In this document: positions 1 through 64,000 of the stretch, piece by piece
Layout of the letters: each line of letters begins with the position of its first letter
Position numbering within the stretch: the first letter of the stretch is position 1
DNA from: Tenacibaculum pacificus
GTDB taxonomy: Bacteria; Bacteroidota; Bacteroidia; Flavobacteriales; Flavobacteriaceae
DNA length: 64,000 nucleotides
Reading direction: 5' to 3'
Assembly (NCBI RefSeq): GCF_027941775.1
Contig: NZ_CP115917.1
Span: forward strand, 1,038,501 to 1,102,500
Notes under the pieces: generated by a model
What the model saw: the letters and a program-made list of their open reading frames with translations, nothing else
What the model was told of the DNA's origin: nothing
Database searches by the model: none
Made by a program: the position numbers and the translations under genes

Positions 1-164
1 AAAAGGGTAATTATTATATGATATATAAATGGAATTTTACCTAAATAAATTAATATTGATATATTTCCTATCACTATATTTAAAAATAGATAACTAATAT
101 ATAACGTTAAATTATTTTTGATAATACTCCAATTAAGTATCATAGTTAAATATAAGTTATAGAA

Positions 165-2373
165 TTATTTTTTTGCTCGTTCAACCAATTCTAATTGTTC
201 TAATTTTGCTTTGGTCGTAAAAATTCCATAATTTATAAAAACGGTTCTTTTTTCAATTTTATCAATAGTACCTACTGAATTCCCATCAATTAAACGCACA
301 CGATCATTTATTTTATAAACGTAAGCAGCTTTTTCAAGGGCTATTTTTTTAGCTTCTTCTTTTTTCTCTTCTCTAATTTTTATAACTTTTTGAAGCACTT
401 CTTTTTCTGTTTTTTTAATAGCTTCTTTTTGTTTTTGATTTGTAATTAAATCTTGTTTCTTTTCAGTTTTTGATAGCTTTTTAAGTGGTGCTTTTTTGAT
501 GCGTTTCGTATTTTCGATAGCAACCCATTTAAAAAATTCGGTTGATAATTCTTTTTTATTATTGGTTTGAAAATACTTGTTTAACAGCTCGTTAGTTTTT
601 CTTCCTAAAGAAAGCATTCGCTGATTATTATCGTATAATTCTTGAAAACCAGAAAGTTTACTTTGTATTTTTTCTTCTTTTTCCTGTAAACTATCAATAT
701 GTTCTTGTCCTTTCGATTTTTGTTTTACTAAGCTATCAGAAGTTTTTTGCAAACGGTTTCGTTCTTTCTGAAGATTAGAAATCGTTTTATCTAAACGGAT
801 TTTTTCAGTTTCAACTCTTTTTTTAGCTCTGTTAATAATGCTATATGGAATTCCATTTTTTTGCGCTACTTCAAAAGTAAACGAACTACCTGCTTGCCCG
901 ATAAATAATTTATACAACGGCTCTAAAGTACGTTCATCAAACTGCATATTTGCATTGGTTACATTATCTAATTCGTTGGCTAAAACCTTTAAATTTGCAT
1001 AATGTGTAGTGATAATTCCAAAGGCTTTTCGTTCATAAAACTCTTCTAAGAAAATTTCAGCTAAAGCTCCACCTAATTCAGGATCAGAACCTGTTCCAAA
1101 TTCATCAATTAAAAATAGGGTGTTATCGTTACATTTTCTTAAAAATGAACGCAATGTTTTTTAAGCGATAACTATAAGTACTCAATTGGTTTTCTATGGA
1201 TTGATTATCTCCAATATCAGTTAAAATAGTATTGAATAAAGTCGTTTCACTACGCTCATGCACAGGAATTAATAAACCACTTTGAAGCATTAATTGTAAT
1301 AAACCAATAGTTTTTAAAGTGATACTTTTTCCACCTGCATTTGGTCCTGAAATAACAATTATTTGTTGTTTTTCATCTAATCGAATGGTTTGCGGAAAGG
1401 TTTCTTTATTTAAGTCTTTATTTTTTTTCCATAAAACAGGATGAAAAGCATCTTTAAAAAACACCTTTTTTTCTTTGCTTATTTTAGGTAATAATCCGTT
1501 GATACTTTTTGCATATTTTGCTTTTGCAGCTACAGCATCTAAATGTGTTAAAAACACCAAATATTCTTCTAATAAAGGTGTGTAAGGATGAATTTTACTA
1601 GCTAAAGCTCTTAGTATTTTAACAACTTCTTGTTTCTCTTCGTAAATTAAGTTTTGTAATTCACGGCTATATGCTAAGGTTGCTTGAGGTGCTATATATA
1701 CAATTGCTCCAGTTTTTGAAGAACCTAATAAGCTTCCTTTTACTTTACGTCGATGCATTGCACTAACGGCTAAAACACGTTGATTATCAATAACTGTTTC
1801 TTTAATATCATCTAAATAACCGCTTGATATATTTCTTGTTAAAGCGTGAGAAAAACTTTCAGATATTTTCCCGCGAATGTTATTGATATCTTTTCTGATT
1901 TGTTTTAAAACAGGCGATGCATTGTCTGAAACAGTACCGTGAGCAGTAATTATTTCTTTAATACTGTCTGAAACAAACGATGTAAATTGTATTTTATCGC
2001 TTAAAGAAAATAAAGTAGGGTAGTAGGTTTGGAATTTTTTCAAGAACTTTTTTTGTTCATTGACTGTTTCCGTAACTGTAGCAACTCTTAAAAAAGCTTC
2101 TGTTTCTAAAAAACTGTTTTCTATGGCTAACCGCTTTGTTTCTTCGGTGATATCTTCAAAAAAATGATTAGGAAGTCTGTTTTCATTCTCAAAAGAAGAA
2201 AGATATTCGTTCACTAAATTTAATTCGAAAAATAATTTTATTTTATTAGAAATAGGCTGAACTTCCAGCGTTTTTTCCTTTCCTAAATTGGTAATGCAAT
2301 GCGCTGCAACTTGTTCTAAAACTGTTGTGAATTCTAAATCTTGAAGCGTCTTATCTGAAATATTGTTAGTCAA
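165..2373 (-). pseudogene. mutS2: MutS2-family DNA-binding ATPase, frameshifted
   Basis: MutS2-type ATPase acting on branched DNA or recombination intermediates, split by one frameshift. The N-terminal 414 residues hold the core/clamp region and Walker A (GPNAGGKS). After an out-of-frame junction near 1129-1156 the other frame continues with Walker B (LFLIDEFGTGSDPE), a long Lys/Glu coiled coil and a KOW-like C-terminus. On the coding strand the junction reads AAAAACATTGCG; removing one T gives the expected L-K-N-M-R-S-F-L. No C-terminal Smr nuclease domain is visible, which I believe is usual for flavobacterial members. The start is TTG at 2373, about 23 nt below a TAAATTTG element. A minus-1 slip on the A-AAA-AAC heptamer would reach a stop within six codons, so programmed frameshifting does not rescue it. 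Family identity is clear; whether the break is real is not. Confidence 0.85.
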
Positions 2374-2396
2374 AAAAAAAGTTTTTATGTAGACAA

Positions 2397-2404
2397 CAAA
2401 TTTA
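2397..2404 (-). promoter_or_regulatory. Putative minus-7 element (TAAATTTG) of mutS2
   Basis: Matches the Bacteroidota TAnnTTTG consensus on the minus strand, 23 nt before the proposed TTG start of mutS2. No well-placed TTG minus-33 element was found. Confidence 0.4.
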
Positions 2405-2471
2405 TAAATTCTTTTCGTTTGGTTTTAGAAATGATACTTCTTTTTTTTGAATTTAAAAAAGTGTAAAAGTG

Positions 2472-2479
2472 TATCTTTG
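2472..2479 (+). promoter_or_regulatory. Putative minus-7 element (TATCTTTG) of ung
   Basis: TAnnTTTG match 23 nt upstream of the ung ATG. A TTG lies 22 bp further upstream (2447-2449), slightly longer than the 19-bp spacing of the SRP RNA promoter in this window. Confidence 0.45.
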
Positions 2480-2502
2480 AATTCTGATAAAAGAGATAAA
2501 AT

Positions 2503-3171
2503 ATGATGGAAGAATTAATGATGAATAATAGTTGGAAAAGTATTTTAAAGCCAGAATTAGAAAAAACATATTTTAAAGAATTATCTAATTTTGTTAATGA
2601 AGAATTTAATATAAATACTTGTTTTCCTAAAAAAGAAAATATTTTTTCAGCATTTGATTATTGTTCTTTTGATGATTTAAAAGTCGTTATTATCGGTCAA
2701 GACCCGTATCATGGTGCAGGGCAGGGAAACGGTTTGTCTTTTTCGGTAAACGATGGAATAAAACATCCGCCATCATTAGTAAATATTTTTAAAGAAATTG
2801 AAACAGATTTGCAAATTTCATATCCTGTTTCTGGCGATTTATCTCGTTGGGCAAAGCAAGGTGTTTTATTATTAAATGCGACTTTAACAGTTAGAGAAGG
2901 TGAAGCAGGAAGTCATCAAAAACAAGGTTGGGAAGAGTTTACTGATGCTGTTATTCAAAAAATATCCGAAGAAAAAAAGGATGTTGTGTTTTTACTTTGG
3001 GGTAAATTTGCCGAAAAAAAAGGAAGTATTATCGATATTCAAAAACATACTATTTTTAAAGCTCCGCATCCATCTCCGTTAGGTGCTTGGCGAGGTTGGT
3101 TTGGTAGTAAACACTTTTCAAAAACAAATGAATTTTTGAAAAGTGAAAACTTACAAATTATCCAATGGTAG
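2503..3171 (+). CDS. ung: Uracil-DNA glycosylase
   Basis: Family 1 UDG, which removes uracil from DNA to start base-excision repair. The water-activating loop GQDPYHG (Asp about residue 67) and the C-terminal minor-groove loop HPSPLGAWRGWFG (His about residue 189) are intact, and the 222-aa length is normal. The first ATG is used because it follows a TAnnTTTG element by 23 nt; ATG at 2521 (MNNSWK) is possible and fits homolog N-termini slightly better. The gene is divergent from mutS2, and its 3' end overlaps the convergent glycosyltransferase by 14 bp. Confidence 0.95.
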   Translation: MMEELMMNNSWKSILKPELEKTYFKELSNFVNEEFNINTCFPKKENIFSAFDYCSFDDLKVVIIGQDPYHGAGQGNGLSFSVNDGIKHPPSLVNIFKEIETDLQISYPVSGDLSRWAKQGVLLLNATLTVREGEAGSHQKQGWEEFTDAVIQKISEEKKDVVFLLWGKFAEKKGSIIDIQKHTIFKAPHPSPLGAWRGWFGSKHFSKTNEFLKSENLQIIQW

Positions 3172-4177
3172 CTACCGTTGGTAAAGTTGTTTGATTATAA
3201 TATGGTGAAATAATAGCATCTAAAATATCTTCAGTTATATCAGGGTAGTCAACCTTAATTTCTTGTTTAGTATCTACCCAAGTAATGATTTTTGAAAGTT
3301 GTTTTTTGTTAAAAGTTTTTAAAACAGGTATGCCCATTTTTTTTAAAGAAAGTGCATTACATTGTTGTTCATATTGGTTTTTCATAGGAATTACCAATAG
3401 TTTTTTTTGAAGGAATAGAGCTTCGGCAGGTGTTTCAAAGCCCGCACCACACATAACTCCTTTACTAGAACTAATACTTTTGATAAAACTATCACCGTTT
3501 ATTGGCTTGATTATAATATTATTTTTTATGATATTTGTTTTAGTGTGTTTTGAGAATACTTCCCACTTAATGTTTTCAATTTTAGATAATATTTTAATTA
3601 TTTTTTTATCACCATAAGCGGGTAAGTAAACAGTATAATGACCTTTGTTAATAATAGGTGTATTTCTTATCTTTTTACGAATAATTGGCGTCGAAATATC
3701 AGAAGAGTAAGCTTTAAAATGAAAACCAAATTTCTTTTTTATTGGGGCGTAGTATCTTAAAATTAAGCGTTCAAAACGAAATGTGCCATGTTTTGGTGCA
3801 TTTTTGTCTAAAACAGCACTTTGATGACTCAATGATACGATGTTACTTTTTTTTATTTTTGCAGCCCAAGAGGTAACTGGTTCAAAATCATTGATAATTA
3901 AATCGTACTCTTCTAAAGGAACTGATTTAATTTCTTTGAATAAATTTTTAAGCTTTGCTTTTTTTATGGTTTGCCAAATATCAATTCCTCCTTTTTTTCC
4001 AAAGATAAAACTTAGTCCGTAATATTTATATTTTACATCAAAAGGAAGTGCTAATTCACATTGATATCCACTAATTAAAACATCAACATCTGCTCTTTGT
4101 TTTAAGTAAGGTATAATTTCAATAGCTCTACTAGCGTGTCCATTTCCTGTGCCTTGAAAAGCATATAATATTTTCAT
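3158..4177 (-). CDS. GT-B-type glycosyltransferase (TIGR00661-like)
   Basis: 339-aa protein resembling the MJ1255/TIGR00661 group of predicted glycosyltransferases with a UDP-glycosyltransferase-like GT-B fold. Visible: an N-terminal nucleotide-fold segment with G-T-G-N-G-H-A-S-R and a C-terminal donor-site-like stretch (CGAGFETPAEALFLQKK). Donor and acceptor cannot be read from sequence. It follows the LpxH-like phosphoesterase by 6 bp and is surely co-transcribed with it, which suggests a lipid- or glycan-linked job in the envelope. It overlaps the convergent end of ung by 14 bp. Confidence 0.75.
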   Translation of the reverse strand: MKILYAFQGTGNGHASRAIEIIPYLKQRADVDVLISGYQCELALPFDVKYKYYGLSFIFGKKGGIDIWQTIKKAKLKNLFKEIKSVPLEEYDLIINDFEPVTSWAAKIKKSNIVSLSHQSAVLDKNAPKHGTFRFERLILRYYAPIKKKFGFHFKAYSSDISTPIIRKKIRNTPIINKGHYTVYLPAYGDKKIIKILSKIENIKWEVFSKHTKTNIIKNNIIIKPINGDSFIKSISSSKGVMCGAGFETPAEALFLQKKLLVIPMKNQYEQQCNALSLKKMGIPVLKTFNKKQLSKIITWVDTKQEIKVDYPDITEDILDAIISPYYNQTTLPTVATIG

Positions 4178-4183
4178 AGAGTT

Positions 4184-5053
4184 TTAGTTTTTAATATTAA
4201 ATTCGTGTAAAAGATCTTTAAAAAGCTCGCTGTTGCTACTTTCTGCAGCTACAAACTCTTCATTGTCTTCGTTTACTTCTCTGTTTATTTTTTTAGCTAT
4301 TTCATCTTTTTCGTATTCATATAATGACCACGTTTTATTAGTATATTCTAAGGCTGTTAAGTTTTCAACCCAATCACCAGAGTTTAAATAGGTAGTTGAT
4401 CCGTCTTCATTTTCAATCAATTTCATTTCAGGTTGATGTATATGTCCACATACAACATAATCATAGCCGTTAGAAATAGCAATATCAGAAGCTGTAGTTT
4501 CAAAATTATTGATAAATTTTACAGCACCTTTAACACTATTTTTTATCTTTTTAGAGAAAGATAATTTTCCGTAACCTAGTTTTTGACTAAACCAGTTCAC
4601 AGCAATATTTATCAGAATTAATGTATCGTAACCAATGCTACCAAGTTTAGCTAGCCATTTAGAGTGTTGCATGGTAACATCAAAAACATCACCATGAAAA
4701 AACCAGCCTTTTTTGCCGTCTATATTTAGTATTACTTTATTTACAATTTCAAAATTACCAAGACTAAAGCCTTTGAATTTACGAAGCATTTCATCATGAT
4801 TACCTGTTATATAGTAAACTTTGGTATCCGAAGTTATATAAGACATCAGTTGCTTTATTATTTTCATATGAGATTTAGGAAAATAACTTTTCTTAAATTG
4901 CCAAATGTCAATAATATCACCATTTAAAATTAAAATTTTTGGTTCTACAGATTTTAAATAACTATGAAGTTCTTTAGCTTTACATCCATAAGTACCTAAG
5001 TGAATATCAGAAATAACAACAATATCTAATTTTCGTTTCTTATTTTTTTTCAT
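4184..5053 (-). CDS. UDP-2,3-diacylglucosamine diphosphatase-like metallophosphoesterase
   Basis: Calcineurin-like phosphoesterase of the LpxH-related type. All five metal blocks are present in order: SDIHLG, NGDIIDIW, GNHDEM, HGDVFD and CGHIHQ. LpxH enzymes cut UDP-2,3-diacylglucosamine to lipid X, the step between LpxA/C/D and the disaccharide synthase; the other lipid A genes lie at the right end of the window, so this is a reasonable but unproven role. I start at ATG 5053 (289 aa) because a TATATTTG element at 5084-5091 would put transcription start inside any longer reading from the TTG at 5086. The glycosyltransferase gene follows 6 bp downstream. Confidence 0.8.
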   Translation of the reverse strand: MKKNKKRKLDIVVISDIHLGTYGCKAKELHSYLKSVEPKILILNGDIIDIWQFKKSYFPKSHMKIIKQLMSYITSDTKVYYITGNHDEMLRKFKGFSLGNFEIVNKVILNIDGKKGWFFHGDVFDVTMQHSKWLAKLGSIGYDTLILINIAVNWFSQKLGYGKLSFSKKIKNSVKGAVKFINNFETTASDIAISNGYDYVVCGHIHQPEMKLIENEDGSTTYLNSGDWVENLTALEYTNKTWSLYEYEKDEIAKKINREVNEDNEEFVAAESSNSELFKDLLHEFNIKN

Positions 5054-5083
5054 TTTAAAAAGTATACTAATATTGTATTTGTA

Positions 5084-5091
5084 CAAATATA
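5084..5091 (-). promoter_or_regulatory. Putative minus-7 element (TATATTTG) of the phosphoesterase operon
   Basis: TAnnTTTG match on the minus strand, 30 nt before the ATG at 5053. It decides the start, because a TTG-initiated longer ORF would overlap the element itself. Confidence 0.45.
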
Positions 5092-5180
5092 CTTTTCAAA
5101 TGTATTTTAAAGTTAATTTAATTGTGAAGTGTTGGTAATCAATTTTTTAAGTAAATGTAAAGTTTGTGTTTTTTTAATGT

Positions 5181-5208
5181 AAAAAGCTCGGTTAAAACCG
5201 AGCTTTTT
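5181..5208 (-). terminator. Rho-independent terminator of secA
   Basis: Perfect 11-bp stem AAAAAGCTCGG / CCGAGCTTTTT with a 6-nt loop, about 30 nt beyond the secA stop. Confidence 0.8.
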
Positions 5209-5235
5209 ATAAAGTAATTTATTTAAAAAAGGTGT

Positions 5236-8200
5236 TTATTTTTGATAAACAACCCATTTTCCTGATTCTAATAAAGGAATTGCTTGTTTGTATTTTAATT
5301 CTTTTTCTTCGCCAGACATTACATTTTTGATAGTCACTTTTTCGTTACGACCAACCTTTGGTTCTTCACGAACAATAGTTTCAACAACTTGCTGCTCTTG
5401 AGTTTGCTGATTACGAGCATTACTCATTGCTTGTTGAGAAGAATTTTGAACCTCGTCTTTACGAGTATCTAAATGCTGAATTTCTTGGTGTTCAGGAGCT
5501 TCAGATACTTGATCAACATCTTGACTAGGTAAATGTCCTTTAAATAAGAAAGATAAAACTTCTTTATTAATTACATCAACAGTAGCTTGAAATAATTCAA
5601 AAGCTTCAAATTTGTAAACTAATAAAGGATCTTTTTGTTCGTAAGTTGCATTTTGAACGGTTTGTTTTAACTCGTCCATTTTACGTAAATGATCTTTCCA
5701 GTTTTCATCAATAATAGATAAAGTAATGTTTTTTTCAAAATCGTTTACTAATGACCTTCCTTCAGATTCGTATGCTTCTTTTAAATTAGTAACAACTTGT
5801 AATGTTTTAGCACCATCAGTAAAAGGAACAATTATACGTTCATATCTATCTCCTTCTGTTTCAAAAACATTTTTAATTACAGGGAAAGCAGTATGTGCGT
5901 GTCTTTCTGTATCATTTTTATAATGAGCAGAGACAATAACGTATAATTTATCTGTTAATTCTTCTTCTGTGAATTTTTTAAATTCTTCTTCAGAAAAAGG
6001 AGAAGTCATTGCTGAAAAACGAATTAATTCAAACTCAAAGTTTTTATAATTATTACTCGCTTTATTTTGCTTTACAATTGAATTACAAGTATCATAAATC
6101 ATATTTGCAATGTCAATTTGTAAACGCTGACCATCTAATGCATGACGACGACGTTTGTAAATAAACTCACGTTGTGCATTCATAATATCATCATATTCTA
6201 ATAAACGCTTACGAATACCAAAATTATTTTCTTCAACTTTCTTTTGCGCTCTTTCAATAGATTTTGAAATCATAGAATGCTGAATTACTTCACCTTCTTT
6301 TAATCCCATTCTGTCCATCATTTTGGCAATTCTGTCAGAACCAAATAAACGCATTAAGTTGTCATCTAAAGCAACATAAAATTGTGTTGAACCAACATCT
6401 CCCTGACGACCCGCACGACCACGTAACTGACGGTCAACACGACGAGAATCATGACGTTCTGTACCAACAATTGCCAAACCACCAGAATCTTTTACTTCTT
6501 TTGATAATTTAATATCCGTACCACGACCCGCCATGTTTGTAGCAATCGTTACTATTCCTGCCTTACCAGCTTCGGCAACTACATCGGCTTCACGTTTGTG
6601 TAATTTTGCGTTTAATATATTATGAGGAATTTTACGCATTTGTAACATTCTTCCTAATAATTCTGATATTTCTACAGATGTTGTTCCAATAAGTACTGGA
6701 CGACCTGCATTAGATAATTTTACAACATCTTCAATAACGGCGTTGTATTTTTCACGAGTAGTTTTGTAAACTAAATCTTCTTTATCATCTCTTTGGATAG
6801 GTCTGTTTGTTGGAATTTCAACAACATCTAATTTATAAATTTCCCAAAATTCTCCAGATTCTGTAATTGCAGTACCTGTCATCCCAGATAATTTGCGATA
6901 CATTCTAAAGTAATTCTGTAAAGTAACCGTTGCAAATGTTTGCGTAGCATCTTCAATATTTACGTTTTCTTTTGCTTCTAGTGCTTGGTGTAACCCATCA
7001 GAATAACGACGACCGTCCATAATACGCCCTGTTTGCTCATCAACAATCATCACTTTGTTGTCCATAACCACATATTCAACATCTTTTTCAAAAACAGTAT
7101 ATGCTTTTAAAAGTTGATTCATAGTATGAATACGTTCGCTTTTTACACTAAAATCACGATATAGTTCTTCTTTTTTATTTGCTTTATCTTCAGCAGAATC
7201 TTGGCTATTGTCTATTTGACCAACAATAACACTAATATCTGGTAAAACGAAAAAGGTATTATTTTGTGTTTTTTCTGATAAAAGATTAATTCCTTTATCA
7301 GTTAAATCAATTTGATTATTTTTTTCTTCAACAGTAAACCACAATTCGTTATCTACCTCAGGCATTAACTTATTATTGTCTTGCATATAAAAGTTTTCTG
7401 TTTTTTGAAGAATTTGTTTAATTCCTTCAGTAGATAAAAACTTAATTAATGCTTTGTTTTTAGGAAGACCTCTGTAAACTCTAAATAATAAGAAACCACC
7501 TTCTTTTTCGTCACCAGCTTTTAATAACTTTTTAGCTTCAGCTAAAACTCCTACTAAATATTTATTTTGTAAAGAAACTAAATCAGCAACCAAAGGTTTT
7601 AATTCGTTAAACTCATGACGATCTCCTTGTGCTACAGGACCAGAAATAATTAAAGGCGTACGAGCATCATCAATTAAAACAGAATCTACTTCATCAATAA
7701 TAGCATAGTTAGGTGCTCTTTGAACTAAATCATCTTTTGAAGAAGCCATGTTATCACGTAAATAATCGAAACCAAATTCATTATTCGTTCCGTATGTAAT
7801 ATCTGCATTATAGGCATTTCTACGTTCTTCTGAATTTGGCTGATGAAAATCAACACAATCCGTAGATAATCCGTGGAATTCAAAAATTGGAGCCATCCAA
7901 GCTCTATCACGTTTTGCTAAGTAATCATTTACCGTAACAACGTGTACACCGTTACCAGTTAAGGCATTTAAATAAACGGGTAGGGTAGATACTAAAGTTT
8001 TACCTTCACCAGTCATCATTTCGGCAATTTTACCTTGATGTAAAACAGAACCACCAATTAATTGTACATCATAATGCACCATGTCCCAAAGAACTTCTTT
8101 ACCAGCAGCATCCCAAGAACTTGCCCAGTAAGCTTTTTCATCTTCTAAAGTAATATGTGCTCTTGTTGCTGATAATTCTCTATCAAAAGTAGAAGCGGTA

Positions 8201-8589
8201 ACTTCTACAGCATCATTTTCAGTAAAACGTTTTGCAGTTTCTTTAACTAAAGCAAAAGCTTCAGGCATAATTTCTAATAAAACAGCTTCCGATTTTTCGT
8301 AAGCTTCGTCTTTTAACTTATCAATTTGAGTATATATTTCTTCTTGACGGTCAATGTCAGCAGTTAAAGCTTCTGTTTCTAAAGTAGCGATTGTATCTGT
8401 AAAAGATTTTGTTGCTTCTTTAATTTTTGATTTAAATTCGATAGTCTTTGTTCGCAACCCATCATTGGATAAACTATTGAATGATTTTTCAAAGTATTGT
8501 ACTTTCTCAACAATTGGTTGTAGAGACTTTAGATCTTTTTGTTGTTTATCACCAACAAAAATTTTTAGAATCGAATTTAAAACGCTCAT
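5236..8589 (-). CDS. secA: Preprotein translocase ATPase SecA
   Basis: 1117-aa motor of the Sec pathway. Visible: Walker A MTGEGKT near residue 193, YGTNNEFGFDYLRDN, the DEVD-type Walker B IIDEVDSVLIDDARTP near residue 300, the helicase block GTERHDSRRVDRQLRGRAG, and a C-terminal helical scaffold. An extra stretch between roughly residues 320 and 480 accounts for the length, which is normal for Bacteroidota SecA. The C-terminus is Gln/Glu-rich and ends without the Cys-rich zinc-binding tail of E. coli SecA, so SecB binding by that tail is not expected. Single-gene unit with its own terminator. Confidence 0.97.
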   Translation of the reverse strand: MSVLNSILKIFVGDKQQKDLKSLQPIVEKVQYFEKSFNSLSNDGLRTKTIEFKSKIKEATKSFTDTIATLETEALTADIDRQEEIYTQIDKLKDEAYEKSEAVLLEIMPEAFALVKETAKRFTENDAVEVTASTFDRELSATRAHITLEDEKAYWASSWDAAGKEVLWDMVHYDVQLIGGSVLHQGKIAEMMTGEGKTLVSTLPVYLNALTGNGVHVVTVNDYLAKRDRAWMAPIFEFHGLSTDCVDFHQPNSEERRNAYNADITYGTNNEFGFDYLRDNMASSKDDLVQRAPNYAIIDEVDSVLIDDARTPLIISGPVAQGDRHEFNELKPLVADLVSLQNKYLVGVLAEAKKLLKAGDEKEGGFLLFRVYRGLPKNKALIKFLSTEGIKQILQKTENFYMQDNNKLMPEVDNELWFTVEEKNNQIDLTDKGINLLSEKTQNNTFFVLPDISVIVGQIDNSQDSAEDKANKKEELYRDFSVKSERIHTMNQLLKAYTVFEKDVEYVVMDNKVMIVDEQTGRIMDGRRYSDGLHQALEAKENVNIEDATQTFATVTLQNYFRMYRKLSGMTGTAITESGEFWEIYKLDVVEIPTNRPIQRDDKEDLVYKTTREKYNAVIEDVVKLSNAGRPVLIGTTSVEISELLGRMLQMRKIPHNILNAKLHKREADVVAEAGKAGIVTIATNMAGRGTDIKLSKEVKDSGGLAIVGTERHDSRRVDRQLRGRAGRQGDVGSTQFYVALDDNLMRLFGSDRIAKMMDRMGLKEGEVIQHSMISKSIERAQKKVEENNFGIRKRLLEYDDIMNAQREFIYKRRRHALDGQRLQIDIANMIYDTCNSIVKQNKASNNYKNFEFELIRFSAMTSPFSEEEFKKFTEEELTDKLYVIVSAHYKNDTERHAHTAFPVIKNVFETEGDRYERIIVPFTDGAKTLQVVTNLKEAYESEGRSLVNDFEKNITLSIIDENWKDHLRKMDELKQTVQNATYEQKDPLLVYKFEAFELFQATVDVINKEVLSFLFKGHLPSQDVDQVSEAPEHQEIQHLDTRKDEVQNSSQQAMSNARNQQTQEQQVVETIVREEPKVGRNEKVTIKNVMSGEEKELKYKQAIPLLESGKWVVYQK

Positions 8590-8678
8590 TTGTAAAATAT
8601 TGTTTTTATAGCTCGTTAACTTTTATGTTAATTTGGCTTATTATATGGTTTATGATTAAAAGCTTAAAAGTAAGCAAA

Positions 8679-8707
8679 AAAAAAGTCTCTATTACAGAGA
8701 CTTTTTT
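8679..8707 (-). terminator. Rho-independent terminator of the DUF2795 gene
   Basis: 12-bp stem AAAAAAGTCTCT / AGAGACTTTTTT with a 5-nt loop, 11 nt beyond the stop codon at 8718. Confidence 0.75.
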
Positions 8708-8717
8708 GGTTGTATTC

Positions 8718-8939
8718 TTAGTATTCCTCTTCGTTCCAAAGATAATCTTCTTCAGTCGGATAATCAGGCCAAATTTCGACTATCGAATCGTATGAATCAC
8801 CTTCATCTTCAATGTCTTGTAAGTTTTCAACTACTTCTAAAGGCGCACCGGTACGGATAGCGTAATCGATTAATTCGTCTTTAGTTGCAGGCCAAGGTGC
8901 ATCTGCTAGGTATGATGCTAGTTCAAGTGTCCAATACAT
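8718..8939 (-). CDS. DUF2795 domain small acidic protein
   Basis: 73-aa very acidic protein. The N-terminal half (MYWTLELASYLADAPWPATK to VVENLQDIED) matches the DUF2795 pattern; the tail is rich in Glu, Asp, Trp and Tyr. Function unknown. Short proteins of this family are common in flavobacteria as stand-alone genes, as here, with an own terminator. Start from the only ATG. Confidence 0.75.
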   Translation of the reverse strand: MYWTLELASYLADAPWPATKDELIDYAIRTGAPLEVVENLQDIEDEGDSYDSIVEIWPDYPTEEDYLWNEEEY

Positions 8940-9034
8940 TTTTTATCTGTTTAAGTGAGATTGTCGCAAAAATAATTTTTTTTTATAAAAAGTCAAGTGT
9001 TTTTTTTAAAATGTTAAATTGATAAAAAACGTTG

Positions 9035-9608
9035 TTATAGTTTTTCAGGAATCCATTTTATTTCTTCTACTTTCAAGTCTTTGGACAATTTTCGTGCCAG
9101 TACAAAAAGATAGTCAGAAAGTCGGTTTAAATACATTAAAACAGTATTATTAACGGCTTCTTCTTCATTTAAAGCTACAGATAAACGTTCAGCTCTACGG
9201 CATACACAGCGAGCTATGTGACAAAATGACACTATTTCACTGTCCGCCAGGTAAAATGAAATGAGTCATTTGCGGTAAACTCTCATTCATTAAATCAATA
9301 TTATCTTCTAAAAATTGAATAGAAGTGTCAGTTATTTTATGAATATTTAAGCGCTCTTTACCACTTTTTAGGGTTTCTTTTTCAGGAGGAGTGGCAAGCA
9401 TTGCTCCTAAAATAAATAAGTCGCTTTGAATTTTAAGTAATGTTTTGTTTAAAGATCCTTCCGTATTTTTATCTTTTATTAATCCGATATATGAATTTAA
9501 TTCATCTACAGTACCGTAACTTTCAATACGTAAATGATGTTTAGGTACACGTGTTCCTCCAAATAATGCTGTAGTTCCTTTGTCACCAGTTTTAGTATAT
9601 ATTTTCAT
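9035..9608 (-). pseudogene. PduO-type cob(I)alamin adenosyltransferase, frameshifted
   Basis: Transfers adenosyl from ATP to cob(I)alamin to make coenzyme B12. The first frame (from 9608) begins MKIYTKTGDKGTTALFGG, the ATP-binding N-terminus, and stops after HFILPGGQ at 9237. A second frame (9232-9035) holds the C-terminal signature [16 protein letters not shown]. The coding strand at the break reads GGACAGTGAAATAGTG; deleting the G restores GGA-CAT-GAA-ATA-GTG (G-H-E-I-V), which joins both halves into a normal protein of about 190 aa. It stands apart from other B12 genes; no cobalamin riboswitch was seen. Family certain; lesion real or artefact undecided. Confidence 0.85.
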
Positions 9609-9623
9609 TAATCGTTGAGGTTT

Positions 9624-10031
9624 TTATTTATTTTGTAAATTTAGTTTTTCTAAAATATAATCAGGACAGCGCATTGGCTTTTTTGTTTTCATATTGATAA
9701 AAACCAAGACCGTATTTCCTGTACAAATTAATTGCTGGTCTTGATTGGTAATTTCGTAATCGAATTCAATTTTAACAGAAGGTGTTTTTTTTACGCTTGT
9801 TGTAATAGTTAATTCATCGTCATATAGTGCCGATTTTTTAAAATCACAGGATAACGATATTACAGGTAGCATAACGCCATCTTCTTCCATAAATTTATAA
9901 GTAACACCTGAACAACGTAATAGTTCTGTACGACCTATTTCGAAATATTGCGCATAATTACCGTAATATACAACACCCATTTGATCTGTTTCAGCATAAC
10001 GAACACGAACTGTAGTTTTGTTTTTTTGCAA
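9624..10031 (-). CDS. YbgC-like acyl-CoA thioesterase
   Basis: 135-aa hot-dog-fold 4HBT thioesterase. The signature VRYAETDQMGVVYYGNY holds the catalytic Asp of this family, followed by a helix with the E-I-G-R-T-E-L-L pattern. Hydrolyses acyl-CoA or acyl-ACP; substrate unknown. It lies 16 bp upstream of the adenosyltransferase gene on the same strand and is divergent from dnaA. Confidence 0.85.
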   Translation of the reverse strand: MQKNKTTVRVRYAETDQMGVVYYGNYAQYFEIGRTELLRCSGVTYKFMEEDGVMLPVISLSCDFKKSALYDDELTITTSVKKTPSVKIEFDYEITNQDQQLICTGNTVLVFINMKTKKPMRCPDYILEKLNLQNK

Positions 10032-10205
10032 AGTATATCTTGTTTTAAATTTTTACGAACGTTACGTATAAAATAATTAAGAACCAATAGGGTAACGATT
10101 TTTTTATGCTGAATTTTATTCACATTTTTGTGCTCTTGTACAATAACCACCTTCAGTTCCCCAAAAAAATAATGAAATTAACACCTAAAATAGTATTTAA
10201 TTTAA

Positions 10206-11630
10206 ATGATTAAAACTGCTGATTCAGTTTGGAATGAATGTTTATCTTTTATAAAAGATAATATTAAACACCAAGCGTATAAAACTTGGTTTGAGCCAAT
10301 TAAGCCCGTTAAATTAGCTGAAGAAGCTCTTACAGTTCAAGTGCCAAGTAAATTTTTTTACGAATGGTTAGAAGAGCATTATATTAAACTATTAAGAGTT
10401 GCTTTAGTTAAAGAATTGGGTGCTGATGCTAGGTTAATTTATGATGTACGTTTAGAAAATACGTATAGTAGTAATAGTCCTCAAATAGTTAAAATACCGA
10501 GTTCAAATCGTAAACCTTTAAAAACACAAAAAAAAGCAGCTCCTTTAGAATCTAAAAGAGAATTGAAGAATCCTTTTGTAATACCTGGTTTACAAAAAGT
10601 TAAAATAGAATCTCAATTAAATCCGAATTATAATTTTATTAATTATATCGAAGGTGATGCTAATCGATTAGCGAGGTCAGCAGGTATGGCGGTAGCAAAT
10701 AAACCTGGAGGAACTTCTTTTAATCCATTGTTGGTATATGGGCCAGTTGGTTTAGGTAAAACACATTTAGTACAAGCAATTGGTGTAGAAGTAAAAGAAA
10801 AATATCCTGATAAAACAGTTTTATATATATCTTCAGAAAAATTTACTCAACAATTTATTGATTCTGTAAAGTCGAACACTAGAAATGATTTTATCCATTT
10901 TTATGAAATGGTTGATGTACTAATTATTGATGATATTCAGTTTTTGTCTGGTAAAACAGGTACGCAAGAAGTATTTTTTCATATCTTTAATCATTTGCAT
11001 CAAAATGGTAAACAAGTAATTTTAACATCAGATAAAGCTCCTGTAGATATGCAGGACATAGAATTACGTTTATTATCTCGTTTCAAATGGGGATTGTCAG
11101 CCGAATTACAGCCTCCATCTTTTGAAACTCGCGTTTCTATACTTCATAATAAATTATATCAAGATGGCGTTGAAATGTCAGAAGATGTTATTGAATATAT
11201 TGCAAAGAATGTAAAAGCAAATGTTCGTGAATTAGAAGGTGTTATTATTTCGATGATTGCACAAGCATCTTTTAATAGAAGAGAATTTACTGTCGGATTA
11301 GCTAGAGAAATTGTTGATAAATTTGTTAAAAGTACTAAACGAGAAATTTCGATTGATTATATTCAAAAAGTAGTCGCTAAATATTTTGATATGGATGTCG
11401 CTACTTTACAATCTAAAACACGTAAAAGACATATTGTTCAAGCACGTCAGTTAGCTATGTTTTTTGCTAAGCGTTTAACTAAATTATCATTAGCAAGTAT
11501 CGGGAGTCAAATTGGTAAAAGAGATCATGCAACGGTATTACATGCCTGTAAAACTGTTGATAATTTAACAGACACAGATAAGCAATTTAAAAAATACGTA
11601 GAAGATTTAACTAAGAAATTAACATTTTAA
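10206..11630 (+). CDS. dnaA: Chromosomal replication initiator DnaA
   Basis: 474-aa initiator ATPase. Domain I is at the N-terminus (SVWNECLSFIKDNI), then a short linker, AAA+ domain III with Walker A GPVGLGKTH (Lys near residue 185) and Walker B VLIIDDIQFL, and DNA-binding domain IV ending with the signature RDHATVLHACKTV. Length and order are normal. Only one weak DnaA-box-like site (TTATTCACA, 10116-10124) lies upstream, so I do not call an origin here. The phosphatase and methylase genes follow in the same direction. Confidence 0.97.
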   Translation: MIKTADSVWNECLSFIKDNIKHQAYKTWFEPIKPVKLAEEALTVQVPSKFFYEWLEEHYIKLLRVALVKELGADARLIYDVRLENTYSSNSPQIVKIPSSNRKPLKTQKKAAPLESKRELKNPFVIPGLQKVKIESQLNPNYNFINYIEGDANRLARSAGMAVANKPGGTSFNPLLVYGPVGLGKTHLVQAIGVEVKEKYPDKTVLYISSEKFTQQFIDSVKSNTRNDFIHFYEMVDVLIIDDIQFLSGKTGTQEVFFHIFNHLHQNGKQVILTSDKAPVDMQDIELRLLSRFKWGLSAELQPPSFETRVSILHNKLYQDGVEMSEDVIEYIAKNVKANVRELEGVIISMIAQASFNRREFTVGLAREIVDKFVKSTKREISIDYIQKVVAKYFDMDVATLQSKTRKRHIVQARQLAMFFAKRLTKLSLASIGSQIGKRDHATVLHACKTVDNLTDTDKQFKKYVEDLTKKLTF

Positions 11631-11643
11631 ACTAAACTAATTC

Positions 11644-12099
11644 ATGAAAAAAATTTTAATGGTTTGTTTGGGAAATATTTGTCGTTCGCCATTAGCTGAA
11701 GGTATTTTACGATCAAAATTAACAAGTGATTCTTTTAAAATTGATTCGGCAGGAACAGCAGGACATCATGTTGGTGAATTACCTGATAAAAGGTCTGTTG
11801 AGGTTGCTCATAAATATGGAATTGATATTACAAAGCAACGTTCAAGACAATTTAAAAAAGCTGATTTTAAAGAATTTGATGTAATTTATGCCATGGATCA
11901 GCAAAATTATGACAATATTATTTCAATGACAATCAATCAAGATGATATTCAGAAAGTGAAAATGATTTTGAATGAATTGCAACCTGATGCAAATAAGAAT
12001 GTCCCTGATCCGTATTATGGAGGAAATCAAGGATTTGAAAATGTATATAAAATGTTAGACGAAGCATGTTTAATTATCGCTTCAAAATTAAAAAACTAG
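11644..12099 (+). CDS. Low-molecular-weight protein-tyrosine phosphatase
   Basis: 151 aa. Has the P-loop CLGNICRS (Cys8, Arg14; CX5R) and the C-terminal general-acid motif DPYYGG (Asp about 122). LMW-PTPs dephosphorylate tyrosine kinases of polysaccharide export or small phosphoesters; the target is unknown and no BY-kinase lies nearby. It starts 14 bp after dnaA, and the methylase begins immediately after its stop codon. Confidence 0.9.
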   Translation: MKKILMVCLGNICRSPLAEGILRSKLTSDSFKIDSAGTAGHHVGELPDKRSVEVAHKYGIDITKQRSRQFKKADFKEFDVIYAMDQQNYDNIISMTINQDDIQKVKMILNELQPDANKNVPDPYYGGNQGFENVYKMLDEACLIIASKLKN

Positions 12100-12807
12100 A
12101 TGAAAGGTAAATTATATTTAATACCAACAACATTAGGAGATACTGAACCTTTGGAGGTAATGCCTCTTTCTGTTAAAAAAGTAATAGAACATCTTGATTT
12201 TTTTATCGTAGAAAATGAAAAATCAGCAAGAGCTTTTATTAAAAAAATTACGCCTAATAAATCGCAACCTTCTTTAGAGTTGTTATTGTTAGATAAATAT
12301 TCAAATGATATTGAAATACAAAATTATTTAGATGTTTGTGATAAAGGTATTTCAATAGGATTATTATCAGATGCAGGAGTTCCTGCTGTTGCAGATCCTG
12401 GTGCAAGTATTGTAAAATTAGCGCACGAAAAAGGAGTTCAAGTAGTACCTTTAGTAGGTCCTTCTTCTATTTTAATGGCGATGATGGGGTCTGGAATGAA
12501 TGGGCAGAGTTTTGCTTTTAATGGTTATTTACCTATTGATAAATCAGATAGAAAAAGAGCTATTAAAGATTTAGAAAAATTATCAAGAGATAAAAATCAA
12601 TCTCAAATTTTTATAGAAACTCCTTATAGGAATGAAAAAATGTTAGATGATTTACGTGCCGTTTTATCAGCAGATACAAGAGTTTGTGTAGCTTGTGATA
12701 TTACACTTCCTTCAGAATATATAAAAACATTTACTATTAAAGAATGGAAAAATATAAAAACGGACTTACATAAGCGTCCAACTATTTTTATATTACATAA
12801 ATCATAA
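12100..12807 (+). CDS. RsmI-like SAM-dependent tetrapyrrole/rRNA methylase
   Basis: 235-aa protein of the tetrapyrrole-methylase superfamily, nearest in layout to RsmI, the 16S rRNA C1402 2'-O-methyltransferase. Visible: N-terminal LYLIPTTLGD, LLSDAGVPAVADPG, LVGPSSILMAMMGSG and FIETPYRNEKM. It is shorter than typical RsmI and the N-terminus differs (T-L-G-D in place of the usual T-P-I-G-N), so the exact substrate is uncertain. Begins at the base after the phosphatase stop. Confidence 0.75.
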   Translation: MKGKLYLIPTTLGDTEPLEVMPLSVKKVIEHLDFFIVENEKSARAFIKKITPNKSQPSLELLLLDKYSNDIEIQNYLDVCDKGISIGLLSDAGVPAVADPGASIVKLAHEKGVQVVPLVGPSSILMAMMGSGMNGQSFAFNGYLPIDKSDRKRAIKDLEKLSRDKNQSQIFIETPYRNEKMLDDLRAVLSADTRVCVACDITLPSEYIKTFTIKEWKNIKTDLHKRPTIFILHKS

Positions 12808-12810
12808 TAA

Positions 12811-12842
12811 AAAAAAGAGCTCTTAATTAAGAGCTCTTTTTT
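12811..12842. terminator. Bidirectional terminator
   Basis: Perfect palindrome: 14-nt arms AAAAAAGAGCTCTT / AAGAGCTCTTTTTT around AATT, between the convergent methylase and lysozyme-like genes. A tract on one side and T tract on the other, so it can serve both strands. Confidence 0.85.
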
Positions 12843-12854
12843 TTATTATGATTT

Positions 12855-13445
12855 TTAAACCTGAGGAGTTTTATTTGCTGTGATATTTGATACATCATAT
12901 CCTGAAAATTTTCTCATATATGATTTTATCGAAGTACCAAAAGCATCATTAAATTGAATAGCTCCGTTTGAACGCAAATACTTTTTAACGTTACCAGCTC
13001 CACCTAAATGTGCTGCGGCTAAAATACCTGACTCGGTAATTTTAATACCTGAAATTGTTTTTCCAACACTTCGTTTAATGTCTTTTCTTAAAATCCATTT
13101 GTTAACCTTACAATAAGCTATAAAAGTTTTTTCTTGTAATTCAGGTCTTTTAAGGAAGTTACTAGTGTTATAAATACGAAACCTTTTTAAGGTTTCTCTT
13201 CCAAATTGATACTTTCCTAAGTATCCTAATTTGTTTATTACTCGATATTTTCCTTGAGATTCTTTAAAAGCTAATGCTTCTTTAAAGCCTACAAAGTTTT
13301 TTAATAAAAACGGAAAGTTGACTTTTTCAGCGTGATATGCTTTTTCTTTTGGAGTTGTAGTCGTTTTGTCGATATGAACTCTCGGTTTAGTAAAACTAAT
13401 TAGTAATATAAACCCTATAAATCCAAATATTAAATACTTGATAAT
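12855..13445 (-). CDS. Lysozyme-like peptidoglycan-degrading secreted protein (non-ATG start)
   Basis: An open frame runs from about 13570 to the stop at 12855 with no ATG, GTG or TTG near its N-terminus. Reading the ATT at 13445 as Met gives MIKYLIFGFIGFILLISF, a convincing signal peptide or membrane anchor, then a 196-aa protein with F-V-G-F-K-E-A, AFKESQGKYRVIN, GYLGKYQFG, ILAAAHLGGAGNVKKYL and FGTSIKSYMRKFSGYD. This pattern (catalytic-type Glu in KESQGKY, GKYQFG, A-A-A-H-L) resembles lytic-transglycosylase or phage-lysozyme-like proteins of flavobacteria, often annotated peptidoglycan-binding or LysM protein. TATATTTG at 13469-13476 puts transcription start just before the ATT. Either ATT is the initiator or the ATG has been lost. 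The neighbour mltG is also a peptidoglycan lytic enzyme. Confidence 0.7.
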   Translation of the reverse strand: MIKYLIFGFIGFILLISFTKPRVHIDKTTTTPKEKAYHAEKVNFPFLLKNFVGFKEALAFKESQGKYRVINKLGYLGKYQFGRETLKRFRIYNTSNFLKRPELQEKTFIAYCKVNKWILRKDIKRSVGKTISGIKITESGILAAAHLGGAGNVKKYLRSNGAIQFNDAFGTSIKSYMRKFSGYDVSNITANKTPQV

Positions 13446-13769
13446 TTGTTGTTTTCTGTTTAGCGGTGCAAATATACTGTAATTATATATTAATATACTA
13501 GCAATCAGTATTTTGATTATTTGTTGTAATTCCGAATGTAAATAACTCGTTACTGTTTTGTTATCATATATTTAAATAAAAATATATTATATTGTTTTTT
13601 AATCAGAAATAATGATTTTTTATTGAAGATAAAAAAGTGTTAAAATAATTTAAGTACTTGTTTCATTTTAAATTTTCAAAATAATGATTTTATTAATTAA
13701 TAGTCATAAATATAGTTTCGTTTTTCTATTTACGTCTTATATTTTTATTTAATTATTTTACCTAAAAAA
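13446..13769. other. AT-rich gap without a gene
   Basis: 324 bp between the lysozyme-like gene and the mltG stop. Apart from the putative minus-7 element at 13469-13476, I see no ORF, RNA gene or clear terminator; very AT-rich with short A/T runs. Confidence 0.5.
13469..13476 (-). promoter_or_regulatory. Putative minus-7 element (TATATTTG) of the lysozyme-like gene
   Basis: Consensus TAnnTTTG on the minus strand ending 24 nt before the proposed ATT start. Supports a start downstream of it rather than in the longer open frame. Confidence 0.45.
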
Positions 13770-14807
13770 TTATCTATTAATTCCACGTTTACTAATCCAT
13801 TGTTGATATTTCACAGCATTTCTATTATGCTGTGCTAAGGAAGTTGCAAAATCGTGAAATCCTATTTTTTCAATACTCGCACACATATAATAATATCCAT
13901 GTTTTTTATAATTTAAAACAGCATCTATTGCCGAAACATCTGGCATTGCAATTAAAGAAGGTGGTAAACCACTATTTCTATACGTATTATAAGGAGATTC
14001 AATTTCAAGGTCTTTTGTTAATACACGTTTCACTACAAAATCATCACCTTTTAATTGTTTGATACAATAAATAACCGTTGGATCGGCTTGTAATGGCCAG
14101 TTATTTTTTAATCGATTTAAATATAAACCAGCAACAATAGGGCGTTCACTTTTTTGAGCAGTTTCCTTTTGAACTATTGAAGCCAAAGTACTCACTTCTT
14201 TTTTTGATAAATTTAATTTTTTGGCTTTATTTAATCTTGATGAATTCCAAAAACGATTATATTCGGTAAGCATTTTATTACGAAATTTTTCTGCGGATGT
14301 ATTCCAGTAAAATTCATAGCTATTAGGAATATACATCCCTAACGCATTTTTTTGATTAAACTCATTTTTAGTTAAAAAAGAAACATCTCTCATTACTTTT
14401 ACTAAAGAAATCGAATCAGTTTCAATTTGTGTTGCAATTCTTCCTGCTAATTTTTCTAATGAATCTTGATTGTTAAAAGAAAGTTTTATCGGAGTTTGAT
14501 TTCCATTTCGAAGTAAATTAACTACATCGTTTAAACTCATTCCTTTTTTTAAAAGATATTTTCCTCCTTTAGGTTTGGTAAAACGTTTTTTATCGGCAAC
14601 CCAAATAAAATTTTCAGGATTATCCATATATGAAGTTAATTGTTTTTTAACATCATCAAAGGTATCTTCTGATTTTATATAGATTGCGCCACTTTTTGTA
14701 ATTGATTTTCCGTAAATTTTTTGATAAAAATTAAAACTAACAATACCACCAATTAAAAAGATAGTAGTAATAACTCCGTATATTATTTTCTTATTAAATG
14801 TATTAAT
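13770..14807 (-). CDS. mltG: Endolytic transglycosylase MltG (non-ATG start)
   Basis: Cuts nascent glycan strands to end peptidoglycan chains; inner-membrane anchored. The first ATG (14627) would give only 285 aa and remove the membrane anchor. The same frame extends upstream 60 codons to ATT 14807, giving NTFNKKIIYGVITTIFLIGG with a clear transmembrane helix, then SGAIYIKSEDTFDDVKKQL (LysM-like part) and a total of 345 aa, normal for the family. Catalytic region: TLASIVQKETAQKSERP (Glu about residue 215), NRLKNNWPLQADPTV and YNTYRNSGLPPSLIAMP. The proposed start lies inside the end of the GNAT gene (25-bp overlap). No ATG, GTG or TTG is available in the extension. Confidence 0.85.
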   Translation of the reverse strand: MNTFNKKIIYGVITTIFLIGGIVSFNFYQKIYGKSITKSGAIYIKSEDTFDDVKKQLTSYMDNPENFIWVADKKRFTKPKGGKYLLKKGMSLNDVVNLLRNGNQTPIKLSFNNQDSLEKLAGRIATQIETDSISLVKVMRDVSFLTKNEFNQKNALGMYIPNSYEFYWNTSAEKFRNKMLTEYNRFWNSSRLNKAKKLNLSKKEVSTLASIVQKETAQKSERPIVAGLYLNRLKNNWPLQADPTVIYCIKQLKGDDFVVKRVLTKDLEIESPYNTYRNSGLPPSLIAMPDVSAIDAVLNYKKHGYYYMCASIEKIGFHDFATSLAQHNRNAVKYQQWISKRGINR

Positions 14808-15316
14808 TGAAATAAAATTTCGTCTTTATAAGTTTCATTATTTAGAATCCAGTCTTTTTTAATTCCGATTTTTTTAAAATCATGTTTTGTAAAAAGATGA
14901 ATACTATTTTTATTATCAGTAGTAATATTAGCGTATAGCTGATGTAGTTGTAAATATGTAAAACAATAATTAATCAATAGCTTTAAAGCTTCGGAAGCAA
15001 TGCCTTTTTGCTGATAATCAGGATGAATTAAAATTCCGATACCAGCTCTTTTATGTTGCGGATTGAAATCAAAAACATCAATCATTCCAATAGGTTTTTT
15101 ATTTTTTTTATCCTCAATAACTAATCTTAATTGTTTAGCTTCGTAAATATCTAAATGCGCATTTTCTAAATATTGTTTTAAAAGATATTTTGAAAATGGT
15201 GCTTGTGTATGGCTAACTTCCCAAAAAGATTCATCATTTTCTATTGTAAATAAAAATGATAAATCTTCAGGTTCTAGTGCTCTTAAATTTATAAAATCAC
15301 CTTTTAAAGTAGTCAT
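14783..15316 (-). CDS. GNAT acetyltransferase (RimJ/RimL-like)
   Basis: 177 aa. N-terminal F-I-N-L-R-A-L-E-P-E-D-L is typical of RimJ/RimL/SpeG-type N-acetyltransferases; the acetyl-CoA site is in IGILIHPDYQQKGIASEAL. Substrate not predictable. Starts 2 bp after dapF and overlaps mltG, so dapF-GNAT-mltG is likely one transcript. Confidence 0.85.
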   Translation of the reverse strand: MTTLKGDFINLRALEPEDLSFLFTIENDESFWEVSHTQAPFSKYLLKQYLENAHLDIYEAKQLRLVIEDKKNKKPIGMIDVFDFNPQHKRAGIGILIHPDYQQKGIASEALKLLINYCFTYLQLHQLYANITTDNKNSIHLFTKHDFKKIGIKKDWILNNETYKDEILFQLIHLIRK

Positions 15317-15318
15317 TA

Positions 15319-16092
15319 TTATAATTCAATTTCTCCTTTAAAAACTAATTTAGCAGGTCCTTTTAAGAAAATATTGGTGTATTTACCATCTTTTTCATCA
15401 AAACTAACTTCTAATAATCCACCTTCAACCGGTAAACTAATAAGGTTTTCTGATGTTTTTTTAGTAGCGTGCATTGCAATAGCAACAGCTGTTGCACCTG
15501 TTCCACAAGCTAAAGTTTCATCTTCAACTCCTTTTTCGTAGGTTCTAACTCTAAAAGTATTTTTGTTTATTTGTTGGGTAAAATTTACATTACTTCCTTG
15601 TGCACCGTAAACATTATATCTGATGTCTTTTCCTTTTTCAAAAACAGGAAAACCATCTAAGTTTTCAACTAATTCAATATGATGTTGTGTACCTGTGTTT
15701 GCAAAAACATATCCATCATTTAAGATAACTTCATTTACATCTATCATATGTAGCGATACAATACCGTCTTTTATTTCAGCATAATGTTTACCATCAAAAG
15801 CCGTGAAAGTTGTTTTTTTATCAATAATATTTAATTCTTTAGCAAAAGCAACGGCACATCTACCGCCATTACCACACATAGTTTCACTTCCGTCAGCGTT
15901 AAAGTAAAACATTCTGAAATCAGTTTCAGTGTCATTTTCTAAGAGAATTAATCCATCTGCACCAACACCAAAATGTCTTGTACATAATTTGGTGATTAAA
16001 TTAGTGTCTTTTTTAGGGAATTTCCCTGTACGATTATCGATGATAACAAAATCGTTTCCTGTTCCTTGGTATTTGTAAAATTGTAAGCTCAT
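15319..16092 (-). CDS. dapF: Diaminopimelate epimerase
   Basis: Converts LL-DAP to meso-DAP for lysine and peptidoglycan. The two catalytic cysteines sit in MCGNGGRC (Cys73) and ACGTGATA (Cys about 196). The N-terminus YKYQGTGNDFVIID is diagnostic. Start chosen at ATG 16092 (257 aa) because TATATTTG at 16099-16106 would begin transcription at or just before this ATG, excluding the longer reading. First gene of a likely dapF-GNAT-mltG operon. Confidence 0.95.
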   Translation of the reverse strand: MSLQFYKYQGTGNDFVIIDNRTGKFPKKDTNLITKLCTRHFGVGADGLILLENDTETDFRMFYFNADGSETMCGNGGRCAVAFAKELNIIDKKTTFTAFDGKHYAEIKDGIVSLHMIDVNEVILNDGYVFANTGTQHHIELVENLDGFPVFEKGKDIRYNVYGAQGSNVNFTQQINKNTFRVRTYEKGVEDETLACGTGATAVAIAMHATKKTSENLISLPVEGGLLEVSFDEKDGKYTNIFLKGPAKLVFKGEIEL

Positions 16093-16098
16093 AGGAAG

Positions 16099-16106
16099 CA
16101 AATATA
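16099..16106 (-). promoter_or_regulatory. Putative minus-7 element (TATATTTG) of dapF
   Basis: Ends only 7 nt before the dapF ATG. In the SRP RNA promoter of this window the RNA begins 5 nt after the element, so dapF mRNA would be leaderless or nearly so. Confidence 0.45.
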
Positions 16107-16196
16107 CATATTTTATCAAATAAAAGGAAGTGTTAAATAGTGGTTAAAGTCCGTTAAAATGAAGTTAAACAGATTTAATAAGAATGTTAAAAAAGC

Positions 16197-16204
16197 TATA
16201 TTTG
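16197..16204 (+). promoter_or_regulatory. Putative minus-7 element (TATATTTG) of htrA
   Basis: Consensus TAnnTTTG, 22 nt before the htrA ATG. Confidence 0.4.
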
Positions 16205-16226
16205 GAATATAAAACTTTGTAAGAAT

Positions 16227-17603
16227 ATGAAAAAAACACTTAAAACTTTAGGTATAGCAGTAGTAGGCGGTGTAATAGCGCTTGCAGGATATAAAATAGC
16301 TATTGAGCAACCTCAAATAAATATAGTTGAAAATAAGGTGGATACTTTACAATCAGTTCCTGTAAATTATACGCCAACAATGGTTAACACATTATCAACA
16401 CCAACTGATTTTACAGAAGCAGCAGCAAAAACAGTACATGCCGTAGTACACGTTAAAAATACAGCAGTAAGAACTCAACAGAATCCGTATGCGCAACTTT
16501 TTGGAAGAAATGAAACTCGAAAATATGAACAAGTAGGAACGGGAAGTGGAGTAATTATTTCTCCTGATGGTTATATTGTAACTAATAATCATGTGATAGA
16601 AGGTGCTACTGAAATTGAAATTACGCTAAATAATCGAAAGAAATTAAAAGCTGTTTTAATTGGTACTGATAAAACTAATGATATCGCTTTGTTAAAAGTT
16701 TATACAGATGAAGATTTACCTAATTTATCGTTTGGTAATTCAGATAATGCCAAAGTAGGTGAATGGGTTTTAGCTGTTGGAAATCCGTATAATTTAACAT
16801 CAACAGTTACCGCAGGAATTGTTAGTGCTAAAGGAAGAGATTTGGATGGTAATAAAAATATTGAAGCTTTTATTCAAACTGATGCAGCTGTAAACCCTGG
16901 TAATAGTGGAGGGGCATTGGTAAATACACGAGGAGAATTAATCGGAATTAATACTGCAATTTCATCAAAAACAGGTTCTTTTATAGGATATTCATTTGCA
17001 GTGCCTTCTAATATCACTAAAAAAATAGTAGATGATTTATTAGAATTTGGCTCTGTTCAAGAAGCAATAATTGGTATTAGTATTGATACTTCAGTAAAAG
17101 ATATTGAAGGAGTAAAAATAGGTGAAATAGAAAATAATAGTACAGCATCAATAGCAGGATTGCGAGAAGGAGATATTATAACGAAGGTAAATGAGGTTAA
17201 AATATCAAAATTTTCTGATTTAAAAGGACAGTTAACAGCAAAACGCCCTGGCGAATATGTAAATGTAACAGTTAACAGAAACGGCGAATATTTTATAAAA
17301 AATGTAAAATTAAGTAAAAAAAATACGTTTACATCGCTTTCTTTTGGCGTGCAGTTAAAAGATTTGACATCCGAAGAAAGAAAAAAATATAAAGTAAAAG
17401 GAGGTGCTAAAATTACAGCAACCAATAATAAAGGATTTCAATACTATAAAGTAGGAGCAGGATATATTTTATCAAAAATAAATGGTAAAGAAATAAGTGG
17501 AGCTTCAGAAGCAGTTTCAATTTTAGATACCTATACAGGTAATGAACAAATGTATTTAGAATTGATTAGCCCAACAGGAAAATTAGAGCGTTATCGATTT
17601 TAA
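16227..17603 (+). CDS. DegP/HtrA-type periplasmic serine protease
   Basis: 458 aa. N-terminal signal/anchor (TLGIAVVGGVIALAGYKI), then a trypsin-like domain with triad His122 (TNNHVIEG), Asp152 (TNDIALLKV) and Ser227 (NPGNSGGALVN). A first PDZ domain begins after about residue 285 with IIGISIDTSVKD and SIAGLREGDII; a second, degenerate PDZ-like segment ends the protein. Do-family proteases degrade or refold misfolded envelope proteins. Single gene divergent from dapF. Confidence 0.93.
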   Translation: MKKTLKTLGIAVVGGVIALAGYKIAIEQPQINIVENKVDTLQSVPVNYTPTMVNTLSTPTDFTEAAAKTVHAVVHVKNTAVRTQQNPYAQLFGRNETRKYEQVGTGSGVIISPDGYIVTNNHVIEGATEIEITLNNRKKLKAVLIGTDKTNDIALLKVYTDEDLPNLSFGNSDNAKVGEWVLAVGNPYNLTSTVTAGIVSAKGRDLDGNKNIEAFIQTDAAVNPGNSGGALVNTRGELIGINTAISSKTGSFIGYSFAVPSNITKKIVDDLLEFGSVQEAIIGISIDTSVKDIEGVKIGEIENNSTASIAGLREGDIITKVNEVKISKFSDLKGQLTAKRPGEYVNVTVNRNGEYFIKNVKLSKKNTFTSLSFGVQLKDLTSEERKKYKVKGGAKITATNNKGFQYYKVGAGYILSKINGKEISGASEAVSILDTYTGNEQMYLELISPTGKLERYRF

Positions 17604-17693
17604 ATAATTAAACAAGGTACTAAATGTTGTTGAAAACTAATTTTTGACAACATTTTTGTTTTGTAAAAGGATAACCAAGCCATTTGAAATTAC

Positions 17694-17701
17694 TATTTTT
17701 G
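17694..17701 (+). promoter_or_regulatory. Putative minus-7 element (TATTTTTG) of gap
   Basis: TAnnTTTG match, 35 nt before the gap ATG. Confidence 0.4.
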
Positions 17702-17736
17702 CCTCAAATTTTTTTAAATTTAGTTAACACACAACT

Positions 17737-19179
17737 ATGTCAACAATAACAAATTACGAAAAAGAAGTAGTAGGTCAAGCGCAAGTAAGACGTGCTACTG
17801 TTGAATTTATTAATATCGTTAATGATTTATGGTACGATAAATCAATAGAATTGGTTTTATTTAGAAATCAATTAGTAGATAAAAGAGCAAGTGAAGTTTT
17901 AAATTTAATTGATTATGCTAAAGAATTTGTAGCAAAACCAATTTCAATTAACGATGCTTTAGAAATAGCAAAAGCTATACAAAGTATTGAATTACCTGCA
18001 TCAAAATTAGATATTGGTAAATTAGCGTACGAATATCATTTACAAGATGATGCATCTTCAGATAAATTATCTTTTGTAAAAAATCAATTAAAAGATGCTA
18101 CTCAAGCAGAAGAAATTGAACCAAAAGATGTTGTTTTATACGGATTTGGTCGTATCGGTCGTTTATTAGCTCGTGAGTTAATGAGTAAAATGGGTAAAGG
18201 TTCTCAATTAAGATTAAGAGCTGTTGTTACTCGTGGAGAAATAAACGAAGCAGTTTTAGAAAAAAGAGCTTCTTTATTAAGTATTGATTCTGTTCACGGA
18301 GATTTCTTAGGAACTGTTCAAGTAGATGTTGATAATAATGCTTTAATTATCAATGGAACTACTGTATATATGATATCTGCAGGGAAACCAGAAGATATTG
18401 ATTATACTGCTTACGGAATTAACGATGCGTTAATTATAGATAATACTGGTGCTTTTAAAGACAAAGAAGCTTTAAGTCGTCACTTAACTCCAAAAGGAGC
18501 AAGTAAAGTATTATTAACTGCACCAGGAGCAGGAATTCCTAATATTGTTCATGGAGTAAATCATGAAGAAAATAATCCTGATAATGTAGATATTTTTTCT
18601 GCAGCTTCATGTACTACTAATGCAATTACACCAGTATTAAAAGTATTAGAAGATAACTTCGGAATTAAAAAAGGACACCTAGAAACTATTCATGCATATA
18701 CTAATGATCAGAATTTAGTAGATAACATGCATAAAAAATACCGTAGAGGTAGAGCAGCAGCTTTAAACATGGTAATTACTGAAACAGGAGCAGGTAAAGC
18801 AGTTGCAAAAGCATTGCCAGCTTTAGAAGGTAAATTAACATCGAATGCAATTCGTGTACCAGTACCAAACGGTTCATTAGCTATTTTAAATTTACAATTG
18901 AATACAACAACAACTGTTGAAGCAGTAAATGCTATTATGAAGCAATATGCTTTAGAAGGTAATTTAGTTGAACAAATTCAATATTCTATTAACAATGAAT
19001 TAGTATCTTCTGATATTGTTGGAACTACTGCTCCTTCAATTTTTGATAGTAAAGCAACTATTGCAGATGGAGATACTATTGTTGTATATGTATGGTATGA
19101 TAACGAATACGGATATTCGCACCAAGTGATGCGTTTAGCTAAACATATAGCTAAAGTACGTAGATTTACTTATTATTAA
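17737..19179 (+). CDS. gap: Glyceraldehyde-3-phosphate dehydrogenase, N-terminally extended
   Basis: 480 aa, against about 335 for standard GAPDH. The NAD-binding GFGRIGRL begins only at about residue 136 and the catalytic Cys292 is in SAASCTTNAITP, so about 130 helical residues precede the enzyme. This long form is common in flavobacteria, so the extension is genuine rather than a misplaced start; its function is unknown. The usual C-terminal WYDNEYGYS is present. Monocistronic, with its own terminator. Confidence 0.95.
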   Translation: MSTITNYEKEVVGQAQVRRATVEFINIVNDLWYDKSIELVLFRNQLVDKRASEVLNLIDYAKEFVAKPISINDALEIAKAIQSIELPASKLDIGKLAYEYHLQDDASSDKLSFVKNQLKDATQAEEIEPKDVVLYGFGRIGRLLARELMSKMGKGSQLRLRAVVTRGEINEAVLEKRASLLSIDSVHGDFLGTVQVDVDNNALIINGTTVYMISAGKPEDIDYTAYGINDALIIDNTGAFKDKEALSRHLTPKGASKVLLTAPGAGIPNIVHGVNHEENNPDNVDIFSAASCTTNAITPVLKVLEDNFGIKKGHLETIHAYTNDQNLVDNMHKKYRRGRAAALNMVITETGAGKAVAKALPALEGKLTSNAIRVPVPNGSLAILNLQLNTTTTVEAVNAIMKQYALEGNLVEQIQYSINNELVSSDIVGTTAPSIFDSKATIADGDTIVVYVWYDNEYGYSHQVMRLAKHIAKVRRFTYY

Positions 19180-19200
19180 GACATCATTATTTTTACGTAA

Positions 19201-19238
19201 AATAAGCCGAAACATTTATTTGTTTCGGCTTATTTTTT
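19201..19238 (+). terminator. Rho-independent terminator of gap
   Basis: 14-bp stem AATAAGCCGAAACA / TGTTTCGGCTTATT, 6-nt loop, followed by a T run. Confidence 0.85.
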
Positions 19239-19276
19239 TATATTTGAGTGTATTAACCCTCTAATTCCCCCCGATT

Positions 19277-19651
19277 ATGAGAAAATTATTATCTACACTT
19301 TTATTATTTATTAGTATAACTTCAGTTTCTTTTGCTCAGCAAATAAATGAACTTGATTTTTTATCATCAGGAAAATGGTTGGTAACATCTGTTCAAATAG
19401 GTGAAGAAATAGAACGGTATTCAGACAATAATAATTGGATGATTTTTCATACCGATGGAAAATATCAAATTATGATGAATAACAATCAACAAAATGGAAA
19501 TTGGAAGTTTGAAGAAGCAACTAATATTATACAATTTGATGATGATGAAAGTTTCGTAAATGGTTTGAAAATAGAATTATTAAATGATAAAGAACTGTTG
19601 TTTTCAGCATTTAAAGATAATCTTGTTTATGCAGTTAAATTAAAAAAATAA
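19277..19651 (+). CDS. Secreted lipocalin-like small protein
   Basis: 124 aa. Signal peptide MRKLLSTLLLFISITSVSFA with likely cleavage before QQ. The rest (W-L-V-T-S-V, IFHTDGKYQI, NGNWKFEEATNIIQFD, LNDKELLFS) has the short beta-strand pattern of lipocalin-like domain proteins in Bacteroidota. Function unknown; periplasmic or exported. Monocistronic with terminator. Confidence 0.7.
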   Translation: MRKLLSTLLLFISITSVSFAQQINELDFLSSGKWLVTSVQIGEEIERYSDNNNWMIFHTDGKYQIMMNNNQQNGNWKFEEATNIIQFDDDESFVNGLKIELLNDKELLFSAFKDNLVYAVKLKK

Positions 19652-19676
19652 ATTTAACAAATTTATATTGTATTTA

Positions 19677-19704
19677 AAACTGAGGCAAAAGCTTCGGTTT
19701 TTTT
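19677..19704 (+). terminator. Terminator after the lipocalin-like gene
   Basis: 10-bp stem AAACTGAGGC / GCTTCGGTTT with two G-U pairs, AAAA loop and a following T run. Confidence 0.6.
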
Positions 19705-19823
19705 GTTTTATAATGTAAAGTTATCTGCCGTTGAGATTTAAAACTTTTGCTTAATTTAGCTGTGTATTTTTAATGATAAAATCATTTTTTATACTTTTAA
19801 AAGAAACAGTGAAAACAGCATAA

Positions 19824-21842
<2,019 letters not shown>

Positions 21843-21892
21843 TATTAACGTTAGGTAGAACTTAGTTGAGTAATTAATTAAGTTCTATTTTT

Positions 21893-22618
21893 CTAAAATT
21901 TCCTAATATCAATAATATCTCCATTTTTTAATTGATTTTCAGTATCGATTTTATAAATAGTATTAGCGACAAAATCAGTAGAGTATAATTCTTTATTTTT
22001 CATTAAATCGATAAAACGCTGCACATTTTTAAAATCAGTTTCTTTTGTATTTCTAATCTGATTTTGCATATTAGTTGCTACAACTCCTGGATATATTGAT
22101 ACGCATTTTACACCATTTTCTATTTCTGATTGTTCAGAAGCAATAGTTTTTGTCATCATATCAATTGCTGATTTTGAAGAACAATAAACACTCCAGCCTT
22201 GATATGGTTTTTTGGCTGCACCAGATGAAATATTAATGATTTGTTTTTTACAAGTTAAATATTGTGTCTTTTTGGTAAATAAGCTCGATAAAATAAGTGG
22301 CATAGTAATATTTAATTGAATAGATTTAGAAATATCATTGGCTTCTAAATTTTCTAAATCAGCTATTTTACCTAATCTTCCAGCGTTATTAACTAAGGTG
22401 ATTGAAGTAATTTTCTGATTGATTATTGTCGTTAAAAGTGTATTAAATATATTTTCAGTTACTTTAATATCAGATAAATCAACAGAAATATGTTGTACAT
22501 TTTTTATTTCAGATGAAGTTCTTGCTAAAGAAATTACTTGATAATTTTCAGAAGCATATTTTTTAGTTAAAGCTTTTCCAATTCCTTTACTTCCGCCAGT
22601 AATAATAATTATATTCAT
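21893..22618 (-). CDS. Short-chain dehydrogenase/reductase
   Basis: 241 aa classical SDR. Cofactor site TGGSKGIG, structural LVNNAGRLG, catalytic Ser in INISSGAA and Tyr/Lys in YCSSKSA. Start at ATG 22618, because the reading from 22687 adds 23 non-family residues and overlaps mazG. Substrate unknown. Lies 31 bp downstream of mazG, probably the last gene of the def-DUF5606-mazG-SDR run. Confidence 0.88.
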   Translation of the reverse strand: MNIIIITGGSKGIGKALTKKYASENYQVISLARTSSEIKNVQHISVDLSDIKVTENIFNTLLTTIINQKITSITLVNNAGRLGKIADLENLEANDISKSIQLNITMPLILSSLFTKKTQYLTCKKQIINISSGAAKKPYQGWSVYCSSKSAIDMMTKTIASEQSEIENGVKCVSIYPGVVATNMQNQIRNTKETDFKNVQRFIDLMKNKELYSTDFVANTIYKIDTENQLKNGDIIDIRKF

Positions 22619-22649
22619 TGAAGGTAAATATAAAAAATAACGATAATAA

Positions 22650-23429
22650 TTACCTGAAAAATTCTTTCGATTTTTCCCAATAAACATCCATTTCTGTTAA
22701 TGACATATCAGAAATTTCTTTGCCTTCTTTTTTAGCTGCTTCTTCTAAAAATTGAAAACGATTGATAAATTTTTTATTCGTTTTTTCTAAAGCATTTTCT
22801 GGATTTACTTTAATAAAACGAGCGTAGTTAATCATTGAAAATAAAACATCTCCAAATTCTTTTTCGATATTCTCTTTATTTCCAGCTTTTATTTCTTCGT
22901 TTAGTTCTGAAATTTCTTCTTGAACTTTTTCCCAAACTTGTTGCGGTTTTTCCCAATCGAAACCAACGCCTGCAACTTTTTCTTGAATTCTACTTGCTTT
23001 TACCAAAGCAGGTAAACTTTTAGGAACTCCTTCTAAAACTGAAGTTTTACCTTCTCTTAATTTTAGTTTTTCCCAGTTTTGTTTTACTTCTTCTTCATCT
23101 TTAACAACAACATCACCATAAATATGTGGGTGACGATGAATTAATTTATCAGAAATAGAATTGGCAACATCAGCAATATCAAAAGCCTTTTTTTCGCTAC
23201 CTATTTTAGCATAAAAGACGATGTGTAATAACACATCGCCTAATTCTTTTTTAACTTCTTCTAAATCATTGTCTAGAATAGCATCTGCTAATTCGTAAGT
23301 TTCTTCAATTGTTAAATGACGTAGTGTTTCTAAAGTTTGTTTTTTATCCCACGGACACTTCTCTCGAAGTTCGTCCATAATATCTAACAATCTGTTAAAA
23401 GCGTCTAATTGTTGCTTACGAGTATTCAT
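22650..23429 (-). CDS. mazG: Nucleoside triphosphate pyrophosphohydrolase MazG
   Basis: 259 aa with two all-alpha MazG repeats. First repeat has CPWDKKQT, TIEETYELADAI and ELGDVLLHIVFYAKI; second has VGFDWEKPQ, EEISELNEEI and EFGDVLFSMINYARF. Hydrolyses non-canonical or excess NTPs. Starts 4 bp after the DUF5606 gene, so co-transcribed. Confidence 0.93.
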   Translation of the reverse strand: MNTRKQQLDAFNRLLDIMDELREKCPWDKKQTLETLRHLTIEETYELADAILDNDLEEVKKELGDVLLHIVFYAKIGSEKKAFDIADVANSISDKLIHRHPHIYGDVVVKDEEEVKQNWEKLKLREGKTSVLEGVPKSLPALVKASRIQEKVAGVGFDWEKPQQVWEKVQEEISELNEEIKAGNKENIEKEFGDVLFSMINYARFIKVNPENALEKTNKKFINRFQFLEEAAKKEGKEISDMSLTEMDVYWEKSKEFFR

Positions 23430-23432
23430 AAT

Positions 23433-23852
23433 TTATTTAGCTTCTTCTGGAGTTACTGTTTTTTCTAAGGTATTAAAATCGAAATTAGCTGCTGCTAAAG
23501 TATTATACCATTGAATTATTTTTTTAATATTAGAAGCATACACACGTTCTTTGTCAAAATTTGGTAAAATTTCTTCAAAGTAAGCCATTAAAGTATCGTT
23601 ACTTTCTTTATGAGAAAGTGCTTCTTTACCTTCTTGTTTGTCAGCCATAGTTTTAAGTATGATTGCTAAAGGCACTTCTTCTTCATAAGTGTAAATTGCA
23701 ATATTTTCTAATAAACTAACATTGTGAGTTGCTGCAATAGGAAAACGTTTACCATCTACAATTGAACGAACGATTACTCCTGTTTTTGTTTGAGATATAA
23801 TTTCAAATAATCCTGGTTTACCAGTAACTGCTATAACTTTGTTAAATTCCAT
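23433..23852 (-). CDS. DUF5606 domain protein
   Basis: 139 aa, cytoplasmic. Matches the Bacteroidota DUF5606 family in its N-terminus (KVIAVTGKPGLFEIISQTKT) and RFPIAATHNVSLLENIAIYT. The fold looks like a small beta-barrel followed by helices. Function unknown; its fixed place between def and mazG is common in flavobacteria, but gives no role. Confidence 0.8.
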   Translation of the reverse strand: MEFNKVIAVTGKPGLFEIISQTKTGVIVRSIVDGKRFPIAATHNVSLLENIAIYTYEEEVPLAIILKTMADKQEGKEALSHKESNDTLMAYFEEILPNFDKERVYASNIKKIIQWYNTLAAANFDFNTLEKTVTPEEAK

Positions 23853-23885
23853 ATTATATTGTTTTTTTAGTGTCTTTTATAAAGA

Positions 23886-24473
23886 CTATTTTTTCTTGGC
23901 ATTTGGAAAACGCATTCTGTAACCTGCGTCTACTTTTCCTTTAGAAATGTTTTCTAACTTCTTTTTAATCAATCTTTTCTTTAAAGTTGATAATTTATCA
24001 GTAAATAAAACACCATCGATATGGTCGTATTCACGCTGAAAAACACGTGCCGCTAAACCATTTAAAACTTGAGTATGCTTTTCAAAATTTTCATCTTGAT
24101 ACTCAATTGTTATTGTTTCTTGACGAAAAACATCTTCACGAACATTAGGTATACTTAAACAACCTTCGTTAAAAGCCCATTCTTCACCTTCTTCTTTGAT
24201 GATTTTTGCATTTATAAATACATGATTAAAGCTTTCTAAGGCTTTACGGTCTTCTTCTGATAAGTCTTCATCATCAGCAAAAGGAGAGGCATCGATTAAA
24301 AATAAACGAATGTCTTTTCCTATTTGAGGTGCAGCTAATCCGACACCTTGTGCATTATACATTGTTTCTTTCATATCGGCAATTAATTTTTCTAACTGCG
24401 GATAATCTTTATCGATTTCTGTTCCTACTTTACGTAATACGGGATCTCCGTAAGCAACAATGGGTAAAATCAT
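23886..24473 (-). CDS. def: Peptide deformylase with an altered metal-binding motif
   Basis: Removes the formyl group from nascent protein N-termini. 195 aa from ATG 24473 (MILPIVAYGDPVLRK is the usual start; the longer reading is not). Motif I GVGLAAPQIG and motif II EGCLSIPNV are intact. Motif III, normally QHExDH with two His metal ligands, reads QREYDHIDG: Arg147 replaces the first ligand. The codon is CGT where CAT is expected, one base (24034). As Def is normally essential and no second copy is in the window, either the enzyme is dead or altered, or this base is wrong. Confidence 0.93.
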   Translation of the reverse strand: MILPIVAYGDPVLRKVGTEIDKDYPQLEKLIADMKETMYNAQGVGLAAPQIGKDIRLFLIDASPFADDEDLSEEDRKALESFNHVFINAKIIKEEGEEWAFNEGCLSIPNVREDVFRQETITIEYQDENFEKHTQVLNGLAARVFQREYDHIDGVLFTDKLSTLKKRLIKKKLENISKGKVDAGYRMRFPNAKKK

Positions 24474-24526
24474 GTGTTTTTTAATTTTAAGGTCACGAAA
24501 ATACAAAGAATCGTTTGTCTATAAAA

Positions 24527-24936
24527 CTATTTGTTATATAAATACGACTGTAATATGATTGTAGCGCTTATTTCATCAACTAAAGCTTTGTTTTGACGCT
24601 GTTTTTTGTTGAGTCCACTATCAATCATTGTTTGAAAAGCCATTTTTGAAGTAAAACGCTCATCTTCTCTTTTTATTGGAATATTAGGTATTGATTTTGC
24701 TAATTTTTCTAAAAAAGGAAGTATCAAGGCTTCACTTTCGCTATCAGAATTATCCATTTGTTTTGGTTTTCCGATGATAAATAATTCAACATTTTCTTTT
24801 TTAATGTAGTCTTTTAAAAATGGAATTAATTCTTTAGTATTAATAGTTGTTAATCCTGATGCTATAATTTGTAATTCATCTGTAACAGCAATTCCTGTTC
24901 TTTTTTTCCGAAATCTATGGCTAAAACTCTTCCCAA
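24527..24936 (-). pseudogene. yqgF: YqgF/RuvX-family putative pre-16S rRNA nuclease, frameshifted
   Basis: RNase H-fold protein of the YqgF (RuvX) family, linked to 16S rRNA 5' maturation. The last 76 residues (from MDNSDSESEALILPF) have an in-frame ATG, but the real N-terminus lies upstream: TTG 24936 gives M-G-R-V-L-A-I-D-F-G-K-K, then the frame breaks. The coding strand has GG followed by seven A at 24901-24907; eight would give GKKRTGIAVTDELQ and lead smoothly into FIIGKPKQMDNSDSE, total about 136 aa, normal for the family. One missing A in a homopolymer therefore explains the break. Confidence 0.88.
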
Positions 24937-25041
24937 AATTATTTTATTTTTCACGAAAGTAAAGTTTTAAACCTTTATAAATTGTACTTCTTTTGATTTT
25001 TTAAATAATAAATAGTGTTAAAGTTTTTAAATAGAGATTAA

Positions 25042-25141
25042 ATGCCTAGCCCCGATTGAAGCATTTGTTTGAGCTCTTTTTTATTTTTTTCTTTTGAAAA
25101 ATAAAAAAAGCGAGTGCGGAAAGCGGGAAATTGCTTCTAAT
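25042..25141 (+). repeat. 100-bp palindromic intergenic repeat, copy A
   Basis: Begins ATGCCTAGCCCCGATTGAAG and ends GCGGGAAATTGCTTCTAAT. The outer parts are identical to copy B (57456-57555, opposite strand). The centre is an AT-only hairpin with a TTTT-type loop. Between copies one stem pair changes from A-T (here) to G-C (copy B), keeping the pairing. Lies between the divergent yqgF and dapD genes. No flanking direct duplication or transposase seen. Looks like a REP-type element; I recall similar CCTAGCCC...GCGGGAA elements between flavobacterial genes, function unknown. Confidence 0.85.
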
Positions 25142-25238
25142 AATCTTTATCATTTTTTATTGAAATATGTATTTTTAAACAAGAAAAAAACATCTGTTTA
25201 AATTAACTTTTTTAGTGTAGATATAGTAACATAGATTT

Positions 25239-25246
25239 TATATTTG
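25239..25246 (+). promoter_or_regulatory. Putative minus-7 element (TATATTTG) of dapD
   Basis: Consensus TAnnTTTG, 16 nt before the dapD ATG, so a very short leader is expected. Confidence 0.45.
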
Positions 25247-25262
25247 TAGAAAATTATATAAG

Positions 25263-26078
25263 ATGACAGAATTACAATCTATTATAGAAAAAGCGTGGGA
25301 TAATCGTGACTTATTAAAAGAAGAAAACACGATTAACACTATTAGAAAAGTTGTTGATTTATTAGATTCAGGTGAGTTACGTGTAGCTGAACCTACTGAT
25401 AATGGTTGGCAAGTTAATGAGTGGGTAAAAAAAGCAGTTGTTTTATATTTCCCTATTCAGAAAATGGAAACTTTAGAAGCTGGTATTTTTGAATATCATG
25501 ATAAAATTCCATTAAAAAGAAATTTTGCAGAAAGAGGAATTAGAGTTGTACCAAATGCAGTTGCACGTCATGGAGCATACATTTCGGCAGGAACTATTTT
25601 AATGCCAAGTTATGTAAATATTGGTGCTTACGTTGATGAAGGAACTATGGTTGATACTTGGGCTACAGTTGGTTCTTGTGCGCAGATTGGTAAAAATGTA
25701 CATTTATCTGGTGGTGTAGGAATTGGTGGTGTTTTAGAGCCATTACAAGCAGCTCCAGTAATTATAGAAGACGGTGCTTTTATCGGTTCTCGTTGTATTG
25801 TTGTTGAAGGTGTTAGAGTAGAAAAAGAAGCTGTTTTAGGTGCTAATGTTGTTTTAACAATGAGTACTAAAATTATAGATGTTACTGGTGATACACCTGT
25901 TGAAACGAAAGGAGTTGTTCCTGCTCGTTCAGTAGTTATTCCTGGTAGTTATACTAAGAAATTTGCTGCTGGTGAATTTCAAGTTCCTTGTGCTTTAATT
26001 ATTGGTAAACGTAAAGAAAGTACTAATAAGAAAACTTCTTTAAACGATGCATTAAGAGAATATGATGTAGCAGTTTAA
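25263..26078 (+). CDS. dapD: Tetrahydrodipicolinate N-succinyltransferase
   Basis: 271 aa. Left-handed beta-helix acyltransferase of the succinylase branch of lysine/meso-DAP synthesis. Diagnostic pieces: V-V-P-N-A-V-A-R-H-G-A-Y, GTMVDTWATVGSCAQIGKN and GGVLEPLQAAPVIIEDGAF. Works with dapF of this window in the DAP pathway. Monocistronic, with terminator. Confidence 0.96.
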   Translation: MTELQSIIEKAWDNRDLLKEENTINTIRKVVDLLDSGELRVAEPTDNGWQVNEWVKKAVVLYFPIQKMETLEAGIFEYHDKIPLKRNFAERGIRVVPNAVARHGAYISAGTILMPSYVNIGAYVDEGTMVDTWATVGSCAQIGKNVHLSGGVGIGGVLEPLQAAPVIIEDGAFIGSRCIVVEGVRVEKEAVLGANVVLTMSTKIIDVTGDTPVETKGVVPARSVVIPGSYTKKFAAGEFQVPCALIIGKRKESTNKKTSLNDALREYDVAV

Positions 26079-26102
26079 TCTCTTTTAAACTTATAAGTAA
26101 TA

Positions 26103-26134
26103 AAAAAAGGTGCGATTTAAATCGCACCTTTTTT
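26103..26134. terminator. Bidirectional terminator
   Basis: 14-bp perfect stem AAAAAAGGTGCGAT / ATCGCACCTTTTTT with TTAA loop between convergent dapD and the GT2 gene. Confidence 0.85.
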
Positions 26135-26135
26135 A

Positions 26136-26888
26136 TTATAATTTACTTTCTTCATATAGTTTTCTAAGCTTTACGTATTTTATATAAGAAGAAAAAGCTT
26201 GTAGCATCGAAAAAGTAATTCCGTCTAAACCATGTAAAATTCCTTTTTTAAGAATGTAACAACGAATAAATGACCAAACTCCATGAGTAATAGGAGTGAA
26301 GAAGTTAACTTTTCTTCCTTGTTCAAAATACTCTTCAGCTTGCCAAGTGGTGTATAAGTTGTATTTTCCTATAATTTGATGAAAATCTTTCCAACCATAG
26401 TGAATAATATGGTTTTTAGTGTTTTTAAGGTTTTTAGCTTGTATACTTTGATGAACTTTCGTAGTGGCTGGTGTTGCTGTTTGTTTATTGAAGAAACGAC
26501 AAGTATATGATGGGTACCAACCAGAATGAGATATTTCTTGTTTACCTAAAAAATGTCTAAATCTAAAATTATAAGCATCGTAAGGTTGCTTTAAATAACT
26601 TTCACTTTTTATGAGTTGATAACTGTCTTCATCTAAACGCTCATCAGCATCAAGATTTAAAATCCAATCATTTTTACAAAATTGTAATCCGTGTACTCTT
26701 TGCAGTCCATCACCTAAAAACTTTTGAGAATAGACTTTTGCTCCTAAAGACTCTGCAATTTCAATAGTTTTATCTTTACTGAAAGAATCAATAATAATTA
26801 CTTCATCACACACTCTTTTTAAAGATAGGATACAGTCTTCAATGTTTTTTTCTTCATTAAAAGTAATTACTAACCCGCTTACATTCAT
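26136..26888 (-). CDS. Family 2 glycosyltransferase (WaaE/KdtX-like)
   Basis: 250 aa GT-A enzyme. N-terminal LVITFNEEKNIEDCI, VIIIDSFSKDKT and DXD-type ILNLDADERL. The C-terminal half (SHSGWYPSYTCRFF, the W-H and G-R-K-V pattern) is like the LPS-core glucosyltransferases WaaE/KdtX. Likely adds a sugar to LPS core or another surface glycan; the exact linkage is unknown. Divergent from the next glycosyltransferase. Confidence 0.85.
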   Translation of the reverse strand: MNVSGLVITFNEEKNIEDCILSLKRVCDEVIIIDSFSKDKTIEIAESLGAKVYSQKFLGDGLQRVHGLQFCKNDWILNLDADERLDEDSYQLIKSESYLKQPYDAYNFRFRHFLGKQEISHSGWYPSYTCRFFNKQTATPATTKVHQSIQAKNLKNTKNHIIHYGWKDFHQIIGKYNLYTTWQAEEYFEQGRKVNFFTPITHGVWSFIRCYILKKGILHGLDGITFSMLQAFSSYIKYVKLRKLYEESKL

Positions 26889-26904
26889 TATTTAAATATT
26901 ATTG

Positions 26905-26912
26905 TAAATTTG
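26905..26912 (+). promoter_or_regulatory. Putative minus-7 element (TAAATTTG) of the rightward glycan genes
   Basis: Consensus TAnnTTTG in the 47-bp gap between divergent glycosyltransferase genes, 23 nt before ATG 26936. Confidence 0.4.
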
Positions 26913-26935
26913 TGTTCAAAAATACAATTTATTAA

Positions 26936-27695
26936 ATGATTCCAAAAATTATTCATTTCTGTTGGTATGGTAAAGGAGAATATAATGAAACGATAAAAAA
27001 ATGTATAGCTTAAATGGGAAGATAAATTACCCGATTATACTATTAAAAAATGGGATGAAACAAATACCCCTTTTGATAAACTTCCTTTTTTAAAAATGCT
27101 TTACAAGCAAAAAAAGTGGTCGTTTATTACAGATTATATTCGTTTATATGCTATTTATAAAGATGGTGGTATTTATGTTGATACAGATATTGAAATGGTG
27201 AAAAGTTTTGATTCTTTACTTAAGGAAAAATCGTTTGTAGGATTCCAATCAAATTTAACAGATAGCAAATACCCATTAAATTCAGCGGTAATAGGTAGTG
27301 AAAAAGGAAATAATTTTATTTTAGATTGTATTAAAGAAACAGAAAGAAAACAGCGTTTGTATTTTAATGCTATGGGAGGACCACCAATTGTTTCTAAAGT
27401 TTTATTAAATTACGGGTTAAAAGAATATAAAAAGCAGCATATAAAAAATGTTTTATTATTACCTATAGCTTATTTTTATCCTTTTCCACGGGGTGGAAAG
27501 TATACTGATAGCTGTATAAAAGAGGAAACATTATGTATTCATTGGTGGGAAGATTCTTGGGGGAATAAACAAAAAGGATTCAAATACTTATTAGATAGTT
27601 TAAAAAGAAAAATTATAAAATTACCTTTATTAACTAAAAATAAAATGATCTATTTTTTTAATAAAAATAATTTTTATTTAATAGATAAAATATAG
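26936..27695 (+). pseudogene. GT32-like (DXD sugar-binding) glycosyltransferase, frameshifted
   Basis: ATG 26936 gives MIPKIIHFCWYGKGEYNETI, the typical start of capsular/LPS glycosyltransferases with the DXD sugar-binding region, but the frame stops at 27011. From 27015 the other frame continues WEDKLPDYTIKKWDE, then FITDYIRLYAIYKDGGIYVD, holding the DTDIEM DXD motif, to the stop at 27695. The break reads ATAGCTTAAATGG; removing one T gives I-A-K-W-E and a 252-aa protein of normal shape. Donor and acceptor unknown. Followed 1 bp later by the sialyltransferase-like gene. An internal ATG at 27096 would omit the N-terminal fold. Confidence 0.82.
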
Positions 27696-27696
27696 A

Positions 27697-28734
27697 ATGA
27701 ATAATACTTATGTCGCTTCTACAGTATATCATATTTACTTAATTATACTTCATATAATTAAAGAAGAAAATGATGAATTAACAAAGCAAAATAATCTTTT
27801 AATTTTAACTGAAAATACAAAAGGGATAAAGAGTTTAATTCCTTTTTTTGAAGATTCATTGTTTTTTAGAAAAGTTGTTTTTTTACCAAATAATCGTATT
27901 CAAAAAAAAATGCTTTCAAAAGTATCATATACTTTTAATAGAAAGAAAATAATACCAGTTTTAGAAAATAAATATAGGAGTTTAAAGGATGAAGAGGTTT
28001 TTATTGAAAATTCTACTATTTTTATTGGTGATTCAGATTCTGCTAAAAATTACTTTTACTTTAAATATAAGCATAAAGGTTTTATTATGTTTGAAGATGG
28101 AGCAGGTACTTATGTGAATATTCCATCAAAATTAAATGTTTTTAAAAAGAAAATTTTAAAAAATGGTTTTACTTTTAACGGGCATGGAGATGAAATTAAA
28201 CATGTTATAGCAGTAAAACCTGAAAAACTACCTAAATTACTATACAATAAGAGTCAAGAATTAAATATTAATTCAATAAGTAAAGCGCTGTCTTTAAAAT
28301 TAAAAATGGAAATTTTTAAAACGTTTAATTTTAATTTTGATAAATTAAATAGTGAAAAACCAAAAGTTTTAATTTTAGGTTCTACGATATCAGAAGATAA
28401 TTTAGTAGCTAAAGAAAGTATAAAAATAAATATATTTAAAGATTTGCTAAATGAAATCGATTATAATATTTATGATGTTTATTTTAAGCCGCATCCAAGA
28501 GAAAAAACTATTTATAACTTTAAAAATGTCGTTTTAATACCTAAATTATTCCCGTCAGAGTTATTAACTCTTGATTCTGATATTTTTTTTGAAAAAGGAT
28601 ACGCTATAATATCTACGTCTTTAGATAATTTAGGCGAAACGGTAAAAGAGAAAATATACGTATTTGATAGATATAAACATCATTTTACAAAGTTTAAGAA
28701 AGAGTCTGAAAATATAATTAAAAAATATAATTAG
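27697..28734 (+). CDS. Sialyltransferase-like (GT52-type) glycosyltransferase
   Basis: 345 aa, not firmly identifiable, but it shows the three short motifs shared by bacterial sialyltransferases of families GT38/52/80/97: an acidic D/E-D/E-G motif (FEDGAGTY, E133-D134-G135), an H-P motif (YFKPHPRE, H266-P267) and a Ser/Thr pair (IISTSLDNL, about residue 305). Overall layout fits a GT-B enzyme using a CMP-activated nonulosonic acid. With a pseudaminic-acid operon converging on it 550 bp downstream, it is the best candidate for the transferase that puts that sugar on the cell surface. That role is inference. Confidence 0.6.
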   Translation: MNNTYVASTVYHIYLIILHIIKEENDELTKQNNLLILTENTKGIKSLIPFFEDSLFFRKVVFLPNNRIQKKMLSKVSYTFNRKKIIPVLENKYRSLKDEEVFIENSTIFIGDSDSAKNYFYFKYKHKGFIMFEDGAGTYVNIPSKLNVFKKKILKNGFTFNGHGDEIKHVIAVKPEKLPKLLYNKSQELNINSISKALSLKLKMEIFKTFNFNFDKLNSEKPKVLILGSTISEDNLVAKESIKINIFKDLLNEIDYNIYDVYFKPHPREKTIYNFKNVVLIPKLFPSELLTLDSDIFFEKGYAIISTSLDNLGETVKEKIYVFDRYKHHFTKFKKESENIIKKYN

Positions 28735-29282
28735 TGAAAGAAGTAATTGAAGTATTAACAACTGGAAAAACAATACTTTATCCAACTGATACTGTTTGGG
28801 GAATTGGTTGTGATGCAACAAATTTTGAGGCAGTTCAAAAAATTTATAAGCTAAAAAATAGAGAAGAATCTAAAAGTTTAATCATTTTAGTTGATTCTAT
28901 TGAAATGCTTAAAGATTATGTTGAGAATATTCCAAAAGAAGTATTGTTTTTTTTAAAAAAAATAAAAGAACCAACAACAATTATATATAATAATCCAATA
29001 AGATTAGCTATTAATACTATTGCAATAGATAATACTATCGCTATTCGAGTAGTTAAAAATAAATATTGTCAATCTTTGATTAAAGAGTTTGGAAAGCCAA
29101 TTGTATCTACCTCTGCAAATATTAGCGGAGAAGTATCACCTAAGTCTTTTGAATTTATATCAGAAAAAATAAAAAAAGGTGTTGATTATATTGTTGAATA
29201 TGATGAAAATACTGTAAATACAAAACCATCTACCATTTTAAAAATAATGGAAGATGGCTCTATAATAACTTTAAGAAAATAA
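28734..29282 (+). CDS. YrdC/Sua5-family threonylcarbamoyl-AMP synthase-like protein
   Basis: 182 aa YrdC-fold protein: LYPTDTVWGIGCDA, VQKIYKLKNRE, IAIRVV and PIVSTSANISGE. This is the single-domain TsaC/YwlC type that makes threonylcarbamoyl-AMP for tRNA t6A37; tsaE, from the same pathway, is at 56973. GTG start overlapping the previous stop by one base (TAGTG), so translationally coupled. Odd setting between a glycosyltransferase and pseI. It may be the genome's only Sua5/TsaC or a paralog. Confidence 0.85.
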   Translation: MKEVIEVLTTGKTILYPTDTVWGIGCDATNFEAVQKIYKLKNREESKSLIILVDSIEMLKDYVENIPKEVLFFLKKIKEPTTIIYNNPIRLAINTIAIDNTIAIRVVKNKYCQSLIKEFGKPIVSTSANISGEVSPKSFEFISEKIKKGVDYIVEYDENTVNTKPSTILKIMEDGSIITLRK

Positions 29283-29283
29283 T

Positions 29284-30303
29284 TTAGTCGAAATATTCTT
29301 TTTTTAGTGCTGTTCCTTTTTCAAAGTCAGCACTAAATTTTTTACCTAAAATTTCTTTGTAATATTTAGGGTGCAAACCAAAACCAGGTCTTACAGAACG
29401 TACATTTTTTTCGGTAATAATTTCTCCTAATTTTACTGTATCTGTAATATATAATGAACGAGAAAATTCTCTTCCATTTTTCATTTTATCAGTTAGTTTA
29501 TAACTTATTTCTCCAGTCGCTTTTTCAGCTGCTCTCACTGCTGTAACCATTTGTGTGAATTCAGTTTCATCTAATGAAAAAGATGCATCAGGACCTCCAA
29601 TTTCTTTATTTAAAATAAAGTGTTTTTCTATGACAGTAGCACCAAGTGTAACTGCTACTATCGGAGTAATAATTCCCATTGTATGGTCAGAAAGACCAGA
29701 TTTCACATTAAAACGTTGTTTTAAATCTTTAATCATAACCAAATTAGCTTCTTCAATAGGAGCAGGGTAAGAAGAGGTACATTTTAATAAAGTAATATCA
29801 TTATTTCCTACGTTTCTACAAGTATCTACTGCTAATTGAATGTCTTCATCTGTAGCAATTCCCGTTGAAATAATAATAGGTTTCATTGTTTTTGCACAGT
29901 ATTCAATTAAAGGAATATCGGTAATTTCAAACGATGCAATTTTATAAATAGGGTTATCTAAGGATTCTAATAAGTCTACGGCAGTTTTATCAAAAGGAGA
30001 AGAGAAAACGATTAAACCTTCTTCTCTTGCTACAGCATATAAATCTTTAAACCATTCCCAAGGAGTGTATGCTTGTTGGTATAAATCATGTAAAAATATA
30101 CCATCCCAAATAGTACCTTGATTTAATTTAAAGTCCTCTTTTTTAGAGTTTAAAGTAATTGTATCAGCAGTATATGTTTGAAATTTAATAGCATCAGCAC
30201 CTGTTCTTTTAGCAGCTCTAATAGTTTCAATAGCAATATCTTTACTACCATTATGATTTGCTGATAATTCAGCAATTATAAAACATCTATCTGTTGGAAT
30301 CAT
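29284..30303 (-). CDS. pseI: Pseudaminic acid synthase
   Basis: 339-aa NeuB-family enzyme that condenses phosphoenolpyruvate with the 6-deoxy-AltdiNAc substrate to form pseudaminic acid. Visible: FIIAELSANHNGS, IKFQTY, DLYQQAYTPWEW and GGPDASFSLD, the last two more like PseI than NeuB or legionaminate synthases, then a C-terminal antifreeze-like (SAF) domain (NGREFSRSLYI to RPGFGLHPKY). Last gene of the leftward pse operon; its start overlaps the pseG/H stop by 4 bp. Confidence 0.92.
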   Translation of the reverse strand: MIPTDRCFIIAELSANHNGSKDIAIETIRAAKRTGADAIKFQTYTADTITLNSKKEDFKLNQGTIWDGIFLHDLYQQAYTPWEWFKDLYAVAREEGLIVFSSPFDKTAVDLLESLDNPIYKIASFEITDIPLIEYCAKTMKPIIISTGIATDEDIQLAVDTCRNVGNNDITLLKCTSSYPAPIEEANLVMIKDLKQRFNVKSGLSDHTMGIITPIVAVTLGATVIEKHFILNKEIGGPDASFSLDETEFTQMVTAVRAAEKATGEISYKLTDKMKNGREFSRSLYITDTVKLGEIITEKNVRSVRPGFGLHPKYYKEILGKKFSADFEKGTALKKEYFD

Positions 30304-31763
30304 TTTTTTTGTAATTTATAGATAAAACTATCTATATTATTAATTTTTTCTTCTTTATAAAGCAGATATTTAGCTTTCTTAAAAGCTTTAATAGAGGCTT
30401 TATTTTCTTTTTTGATGTATGCAAAAATAGGTTTTTCAAAGAGTTGAAAATATTCCTTTGCAGTTTTTGATAAAAATAATGAAGCTAGTTTATTACCTCT
30501 AAATTCTTTTGCAATAGTAATTCCTATAACTGCATTTTCTTCTTTTACCTCATAACGCACCATTCCTGCAGGAATAGAATTGTACTCAATAATATAAAAA
30601 AGGCAGTTGTTTTCATTTATTTTAATATCAAACCATTTTTTATGATCGTCTAGTATTATAGGTTTTGAGTTATAAGAACTCTCTCTAACTAGAGAGTCGT
30701 TTGACCAGTTATATACTTGAAACGAATCATCTTTAATTGCTTTTCTAACAGATAGGCGAGCATACTTTAATAATTCAAAAAAACGATTGTTAATTTTATT
30801 GTCAAATAATTGTTGTTGCGATTTTAAACGTAGATGATATTCTTTTAAGTTTATTACTTCTTGAATTGAGTCAATAAAATTTGAAATAGTATATTCTGAA
30901 AAATTATTACATCCATATATTGCTCCTTTTTTTAAAAAAGAGTTGTAAATATTTAATTGATTTTTTACAAAATAACCAGATAAAATAGGCATTTGAATAG
31001 CACATAATTCATATAAAGTTGTGCTTGCTGGAGCAATTGCAAAGTTGCAAAGTTGCATTATTGATACAATTTCTTTTTCTCTTAAATTTTGATAAATATG
31101 AATATTCGAGTTTTTATCTTGTAATTCAAATATAAATTTATGCTTATAAGCTCCTCCTAATAAAATATGAATTTCTTTAAATTTAGAAAAATGAAGTAAA
31201 GCTTTTGTTGCTTTATAACTTAAGTCATACATATCAGCACCTCCAAAACAAACAAAAGCAGTATCAATATTTTTTATTGTTCTTTTATTTTTAATGGCTT
31301 CTAAAAAAGAAGGTCTTAGTATGGCATATTGAGTTCCTAATGCTAGTTGAGTATAGTATTCTGTAGAGTAGTTGTTTTTGTGTAATCCTTCAGCATGATT
31401 GATAACAATATCAGCATATTGATTATCTGTAATAATATCATCAATATATATAAGGGTATACCCTAATTGTTTTATTTTTTTTTGATAATCAGCAGTAAAT
31501 TGATAGCCATCTATAATTATAATATATTCATTTGCTTTATAATTAGTAGCAAACCATTCAGGTTCATTGATTAAATCAATAGTTTTTGGAACTGTATCAA
31601 TAAAATAATTATTAGGTATTACCTTTAATGTAGAGTCATTTCGTGTGATAAAAACAAAATCATTGTTTTTTTTATAAAGTTCTACTAATGCAAAAAGTCG
31701 ATATAAATGACCTAATCCAATAGTTGAATTTCCATCAGCTCTAAAAAGAAGTTTTTTTGTCAT
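30300..31763 (-). CDS. PseG-PseH fusion: UDP-sugar hydrolase plus N-acetyltransferase
   Basis: 487 aa in two parts. Residues 1 to about 335 are PseG-like (LLFRADGNSTIGLGHLYRL, CFGGADMYDLS, IAPASTTLYELCAI), a GT-B-fold hydrolase that releases UDP from the 2,4-diacetamido sugar. Residues about 336-487 are a GNAT domain (ARLSVRKAIKDDSFQVYNW, IGITIAKEFRGNKLASLFL) matching PseH, which acetylates the 4-amino group. The two steps are consecutive in the pathway, so the fusion may channel substrate. 4-bp overlap with pseI. Confidence 0.88.
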   Translation of the reverse strand: MTKKLLFRADGNSTIGLGHLYRLFALVELYKKNNDFVFITRNDSTLKVIPNNYFIDTVPKTIDLINEPEWFATNYKANEYIIIIDGYQFTADYQKKIKQLGYTLIYIDDIITDNQYADIVINHAEGLHKNNYSTEYYTQLALGTQYAILRPSFLEAIKNKRTIKNIDTAFVCFGGADMYDLSYKATKALLHFSKFKEIHILLGGAYKHKFIFELQDKNSNIHIYQNLREKEIVSIMQLCNFAIAPASTTLYELCAIQMPILSGYFVKNQLNIYNSFLKKGAIYGCNNFSEYTISNFIDSIQEVINLKEYHLRLKSQQQLFDNKINNRFFELLKYARLSVRKAIKDDSFQVYNWSNDSLVRESSYNSKPIILDDHKKWFDIKINENNCLFYIIEYNSIPAGMVRYEVKEENAVIGITIAKEFRGNKLASLFLSKTAKEYFQLFEKPIFAYIKKENKASIKAFKKAKYLLYKEEKINNIDSFIYKLQKK

Positions 31764-31769
31764 TTCTGA

Positions 31770-33077
31770 TTAATTCAAACGCTTAAAACCACCATGACAT
31801 ACAGGGCTTTCTAATAACGAATCTATTTGTAAATTACCTTTTTCACATTTCTCAATAGTTTGAAAAACAGTATTCAATTCATCTAAATAAGAATTTATAA
31901 TAGGCTTAGTATGTGCTGTACAACTGTATAAAACAGTAGATGCTAAGTACCCTTTTTTTAATAATTCTTGTGTAATAAATGTTTTATATTTTAAAGCATT
32001 ATCTGAAGTAAATGAAAAACCAGCCAATGCAGGAATACCAAAAGTATTAATTTTTAAATTATTATTATCAGCAATAGCAGTCCATTGTTCTTTAACATAA
32101 CTTCCCATATCAGTAATATAATTCCAAGGTTGTTCCTTTTCCATTACCTCTAATGTTTTTAAAGCAGCCGCAGGTCCAATTCTTTCTGTCCAAAAAGTAG
32201 AGCTAATAAAAGTGTTTTGAGCAGCTTCCATTACAGCTCTTTTACCAACAACAGCTGTTAATGCATAACCATTTGCAATTGTTTTACCATAAACTGTCAT
32301 ATCAGGCTCTACGCCATATTTTTTGAAAATAGGGCCAAAGGTTTCTCTAAAACCAGAAGTACATTCATCAAAAATTAATACAATGTTATGATCCGTAGCT
32401 AATTTTCGTACTTTTTGTAAATAACCTTCTTTTGGTGGTTGATTACGTTGAACCTCCATTTTAATAACACCGATATCATGATTTTTGACTAAGTTCTCTA
32501 ACTCTTCATAATCATTATATAAAAAAGGTAATGTGCTTCCTTTTAGGTGACTAGGTACACCAGCAGGGTTTAGTCCTGGTAATAAGTGTTGATCTAAACC
32601 TTCATCATTTCCTAAATTGGTAGATAAATACCAATCATGCCAGCCGTGATATCCACAAATAGCAACTTTATCTTTTCCACTTGCTGCTCGTGCAATTCTA
32701 ATAGCAATAGCATTAGCTTCTCCACCTGAACGTGCAAAGCGAACCATATCAGCCCATGGATTTATTTCTATTAATTTTTCAGCTAAATAAACTTCTTCAG
32801 GACAATTAAAAGTAGACATATTTCCTGTTTTTACAACATTAGAAACTACATCGTCTATTTCTTTATTTCCATAACCTAATATATTTGTTCCTATTCCCAT
32901 AATAGAAACATCGGTATATTTATTTCCGTCTAAATCCCAAACGAAACAACCTTTAGCCTTTGAATAATAAGAAGGCCATTTTTCAGGTAAAAACATTTCT
33001 GGTCTTTTAGACAATAACATCGTACCTCCAGGTATTAGTTTTTTTGCTTTTTTGTATAAATCTTGACCTGTGTTCAT
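31770..33077 (-). CDS. Class III aminotransferase / glutamate-1-semialdehyde aminomutase-like
   Basis: 435-aa PLP enzyme of the GSA-aminomutase group: KKLIPGGTMLLSKRPEMFLP, RFARSGGEANAIAIRIARA, GYHGWHDWYL, LIFDECTSGFRETFG and the PLP-lysine region YGKTIANGYALTAVVG. It is not part of the standard Pse pathway (PseC is separate). As it sits inside the pse operon with 1-7 bp spacings, it probably modifies a sugar or adds a substituent; the true HemL role in haem synthesis is less likely here. Confidence 0.8.
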   Translation of the reverse strand: MNTGQDLYKKAKKLIPGGTMLLSKRPEMFLPEKWPSYYSKAKGCFVWDLDGNKYTDVSIMGIGTNILGYGNKEIDDVVSNVVKTGNMSTFNCPEEVYLAEKLIEINPWADMVRFARSGGEANAIAIRIARAASGKDKVAICGYHGWHDWYLSTNLGNDEGLDQHLLPGLNPAGVPSHLKGSTLPFLYNDYEELENLVKNHDIGVIKMEVQRNQPPKEGYLQKVRKLATDHNIVLIFDECTSGFRETFGPIFKKYGVEPDMTVYGKTIANGYALTAVVGKRAVMEAAQNTFISSTFWTERIGPAAALKTLEVMEKEQPWNYITDMGSYVKEQWTAIADNNNLKINTFGIPALAGFSFTSDNALKYKTFITQELLKKGYLASTVLYSCTAHTKPIINSYLDELNTVFQTIEKCEKGNLQIDSLLESPVCHGGFKRLN

Positions 33078-33078
33078 T

Positions 33079-33837
33079 TTAATCTTTTTTTAAGGATTTA
33101 AGATACCCTTCATTTCTTTCTATTGAACTGTTTAATTTAGAAATTTCTGGGTTATTTAAGTATAATTCTGCATATTTTTTCCAGCCTTTATCAGTTCCTA
33201 ATTGATTAATTAAAGTAATTATAACTTTAAAATCTTTAGGTTCATCAACAGTCATTCTTACATCTTTATATTGTAAATCGGTTGAAGAATAATTGTAAGC
33301 TGTAAATATTTTTTTATTGAAGAAAGAAGAATTATTTCTGATGTAAGGAGTAACATGTTCTCTTTCTGATGTTAATTTTGCGTTATTCCAAGCAAACTCC
33401 AAGGCATCAAAAGTAAACACTTCTATATCCTGACCATCAGGAAATGTTTCATTAATTCCATTAGAACAATAATCTATTTTTTTATCAATAGCTTTTTTGA
33501 TTACGGCATCAATTAATTCAGGATCAATTAACGGGCAATCAGATGTTAAACGAACAATGTAGTTAGGTTTTAAGTTTTTAACAGCTTGATAAAAACGATC
33601 TAATACGTCATTTTCTGAGCCTCTTGAATAAGAAACATTCATTCTTTTCGCTTCTTCTTCAATTAAATTATCTTGTTCTTTATTTGTTGTCGCTACAATA
33701 ATTTGAGTAGCTAACTTGCTTTGTCGTATTCTTTCTATATGAATTTCTAGTAATGTTTTACCATTAATAGTTTTTAAAACTTTGTTTGGCAACCTTGTAG
33801 ACCCAGTTCTTGCTTGTGTTACGATAACTATTTTCAT
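33079..33837 (-). CDS. pseF: PseF/SpsF-like cytidylyltransferase
   Basis: 252 aa nucleotidyltransferase: IVIVTQARTGSTRLPNKVL, ATTNKEQDNLIEE, RLTSDCPLIDPELID and TVDEPKDF. SpsF/PseF-type enzymes join nonulosonic acid to CMP, the last activation step. Start at ATG 33837, overlapping the aldo/keto reductase stop as ATGA, which shows translational coupling. Symbol assigned from operon context. Confidence 0.82.
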   Translation of the reverse strand: MKIVIVTQARTGSTRLPNKVLKTINGKTLLEIHIERIRQSKLATQIIVATTNKEQDNLIEEEAKRMNVSYSRGSENDVLDRFYQAVKNLKPNYIVRLTSDCPLIDPELIDAVIKKAIDKKIDYCSNGINETFPDGQDIEVFTFDALEFAWNNAKLTSEREHVTPYIRNNSSFFNKKIFTAYNYSSTDLQYKDVRMTVDEPKDFKVIITLINQLGTDKGWKKYAELYLNNPEISKLNSSIERNEGYLKSLKKD

Positions 33838-34712
33838 AAGTTCCAATTTGAAGGGTTTAATAAATCAGTTTCTTTAATATTAATAGTATTAATAACTTTA
33901 AGTTGTTCTTTTGATATTGATTTATTGATAGATTCTAAGTTTGATTTTAATTGTTCAATAGTATCTACCCCAATTAATACTTTACTAATATTTTTTTGAC
34001 TATATACATAATTTAAAGCCAAATCATTTATTTTATAATCTTCAGAACAAAGGTTTTGTAATTTATTGATAGGACTACTTAATGGTTTAAGATTTTTATT
34101 TAAATCATTAGCTTGTTTAAAAAATAATCCTTGTAAAAATGCCGATCGTGTATGAATTTCAATACCTTTATTTTTAGCTTTAGATAAAATTTTATTTCTT
34201 TTTATTTCATTGTCAAGTAAGTTAAAAGGTAATTGAACTAAACTGATGTTCTCGTATTCTAAAACCTTTTCAAACTCTTCATTACTATAAAGAGAAACCC
34301 CTATTTTTGTTATAACCCCATCTTTTTTTAAAGAAATTAATTCTTTTTCAAAAGATGGATAATAATTTTCAAAGTCAGAAAAAGAATGAAACATATAACC
34401 ATACAAACTATCTATTTGTAATGTTTTAATATTTTGAAAAACTCTTTCTTTGATATTTAATGATAAACCTTTTACAACTGAACTAAACTTCGTAATTACT
34501 TGAAATTTATGAGTTGAGTTTTGGTGATATTCACCAATTCTTTCTTGTGAATTACCATAAGCTTCAGCTGTATCTAATAGTTCTATTCCATTATTGAAAG
34601 CTAAATTTAAAATAGCCTTAATATTTTCTGTTGATGGTTTTCCTACAGAATTATTAATTCCGTAATTTAAACCAAACTGAACAGTGCCTAATATTAATTT
34701 ATTTTTAATCAA
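33834..34712 (-). CDS. Aldo/keto reductase in the pse operon
   Basis: 292 aa AKR-family oxidoreductase: KLILGTVQFGLNYGINN, ELLDTAEAYGNSQERIGE (catalytic Asp and Tyr), KVLIGVDTIEQL. Not required for textbook pseudaminic acid. Related AKRs occur in spore-coat and nonulosonate clusters of other bacteria. Its coupling to pseF suggests a role in making a modified sugar, substrate unknown. Confidence 0.82.
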   Translation of the reverse strand: MIKNKLILGTVQFGLNYGINNSVGKPSTENIKAILNLAFNNGIELLDTAEAYGNSQERIGEYHQNSTHKFQVITKFSSVVKGLSLNIKERVFQNIKTLQIDSLYGYMFHSFSDFENYYPSFEKELISLKKDGVITKIGVSLYSNEEFEKVLEYENISLVQLPFNLLDNEIKRNKILSKAKNKGIEIHTRSAFLQGLFFKQANDLNKNLKPLSSPINKLQNLCSEDYKINDLALNYVYSQKNISKVLIGVDTIEQLKSNLESINKSISKEQLKVINTINIKETDLLNPSNWNL

Positions 34713-34724
34713 AATGTTACTTTT

Positions 34725-35870
34725 TTAATGAATAAATTCTAAAACTTTATCGATAACAAATTGTTGTTCTTCGTTGGTTAAACTAGGAAACATTGGTAAA
34801 CTAATACATTTAGAGTAATAATCTTCAGCATTAGATAAATCAGCATCTTTGTACCCTATATTTTTATAGTAAGGTAGCTTGTGTACAGGTATATAATGTA
34901 TTTGAGCAAAAATATTATGACTTCTTAAAAAATCATATAATTCTTTTCTGTTGTCAACTTCAATAACAAATAAATGATGCGCATTATAAGTTCCTTGAGG
35001 TAGCCTTTGAAATTTTATTTTTCCTGAAAATGCTTTTTTATAGATGTTAGAAATTTCATTTCTTCTTACAACACCTGCATTGTTTTTCGCTAATTGTGTA
35101 ATCCCTAAAGCAGCTTGAAAGTCGGTTAATCGATAATTAAAACCTAATTCTTGCATTTCATAAAACCAACCACCATGATTTTCTTCCATGTTTTCTTTGG
35201 TAATACCATGAGTTCTAAGCAATGATAATTTTTTATAAATTTCTTCAGAATTCGTAGTTAACATACCACCTTCACCACAGGCAATATGTTTTACAGGGTG
35301 AAAAGAAAATACACCTATATCAGCAGAATTTCCATTTCCACAGTATTGCTTTTTGTTATTAGAATCTGTAAAGTATCCACCAGGAGCATGACACGCATCT
35401 TCTATAATCCATAAATCATGTTTGTTTGCTAATTCCCTAAATTCTTCTAAATTAATAGGTAATCCAGCAAAATCAACAGGAATAATTCCTTTAAAAAAAC
35501 CTTTAGGCTTACTTTCTATTAATTTACGAACACTATCTATTGACAATAAATAAGTGTTAGGATCAATATCAGCAAACCAAACTTCAGCTTTTGCAAAACG
35601 TATACAATTTGCAGAAGCGGCAAAAGTAATAGGTGTTGTAATAACACGTTCGTTTTCTTTTAATCCCATCGCTAAAACGGATAGGTGTAAACCAGATGTT
35701 GCATTATTTACTGATAATGCATATTTGGCACCCACATAATTGGCGAATTTCCCTTCAAATTCTTTAACTTTTGGTCCTTGAGTTAAAAAATCAGCTTGTA
35801 ATGTTTCTACTACAGCATTAATATCATCTTGCTGTATATTTTGTCGTCCGTAAGGAATTTTAAACGCCAT
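34725..35870 (-). CDS. pseC: UDP-4-keto sugar aminotransferase PseC
   Basis: 381 aa DegT/DnrJ/EryC1 family. KIPYGRQNIQQDDINAV, LTQGPKVKEFE, EDACHAPGGY and the PLP lysine in SFHPVKHIACGEGGML (Lys about 194). Converts the 4-keto product of PseB to UDP-4-amino-4,6-dideoxy-beta-L-AltNAc. 2 bp from the pseB stop and 12 bp from the AKR start. Confidence 0.93.
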   Translation of the reverse strand: MAFKIPYGRQNIQQDDINAVVETLQADFLTQGPKVKEFEGKFANYVGAKYALSVNNATSGLHLSVLAMGLKENERVITTPITFAASANCIRFAKAEVWFADIDPNTYLLSIDSVRKLIESKPKGFFKGIIPVDFAGLPINLEEFRELANKHDLWIIEDACHAPGGYFTDSNNKKQYCGNGNSADIGVFSFHPVKHIACGEGGMLTTNSEEIYKKLSLLRTHGITKENMEENHGGWFYEMQELGFNYRLTDFQAALGITQLAKNNAGVVRRNEISNIYKKAFSGKIKFQRLPQGTYNAHHLFVIEVDNRKELYDFLRSHNIFAQIHYIPVHKLPYYKNIGYKDADLSNAEDYYSKCISLPMFPSLTNEEQQFVIDKVLEFIH

Positions 35871-35872
35871 AA

Positions 35873-36905
35873 TTATATTTCAAAATTTGGATCTACATGC
35901 TTTTTAACTAATGCTCGTAAACTAGCTACAGTTTCCCATTCAGTATTATTATTAGAGTTATAAGAAAAACCTTTAGGAACTGTAATTCCGTTAAAAGCTT
36001 TTTTATAATCTTCTATTGTATACGTAGAATATGGCGAGCTTTGAGGTAATATAGCGTAATATTTCCCTAAGTCTACTGTTGTAAAAGAGTCTGAAGAAGT
36101 AATCATTTCTTCATGAAGTTTTTCACCAGGGCGTATTCCTACTTCTTTTTGCTCTAGTTCTGGAGCAATAGCAGTTGCTACATCTATAATGTTATAAGAA
36201 GGTATTTTAGGAACAAAAACTTCACCACCCCATTGCTTTTTCAATCGCATAGAAAACCATTTCACAACCGTCTTCTAAAGAGATGTTAAAGCGTGTCATT
36301 TCTGTATCCGTAATTGGAAGAAAAGTTGCACCTGATTTTTTCTTATTTAAGAAAAAAGGCATTACAGAACCGTTTGACCCCATAACATTTCCGTATCTAA
36401 CAACAGAAAATTTAATGTCTCGTTTACCTTTTATATTATTAGCAGCAATAAATAATTTATCAGATGCTAATTTTGTAGCTCCGTATAAATTAATAGGCGC
36501 TGCAGCTTTATCTGTAGATAATGCAACAACATTTTTAACACCTGCTTTTAAAGCGGCATCAATAACATTTTCAGCACCATTTATATTTGTTTTTACACAT
36601 TCCATAGGATTGTATTCTGCTAAATGAACATGTTTCATTGCAGCTGCATGAATTACAATATCAATATCTTCAAAAGCACTTTCTAGTCTTTTGGCATCTC
36701 TAACATCACCAATAAAGTAGCGTATTTGAGGATATTCTGACTCAGAGAATTCTTGAGCCATTTGAAAATGTTTTTGTTCGTCTCTAGAAAGTATAACAAG
36801 ACGTTTTACATCGGGAAATCTATTTAAAATTAATTTGGTAAACATTTTACCAAAAGAACCTGTACCACCAGTAATTAAAATAGATTGATTATTTAAGTTT
36901 AGCAT
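35873..36905 (-). pseudogene. pseB: UDP-GlcNAc 4,6-dehydratase PseB, frameshifted
   Basis: First enzyme of the pathway (UDP-GlcNAc 4,6-dehydratase/5-epimerase). The N-terminal frame has ILITGGTGSFGKMF, IHAAAMKHVHLAEYNPMEC, catalytic-region NLYGATKLASDKLF and ends prematurely at 36222. The other frame resumes with WGGEVFVPKIPSYNI and runs to 35873. On the coding strand the break is GAAAAAGCAATGGGG; dropping one A either from the five-A run (K-Q-W-G-G) or from GCAATGG (K-A-W-G-G) restores a protein of about 344 aa. Loss of PseB would silence the whole pse operon, so this lesion matters. Confidence 0.9.
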
Positions 36906-37000
36906 AAATTTTTAATTCAAAATAGAAATAGGATAGTTGGTAAAAATACATAATTTATAACTTTTAAAAGTTATAAATTAAGAAATACCCAAATCAATTT

Positions 37001-37028
37001 TTGTATAATATAAAAATTGGTAAATTTG
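37001..37028 (+). promoter_or_regulatory. Putative promoter of cca (TTG-N17-TAAATTTG)
   Basis: Minus-33 TTG at 37001-37003 and minus-7 TAAATTTG at 37021-37028 with 17 bp between. It excludes the upstream-extended reading of cca, which would begin at this TTG. Confidence 0.55.
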
Positions 37029-37075
37029 CAGACGAAACTTTGTTAATAATAACAAGTAAGATAAGTGAAAAGGGA

Positions 37076-38497
37076 ATGCAAGATCAATACTATAAAGAGG
37101 CAATTTCTGCCGAAATATTTCAATATATAAGTAAAGCAGCTGAAGAATTAAAACTAGAAAGTTATGTGATTGGTGGCTTTGTTCGCGACTTTATTTTAGA
37201 ACGAGGCACCGCTAAAGATATCGATGTAGTTGCTGTTGGTAGTGGTATCGAATTAGCAAAAAAAGTAGCTTCTTTATTGCCAAATAAACCAAAGGTTCAA
37301 GTTTTTAAAACATATGGGACAGCAATGTTGCGTTTTAAAGATGTTGAAATAGAGTTTGTTGGGGCGCGTAAAGAATCTTATACGGAAGATAGTAGGAATC
37401 CAGAAGTGCAATCTGGTACGTTACAAGATGATCAAAACAGACGTGATTTTACCATAAACGCATTAGCTTTAAGTTTAAATAAAAACACCTTCGGATTATT
37501 GTTAGATCCTTTTGATGGTATTTCTGATTTAGAAGCTAAAATAATTAAAACTCCGTTAGATCCTGATATTACCTATTCTGATGACCCATTACGTATGATG
37601 CGTGCCATTCGTTTTGCATCTCAATTAAATTTTGTTATTGAGCAAGAGTCGTTAAGTGCTATTGCTAAAAATGCAAAACGTATTGATATTATCACCAAAG
37701 AAAGAATAATTGTAGAATTAAATAAAATATTAGCTTCTGATAAACCTTCTATTGGATTTTTATTATTAGAAGAAACAGGTTTGTTAGAACGTATTATTCC
37801 TGAATTGATTGCTTTAAAAGGAGTAGAGGAAGTTGAGGGGCAAAAACATAAAGATAATTTTTATCATACTTTAGAAGTTGTTGATAATATTGCTAAAAAC
37901 ACTGAAGATGTTTGGTTACGTTGGGCAGCTTTATTGCATGATATTGGAAAAGCTCCAACAAAACGTTATCATAAAAAACAAGGTTGGACATTTCACGCAT
38001 ACGAATTTGTAGGTTCTAAAATGGTTTTTAAACTATTTAAGCGTTTAAAAATGCCATTGAATAATAAAATGAAATTTGTTCAAAAAATGGTAATGTTAAG
38101 CTCTAGACCAATTGTTTTAGCTAGCGATGTAACAGATTCAGCAGTGCGTAGGTTGGTTTTTGATGCGGGTGATGATGTCGATTCATTAATGACTTTATGT
38201 GAAGCTGATATAACTACTAAAAACCCTAAGAAGTTTAGTCGTTATCATAAAAATTTCGAACTTGTTCGTGAAAAAATTAAAGAAGTTGAAGAGCGAGATA
38301 AAGTTCGTAATTTTCAGCCACCAATTACTGGAGAAGAAATTATGAAAGCGTTTAATTTAACACCACGTAGAGAAATTGGGCAAATAAAAGAAGCTATAAA
38401 AGAAGCAATTTTAGAAGGTGAAATTCCTAATGAACATAAAGCTTGTTTTGATTTTATGATATCAAAAGGAAAGAAATTAGGATTAGAAGTTACTTAA
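37076..38497 (+). CDS. cca: CCA tRNA nucleotidyltransferase / HD-domain protein
   Basis: 473 aa from ATG 37076. Nucleotidyltransferase core with VIGGFVRDFI and the two metal aspartates in AKDIDVV, RNA-binding helices (DDPLRMMRAIRFASQL), then an HD domain (LLHDIGKAPTK). Adds or repairs the 3' CCA of tRNA. The HD domain may give phosphatase activity. Start chosen from the promoter at 37001-37028. Divergent from the pse operon, with its own terminator. Confidence 0.92.
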   Translation: MQDQYYKEAISAEIFQYISKAAEELKLESYVIGGFVRDFILERGTAKDIDVVAVGSGIELAKKVASLLPNKPKVQVFKTYGTAMLRFKDVEIEFVGARKESYTEDSRNPEVQSGTLQDDQNRRDFTINALALSLNKNTFGLLLDPFDGISDLEAKIIKTPLDPDITYSDDPLRMMRAIRFASQLNFVIEQESLSAIAKNAKRIDIITKERIIVELNKILASDKPSIGFLLLEETGLLERIIPELIALKGVEEVEGQKHKDNFYHTLEVVDNIAKNTEDVWLRWAALLHDIGKAPTKRYHKKQGWTFHAYEFVGSKMVFKLFKRLKMPLNNKMKFVQKMVMLSSRPIVLASDVTDSAVRRLVFDAGDDVDSLMTLCEADITTKNPKKFSRYHKNFELVREKIKEVEERDKVRNFQPPITGEEIMKAFNLTPRREIGQIKEAIKEAILEGEIPNEHKACFDFMISKGKKLGLEVT

Positions 38498-38534
38498 TAT
38501 TTTTAATATTATTTGAATTATACATAACATAAAT

Positions 38535-38570
38535 AAAAAAGAGGAATGTATTAAAACATGCCTCTTTTTT
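38535..38570. terminator. Bidirectional terminator
   Basis: Stem AAAAAAGAGG-A-ATGT / ACAT-G-CCTCTTTTTT with one mismatch, between convergent cca and the ABC exporter gene. Confidence 0.75.
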
Positions 38571-38592
38571 ATATTATATATTTATTTGAAAT

Positions 38593-40422
38593 TTATGCTA
38601 AAGATTGCATGGTAACAAGTTTATAGTACTCGCCTTTTTTAGTAAGTAATTCATTATGTTTGCCTTGCTCTACGATTTTTCCTTTCTTCATTACAACAAT
38701 TATATCTGCTTTTTGAATAGTAGATAAACGATGCGCGATAACTAAAGAAGTTCTGTTTTGCATCATTTTCTCTAAAGCCTTTTGAACTAATTGTTCGCTT
38801 TCTGTATCTAGTGCAGAAGTTGCTTCATCTAAAATCATAATAGGAGGGTTCTTTAAAACAGCACGGGCAATTGATAATCGTTGTTTTTGTCCTCCTGAAA
38901 GATTATTCCCACTATCTCCAGTATTGGTATCATACTTCTGAGGTAAGTCTTTTATAAATTCATGTGCATTGGCAATTTTAGCAGCATCAATAATTTGATC
39001 TTTAGTTGCATTATTTATACCTAATGAAATATTATTAGCAACCGAATCATTAAATAAAATAGAGTCTTGAGTAACAACACCCATTAATCCACGTAATGAT
39101 TTAATTTTTATGTCCTTTATATTGACTCCATCTATTAAAATCTCTCCTTTATTAACATCATAAAACCGATTTGTCAAATTAGCTAAAGTAGATTTACCAC
39201 TACCAGATTGACCTACCAAAGCAACCATTTTTCCTTTAGGTATTGTTAAAGAAAAATCTTTTAAAACGTATTCATCTTTGTATTTAAAAGAAATGTTTTT
39301 AAATACAATTTCACTATTAAATGATGTTTTTTCTTTTGAATTGTCAAGGTCACTAATAGGGTTTTTAGTATCTAGTATTTCAACAAACCTTTCAGCAGAA
39401 GCATTTCCTTTTTGAATAGCATATAATGCTGTAGAAATTGCTTTTGCAGGATTTAAAATAAGATAAAATAAACCAATATATATGAAGAATTCTTGAGGTT
39501 TTAAATCACTTTCATTAGATAGAACCAATTGTCCACCAAACCATAAAATAGCAACTATAGTTGCAGTTCCTAGAAATTCACTCAAAGGAGAAGCTAACAT
39601 TTGACGTTGCCATACAGATGTAACTAAAGTATATAAATTATCTATAGATTTTTTATATTTTTTTGAAAATGAATTTTCAGCAGTAAACCCTTTAATGATT
39701 TTTAAACCAGATAAAGTTTCTTCTATAATTGATAAAAAATCACCATTTTCTTTTTGAACTAATAGCGATGTTGCTTTTAATTTTTTACTTATTGATGAAA
39801 TAATTAAACCTGAAATAGGTAATAATACAAATACAAATAAAGTTAATTTAACGCTGATAATTAACATATATGCTAATGTTAATACAATTGTTAAAGGCTC
39901 ACGAACTAAGGTTTCAAAAGATGTTAAATAAGATGCTTGAATTTCATTAATATCAGCAGTTAATCTAGAAATAGCATCCCCTTTTTTCTTCTCAGAAAAA
40001 AAAGATAAAGGAAGTGATACGTATTTGTTATAAAGACTACTTCTTAAATCTCTAACGGTTTCCATTTGAAGAAAAACTAAGAAGTATGATGCTAAATAAC
40101 GAAATAAATTTTTAAAGAAAAATAAAAACAAAGTGATTAAACTTACAAAAAGAAGCGCATCTTCTATTTTTCCATTTTCAATCATCAAAGAAACTTTATA
40201 ATTCAGGTTTCCTTGTATATAATTTGATAAATTTTTAATTCCATTATATTCTGTAACCGTAGTTACTCTTTCTGTTTGACCAAATAATATACCTAAAATA
40301 GGCATAAAACCTAAAATAGAAAGCACATTAAAAATAGCGTAAAGTATATTGAAAAATATATTTAAAAACGCGTATTTTTTATAAGGATAAGTATATTTTA
40401 TAACTCTTTTAAAATAATTCAT
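38593..40422 (-). CDS. MsbA-like ABC exporter (fused permease/ATPase)
   Basis: 609 aa. An N-terminal six-helix membrane domain (about residues 15-330) is followed by an ABC ATPase: Walker A VGQSGSGKST, signature LSGGQKQRLSIARA, Walker B PPIMILDEATSALD and H-loop VIAHRLST. Typical of MsbA-type lipid A or multidrug flippases. Lies 1 bp after the phosphosugar mutase gene. Confidence 0.88.
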   Translation of the reverse strand: MNYFKRVIKYTYPYKKYAFLNIFFNILYAIFNVLSILGFMPILGILFGQTERVTTVTEYNGIKNLSNYIQGNLNYKVSLMIENGKIEDALLFVSLITLFLFFFKNLFRYLASYFLVFLQMETVRDLRSSLYNKYVSLPLSFFSEKKKGDAISRLTADINEIQASYLTSFETLVREPLTIVLTLAYMLIISVKLTLFVFVLLPISGLIISSISKKLKATSLLVQKENGDFLSIIEETLSGLKIIKGFTAENSFSKKYKKSIDNLYTLVTSVWQRQMLASPLSEFLGTATIVAILWFGGQLVLSNESDLKPQEFFIYIGLFYLILNPAKAISTALYAIQKGNASAERFVEILDTKNPISDLDNSKEKTSFNSEIVFKNISFKYKDEYVLKDFSLTIPKGKMVALVGQSGSGKSTLANLTNRFYDVNKGEILIDGVNIKDIKIKSLRGLMGVVTQDSILFNDSVANNISLGINNATKDQIIDAAKIANAHEFIKDLPQKYDTNTGDSGNNLSGGQKQRLSIARAVLKNPPIMILDEATSALDTESEQLVQKALEKMMQNRTSLVIAHRLSTIQKADIIVVMKKGKIVEQGKHNELLTKKGEYYKLVTMQSLA

Positions 40423-42132
40423 TTATAAATTTAATTCTTTAATAATTCTTTGAATTTTAGTGTCTAATTCTTTTTCGATAGTAACGGCATTCTCAACCGA
40501 ATCTAATGCTATTTTAACACTAAAATAAAATTTTATTTTTGGCTCTGTACCACTTGGGCGGGCTGCCATTTTTGTTCCGTCGGTGGTTTGATAAATCAAT
40601 ACATTCGATTTTGGAATATCCATAATTACTTCTTCACCAGTAATTAAATTCTTTTTAATCGATGATTGATAATCATATAAAAACTCCACTTTAGCATTGT
40701 CCATTTCTGTAAAAGGATTCTTGCGTAAATCAACCATCATTTGTTTGATTTTTTGTGCGCCATCCATTCCTTTTTTAACGATAGAAATTAAGTGTTCTTT
40801 ATAAAAATTATTTCGAGTATATAAATTTAATAATTCATAATAAAACGAACTGTTATTTGCTTTTGCATCCGCAGCAATTTCACAAGCTAATAAAGCAGCA
40901 GTTACAGCATCTTTATCACGAACAAAATCACCAACCATATAACCAAAACTTTCTTCACCACCGCCAATAAAATCAAGCTCAGGGAAATCTTTAATCATTT
41001 TAGCAATCCACTTAAAACCTGTTAAACCAACTTTAGTTTCAACACCGTATGAACTTGCTATTTCGTTTACCAAATTAGTAGAAACAATGGTAGAACCTAC
41101 AAATTGTTTTCCGTTTAATTTTTCGTTGTTTTTCCAATCATTAATTAAAAAATCGGTCATCATACTCACGGTCTGATTTCCGTTTAATAACTTCATGTTT
41201 CCTTCTAAATCACGAACAGCGATACCAATTCTATCAGAATCAGGATCTGTTCCTAAAACTATATCAGCACCTACTTTGTTAGCTAAATCAACAGCCATTT
41301 GTAAAGCTTCAGGTTCTTCAGGATTTGGAGATTTTACCGTTGGAAAACTTCCATCTGGTTCGGCTTGTTCATCAACAATGTGAACTTGCGTATAACCAGC
41401 ACGTTTTAAAACTTCAGGAATTAATTTAATAGAAGTTCCGTGTAAAGAAGTAAAAGCGATTTTTAAATCTTTACGACCTTTTACATTAAAAGTTCCATTT
41501 TTAATAGATGCTTGCCAAAAAGCTTCATCAATTTCACTTCCGATGCTCGAAATTAATTCTTCATTTGCTTTAAAATTAATATCAGTAAAAGCTAACGAAT
41601 TTACTTCATTAATAATTTCAGTATCTTCAGGTGGTACAATTTGACCTCCGTCAGACCAATATACTTTGTAACCATTATATTCTGGCGGATTATGAGAAGC
41701 TGTTAAAACAATACCAACATCACAACCTAAATGACTTACGGCAAATGATAATTCAGGAGTAGGGCGTAGGTCTTCAAAAAGAAAAACCTTGATGTTATTT
41801 GCAGAAAAAACATCGGCAACAACTTTAGATAACCATTTACTATCATGACGACAGTCATAACCAATAGCAACTTTTAATTCTTTCTTCGGATGTATTTGAT
41901 GTAAATAATTACTTAAACCTTGTGTTGCTTTTCCTAAAGTATATTTATTAATTCGGTTTGTTCCTGCACCTACAATTCCACGCATTCCACCTGTACCGAA
42001 TTCTAAATTTTTATAAAAACGATCTGCTAAATCATCAGATTTTTCGCTTATTAATTGTTCAATTTCATTTCTAGTTGCTAAATCAAACGATTCAGAAAGC
42101 CATAATTTAGCTTTATTTAAAATCTCTTCCAT
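40423..42132 (-). CDS. Phosphosugar mutase (phosphoglucomutase/phosphomannomutase)
   Basis: 569 aa alpha-D-phosphohexomutase: catalytic phosphoserine loop VLTASHNPPEYNGYKVYW, metal loop GTDPDSDRIGIAV, sugar loop GGGEESFGYMVGD and C-terminal phosphate loop RPSGTEPKIKFYF. The long form resembles PGM2/PgcA. Supplies hexose-1-phosphates for glycan synthesis; exact sugar preference not determinable. Confidence 0.92.
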   Translation of the reverse strand: MEEILNKAKLWLSESFDLATRNEIEQLISEKSDDLADRFYKNLEFGTGGMRGIVGAGTNRINKYTLGKATQGLSNYLHQIHPKKELKVAIGYDCRHDSKWLSKVVADVFSANNIKVFLFEDLRPTPELSFAVSHLGCDVGIVLTASHNPPEYNGYKVYWSDGGQIVPPEDTEIINEVNSLAFTDINFKANEELISSIGSEIDEAFWQASIKNGTFNVKGRKDLKIAFTSLHGTSIKLIPEVLKRAGYTQVHIVDEQAEPDGSFPTVKSPNPEEPEALQMAVDLANKVGADIVLGTDPDSDRIGIAVRDLEGNMKLLNGNQTVSMMTDFLINDWKNNEKLNGKQFVGSTIVSTNLVNEIASSYGVETKVGLTGFKWIAKMIKDFPELDFIGGGEESFGYMVGDFVRDKDAVTAALLACEIAADAKANNSSFYYELLNLYTRNNFYKEHLISIVKKGMDGAQKIKQMMVDLRKNPFTEMDNAKVEFLYDYQSSIKKNLITGEEVIMDIPKSNVLIYQTTDGTKMAARPSGTEPKIKFYFSVKIALDSVENAVTIEKELDTKIQRIIKELNL

Positions 42133-42169
42133 ATTCTAAGTTATATAAATAACGTACAAAGTACGTATT

Positions 42170-43126
42170 TTAAAAATTCAATTTTTCTTTAATTGTATAG
42201 TGTTTTTGCTGCGGATTACTTTTGATAATTAATTCACCTAAAAAGCCAGCTAAAAATAAAAGTGTTCCTAAAATCATCGATGTTAAAGCGATGTAAAATA
42301 ATGGATTATTAGTAACCAAAATAGCTTTTACACCTGAAAATAAGTGATAAATTTTTAGTGAACCAATAATAAATGCTGATAAAAGTCCGAATAAAAACAT
42401 TAAACTTCCCCAAAGTCCAAAAAAGTGCATTGGACGTTTTCCGAATTTAGATAAAAAAGAAATCGTAATTAAATCTAAAAAACCATTTATAAAGCGGTCG
42501 ATTCCAAATTTAGTAACTCCGTATTTACGTGCTTGATGCTGTACTACTTTTTCGCCAATATTATTAAAACCTTCGTTTTTCGCTAAAACAGGAATATAAC
42601 GATGCATTTCGCCACTAACTTTTACAGTTTTAATTACTTCATTTTTATAAGCTTTTAATCCGCAGTTGAAATCGTTTAATTTTAATCCAGATGTTTTTCT
42701 GGCTGCCCAATTAAATAATTTAGAAGGAATATTTTTGGTAATTACATTATCGTAACGTTTCTTTTTCCATCCAGAAACTAAATCGAGGTTTTCAGTAATT
42801 ATTAAATCATATAAACCAGGGATTTCATCAGGACTGTCTTGTAAATCGGCATCCATTGTAATAACTACATTTCCTTTAGCTAAACCAAAACCAGCATCTA
42901 AAGCTTGCGATTTCCCGTAGTTTTTTTGAAAACGAATTCCTTTTACAGCGCTATTTTCTTCGGATAATTGCTCAATTACTAGCCAAGAAGTATCGTAGCT
43001 ACCATCATCAATAAAAATAATTTCATATAAATAATTATTGGATTGCATAACCTTTGCAATCCAATTGTGTAATTCTAGTAAAGATTCTTCTTCATTAAGA
43101 AGAGGTATAACTACCGATATATTCAT
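42170..43126 (-). CDS. Polyprenyl-phosphate GT2 glycosyltransferase (DPM/ArnC-like)
   Basis: 318 aa. GT-A domain (SVVIPLLNEEESL, IIFIDDGSYDTSW, ITMDADLQDSPDEIP) plus two C-terminal transmembrane helices (around residues 235-260 and 275-300). This layout is that of undecaprenyl-phosphate sugar transferases such as ArnC or GtrB. Product likely a lipid-linked hexose or aminosugar for envelope glycosylation. Confidence 0.88.
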   Translation of the reverse strand: MNISVVIPLLNEEESLLELHNWIAKVMQSNNYLYEIIFIDDGSYDTSWLVIEQLSEENSAVKGIRFQKNYGKSQALDAGFGLAKGNVVITMDADLQDSPDEIPGLYDLIITENLDLVSGWKKKRYDNVITKNIPSKLFNWAARKTSGLKLNDFNCGLKAYKNEVIKTVKVSGEMHRYIPVLAKNEGFNNIGEKVVQHQARKYGVTKFGIDRFINGFLDLITISFLSKFGKRPMHFFGLWGSLMFLFGLLSAFIIGSLKIYHLFSGVKAILVTNNPLFYIALTSMILGTLLFLAGFLGELIIKSNPQQKHYTIKEKLNF

Positions 43127-43143
43127 ATATTTTATAAAAAATT

Positions 43144-43196
43144 AAAAAAGGTAAAGTTACAAAGTCTTTTGTAAACTTTATTACTTTACCTTTTTT
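43144..43196 (-). terminator. Terminator of the DUF4199 gene
   Basis: 14-bp stem AAAAAAGGTAAAGT / ACTTTACCTTTTTT with a 25-nt loop that itself can form ACAAAG/TTTTGT; lies just past the stop at 43206. Confidence 0.6.
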
Positions 43197-43205
43197 AACT
43201 AAAGT

Positions 43206-43733
43206 TTAGTATTGATCTTCTTCTGTGTGTTTCATAATTGCACCTGCTATTGCTGATACAACAAAACCTAAAAAAACATAAAACAACAAACCTAATGCAT
43301 CACCAATAATTGTTCCTTCAAACTTAGATTGCATAGCTAATTGACTTTCAATTTGTTCCTCTGTTAAACCTGCATCTAAAAATTTCCCTGTTTTAAATTC
43401 AGCAAGTTGTTCGTAAAAATCAGGTTGGATAATTCCAGTAAAAATATGCGTGTATATAATACTAATAACAGCTCCAACAAGAACAATACCAACACCTATT
43501 TTTAAAGCTTGCCCCCATATTAGGAAACCATTATTTTCTGTTTTAAATTTTTTAATAGCAAAAATAGGTAATCCTATAATACATAGAACTAACGCAATCA
43601 TATTGATAACCCCACCTGTGGTATCAAAAGTCATTCCTAATGCAAAAATTATTAGATTGATAAAAACGATAACAGCTCCATAAATTAATCCATAAGTTAA
43701 AATAATGTTTCTGCTTTGTGCTTGATTTTCCAT
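43206..43733 (-). CDS. DUF4199 membrane protein
   Basis: 175 aa with four predicted transmembrane helices (near residues 10-32, 38-58, 75-97 and 145-166) and the DUF4199 pattern (LTYGLIYGAVIVFINLIIFA, FLIWGQALKIGVGI). Function unknown. In flavobacteria it commonly sits beside a DPM-like GT2 gene, as here. Confidence 0.82.
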   Translation of the reverse strand: MENQAQSRNIILTYGLIYGAVIVFINLIIFALGMTFDTTGGVINMIALVLCIIGLPIFAIKKFKTENNGFLIWGQALKIGVGIVLVGAVISIIYTHIFTGIIQPDFYEQLAEFKTGKFLDAGLTEEQIESQLAMQSKFEGTIIGDALGLLFYVFLGFVVSAIAGAIMKHTEEDQY

Positions 43734-43864
43734 TTTTTGAGTTTAGTTAGTTGTACAAATATATTATAATGTTTTCGATTCTAAATTATTTAAAAAAAGT
43801 TTCTAAACAATATATTAGTAGTCAGCTAGTTAAAAATGTTACGAAAAAAAAGTTATTTTTTTCA

Positions 43865-43894
43865 TTGTTAGTCTAAAAAAAGAACGTAGATTTG
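43865..43894 (+). promoter_or_regulatory. Promoter of SRP RNA (TTG-N19-TAGATTTG)
   Basis: TTG at 43865-43867, exactly 19 bp, then TAGATTTG at 43887-43894; the RNA begins 5 nt later at GG. The best full-length match to the Bacteroidota sigma-A consensus in the window, and a useful yardstick for other elements. Confidence 0.75.
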
Positions 43895-43898
43895 CCTC

Positions 43899-43992
43899 GG
43901 CAAGTCCTACACAACTAGCTCCCTTTGAATCCCCCAGGGCGGGAACGCAGCAAGGGTATTAGGTTGTAGCAGTGTGATGTAGGTAGCTTGCC
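43899..43992 (+). ncRNA. ffs: Signal recognition particle RNA (4.5S-type)
   Basis: About 94 nt. Ends pair (GGCAAG at 5', CTTGCC at 3'). The conserved apical domain for Ffh binding is visible as GAATCCCCCAGGGCGGGAACGC, split here as TTTGAATCCCCCAGG and GCGGGAACGCAGCAAGGG. A T run follows and acts as terminator. Small bacterial type without Alu domain. Acts with Ffh and FtsY in co-translational targeting. Confidence 0.93.
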
Positions 43993-44088
43993 ATTTTTTG
44001 TTTCTTCTATTTTCATTTTACTCTAAACTATTTTATCAATTACTCTTTTATATCCTTTAGAAGGATTTTTTCTTTTTATCTATTTGCT

Positions 44089-45006
44089 TTATTTATCATT
44101 TAAATTCAAATTACTTCTTGGGTGATGTAATTCAACAACTTCTTTTAAATAACTAGTATCTAAATGTACATAAATTTCGGTGGTTGTAATACTTTCACGT
44201 CCTAATAATTGTTGAATAACACGTAAATCTGCACCATTTTTTAATAAATAAGTAGCAAAAGAGTGGCGTAAGGTATGAGGTCCAATACTTTTTTTCAGAT
44301 TTGTTTTAATCGCTAATTCTTTAAGGATTATAAATATCATTTGACGGCTCAGTCGTCTTCCTCGTCTGTTTAAAAAGATAATATCTTCTTCTTTTTCCTT
44401 TGGAGTTACCTCAGGACGAATATCTTTAATATAAAATTTTAAACGTTTAATTGTTGTTATATGTATAGGTACAAAACGATATTTATTTCCTTTTCCTAAT
44501 ACACGAATGTATCCGTCATCAAAAAATAAATCAGATAATTGCAAATTAATTAATTCACTTACACGTAAACCACAACTAAAAATGGTTTCTATAATGGTTT
44601 TATTTCGTTCGCCTTGCGGATGACTTAAATCAATAGCATTTATTAAATCGTCAATTTCTTCTTTTTCTAAAGTATCGGGTAGTTTTCTTATTACATTGGG
44701 GCTTTCAATTAAATCGGTAGGATTGTCTTTTCTGTAATCTTCAAAAATTAAATAATCAAAAAAACTACGTAAGCCCGAAATTAAACGTGCTTTGCTTCTC
44801 GGATCTATTTCTTTACTGATTTCATATATAAATTGTTGAACGGTATCCGAAGTAATATTTATAGGAGTATCATTTTTTTTGAGTGTATCAATAAATAAAA
44901 TTAGTTTTTTTACATCCCTTGTATAGCTGTCAATAGAGTTTTTAGCAAGACCTCTTTCTATTTTTAAGTAGCTTGTGTAGTCCGATATTCCTTGTTTCCA
45001 ATTCAT
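44089..45006 (-). CDS. xerD: Tyrosine recombinase XerD with a catalytic His-to-Arg change
   Basis: 305 aa site-specific recombinase that resolves chromosome dimers with XerC at dif. N-terminal SAM-like domain, then Arg in SCGLRVSEL, His244/Arg247 in HTLRHSFATYL and the nucleophile Tyr279 in TTTEIYVHLD. The residue matching E. coli XerD His270 (LLGH) is Arg270 here: LLGRESITTTEIY. The codon is CGT (44199-44197), one base from CAT. Numbering matches the E. coli enzyme exactly. The change would be expected to weaken strand exchange, unless it is a base error. No neighbouring mobile-element genes, so not an integrase. Confidence 0.92.
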   Translation of the reverse strand: MNWKQGISDYTSYLKIERGLAKNSIDSYTRDVKKLILFIDTLKKNDTPINITSDTVQQFIYEISKEIDPRSKARLISGLRSFFDYLIFEDYRKDNPTDLIESPNVIRKLPDTLEKEEIDDLINAIDLSHPQGERNKTIIETIFSCGLRVSELINLQLSDLFFDDGYIRVLGKGNKYRFVPIHITTIKRLKFYIKDIRPEVTPKEKEEDIIFLNRRGRRLSRQMIFIILKELAIKTNLKKSIGPHTLRHSFATYLLKNGADLRVIQQLLGRESITTTEIYVHLDTSYLKEVVELHHPRSNLNLNDK

Positions 45007-45084
45007 TATAATAAAAACTTTTATTTGTTTATTTATTTAGTAAAAATAGGGATAATAATGGTTGAAAAATAGGTTAAAAAAAAC

Positions 45085-45114
45085 TTGTGTAAAATAAAAA
45101 TAAGCCTAATTTCG
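45085..45114 (+). promoter_or_regulatory. Putative promoter of the outer-membrane protein gene
   Basis: TTG at 45085-45087, 19 bp, then TAATTTCG at 45107-45114 (one mismatch to TAnnTTTG), with the ATG 29 nt further. Confidence 0.5.
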
Positions 45115-45143
45115 CACTCTCAAACTAATGAAAAATAGATATT

Positions 45144-45734
45144 ATGAAAAAAGTATTATTAACAATTGCTATAATTGCTGCGGGTTTTACTGCAAACGCA
45201 CAAGATAAAAACGAAGCTAAAGGAGGTTTTGCTCAAGAAGATATTTATGTTTCTGGTACAGTAGGTTTTGCAACTTATAAACAAGGTGATTCTGATTCAA
45301 ATGGATATAATTTTTCTCCATCTGTAGGGTATTTTATTGCTGAAAATATTGCATTAGAATTAGGTTTAGGTATTGGTGGAACTACTAATATTGATGATTC
45401 TAAAAGTAGTTCTTTTGGTGTTAATGCAGGGGCTAAGTACTTTTTTACACCTCAAAATGATTTTTCTTTCGTTGTTGGAGCAGGTTTAGATTACTCTGTT
45501 CAAGGTAATGAAAGTGCAGCAGGTGTTAAAGGAAATGATACAAATACTTTTGCTATTGCTGTAGCACCAGGAGTTAACTATTTTGTATCTGAATCTGTAG
45601 CTTTAAGAGCTTCTGTAGGTGCATTATCTTATGAAAGTAAAAAAGAAGATGCTGATCGGGCTGAAGCTAGAAATACATTTGGTTTAAATTTAAACTTATC
45701 TGCTATCCAATTCGGATTAACTTATAAGTTTTAA
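45144..45734 (+). CDS. Outer-membrane beta-barrel protein
   Basis: 196 aa. Signal peptide MKKVLLTIAIIAAGFTANAQ, then alternating strands (ISGTVGFATYK-like, NFSPSVGYFIAENIALELGL, GVNAGAKYFFTPQ, APGVNYFVSESVALRASVG) and a C-terminal strand ending QFGLTYKF with the terminal Phe used by the BAM machine. Small OmpA-like or OprF-like 8-stranded porin family; function unknown. Strong Ala/Gly/Thr codon bias like an abundant protein. Monocistronic with terminator. Confidence 0.88.
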   Translation: MKKVLLTIAIIAAGFTANAQDKNEAKGGFAQEDIYVSGTVGFATYKQGDSDSNGYNFSPSVGYFIAENIALELGLGIGGTTNIDDSKSSSFGVNAGAKYFFTPQNDFSFVVGAGLDYSVQGNESAAGVKGNDTNTFAIAVAPGVNYFVSESVALRASVGALSYESKKEDADRAEARNTFGLNLNLSAIQFGLTYKF

Positions 45735-45754
45735 TTAGCAAATTAAATATAAAG

Positions 45755-45782
45755 AAAAGGGAAGCAATTATGCTTCCCTTTT
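45755..45782 (+). terminator. Terminator of the outer-membrane protein gene
   Basis: 12-bp stem AAAAGGGAAGCA / TGCTTCCCTTTT, 4-nt loop, then T run. Confidence 0.8.
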
Positions 45783-45842
45783 TTTATGCTTAAAAGTTAA
45801 AATAGTATTTTTACAAGAAAATATTAAAGATAAATATACGAG

Positions 45843-46259
45843 ATGAAAAAAGTTATAATAATAAACGGACCAAACTTAAATTTATTAGGAAAACGTGAGC
45901 CAGAAATTTATGGTTCAAATTCTTTTGAAGATTTTTTTAACGAATTAAAAGAAACCTATAAAACAATTGAATTAAGTTATTTTCAATCAAATATTGAAGG
46001 TGAAATAATTAATAAATTACACGAAATAGGTTTTGAATATGATGGTGTTGTGTTAAATGCTGCTGCTTACACACATACATCTGTTGCTATTGCCGATGCT
46101 GTAAAAGGAATAGAAACGCCTGTTGTTGAGGTGCATATTTCAAATGTACATGCTCGTGAAGCGTTTCGTCATAAAAGTTACCTTGCAGCCAATGCAAAAG
46201 GTGTGATTTCTGGTTTTGGATTGAAAAGTTATAATTTAGCGATTCAAAGTTTTTTGTAA
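45843..46259 (+). CDS. aroQ: Type II 3-dehydroquinate dehydratase
   Basis: 138 aa. IINGPNLNLLGKREPEIYG with the catalytic Tyr, NAAAYTHTSVAIADA, and VEVHISNVHAREAFRHKSY with catalytic His. Third step of the shikimate pathway. The last 24 bp overlap the convergent DUF4105 gene. Confidence 0.96.
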   Translation: MKKVIIINGPNLNLLGKREPEIYGSNSFEDFFNELKETYKTIELSYFQSNIEGEIINKLHEIGFEYDGVVLNAAAYTHTSVAIADAVKGIETPVVEVHISNVHAREAFRHKSYLAANAKGVISGFGLKSYNLAIQSFL

Positions 46260-47420
46260 AAACCAATATCTTACTGCAAATAAAATCAACAAAGGAATTA
46301 ACGTAATTGAAAGTAATTGCGTTTTTGTTATCCAAATAATAGCTAATATCACTAAAAAGGCTAGTAAAAGTATCATATATTTTGAAATCCATTTTGGTGA
46401 TTTTTTTTGTGTCAAAAAGAAAGAAACAATTAAATTAGGAGCAAATGCCCATAAAAAGTTAAAGTTATTTGGTGCTGTTGAATGATTCGTGAAAAACCAT
46501 AAATAGACAATTAAAACGCCTGTTATTCCTGATGTAAAAAATAATACAAAGTCTAACCATTTGCTTCTTTTAGAGTTTTTGTAATCTTTATGAGTGATAA
46601 ATAAACCGAATAAAGAAAGTGTTAATATTACTGAAAAAGGGCTAATAGGATCTTTTTTTGATTCTTTTTCTTTAAAATCTAATAAAATGTTGGTTTTTGA
46701 TATTAGATTATCTTCTTTTCCATCTTTTAAAATTTTAGAATAATTTAAAGCTTCAAAAACATAATCAGGTAAATATAAATATTCGCTTGCTGTTGCAATT
46801 TTATCTAATCGACTTCCTAAAGCGATATTAATTCCAAAACTACCCCAAGTATTTTGATGAATTTCTTTATTCATTAATTGACGTAAAGAGGTGTTTTTAG
46901 TTACAAAATCATCTTTAAAAATTAATTTATCACCTAAAACTTTTTTGATAATATCACGAGGTTTGGTAGCACAATTATCAAAATATGGGTCGTATAAATA
47001 ACTAGCATTTTCGGGTGCTGAGTTTATTTCTAAAATATTGAAAAAGGTGTTTTTTTGAGTTTCTGTTAGGTTTAAAATTTGTTCTTTTACCCAGCGTTCA
47101 TCTTGCTGAGCACTTTTTAATGATAAATAAAATGGATATTTTGCTAATTTATATTTCATGTATCCTTTAGTGAAATCAGTATAAAAACTAGGTCCACTAA
47201 AATCGAAAATTCCGTAATTATAAATTAAATCTAATTGTAAAACAGGGTCTTTTATGCGAATTGCTGTATGTCCGAATTTTTCATATAAAGCCTCTCCAGG
47301 ACCAGAAGTAATGACACTTATTTTAGAATAATCAGATAATTTTAATGTATTGTTTACTTGTGATAAAAGTGTATTTAAACAACATAAAAACAAGAAAATA
47401 GTAGTGATTTTTTTTATCAT
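46236..47420 (-). CDS. DUF4105 membrane protein
   Basis: 394 aa. Cleavable or anchoring N-terminal helix (IKKITTIFLFLCCLNTLLS), a soluble domain of about 230 residues with TSGPGEALYEKFGHTAIRI and DNCATKPRDIIKKVLGD (a His and a Cys placed as in NlpC/P60-like papain folds), and four to five C-terminal transmembrane helices. This is the DUF4105 family. A lipoprotein-acylation role has been proposed for Bacteroides relatives as far as I recall; the sequence only shows that a Cys-His active site in the periplasm is plausible. Confidence 0.78.
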   Translation of the reverse strand: MIKKITTIFLFLCCLNTLLSQVNNTLKLSDYSKISVITSGPGEALYEKFGHTAIRIKDPVLQLDLIYNYGIFDFSGPSFYTDFTKGYMKYKLAKYPFYLSLKSAQQDERWVKEQILNLTETQKNTFFNILEINSAPENASYLYDPYFDNCATKPRDIIKKVLGDKLIFKDDFVTKNTSLRQLMNKEIHQNTWGSFGINIALGSRLDKIATASEYLYLPDYVFEALNYSKILKDGKEDNLISKTNILLDFKEKESKKDPISPFSVILTLSLFGLFITHKDYKNSKRSKWLDFVLFFTSGITGVLIVYLWFFTNHSTAPNNFNFLWAFAPNLIVSFFLTQKKSPKWISKYMILLLAFLVILAIIWITKTQLLSITLIPLLILFAVRYWFLQKTLNR

Positions 47421-47548
47421 AATTGAATTCTGAAAAGTGTGATTTTACAATACAAATATCTTAATTAAGATTAAAATAAGTGTATTTTTTACAATGTATT
47501 ATTTTAAGAGTCTATTTAAATTTTAACTAAAGTTTTTTTCAATATTTA

Positions 47549-47630
47549 AACGTCACGCTGAATTTATTTCAGCATCGCATAAAGCGAAGAACTACGGCAA
47601 ATCAGGATGCGAAACTGAAATAAAATCCCT
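47549..47630. repeat. Long imperfect intergenic hairpin
   Basis: A GC-richer island in the 266-bp gap between DUF4105 and the hydrolase gene. GCTGAATTTATTTCAGC makes a small hairpin, and TTTCAGCATCGCAT pairs with downstream ATGCGAAACTGAAA with two mismatches. It resembles hairpin elements of the type CACGCTGAATTTATTTCAGC that I recall from flavobacterial intergenic regions; only one copy is in this window. Confidence 0.55.
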
Positions 47631-47686
47631 TTGATGGATTCGATTTTTCAGCTATAAAACATTTTTAAATGAAATTTAAACAGGTT

Positions 47687-48670
47687 CTAAGCGTTAAATA
47701 TTATTTTATCTTCAATAAAACAGATAATACTTTCTTCGAGCCATCTATTTTCAATAAGATTGAAAGATGTTATGAAGCCAACATGTCCGCCATATTTTGG
47801 CGTTAGTAAATAAAAATTATCCATATTTTTGGCTTCTTTATAAGGAAAACATTCTTCGGATAAAAAAGAATCATCAAGTGAGTTTATAAGTAAAGTAGGA
47901 GTTTTAATATTTTTGATATAAGGTTTTGAACTTGCTTTTATCCAATAATCTTGAGGACTTTCAAAATTAAATATAGGAACTGTATATTGTGCTTCTAAAT
48001 GCGGAAATTTAGTTGCTTTTAGTAATAATTCTTTATCTAATTTGAAATCAGGAAACTTAGTCGATTTTGCTAGAATTTTTATTTTTAGCGTTCGTAAAAA
48101 ATCATTTAAATACACTTTGTTTTTTAGTTTAGCTAATTCAGCTTGTGAACTTGTTAAATCGATAGGTACAGAAACAGTAATTGCGCCTTTTATTTTTGAT
48201 GAAATATTTTCATATTCGCCCAAATATTTTAGAGTTAAATTTCCTCCTAAGCTAAAACCAACGATTATAATATTTTCATAATTATAGTTATTTGCAAGAT
48301 GTTCGGCTATAAAATGAACATCATCTGTTTTTCCGCTATGATAGGTTTCTAAAAGTAAATTATCTTCACCGCTACAACTTCTTAAATTCACGCAAACAGT
48401 ATCGTAACTAGCATTATTTAAGCTGTTAGCGGTTGTAATCATATAATTAGATTTTGAACTTCCTTCTAAACCATGAATTAAAAGTACTAATGTTTTAGTG
48501 CTATTTTTTGTTTTTGAAAAATCTAAATCGATAAAATCAGCATCCCAAGTTGTAATTCTTTTACGTTCATATTTAATAGTATCTTTCATAAATAAAGGGC
48601 GATACATTGTATTAAAATGTGCACTTTTAAAAGGAAGTGTAGGATTGAAATCTGAAGTAAGAATCGGCAA
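47687..48670 (-). CDS. YheT-family alpha/beta hydrolase
   Basis: 327 aa. FVFL-type cap is absent; nucleophile elbow IIVGFSLGGNLTLKYLGE, LVLLIHGLEGSS oxyanion region, acid in LINSLDDSFLS and His in YGGHVGF. This is the YheT/ABHD1-3 group, which includes lipid and ester hydrolases. The reading from ATG 48799 adds 43 residues of no family similarity and overlaps pssA; TTG 48670 gives M-P-I-L-T-S-D-F-N-P, the usual N-terminus, so I start there. TATTTTTG at 48768-48775 on the minus strand supports this. Confidence 0.82.
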   Translation of the reverse strand: MPILTSDFNPTLPFKSAHFNTMYRPLFMKDTIKYERKRITTWDADFIDLDFSKTKNSTKTLVLLIHGLEGSSKSNYMITTANSLNNASYDTVCVNLRSCSGEDNLLLETYHSGKTDDVHFIAEHLANNYNYENIIIVGFSLGGNLTLKYLGEYENISSKIKGAITVSVPIDLTSSQAELAKLKNKVYLNDFLRTLKIKILAKSTKFPDFKLDKELLLKATKFPHLEAQYTVPIFNFESPQDYWIKASSKPYIKNIKTPTLLINSLDDSFLSEECFPYKEAKNMDNFYLLTPKYGGHVGFITSFNLIENRWLEESIICFIEDKIIFNA

Positions 48671-48767
48671 TGTTTTGGGTTTATAGTAATAGTCGGCAAA
48701 TATGATAAAAAACCAGTAAAATATAAGTAAAATGTTAAATTGATATAATGATTTATTATTTTCGCTA

Positions 48768-48775
48768 CAAAAATA
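48768..48775 (-). promoter_or_regulatory. Putative minus-7 element (TATTTTTG) of the YheT-like gene
   Basis: TAnnTTTG match on the minus strand; transcription would begin near 48762, downstream of the longer ORF's ATG and about 90 nt before the TTG start. Confidence 0.35.
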
Positions 48776-48781
48776 TAGATA

Positions 48782-49522
48782 ATGAATATAAAAAGACATA
48801 TCCCAAATTTATTAACTTTAGGGAATTTATTATGTGGTACAATAGCGACCATTTTTGCAATTAAAGGTGATTTTATTGGAGTAGCTGTTTTGGTTGTTTT
48901 AGGAATTATTTTTGATTTTTTTGATGGATTTGTAGCCAGAATGTTAGGTGTTCAAGGAGAATTAGGAAAACAATTAGATAGTTTGGCTGATATGGTAACT
49001 AGTGGAGTAGTACCAGGTATGGTAATGTTACAACTTTTAGTAAATGCTTTAGATGTTGATGCTGCTGGTTATTTTGGTATTGATACTTACGGAGCAACAG
49101 GAAGTAGTTTGCCGTATATTGGTTTATTATTAACTTTAGGAGCTTGTTACAGATTAGCTAATTTTAATATTGATACTCGACAATCAGATTCATTTATTGG
49201 GCTTCCAACACCTGCAATGGCTTTATTTGTGATTTCTTTGCCTTTAATCGCAGAGTTTGGAAAACAACAATTTTTTATTGATTTAATTATGAATCAATAT
49301 TTTTTATTCGCCGTTACTGCAGTTTTAACTTTTTTAATGAATGCTGAAATTCCGTTGTTTGCTTTAAAATTTAAAAGCTTCGGATTTAAAGAAAATGCTT
49401 TAAAATATATTTTCTTATTACTTTGTGTTTTGTTATTAATTGTATTAAAATTTGTAGCAATTCCTTTAATAATATTGATATATGTTGTTTTTTCAATAGT
49501 TAATAATTTGAAGAAAGCGTAA
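48782..49522 (+). CDS. pssA: CDP-diacylglycerol-serine O-phosphatidyltransferase
   Basis: 246 aa integral membrane enzyme making phosphatidylserine, precursor of phosphatidylethanolamine. The CDP-alcohol phosphotransferase motif is present as DFFDGFVARMLGVQGELGKQ, followed by LDSLADMVTSG. About seven transmembrane helices. Length normal. Monocistronic with terminator. Confidence 0.93.
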   Translation: MNIKRHIPNLLTLGNLLCGTIATIFAIKGDFIGVAVLVVLGIIFDFFDGFVARMLGVQGELGKQLDSLADMVTSGVVPGMVMLQLLVNALDVDAAGYFGIDTYGATGSSLPYIGLLLTLGACYRLANFNIDTRQSDSFIGLPTPAMALFVISLPLIAEFGKQQFFIDLIMNQYFLFAVTAVLTFLMNAEIPLFALKFKSFGFKENALKYIFLLLCVLLLIVLKFVAIPLIILIYVVFSIVNNLKKA

Positions 49523-49544
49523 AATAATATTGTTTTAAAACAAG

Positions 49545-49570
49545 AAAAAGGAGCTTTTTAGCTCCTTTTT
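49545..49570. terminator. Bidirectional terminator
   Basis: 10-bp stem AAAAAGGAGC / GCTCCTTTTT with 6-nt loop between convergent pssA and lptB. Confidence 0.8.
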
Positions 49571-49598
49571 TGTATTCTGATATTTAAGTTTATTTTTT

Positions 49599-50333
49599 TT
49601 AAAATTTCTTTTTTTGTAGTATAAAATCTTTTCCTAAATAAACTCTACGTACGGTTTCATCATCGGCTAATTCTTCAGGAGTTCCTTCTTTTAAAATACC
49701 TCCGTTATACATTAGGTAAGTTCTATCAGTAATTGCAAGTGTTGCTTGAACATCATGATCGGTAATTAAAATACCAATATTTTTATCTTTTAGTTTAGCA
49801 ACAATTCCTTGAATATCTTCTACGGCAATAGGGTCTACACCTGCAAAAGGTTCATCTAGTAAAATAAATTTAGGGTCAGAGGCAAGGCAACGCGCTATTT
49901 CTGTTCTTCGACGTTCACCTCCTGAAAGTAAATCACCACGATTTTTACGAACATGATCTAAACTAAATTCATCAATTAATTCTTCTAAACGTTTTTTTCT
50001 TTCAGATTTAGATCTGTTAGTAAATTCTAAAACTGACATAATATTATCTTCAACAGATAATTTTCTAAAAATAGAAGCTTCCTGTGCTAAATATCCAATT
50101 CCTTTTTGAGCACGTTTATACATGGCATCTTTGGTTATTTCTTCATCATCTAAAAAAATACTACCAAAATTTGGTTTTACCATACCAACAATCATATAAA
50201 AAGAGGTTGTTTTTCCTGCTCCGTTAGGTCCTAGTAATCCAATGATTTCTCCTTGTTCTACTTCTAACGAAATTCCTTTTACAACTTTCCTGCTACCGTA
50301 AAGTTTTTGTATATTATCTGCTCTTAATTTCAT
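49599..50333 (-). CDS. lptB: LPS export ABC ATPase LptB
   Basis: 244 aa. Walker A GLLGPNGAGKTTSFYMIVG, Q-loop, signature LLSGGERRRTEIARCLA, Walker B FILLDEPFAGVDPIAV and switch H TDHDVQATL, all as in LptB. Drives LPS extraction by LptFG. Downstream of tatC and kdsD on the same strand, with a 65-bp gap from the carboxymuconolactone-like gene. Confidence 0.94.
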   Translation of the reverse strand: MKLRADNIQKLYGSRKVVKGISLEVEQGEIIGLLGPNGAGKTTSFYMIVGMVKPNFGSIFLDDEEITKDAMYKRAQKGIGYLAQEASIFRKLSVEDNIMSVLEFTNRSKSERKKRLEELIDEFSLDHVRKNRGDLLSGGERRRTEIARCLASDPKFILLDEPFAGVDPIAVEDIQGIVAKLKDKNIGILITDHDVQATLAITDRTYLMYNGGILKEGTPEELADDETVRRVYLGKDFILQKKKF

Positions 50334-50398
50334 TGATACTTAGTTACTTCTTTTTAATATTATAGTCTATTAAAACTATGAATTTATAAGATTGTCTA

Positions 50399-50746
50399 TT
50401 AATTATTTTCTTCTAATTCATCCCAAAACTCAACAGCACGACGCAAATGTGGAATTAATATAGTCCCACCAACTAAAGTAGCGATACCCATTGTTTCCAT
50501 CATTTCTTCTTTGGTTACGCCATTTTTATGCGCTGTTTCTAAATGATAAGCGATACAATCATCGCAACGTAAAACAGCAGAAGCGACTAAACCCAATAAT
50601 TCTTTTGTTTTTTCAGGTAAATGACCTTCTTTAAAAGCGTTGGTATCTAAATTAAAAATTCGTTTTATTATTTTATTATCGCCCGCTAAAATTTTATCAT
50701 TCATTTTAGCTCGGTAGTCGTTAAACTCTTGGACTTTTTGAGACAT
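50399..50746 (-). CDS. Carboxymuconolactone decarboxylase/AhpD-like protein
   Basis: 115 aa. LGLVASAVLRCDDCIAYHLE contains the CxxCxxxH site of AhpD-like disulfide reductases, so a peroxidase or thiol-reductase role is more likely than decarboxylation. Start overlaps the tatC 3' end by 26 bp, suggesting coupled translation. Confidence 0.85.
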   Translation of the reverse strand: MSQKVQEFNDYRAKMNDKILAGDNKIIKRIFNLDTNAFKEGHLPEKTKELLGLVASAVLRCDDCIAYHLETAHKNGVTKEEMMETMGIATLVGGTILIPHLRRAVEFWDELEENN

Positions 50747-51542
50747 TCTTTTGTTGTTTTTTTAATATAAATTGCGATACATAGATACTTACTTCATAAA
50801 GCATCATAATCGGTACTGAAACTATTATTTGACTAGCAATGTCTGGAGGTGTTATAATTGCTGATAAAACCAAAACAACTACTAGTGCGTGTTTACGATA
50901 TTTTCGTAAAAATTGAGGTGTAATTAATCCTATTTTGGTTAGGAAAAATATAATAATAGGTAATTCAAAAAGTAGCGCAACACCTAGTAATGTGTTTGTA
51001 ATTAATCCGATATACGCCTCTAGTTTAAAATTATTTTGAATTGAGTCAGAAATTTCATAATTATAAAAGAAATAAACAGACATAGGTAAAATAACATAAT
51101 AACTAAAAAGTATTCCTAAAAAGAATAATAAAGAAGCTATAAAAATAAATCCTCTTGATTTTTTTCTTTCAGAACTATGTAATCCAGGAGCTACAAAACG
51201 CCAAATTTCCCATAATATATAAGGAAAAGAAACTAGAAACCCCAAAATTAAAGAAGACCAAATACTCGTCATTAATTGTTGAGTAGGATCTAATGCTTGT
51301 AATGTTTGTTCTAGGGTAACATTACAAAAACTACTATCAATTCCTATTGAGGTAAATACTTTACAGAAAAATTGATAGGTTGCAAAATCAGGCTTTAAAT
51401 GCGCTAATAAAATTTCATCAAATACAAAATTAACATTTGCAAAAATAATAATTCCAACAATAAAAATTGCTGAAAAACTTCGAACCAAATGCCATCTCAA
51501 TTCTTCAAGATGGTCTAAAAAAGACATTTCTTTTACAGCCAT
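50721..51542 (-). CDS. tatC: Twin-arginine translocase subunit TatC
   Basis: 273 aa, six transmembrane helices. MSFLDHLEELRWHLVRS is the conserved N-terminal signature; FVAPGLHSSERK, YYVILPMSVYFF and ITPPDIASQII are also diagnostic. Core of the Tat pathway for folded proteins; TatA is not in the window. 1 bp after the kdsD stop. Confidence 0.95.
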   Translation of the reverse strand: MAVKEMSFLDHLEELRWHLVRSFSAIFIVGIIIFANVNFVFDEILLAHLKPDFATYQFFCKVFTSIGIDSSFCNVTLEQTLQALDPTQQLMTSIWSSLILGFLVSFPYILWEIWRFVAPGLHSSERKKSRGFIFIASLLFFLGILFSYYVILPMSVYFFYNYEISDSIQNNFKLEAYIGLITNTLLGVALLFELPIIIFFLTKIGLITPQFLRKYRKHALVVVLVLSAIITPPDIASQIIVSVPIMMLYEVSIYVSQFILKKQQKNVSKSPRV

Positions 51543-51543
51543 C

Positions 51544-52515
51544 TTAAAATATACCTTCTTTAATTAAATCATGTAAATGAACAACACCAACATAGTCGTT
51601 ATTGTCATCTGTTACTAAAATTTGTGTGATGCTATTGTTTTCTAAAGCCTCTAAAGCTTCAACTGCCATAGCATTTACATTTATTGTTTTAGGATTTTTA
51701 CTCATAATATCGTTGGCAGTTAGTACATCAATTTTAGTTGTTTTACTAAGCATTCGACGGATATCACCATCAGTAATAATTCCAGATATTTTATTTTTAT
51801 CTTCAATAACAGCTGTTACACCGAGTCTTTTTTCTGATATTTCAACAATTACATTTGCTACTGTATCAGTGTTTGATACTTTAGGTAATTGATTATTTTT
51901 GATTAAATCAGAAACACGTAAATATAAACGTTTTCCTAAAGCTCCACCTGGATGATATTTAGCAAAATCGCTACTTGTAAAACCACGTAAATCTAATAAG
52001 CAAACAGCTAAAGCATCGCCTAAAACTAATTGAGCAGTGGTACTTGTAGTTGGTGCTAAATTATTAGGACAGGCTTCTTTTTGAACATAAGAGTTTAATA
52101 AGAAATCTGCATTTGTAGCTAAAAAAGATTCAGGGTTTCCTGTAATCGCAATAATTTTATTATTTGCGCTTTTTATCAAAGGAACTAAAACCTTAATTTC
52201 AGGCGTATTTCCACTTTTTGATAGACAAATAACAACATCGTCTTTTTGTACACTACCTAAATCGCCATGAATGGCATCAGCAGCATGCATAAAAGCGGCA
52301 GGAGTACCTGTAGAGTTAAAGGTAGCAACCATTTTGTTGGCAATGTTAGCGCTTTTACCGATTCCGGTAACAATAACACGACCTTTTGAATTGAATATAA
52401 AATTTACGGCATCAACAAACGAACTATCTAATAATTTTGCTAAATTAGCAATAGCATTACTTTCTAAAAGTATGGTTTCTTTTGCTGTTGAGAGAATTGC
52501 ATTTGCGTCTTTCAA
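51544..52515 (-). CDS. kdsD: Arabinose-5-phosphate isomerase
   Basis: 323 aa of the KpsF/GutQ family. SIS domain (GRVIVTGIGKSANIANKMVA, FMHAADAIHGDLG, CLSKSGNTPEI, KYHPGGALGKRLYLRV) followed by two CBS domains (VNAMAVEALEALENNSITQI and GIITDGDIRRML). Makes the first precursor of Kdo for LPS inner core. Head of the likely kdsD-tatC-AhpD-like-lptB unit; divergent from recQ. Confidence 0.93.
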   Translation of the reverse strand: MKDANAILSTAKETILLESNAIANLAKLLDSSFVDAVNFIFNSKGRVIVTGIGKSANIANKMVATFNSTGTPAAFMHAADAIHGDLGSVQKDDVVICLSKSGNTPEIKVLVPLIKSANNKIIAITGNPESFLATNADFLLNSYVQKEACPNNLAPTTSTTAQLVLGDALAVCLLDLRGFTSSDFAKYHPGGALGKRLYLRVSDLIKNNQLPKVSNTDTVANVIVEISEKRLGVTAVIEDKNKISGIITDGDIRRMLSKTTKIDVLTANDIMSKNPKTINVNAMAVEALEALENNSITQILVTDDNNDYVGVVHLHDLIKEGIF

Positions 52516-52659
52516 GTTAAAAAAGTTTTAAGTAATTTTTAAAATGTAAAAATAGGGATATTTAAGAAGAAAACTTTTTAATAAAAATAAAATTTACAAT
52601 AGTTTGTATAATTTTTTTTTGTAAATTGGTTTATGTTTTTAATTTTTTGATATTAGAAG

Positions 52660-54858
52660 ATGAATATAGAGGAGACGGAGTTATACGGATCATTAAAGAA
52701 AATATTTGGTTTTAACCAATTTAAAGGTTTACAAGAGGTCGTTGTAAAAAGTATTTTAAACAACGAAAATACATTTGTAATAATGCCAACTGGTGGAGGT
52801 AAATCTCTTTGTTATCAGTTACCTGCATTAATGAAAGAAGGTACAGCTATTGTTGTATCGCCATTAATAGCTTTGATGAAAAATCAAGTAGATGCTATTA
52901 GAGGTATTTCTGAGCAACATGGTATTGCACATGTATTAAATTCTTCTTTAAATAAAGCTGAAATTGCTCAAGTAAAATCAGATATTGAAGCAGGAATTAC
53001 TAAGTTATTATATGTAGCTCCTGAATCATTAGTAAAAGAAGAATATGCCGAGTTTTTAAGAGGGCAAAATATTTCTTTTGTAGCTATTGATGAAGCGCAT
53101 TGTATTTCTGAGTGGGGACATGATTTTAGACCTGAGTACAGAAATTTACGTAACATTATTAAGCAAATTGATAATGTACCTATTATTGGTTTAACAGCAA
53201 CAGCAACAGAAAAAGTACAGGAAGATATTCTGAAAACTTTAGGAATGAGTGATGCTAATGTTTTTAAAGCATCATTTAATAGACCTAACTTGTTTTATGA
53301 AGTATGCCCTAAAACAAAAGATATAGAAAAAGATATCATTCGTTTTATAAAACAACGAATGGGAAAAACAGGTATTATATACTGTTTGAGCCGTAAAAAA
53401 GTAGAAGAAATTGCTCAAGTTTTACAAGTAAATGGTATTAATGCACTTCCGTATCATGCAGGGTTAGATGCTAAAAAACGAGCAAAACATCAAGATATGT
53501 TTTTGATGGAAGATTGTGATGTTATTGTTGCAACAATTGCTTTTGGTATGGGAATCGATAAACCAGATGTTCGTTATGTAATTCATCATGATATTCCTAA
53601 AAGTTTAGAAAGTTATTATCAAGAAACTGGTAGAGCTGGTCGTGATGGAGGAGAAGGTTATTGTTTAACTTTTTACTCATATAAAGATATCGAAAAACTT
53701 GAAAAGTTCATGGCTAATAAACCTGTTGCAGAACAGGAAGTAGGACATGCGCTTTTACAAGAAGTAGTAGGTTATGCAGAAACATCAATGAATAGACGTA
53801 AATATATTCTTCATTATTTTGGAGAAGAATTTGACGCTATAAATGGTGAAGGAGCTGAGTTGGATGACAACATGAAAAATCCTAAAAAGAAAAATGAAGC
53901 TCAAGAACAGGTGAAAATATTATTGTCGGTTATTAGAGATACCAACGAAATGTATAAGCCTAAAGAGATTGTTAATACTATTATTGGTGCAGAAAATGCA
54001 TTATTAAAATCTCATAAAACAACAACACAACCTTTTTTCGGGATAGGAAAAGATAAAATAAATCATTATTGGATGGCGTTAATTCGTCAAATACTGGTTG
54101 TCGATCTTATCAAAAAAGAAATTGAACAATATGGTGTTTTAAAATTAACAGAAAAAGGAAAGCAGTTTCTAGAAAATCCGACATCATTTATGATGACAGA
54201 AAATCATGTATATGCAACAGATGATGCTGGAATAATAATTTCAACAACAAGTCCAGTAGCAGGTGCAGTAGATGTTAAATTGGTTAAAATGCTAAAAGAT
54301 TTACGTAAAAGTGTAGGAAAGCGTTTAGGCGTACCTCCTTATGCAGTCTTTCAAGATCCTTCATTAGAAGATATGGCATTGAAATATCCAATGAATTTAG
54401 AAGAGTTATCTAAAGTTCATGGTGTAGGAGAAGGTAAATCTAGAAAATTTGGTAAAGATTTTGTTAAGATTATAACAAGCTATGTTGAAGAAAATAAAAT
54501 TATGCGTCCTGACGATTTAATCGTTAAAAGTACTGGTGTAAATTCAGGATTAAAATTATTTATCATTCAAAATACTGATAGAAAATTACCTTTAGAAGAT
54601 ATTTCAAAATCGAAAGGTTTGGCAATGAACGAGCTGATTAAAGAAATGGAGGCGATTGTTTTTTCGGGAACAAAATTAAATATTGATTATGCTGTTGAAG
54701 ATTTGTTAGATGAAGATCAACAAGAAGAAATACATGATTATTTTATGGAATCTGAATCAGATAAAATTCAAGAAGCTTTAGATGAATTTGATGGTGATTA
54801 TGATGAAGATGAATTGCGATTAATGCGTATCAAATTTACGAGTGAAATAGCAAATTAA
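52660..54858 (+). CDS. recQ: ATP-dependent DNA helicase RecQ
   Basis: 732 aa. Walker A MPTGGGKSLCYQ (Lys48), DEAH box AIDEAHCISEWGHDFRPEYR (Asp144), motif VI YYQETGRAGRDGG, RQC region and HRDC domain (AVFQDPSLEDMALKYP). The RQC zinc cysteines are not obvious (the stretch after LHYFGEEFD lacks the usual CxxC), as in long Bacteroidota RecQ. C-terminal acidic tail. Acts in recombination and replication-fork repair. Confidence 0.95.
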   Translation: MNIEETELYGSLKKIFGFNQFKGLQEVVVKSILNNENTFVIMPTGGGKSLCYQLPALMKEGTAIVVSPLIALMKNQVDAIRGISEQHGIAHVLNSSLNKAEIAQVKSDIEAGITKLLYVAPESLVKEEYAEFLRGQNISFVAIDEAHCISEWGHDFRPEYRNLRNIIKQIDNVPIIGLTATATEKVQEDILKTLGMSDANVFKASFNRPNLFYEVCPKTKDIEKDIIRFIKQRMGKTGIIYCLSRKKVEEIAQVLQVNGINALPYHAGLDAKKRAKHQDMFLMEDCDVIVATIAFGMGIDKPDVRYVIHHDIPKSLESYYQETGRAGRDGGEGYCLTFYSYKDIEKLEKFMANKPVAEQEVGHALLQEVVGYAETSMNRRKYILHYFGEEFDAINGEGAELDDNMKNPKKKNEAQEQVKILLSVIRDTNEMYKPKEIVNTIIGAENALLKSHKTTTQPFFGIGKDKINHYWMALIRQILVVDLIKKEIEQYGVLKLTEKGKQFLENPTSFMMTENHVYATDDAGIIISTTSPVAGAVDVKLVKMLKDLRKSVGKRLGVPPYAVFQDPSLEDMALKYPMNLEELSKVHGVGEGKSRKFGKDFVKIITSYVEENKIMRPDDLIVKSTGVNSGLKLFIIQNTDRKLPLEDISKSKGLAMNELIKEMEAIVFSGTKLNIDYAVEDLLDEDQQEEIHDYFMESESDKIQEALDEFDGDYDEDELRLMRIKFTSEIAN

Positions 54859-54870
54859 AAAAGAAATCAT

Positions 54871-55281
54871 ATGAAAACAAATAGTTACTTACATTTTAAC
54901 GGAAATTGTAAAGAAGCAATGAGCTTTTATGCAGATATTTTAGGAGGAGATATTACAATGCTAATACAGTTTAATGAAGCTCCTGAGTCTAAAAATTTCC
55001 CTAAAGAAATATCAGATTTAACAATGCATTCTACTTTAGAAATTGGTGATATGGCAATTCAAGCATCTGATTTTTTTAGTACTACAGAAAGTTTTAATGC
55101 AGGTACTAATTTTGCAATTAGTTTAAATTTTGAAGATGAAGATGAGGTGGTAACTATTTTTAATGGATTATCTGAAGGTGGAGCGATAATAAAACCTTTA
55201 GAAGAATCTTTTTGGGGAGGTAAGTCAGGAGTACTACAAGATCAATTTGGTATTCGATGGATGTTATCTTTAGAAGAATAA
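54871..55281 (+). CDS. VOC-family (PhnB-like) protein
   Basis: 136 aa glyoxalase/bleomycin-resistance fold: YLHFNGNCKEAMSFYADILG, HSTLEIGDMAIQASD, WGGKSGVLQDQFGIRWML. PhnB-like members usually have no proven enzyme activity. 12 bp after recQ, so possibly co-transcribed. Confidence 0.85.
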   Translation: MKTNSYLHFNGNCKEAMSFYADILGGDITMLIQFNEAPESKNFPKEISDLTMHSTLEIGDMAIQASDFFSTTESFNAGTNFAISLNFEDEDEVVTIFNGLSEGGAIIKPLEESFWGGKSGVLQDQFGIRWMLSLEE

Positions 55282-55300
55282 AAATATTGATTTATTATTA

Positions 55301-55346
55301 CAAATAAAAAGAACGCAAGATTTAAATCTTGCGTTCTTTTTATTTG
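55301..55346. terminator. Bidirectional terminator, perfect 46-bp palindrome
   Basis: Two 23-nt arms (CAAATAAAAAGAACGCAAGA...) that are exact reverse complements with no spacer, between convergent VOC and DUF4258 genes. A tract left and T tract right serve both strands. Confidence 0.85.
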
Positions 55347-55366
55347 TAAAATATCTTTATAAAAAA

Positions 55367-55738
55367 CTAGTTTATTATAATTTTATCAATAGTAGTTGTC
55401 GATTTACATCTGGTAACATGTAAGTCAATATTCTTTAAACTGTCTTTACCGCTAATAAAATATTCAGGGCAAGGTTTTAAACGCGCTTTACTTTTTCCAA
55501 AATCAACATCGCCATTTTTTAAAATTGTAGCAATTGTAGTACTATCAATATTTGTAGTTGCTAAAACTTGTTTAGCATTCGTTGAAAATAAGCGTTCTCT
55601 AACTCTAATTGTTTTTAAGGTGCGAGCATCCATTCCATAATCAAAAGAAACATCTTTACCTTTCCAAATAAAAAATACGACTAAAGAACCGAAACCTAAT
55701 CCTATTGCGTAATATCCAAAACGTTTTAATAATTGCAT
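55367..55738 (-). CDS. DUF4258 membrane-anchored protein
   Basis: 123 aa from ATG 55738. One N-terminal transmembrane helix (FGYYAIGLGFGSLVVFFIW), then a small extracytoplasmic domain with two cysteines (KPCPEYF and TRCKS) and DYGMDARTLKTIRVRERLFS, matching flavobacterial DUF4258 proteins that sit beside ald. Function unknown. Start supported by the minus-7 element at 55757-55764. Confidence 0.72.
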   Translation of the reverse strand: MQLLKRFGYYAIGLGFGSLVVFFIWKGKDVSFDYGMDARTLKTIRVRERLFSTNAKQVLATTNIDSTTIATILKNGDVDFGKSKARLKPCPEYFISGKDSLKNIDLHVTRCKSTTTIDKIIIN

Positions 55739-55756
55739 AGTAAATTTTTGTGATGG

Positions 55757-55764
55757 CAAAAGTA
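55757..55764 (-). promoter_or_regulatory. Putative minus-7 element (TACTTTTG)
   Basis: TAnnTTTG match, 19 nt before the ATG of the DUF4258 gene; excludes the TTG start at 55759. Confidence 0.4.
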
Positions 55765-55776
55765 CGTAAAATCAGC

Positions 55777-56973
55777 TTATAAAATTAATAAATTAATATC
55801 TCTATAAGGTATGTCAAACCAATCAGCTACCGTTCTGTTTGTTAAAATTCCATGATATAAATACATACCATTTCGTAAACTTTTATCAAAACGAGCAGCA
55901 TTTTCAAATCCGCCTTCTTCAGCAATATTTAATAAATAAGGAGTAAAAATATTACTAATTGAAACTGAAGCAGTACGAGCATATCTTGATGGAATATTTG
56001 GTACACAGTAATGAATAACACCACGTTGTGTAAAAGTAGGTTTGCTGTGTGTTGTAATTTTTGAAGTTTCAAAACATCCACCACGGTCAATACTAACATC
56101 AACAATAACAGCACCATCTTTCATTTGCTCTATCATTTGTTCTGTAACTATTACAGGAGAACGATCTTTTCCTCTAAGTCCACTAATAACAACATCACAC
56201 CTCATTAATGCTTTGAGTAATGTTTTGGGTTGAATAGTAGAGGTATAAATAGGTGATTGTACACTATGTTGTAGTTTTCTTAGCTTTGTAATTGAATTAT
56301 CAAATACTTTAACACGGGCACCTAATCCGATTGCTGCTCTAGCAGCAAACTCTCCAACGCTACCTGCGCCTAAAATAACAACATCGGTAGGAGGCACGCC
56401 GCTAATATTACCAAATAAAAGTCCATTACCACCATTTGACGTAGTCATTAATTCAGCGGCAATATGTATTGAAGCAATTCCTGCAATTTCACTTAACGAT
56501 TTTACAATAGGAAAAATACCGTGTTCATCTTCTATATAATCAAAAGCAACTGCGGTAATTCGTTTTTTAGCTAAGGCTTTAAAATATTTTTTATCGCGTG
56601 TTTTCAGTTGTAATGCTGATATTAAAATTGCTTGCTGATTTAACATGTTAATTTCATCTAAAGATGGCGGTGCTACTTTTAACACAATAGTACAAGCAAA
56701 AGCTTCTTTAATATTGTATGCTATTTTTGCACCTGCTTCAGAATATTCACTATCACTATAATTAGCACCTTCTCCTGCACCTGTTTCAACAACAACCCGA
56801 TGACCATGAGCTACTAAAGCAGAAACAGCATCGGGAGATAAACTAATTCGTTTTTCTTCAAAATGAGTTTCTTTAGGTAAACCGATAAATAATTCCCCTT
56901 TTTGCCTTTTTATTTCAAGCATTTCAGGTTGTGGCATTAACTGTTCTTTGGTAAAGGGGGAGATATTACTCAT
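55777..56973 (-). CDS. ald: Alanine dehydrogenase
   Basis: 398 aa AlaDH/PNT family. FIGLPKETHFEEKRISLSP, GHRVVVETGAGEGANYSD, NAD site VVILGAGSVGEFAARAAIGL and HYCVPNIPSRYARTAS. The N-terminus is longer than Bacillus Ald, as in other flavobacteria. Interconverts alanine and pyruvate with NADH. Its start codon overlaps the tsaE stop by one base, so the pair is coupled. Confidence 0.92.
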   Translation of the reverse strand: MSNISPFTKEQLMPQPEMLEIKRQKGELFIGLPKETHFEEKRISLSPDAVSALVAHGHRVVVETGAGEGANYSDSEYSEAGAKIAYNIKEAFACTIVLKVAPPSLDEINMLNQQAILISALQLKTRDKKYFKALAKKRITAVAFDYIEDEHGIFPIVKSLSEIAGIASIHIAAELMTTSNGGNGLLFGNISGVPPTDVVILGAGSVGEFAARAAIGLGARVKVFDNSITKLRKLQHSVQSPIYTSTIQPKTLLKALMRCDVVISGLRGKDRSPVIVTEQMIEQMKDGAVIVDVSIDRGGCFETSKITTHSKPTFTQRGVIHYCVPNIPSRYARTASVSISNIFTPYLLNIAEEGGFENAARFDKSLRNGMYLYHGILTNRTVADWFDIPYRDINLLIL

Positions 56974-57392
56974 TATAGTTTATTAGTTTTTAATTGAATA
57001 TTACGTTGATCATTTTCTAATAGAATAATGTTTATAGCAACAGCATCTAAAGGTAATAAATTTTTAACATTTTCTGACCATTCAATTAAGCACCAATTAT
57101 TACTATAAAAATACTCTTCAATTCCCATATCGTATGCTTCTTCTTCATCTTCGATTCGGTAGAAATCAAAATGATACACAATATCATTATTTTTTGTCTG
57201 ATATTCGTTTACTAACGAAAAAGTAGGAGAGTGTGCAACGTCTTCAATACCTAATTTTTTACAGATTTCTTTTATTAAGGTAGTTTTACCAACGCCCATT
57301 TCTCCATTAAAAAGTAGCACTTTATGTTGTACATTTTTTATAATTTCTTCTGCTATTTGAGGCAATTCGTTTAAAGAATAATTTTTGTTCAT
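56973..57392 (-). CDS. tsaE: tRNA threonylcarbamoyladenosine ATPase TsaE
   Basis: 139 aa. P-loop FNGEMGVGKTTLIKEICKK, VAHSPTFSLVNEY, FDFYRIEDEEEAYDMGIEEY and CLIEWSENVKNLLP are the TsaE signature. Works with TsaB and TsaD in t6A37 synthesis, using threonylcarbamoyl-AMP such as the YrdC-like protein at 28734 would make. Coupled to ald. Confidence 0.95.
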   Translation of the reverse strand: MNKNYSLNELPQIAEEIIKNVQHKVLLFNGEMGVGKTTLIKEICKKLGIEDVAHSPTFSLVNEYQTKNNDIVYHFDFYRIEDEEEAYDMGIEEYFYSNNWCLIEWSENVKNLLPLDAVAINIILLENDQRNIQLKTNKL

Positions 57393-57455
57393 ATTGCAAA
57401 AATAAAAAACTGTTAAATAGTATTGTTATTAAGTTTTAAAATTTGTAGAAAAATA

Positions 57456-57555
57456 ATTAGAAGCAATTTCCCGCTTTCCGCACTCGCTTTTTTTGTTTTT
57501 TCGAAAAGAAAAACAAAAAAGAGCTCAAACAAATGCTTCAATCGGGGCTAGGCAT
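57456..57555 (-). repeat. 100-bp palindromic intergenic repeat, copy B
   Basis: Reverse-strand copy of the element at 25042-25141: identical outer thirds, central arms differ. Here the stem pair is G-C where copy A has A-T, and the loop region is CTTTTCG. Lies between tsaE and porX, both transcribed leftward, so it would be read through in any porX-tsaE transcript. Confidence 0.85.
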
Positions 57556-57608
57556 TTTTACTAAATTTCTGCAAACTTATTTTTTTAAATAAAATCAGTT
57601 TTAATAAA

Positions 57609-59152
57609 TTATTTAGGACTGTAAATTGCACAGGGAATAATTACTTCTTCTAAAGAGATTCCACCACGTTGATAGGTGTTTTTAAAATACTTAACAAAAT
57701 GATTATAATTATTAGGATAAGCAAAAAATAAATCTTCTTTTGCAAAAATAAACGGGCTATTTATGGCTACGCTTGGTAAAAAAATGTCTTTAGGATTTTC
57801 AACAGCAAACACATCTTTTTTCTCGTAGCTTAAACTTTTACCTGTTTTATATCGCAAATTAGAACTGATATTTTTATCACCAATAACTTTCGTAGGGTTT
57901 TTAGAATTAATAGTTCCGTGATCGGTAGTAATAATTAGTTTTTGTCCTATTTTTTGAGCCTTCTGAATAATTTCATATAAAGGAGAGTTTTTAAACCAAC
58001 TAACTGTTAACGATCTATATGCTTTATCATCACCAGCAAGCTCTTTTATTACTTCCATTTCTGTTTTCGCACGCGACAACATATCTACAAAATTATAGAC
58101 AACAACTGTTAAATCATTTCCTTTTGTACCGTTATAATTGTCAGCTAATTCTTTTCCGCTTTTAAGCGATACAATTTTATAATATTCGTGTTTAATATTT
58201 AAATTTAATCTTTTTATTTGAGCATCTAAAAAATCAGGTTCGTACAAATTTTTACCACCTTCATCAGTATCATTTTTCCATAAATTAGGATGTTTTTTTT
58301 CCATTTCTAAGGGCATTAATCCTGAGAAAATAGCATTTCGAGCATATTGTGTAGCAGTAGGTAAAATACTATAATAAGAATGTTCTTCTTCTTTTTTATA
58401 ATAATTATTGATAAAAGGTTCTAAAACTCGATACTGGTCATATCTAAGGTTATCTAAAACAACAAGTAATACGCCTTTATCTTTTGAAAGTTCAGGAACT
58501 ACAAAATCTTTAAATAAAGTATGAGAAAAAGTAGGCTTATCATAAGAAGTAAGCCAATCCTGATATTTTTTTGATAAATTTAAAAAAATGCGAATTTGCT
58601 TCTGATTTTTGAGATTCTAATATTTCTAACATTCCTGTGTCATTAATATTTTCTAACTCTAATTCCCAATGAACTAATTTTTTATATAAATTAACCCATT
58701 CTTCATGCGAATTTACCATGGCTAAATCCATAGAAATTTTTCTAAATTCTTGTTGATAACTAGAGGTTGTTTTTTCTGAAATTAATCGAGAATGATCTAA
58801 GTTCTTTTTTAAACTTAACAATATTTGATTCGGATTTACAGGTTTTATTAAATAATCGGCAATTTTAGATCCAATTGCTTCTTCCATAATATATTCTTCT
58901 TCGCTTTTGGTAATCATAACCACAGGAAGATTTGCATCTTTTTGTTTGATTAAAGCTAAGGTTTCTAATCCTGTTATTCCAGGCATATTTTCATCTAAAA
59001 AAACAATATCAAAATTGTGTTCTTCTACTAAATCAATAGCATCTGCACCATTTGTCGACTTAGTTACCGAGTAATTTTTTTTCTAAAAATAAAATATGCG
59101 GTTTTAATAAATCGATTTCATCATCTACCCAAAGTATCTCTATGTTTTTCAT
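57609..59152 (-). pseudogene. porX: PorX-like response regulator/PglZ phosphatase, two frameshifts
   Basis: Response regulator of the PorX/PorY system linked to type IX secretion. Three frames join into about 515 aa. Frame 1 from ATG 59152: KNIEILWVDDEIDLLKPHIL, stopping after 30 codons at an eight-A run (59075-59082) where seven or ten A are needed. Frame 2: DIVFLDENMPGITGLETL with the phospho-Asp, SKIADYLIKPVNPNQIL and the linker to SEANSHFFKFIKK, broken at a seven-A run (58566-58572) where six are needed. Frame 3: YQDWLTSYDKP, VVLDNLRYDQ, SILPTATQYARNAIFSGLMP, LTVVVYNFVD and TTDHGTIN, the alkaline-phosphatase-like PglZ domain, to 57609. Both breaks are homopolymer length changes. An ATG at 58316 would give only part of the PglZ domain. 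Confidence 0.9.
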
Positions 59153-59300
59153 ATAATTTTATATTTTACTTTAAAAATAACGTTTAAAAACGCATTTGTT
59201 GTATTTATAATAGCTAAAAATAAGTTAATAAAGCCTTTGTTTATTTGGTTTTGTTGATAAATAATGATTATTTTGTTAGAAATTGAACTATTTATAGATT

Positions 59301-60539
59301 TTGAAAAATAGAAAAACAAATAAATTAAAGATTATAAACGATCCTATTTACGGATTTATAACCATTCCAAATTCTTTAATATTTGATATAATTGAGCATC
59401 CTTATTTTCAAAGATTACGACGAGTTACTCAAATGGGATTATCTAATATGGTATATCCTGGAGCAAATCATACTCGTTTTCATCATGCAATTGGCTGTAT
59501 GCATTTAATGCAAAAAGCGGTACAAGTATTAAGAAACAAGGATATTAATATTTCAGATGAAGAAGCAAATGCCTTATATGTTGCTATTTTATTACATGAT
59601 ATTGGTCATGGTGCTTTTTCACATGCTTTAGAACATAGTATTGTAAGTGGTGTTTCTCATGAGGAAATTTCATTGAAATTTATGCACGCTTTAAATAAAG
59701 AGTTTAATGGTCAATTAAGTTTAGCTATTGAAATATTTGAAGGAAAATATCATCGAAAATTTTTATATCAATTAATATCAAGCCAATTAGATATTGATCG
59801 TTTAGATTACTTGAAAAGAGATAGTTTTTATACAGGAGTTACTGAAGGAAATATTTCTTCGGATCGTTTAATAGCGATGATGAATGTTGTTAAAGATCAA
59901 TTAGTAATTGAAGAAAAAGGAATTTATTCTGTTGAACAATTTATTATTGCTCGTCGTTTAATGTATTGGCAAGTATATTTACATAAAACTGGTTTGGTTG
60001 CCGAAAATACTTTAGTAAATGTTTTAAAAAGAGCAAAAGAACTAGCAATAAAAGGTGTTGAATTGCCAGCAGGAAAAGCATTAAAATATTTTTTATATAA
60101 TCCTATTTCTGAAGATAACTTTACAGATACGATTTTAAAAATATTTGCTGAATTAGATGATTATGATGTGATGTCGGCAATAAAAGAATGGGTACATCAT
60201 GACGATTTTGTGCTTTCATCTTTAGCAAAAATGATTATTCATCGAAATTTATTTAAAATTGAAATTCAGAACGAACCTTTTGAAGAAACTTATATCAATA
60301 AAATTTATAAAAAAGTTACAGAAAATAGCATCATAAAAACTGCTGATTTAAGTTATTTCGTTTTATCAAATAAAATTAAACATCAGGCATATAACACTAA
60401 TGAACCGATTAAAATTTACACCAAAAAAGGAAAATTAAAAGACATCGCTAAGGCGTCAGATCAATTAAATTTAAGAGCTTTAACAAAGCCTGTCATTAAA
60501 TATTACTTATGTTATCCTAAAAAAACACAATTAGTTTAA
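59301..60539 (+). CDS. HD-domain (dGTPase/SAMHD1-like) phosphohydrolase
   Basis: 412 aa. HPYFQRLRRVTQMGLSNMVY, TRFHHAIGCMHLM, the HD pair in LLHDIGHGAFSHALEH and SSQLDIDRLDYLKRDSFYTG are those of dNTPase-like HD proteins. Hydrolyses dNTPs or related phosphoesters; true substrate unknown. Start is TTG 59301; there is no nearby ATG, and the N-terminus matches the family. Divergent from porX. Confidence 0.88.
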   Translation: MKNRKTNKLKIINDPIYGFITIPNSLIFDIIEHPYFQRLRRVTQMGLSNMVYPGANHTRFHHAIGCMHLMQKAVQVLRNKDINISDEEANALYVAILLHDIGHGAFSHALEHSIVSGVSHEEISLKFMHALNKEFNGQLSLAIEIFEGKYHRKFLYQLISSQLDIDRLDYLKRDSFYTGVTEGNISSDRLIAMMNVVKDQLVIEEKGIYSVEQFIIARRLMYWQVYLHKTGLVAENTLVNVLKRAKELAIKGVELPAGKALKYFLYNPISEDNFTDTILKIFAELDDYDVMSAIKEWVHHDDFVLSSLAKMIIHRNLFKIEIQNEPFEETYINKIYKKVTENSIIKTADLSYFVLSNKIKHQAYNTNEPIKIYTKKGKLKDIAKASDQLNLRALTKPVIKYYLCYPKKTQLV

Positions 60540-60581
60540 TTGTTAAACAGGTCTGATAAGATGTAATTAAACAAAAATAAT

Positions 60582-60589
60582 TACTTTTG
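60582..60589 (+). promoter_or_regulatory. Putative minus-7 element (TACTTTTG) of the lpx operon
   Basis: Ends 6 nt before the lpxD ATG, so transcription would begin at or a base or two before the start codon: a leaderless message. Confidence 0.45.
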
Positions 60590-60595
60590 CAAGCA

Positions 60596-61636
60596 ATGAA
60601 ATTTACAGCAAAACAAATAGCAGAAATTTTAGAAGGAGAAATTGTTGGTAATCCCGACGTTGAGGTTTCTAAATTATCTAAAATAGAAGAAGGAACAAAA
60701 GGGTCATTAACTTTTTTATCTAATCCGAAATATAATAATTATATATATTCAACAGCAGCTTCTGTAGCTATTGTGAATACTACTTTTCAATTAGAAAAAG
60801 AAACGGAAACAACTTTAATTAAAGTTGCAGATGCCTATGGTGCTTTTTCTAAATTATTAGAATTTTACAACGAAGTTAAAAATAATAAACAAGGACGTGA
60901 AAATCCGCACTTTATTGCTGAATCTGCTTCTATAGGAGAAAAAGAGTATATTGGTGCTTTCGCGTATATTGGAGAGAATGTTGTGTTGGGTAAAAATGTG
61001 AAAATTTATCCAAACTCATACATAGGTGATAATACGAAAATAGGCGATAATACAACTATTTTTGCAGGTGTTAAAATTTATTCAGAAACTGAGATAGGGA
61101 TGAATTGTAAAATTCATTCAGGTTGTGTTATTGGTTCAGATGGTTTTGGATTTGCACCAACAGAAGATGGGGATTACAAAACGATACCTCAAATTGGAAA
61201 TGTTATTATAGAAGATAATGTAGATATCGGTGCTAATTCAACTATTGATAGAGCGACTTTAGGGGCAACAATTATTAGAAAAGGAGTAAAGTTAGATAAC
61301 CAAATTCAAGTTGCTCATAATGTAGAAATCGGTGAAAATACCGTAATTGCTTCTCAAACAGGTATTGCAGGTTCTGCAAAAATCGGTAAAAACTGTATGA
61401 TTGGTGGTCAGGTTGGTATTGTGGGACATATTACTATTGGTAATAATGTAAGAATACAAGCAAAATCTGGTATTGGTAAGAGTTTAAAAGATAAAGATAT
61501 TGTACAAGGAGCGCCAGCTTTTGGATATTCTGATTATAGTAAATCGTACGTTTACTTTAAGAATTTACCAAAGTTAGCATCTAAAATAGATAAAATAGAA
61601 AAAGAGTTAAATGCTCAAAAAATAAAAAATGAGTAA
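60596..61636 (+). CDS. lpxD: UDP-3-O-(3-hydroxyacyl)glucosamine N-acyltransferase
   Basis: 346 aa. N-terminal uridine-binding domain ([20 protein letters not shown]) then hexapeptide left-handed beta-helix, catalytic His in [20 protein letters not shown] and [11 protein letters not shown]. Third lipid A step. ATG 60596 is used because the TTG reading upstream overlaps the minus-7 element. 8-bp overlap with lpxC/fabZ. Confidence 0.95.
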
Positions 61637-63021
61637 GCAACAAAGAACAATACAGAATGAAATTACATTAACTGGTGTAGGATTACATACAGGTAATGAC
61701 GTAACAATGGTATTTAAACCAGCTCCGGCAAATCATGGGTTTGCTTTTACAAGAGTTGACTTAGAAGGAGCGCCAACAATTCAGGCCAAAGCAGAATATG
61801 TAACTAATACGCAAAGAGGTACAAACTTTGAGCATAAAGGTGTGCAAATTCAAACATCAGAGCACGTTTTAGCGGCAGCTGTTGGTCTAGATATTGATAA
61901 TTTAATAATTGAAATAAATGCTTCTGAGCCTCCTATTATGGATGGTTCTTCAAAGTTTTTTATCAAAGCATTAGAAGAAGCTGGAATCGTAGAGCAAGAC
62001 GCTGACATTGATGAGTATGTGGTAAAAGAAATTATATCATATAAAGATGAAGAGACAGGAAGTGAAATTATTTTAATGCCTTCTGATGAATATCAAATAA
62101 CTACCATGGTAGATTTTGGTACTCAAGTTCTAGGTACTCAAAATGCTACTTTAAATACCATTTCTGATTTTAAAGAAGAAATTTCGGAAGCAAGAACTTT
62201 TAGTTTCTTACATGAAATTGAAATGTTATTAGATAACGATTTAATTAAAGGTGGAGATTTAAATAATGCTATTGTATATGTTGATAAAGAATTATCAGAA
62301 AGTACTACGGAAAAATTAAAGAAAGCTTTTAATAAAACTGATATAAAAATACAATCTAATGGGATTTTAGATAATCTAGAATTACATTGGGCTAATGAAG
62401 CTGCTCGTCATAAATTATTAGATGTAATTGGTGATTTAGCATTAGTTGGTACTCGTATAAGAGGTAAAATTATAGCTAATAAACCAGGGCATTCAATTAA
62501 TACAGCTTTTGCTAAGAAATTAGCAAAAATGATAAAGTTAGAGAAGCGTAATTATGTTCCTCAGTATGACTTGAATAAGAAGCCATTAATGGATATTCAT
62601 CAAATAATGGACATCTTACCTCATAGACCACCATTTTTATTGATAGATCGTATTTTAGAGCTATCGGATACGCATGTTGTAGGTATGAAAAATGTTACAA
62701 TGAATGAACCTTTTTTTACAGGTCATTTTCCAGGAGCACCCGTAATGCCAGGAGTTTTACAAGTAGAAGCAATGGCACAATGTGGTGGTGTTTTAGTATT
62801 AAACACCGTACCAGATCCTGAAAATTATTTAACTTATTTCAATGAAAATGGATAATGTTAAATTTAAACAAAAAGTGCTTCCAGGAGATACTTTAACTTT
62901 TAAATGTGAATTAATAACTCCTATCAGAAGAGGTATTTGTCATATGAAAGCTTTTGGATATGCAAATAACAAAGTGGTTGTAGAGGCCGAATTAATGGCT
63001 CAAATAGCCAAAAAACAGTAA
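61629..63021 (+). pseudogene. lpxC/fabZ: Fused LpxC deacetylase / FabZ dehydratase, frameshifted near the C-terminus
   Basis: Bacteroidota-type fusion. Residues 1 to about 310 are LpxC, the zinc deacetylase and committed lipid A step, with zinc ligands in [12 protein letters not shown] and [13 protein letters not shown] and [11 protein letters not shown]. From about residue 320 the FabZ hot-dog domain follows ([35 protein letters not shown]). The frame stops at 62855 after [10 protein letters not shown]. The other frame continues [17 protein letters not shown] to QIAKKQ at 63021. Reading TATTTCAATGAAAATG as TATTTCATGAAAATG (one A less) restores Y-F-M-K-M-D and about 464 aa. Both activities are normally essential, so a base error is likely. 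Overlaps lpxD by 8 bp and precedes lpxA by 3 bp. Confidence 0.9.
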
Positions 63022-63024
63022 AAT

Positions 63025-63810
63025 ATGAATCAACCACTAGCATACGTACATCCGCAAGCAAAAATTGCTAGAAATGTAGTAATAGAACCATTTACAACTA
63101 TACATTCAAATGTAGAAATTGGTTCAGGAACTTGGATAGGTTCTAATGTTACTATTATGGAAGGTGCACGTATAGGTAAAAATTGTAGAATTTTTCCAGG
63201 TTCAGTAATTTCAGCAATTCCTCAAGATTTAAAATTTAACGATGAAGAAACAACTGTTGTTATTGGAGATAATGTTACCATAAGAGAATGTGTTACCATA
63301 AACAGAGGTACTTCTGATAGAATGAAAACTGTTATTGGAGACAATTGTTTAATAATGGCATACTGTCACGTTGCTCATGACTGTTTAGTTGGAAAAAATT
63401 GTATTTTTTCTAATAATACTACTTTAGCAGGGCATGTTACTGTGGGTGATAATGTTGTATTAGCAGGTATGGTTGCTGTACATCAATTTGTATCAGTAGG
63501 TAATCATGCATTTGTAACAGGTGGTTCTTTAGTTCGTAAAGATGTGCCTCCTTATGTAAAAGCAGCACGTGAACCTTTATCATATGTAGGTATAAACTCT
63601 GTAGGTTTACGAAGAAGAGGATATACTATTGATAAAATAAGAGAAATTCAAGATATATTTAGAATTTTATTCCAACAAAACTATAATAATACTCAAGCAA
63701 TAGATATTATTGAAGCCGAAATGGAAGCAACATCAGAACGAGATGAAATTATTCAGTTCATAAAAAACTCTAATAGAGGAATTATGAAAGGATATTTTAA
63801 ATCAAATTAA
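63025..63810 (+). CDS. lpxA: UDP-N-acetylglucosamine acyltransferase
   Basis: 261 aa hexapeptide acyltransferase, first lipid A step. PLAYVHPQAKIARNVVIEPF, catalytic His region MAYCHVAHDCLVGKNCIFSN, and GMVAVHQFVSVGNHAFVTGG; C-terminal helical domain present. 3 bp after lpxC/fabZ; followed by efp in the usual flavobacterial order. Confidence 0.95.
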   Translation: MNQPLAYVHPQAKIARNVVIEPFTTIHSNVEIGSGTWIGSNVTIMEGARIGKNCRIFPGSVISAIPQDLKFNDEETTVVIGDNVTIRECVTINRGTSDRMKTVIGDNCLIMAYCHVAHDCLVGKNCIFSNNTTLAGHVTVGDNVVLAGMVAVHQFVSVGNHAFVTGGSLVRKDVPPYVKAAREPLSYVGINSVGLRRRGYTIDKIREIQDIFRILFQQNYNNTQAIDIIEAEMEATSERDEIIQFIKNSNRGIMKGYFKSN

Positions 63811-63874
63811 TAAATAACTATTTTAAACTGTTTATATTAAGTTATAAAAAGTATTAAAAATTAAATTTAAATAA

Positions 63875-64000
63875 ATGGCAACTACATCAGATATTAAAAA
63901 TGGATTATGCATGAAATATAACAACGATATATATAAAGTTGTTGAATTTTTACATGTAAAACCAGGAAAAGGACCAGCATTTGTAAGAACAAAATTAAAA
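63875..64000 (+). CDS. efp: Elongation factor P, 5' part only
   Basis: First 42 codons: [30 protein letters not shown] and [11 protein letters not shown], the KOW-like EF-P domain I. The conserved loop contains Lys in K-P-G-K-G-P. Relieves ribosome stalling at polyproline. Cut off by the window end. Confidence 0.93.

Follow-up and report, generated by a model that had tools for sequence, protein, structure and literature searches.

Nanopore consensus errors at a modified CATG motif as the probable origin of gene lesions in a 'Tenacibaculum pacificus' genome

Most probably (about 0.88), the gene lesions at CATG in this genome are errors of consensus base calling that a nanopore-only assembly made at a modified CATG, which most likely carries N6-methyladenine on both strands. 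An earlier note on the window, the 64-kb stretch of DNA analysed here, had listed five departures from family consensus at expected CATG tetramers and had proposed an enrichment count beyond it. The comparison made here spans 238 kb: the window, 200 kb beside the window and a region 1.1 Mb away that was held out. Scored against the frames of its two closest relatives, G018 and G008, the genome has 21 uncompensated insertions of a single base in these regions; every one is at CATG, 20 of them inside the tetramer.

Lesions in the window

The five departures listed earlier are all present in the sequence (Table 1), and their positions were given correctly except for lpxC/fabZ, where the five-base word lies one base lower. 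The claim that conservation predicts CATG at these sites stands, fully or partly, for four of them. In mutS2, the frame at the lesion is unbroken in all six relatives and three of the six read CATG there, and the two open reading frames match TIGR01069 at positions 2-404 and 398-692. In the lpxC/fabZ fusion, for which an LpxC domain and a partial FabA-like domain were matched, all 12 relatives are unbroken and the site is CATG in nine and TATG in three. The def site is CATG in three of three aligned relatives, and the protein was aligned to a solved deformylase. The xerD site is CATG in six of nine aligned relatives and the synonymous CACG in the other three, so that histidine is kept in 9/9. 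The adenosyltransferase does not follow this claim, as its frame is unbroken in six of six relatives and CATG occurs in none of them (aligned words are, for example, CACG, CACC and CATC); only in this genome does the word become CATG, when the extra base is removed.

Table 1. Lesions and private changes at CATG (coordinates of the 64-kb window)
Gene	Position	Strand	Observation
mutS2	1152..1156	-	one extra base, coding strand CATTG; frame broken
cobalamin adenosyltransferase	9238..9242	-	one extra base, coding strand CAGTG, followed by AA
def (peptide deformylase)	24032..24035	-	coding strand CGTG; conserved HExxH His to Arg
pseB	36231..36235	-	CAATG at frame break (CATTG on + strand); probable sixth case
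CCA tRNA nucleotidyltransferase	38364..38367	+	private Cys to Arg at CATG; 3 relatives agree
phosphohexomutase	41167..41170	-	private Met to Val at CATG; 3 relatives agree
xerD	44196..44199	-	coding strand CGTG; conserved tyrosine recombinase His to Arg
porX (T9SS response regulator)	57609..59160 (end approximate)	-	two private changes at CATG sites
lpxC/fabZ fusion	62840..62844	+	one extra base (CAATGAA); FabZ part frame broken

The changed residues of the deformylase and XerD are invariant in the other homologs listed. Among the matches listed, histidine is present in 119 of 119 other homologs of each protein, which for XerD include that of the conspecific T. salmonis, and the solved XerD 1a0p also carries histidine at this residue. 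pseB, suspected earlier as a sixth case, appears to fit, since its two open reading frames match TIGR03589 (PseB) at positions 2-220 and 214-323 and are offset as for one extra base. As had been claimed, AA directly follows the lesion in four of the five listed sites; the mutS2 and pseB lesions are without the AA flank. The window holds four further private replacements at CATG absent from the earlier list, including two in porX, which additionally has two short deletions in A-rich runs and is intact in all 12 relatives compared.

Insertions and substitutions at CATG

The scan of the first region (160,241 nt of own coding sequence) used the frames of G018 (142) and G008 (18) only and gave 24 events. 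Fifteen were net +1, and two of these (own positions 28967 and 259825) were dropped because a -1 within 26 bases compensates them. All 13 remaining insertions are at CATG, 12 inside and one directly after it. The other nine events all lie outside CATG: five are -1, two are -2, and the remaining pair are -5 and +5. For the held-out region (77,868 nt), the CATG prediction was fixed before analysis. Of its 13 events, eight are uncompensated +1 insertions, every one inside CATG; the other five are a +2 insertion, also at CATG, two events of -1 and single ones of -25 and -10. The claimed concentration beyond chance was borne out, more strongly than the earlier note could show, in both regions (12/13 and 8/8 inside), the expected share of junctions inside CATG being about 0.4%. 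Frame breaks of -1, -2, -5, +5 and larger sizes are situated away from CATG. As a control, G008 was scored on G018 frames, giving five events in 80,946 nt and five in 53,624 nt; four of the ten are net +1 and none is at CATG. A wider scan with the frames of all relatives added three uncompensated +1 events outside the 21: one directly after CATG (own position 162500) and two away from it, at 27014 on the basis of one distant relative and at 166918 on the basis of one relative, in tRNA-like sequence.

In the 19 CANTG cases the inserted base is T in six, A in six, G in four and C in three. The insertions prefer CATGAA (19 of 21, against 100 of 484 intact sites), and AA-flanked CATG is depleted in the own genome, at 2.6 per 10 kb compared with 4.3 and 3.9. 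At nine of the 21 insertion sites the reference relative itself is without CATG.

At conserved codons, private replacements by A>G or T>C are also in excess at CATG: 14 of 216 lie there, whereas the two relatives have 0 of 291 (combined Fisher p 5e-6). By region, the own counts are 8/72 in the first and 6/144 in the held-out, and the controls gave 0/37 and 0/94 for G018 and 0/37 and 0/123 for G008. CATG itself was taken as the common word, because the substitutions show no AA preference (2/8); a longer motif, preferred by the insertions only, was dropped.

Bulk A>G change at CATG, with synonymous sites included, shows no rise in the own genome relative to G018 and G008. From G018 to the own genome it is 26/261 and in reverse 36/217; from G008, 17/192 and in reverse 46/184; between G008 and G018, 28/228 and 45/259. 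At tetramers unanimous in the relatives, departures from CATG number 7 of 23 in the own genome (p 0.026) and 9 of 25 in G008 (p 0.028), and this rate does not discriminate the two genomes. Breaks of the coding frame and private replacements in conserved codons took the place of bulk counts, because natural turnover of CATG is too high for discrimination.

Origin of the lesions and candidate methylase

According to PMC9864904, strain 18-2881-A was sequenced with LSK109 native barcoding on R9.4.1, called with Guppy and assembled with Trycycler and Medaka without short reads; the chromosomes were oriented by rpiB, and barcode 5 gave one contig. The own assembly is one contig of 2,791,743 bp, and its last base coincides with the rpiB start codon; this agrees with an assembly of native DNA of 'Tenacibaculum pacificus' 18-2881-A made from R9.4.1 nanopore reads only and polished with Medaka. 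The conspecific T. salmonis P3-BQ1 (ANI 96.58%) is described as a Nanopore and Illumina assembly (PMC12617846), and its XerD keeps the histidine at the one site compared. According to PMC12617846, strain 18-2881-A has not been deposited in any culture collection. The earlier suggestion of systematic miscalls is strongly supported by the repeat in the held-out region, the absence of the pattern in two relatives, the change of residues kept by all other listed homologs and the fit to a nanopore-only assembly.

From the error pattern, N6-methylated CATG is the best inference for the cause of the miscalls. The native DNA of 18-2881-A would have carried the modified base, most likely N6-methyladenine on both strands, and the R9.4.1 Guppy model would have been untrained on its signal. 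Where AA follows CATG, the caller would tend to split the word with one additional base of any kind (CA-N-TG), and where AA is lacking, to read A as G (T as C for the other strand). Medaka, fed the same reads, would have left these errors in place.

The search for a methyltransferase, proposed in the earlier note, gave an intact candidate together with no match to an NlaIII/IceA-like endonuclease. The single PF02086 (D12 adenine methylase) match in the genome, at C1:1824982-1825818, encodes 279 aa with no internal stop and corresponds to PADLOC MTase_II. It is situated in a prophage-like block, its neighbours being phage tail genes and one gene resembling thymidylate synthase. Its relatives occur in many genomes, and a species entry of T. 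salmonis has one with 94% identity. The NlaIII and HpyAI methylases are of class D12, and the endonucleases NlaIII and FatI cut at CATG. Among its best 120 of 5827 homologs none has a named target, and no PDB relative of it was found. It is the best candidate for the CATG writer, at a lower certainty than the miscalling itself. The endonuclease profile (PF05315) also matched no control genome, so its lack of a match here is uninformative, and no PF01555 methylases were found.

Another modification than N6-methyladenine, or another writer than the D12 enzyme, is a possible though minority explanation of CATG miscalls. The genome also has a type I HsdM, a 1089-aa N6_Mtase protein and a C5 methylase, and base calling can be upset by whatever modified base passes through the pore. 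The targets of type I and fused enzymes are as a rule longer and not palindromic, which counts against HsdM and the N6_Mtase protein; the C5 gene has a broken frame of its own close to an A7 run, which may be another sequence error, and the A-to-G misreads point to adenine. Where the enzyme alone differs, this explanation overlaps with N6-methyladenine miscalling.

That the strain truly carries the lesions, methylated CATG being hypermutable by A-to-G deamination and slippage insertion, is very improbable. The private changes are limited to one lineage and some indels of the genome lie away from CATG, as real mutation would allow. Against it, the LpxC/FabZ frame, the deformylase histidine and the XerD histidine are hard to dispense with, and real mutation is unlikely because a growing cell needs such genes; residues kept in every other listed homolog are changed; two lesions lie only 34 bases apart in one gene; and a real process would raise the bulk A>G rate at CATG, which is not raised. 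A tetramer with an arbitrary base in its middle is not a repair product that we are aware of, which further counts against it. A partial version, in which some of the A-to-G changes are real and sites methylated by the prophage enzyme have a high mutation rate in this lineage, is equally improbable; if true, the footprint of the phage enzyme would be mutational as well as a matter of sequencing. Chance or selective reading, with ordinary divergence and nanopore indels landing on CATG, is negligible. In its favour, natural turnover of CATG is high among the compared species and several other tetramers depart as often, but all 21 insertions are at CATG, eight of them from the held-out region, against 0/10 control events of G008.

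Implications and comparison with known systems

The genome fits the strain proposed as type of 'T. pacificus', and apparent breaks or variants in its deformylase, XerD, MutS2, LpxC/FabZ and PorX should not be read as biology. More generally, the methylation motif of a strain can show through in its finished assembly, with no other data, as an excess of one-base insertions inside one palindrome and of A-to-G replacements at it. Public nanopore-only genomes could be screened without reads for such motif-bound errors, which may lead to methylases without an assigned target. At the level of titles and abstract openings, no paper tying Tenacibaculum to CATG methylation or methylation errors was found.

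The CATG errors are a known kind of artefact, the methylation-motif consensus error, at a further motif. Dcm motifs accounted for about 70% of the ONT consensus errors in a K. pneumoniae benchmark, and such errors often survive signal-level polishing (PMC6591954). Like these CCWGG errors, those described here fall in one short palindromic methylation motif of a nanopore-only consensus; unlike them, the motif is CATG, adenine rather than cytosine is suspected, and one-base insertions of any letter occur at CATGAA. The A/G and T/C ambiguities reported near methylation in nanopore data (PMC11610573) are similar in native DNA, in A read as G and T as C, and in being motif-bound and strain-variable. 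That study deals mainly with Kit 14 and two-base ambiguities, and its main text is without the word 'insertion', whereas the present data are of R9.4.1 and insertions outnumber visible substitutions, 21 to 14. The hpy methylase of H. pylori acts on the same tetramer: there CATG methylation was detected from the ONT signal and lost in the methylase mutant (PMC10689673), so that enzyme and target were tested by mutant, whereas here both are inferred.

Insertions inside CATG

A 264 kb region of T. pacificus (the window and 200 kb rightward, the first region) was compared with stretches of its two nearest relatives, G018 and G008, and of further relatives where available. The reading frames of G018 and G008 projected onto this DNA gave 160 non-redundant frames covering 160,241 nt and revealed 24 frame-changing events, 15 of them net +1. 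Two of these 15 were compensated nearby and the remaining 13 were all situated at CATG. Eleven possess the form CANTG (an extra middle base), one reads CGCTG where the relative has CATG, and one directly follows an intact CATG. Base junctions inside CATG represent only about 0.4% of all, so the chance probability of 12 of 13 insertions falling inside is about 1e-28, and the concentration at CATG claimed in the earlier note is indeed beyond chance. As controls, G008 showed 5 events in 80,946 nt of G018 frames, none at CATG, and G018 showed none on G008 frames, with only 2,762 nt compared. A looser scan with the frames of all relatives found three further uncompensated +1 events, one at CATG and two elsewhere.

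After the prediction was recorded, the comparison with G018 and G008 was repeated on a held-out 120 kb located 1.1 Mb away (69 frames, 77,868 nt). This stretch showed 13 events; all eight net +1 events were inside CATG, every one CANTG, and the single +2 event was likewise inside CATG. None of the control events was at CATG, neither the five in G008 (53,624 nt, three net +1) nor the two in G018 (only 245 nt compared).

Among the 19 CANTG cases of both regions, the inserted base was T in 6, A in 6, G in 4 and C in 3. AA stood beside CATG on one strand in 19/21 insertions compared to 100/484 intact sites (p 5e-11), and AA-flanked CATG is rarer in T. pacificus (2.6 per 10 kb) than in G018 (4.3) and G008 (3.9). 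In the first region, about 8% of the CATG sites within the coding sequence compared (21/258) show a visible error; the share would be higher once synonymous and non-conserved errors are counted.

Substitutions and the affected genes

Codons were considered conserved in the first region when the amino acid was identical in at least three relatives. T. pacificus has 257 private single-base replacements at such codons and 10 start from CATG (G018 2/282, G008 1/264). In eight of the 10, a central base has changed from A to G or from T to C; these represent 8/72 replacements of that kind compared to 0/37 in each control. These eight are drastic, with five His to Arg and one each of Cys to Arg, Met to Val and Met to Thr. 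In the remaining 64, mild ones (Ile to Val, Lys to Arg) were commonest. The AA preference was not seen for the first-region CATG substitutions (2/8). A>G replacements at CATG in the held-out region numbered 6/144 (G018 0/94, G008 0/123), under a weaker rule where two agreeing relatives define conservation.

The departures from family consensus noticed at the outset in mutS2, adenosyltransferase, lpxC/fabZ, def and xerD are all present in the window, that of lpxC/fabZ at 62840-62844, one base lower than first placed. Conservation was said to predict CATG at each; this holds at four, in all or some relatives, and fails at the adenosyltransferase (0/6 relatives). pseB, suggested as a possible sixth, has a frame break and a CA-N-TG word where expected.

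The histidine of the deformylase HExxH motif is His in 119/119 other homologs (best 120 of 7899, T. pacificus included), as is the conserved one of XerD (best 120 of 7996, T. pacificus included), a conspecific strain among them; solved relatives of both were also compared at these positions. The lpxC/fabZ frame, broken here, is unbroken in 12/12 relatives. Because these features are kept in the relatives, the CATG lesions are read as artefact, in agreement with the systematic miscalls proposed earlier. Two results count against miscalls: T. pacificus shows no rise in bulk A>G exchange at CATG, and a test on tetramers unanimous in relatives flags CATG in G008 too. LpxC, deformylase and XerD have established roles bearing on growth, so a cell with all these lesions real would hardly be able to grow.

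Origin of the assembly

The genome is one contig of 2,791,743 bp with RNase R as first long gene and rpiB as last ORF; rpiB is on the minus strand, and the contig's final base falls at its start codon. Its closest named relatives in a one-gene comparison are Tenacibaculum species. PMC9864904 describes ten salmon isolates sequenced by MinION R9.4.1 only (native LSK109 kit), basecalled with Guppy 6.0.1 sup, assembled for the most part with Trycycler, barcode 5 among them, and all polished with Medaka; rpiB was used to orient circular chromosomes. Barcode 5 is isolate 18-2881-A, proposed 'T. pacificus' (2.79 Mb, one contig, without plasmids). Contig number, size, rpiB orientation and neighbours lead us to infer that the window DNA is from this isolate. 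According to PMC12617846, 18-2881-A is conspecific with T. salmonis P3-BQ1 (ANI 96.58%), assembled from Nanopore and Illumina, and has CheckM completeness of 97.77 vs 99.16.

Candidate methylase and known nanopore errors

The earlier note proposed a search for an adenine methyltransferase, and one D12 adenine methylase match was found in the genome, a candidate for the enzyme acting at CATG. D12 methylases include CATG enzymes of Neisseria and Helicobacter. The gene is probably prophage-borne because phage baseplate and tape-measure genes adjoin it, along with a thymidylate-synthase-like gene. D12 matches were found in 3/78 genus genomes searched, T. pacificus counted, the other two weak. Closer copies exist in further Tenacibaculum strains, the best among the matches listed being 94% identical (T. 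salmonis). The genome also encodes an HsdM-like protein of type I and one of 1089 aa with matches to N6_Mtase; a PF01555 search gave no match. The broken frame of its C5 cytosine methylase could reflect either a genuine lesion or a homopolymer error in this assembly.

Separately, GATC is strongly under-represented, at 0.39 of expectation in T. pacificus, 0.30-0.49 in four of five relatives and 0.70 in the fifth. Short repeats at two loci look like a dispersed palindromic family.

Coordinates of the candidate methylase, its surroundings and other features (C1, contig NZ_CP115917.1; L numbers, loci)
Feature	Position	Description
D12 methylase	C1:1824982-1825818	279 aa
Prophage-like block	L210 9339-19635 = C1:1824338-1834634	D12 methylase, thymidylate-synthase-like protein, collagen-like repeat protein, tail fibre, baseplate hub, tape measure
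C5 cytosine methylase	C1:1891936-1892876 (L211 1213-2456)	two frames, split near seven-A run, no CATG
porX	window 57609-59160	besides CATG departures, two 2-base deletions in A-rich runs; intact in 12/12 relatives compared
5-base insertion	208128 of the 264 kb (C1:1246628)	against 3/3 relatives; A-rich stretch, not CATG
Short repeats	L165 10075-10170, 16010-16124; L170 16273-16352, 16457-16527	about 70 to 120 bases; dozens of matches in contigs of two relatives, often mutually opposite in orientation

No published CATG error with the CA-N-TG insertion signature was found among literature titles and abstract starts. Earlier papers describe Dcm-site errors in nanopore assemblies (PMC6591954), A/G and T/C ambiguities (PMC11610573) and CATG methylation detectable by nanopore (PMC10689673); the CATG errors observed here add one more case to this known kind of artefact.
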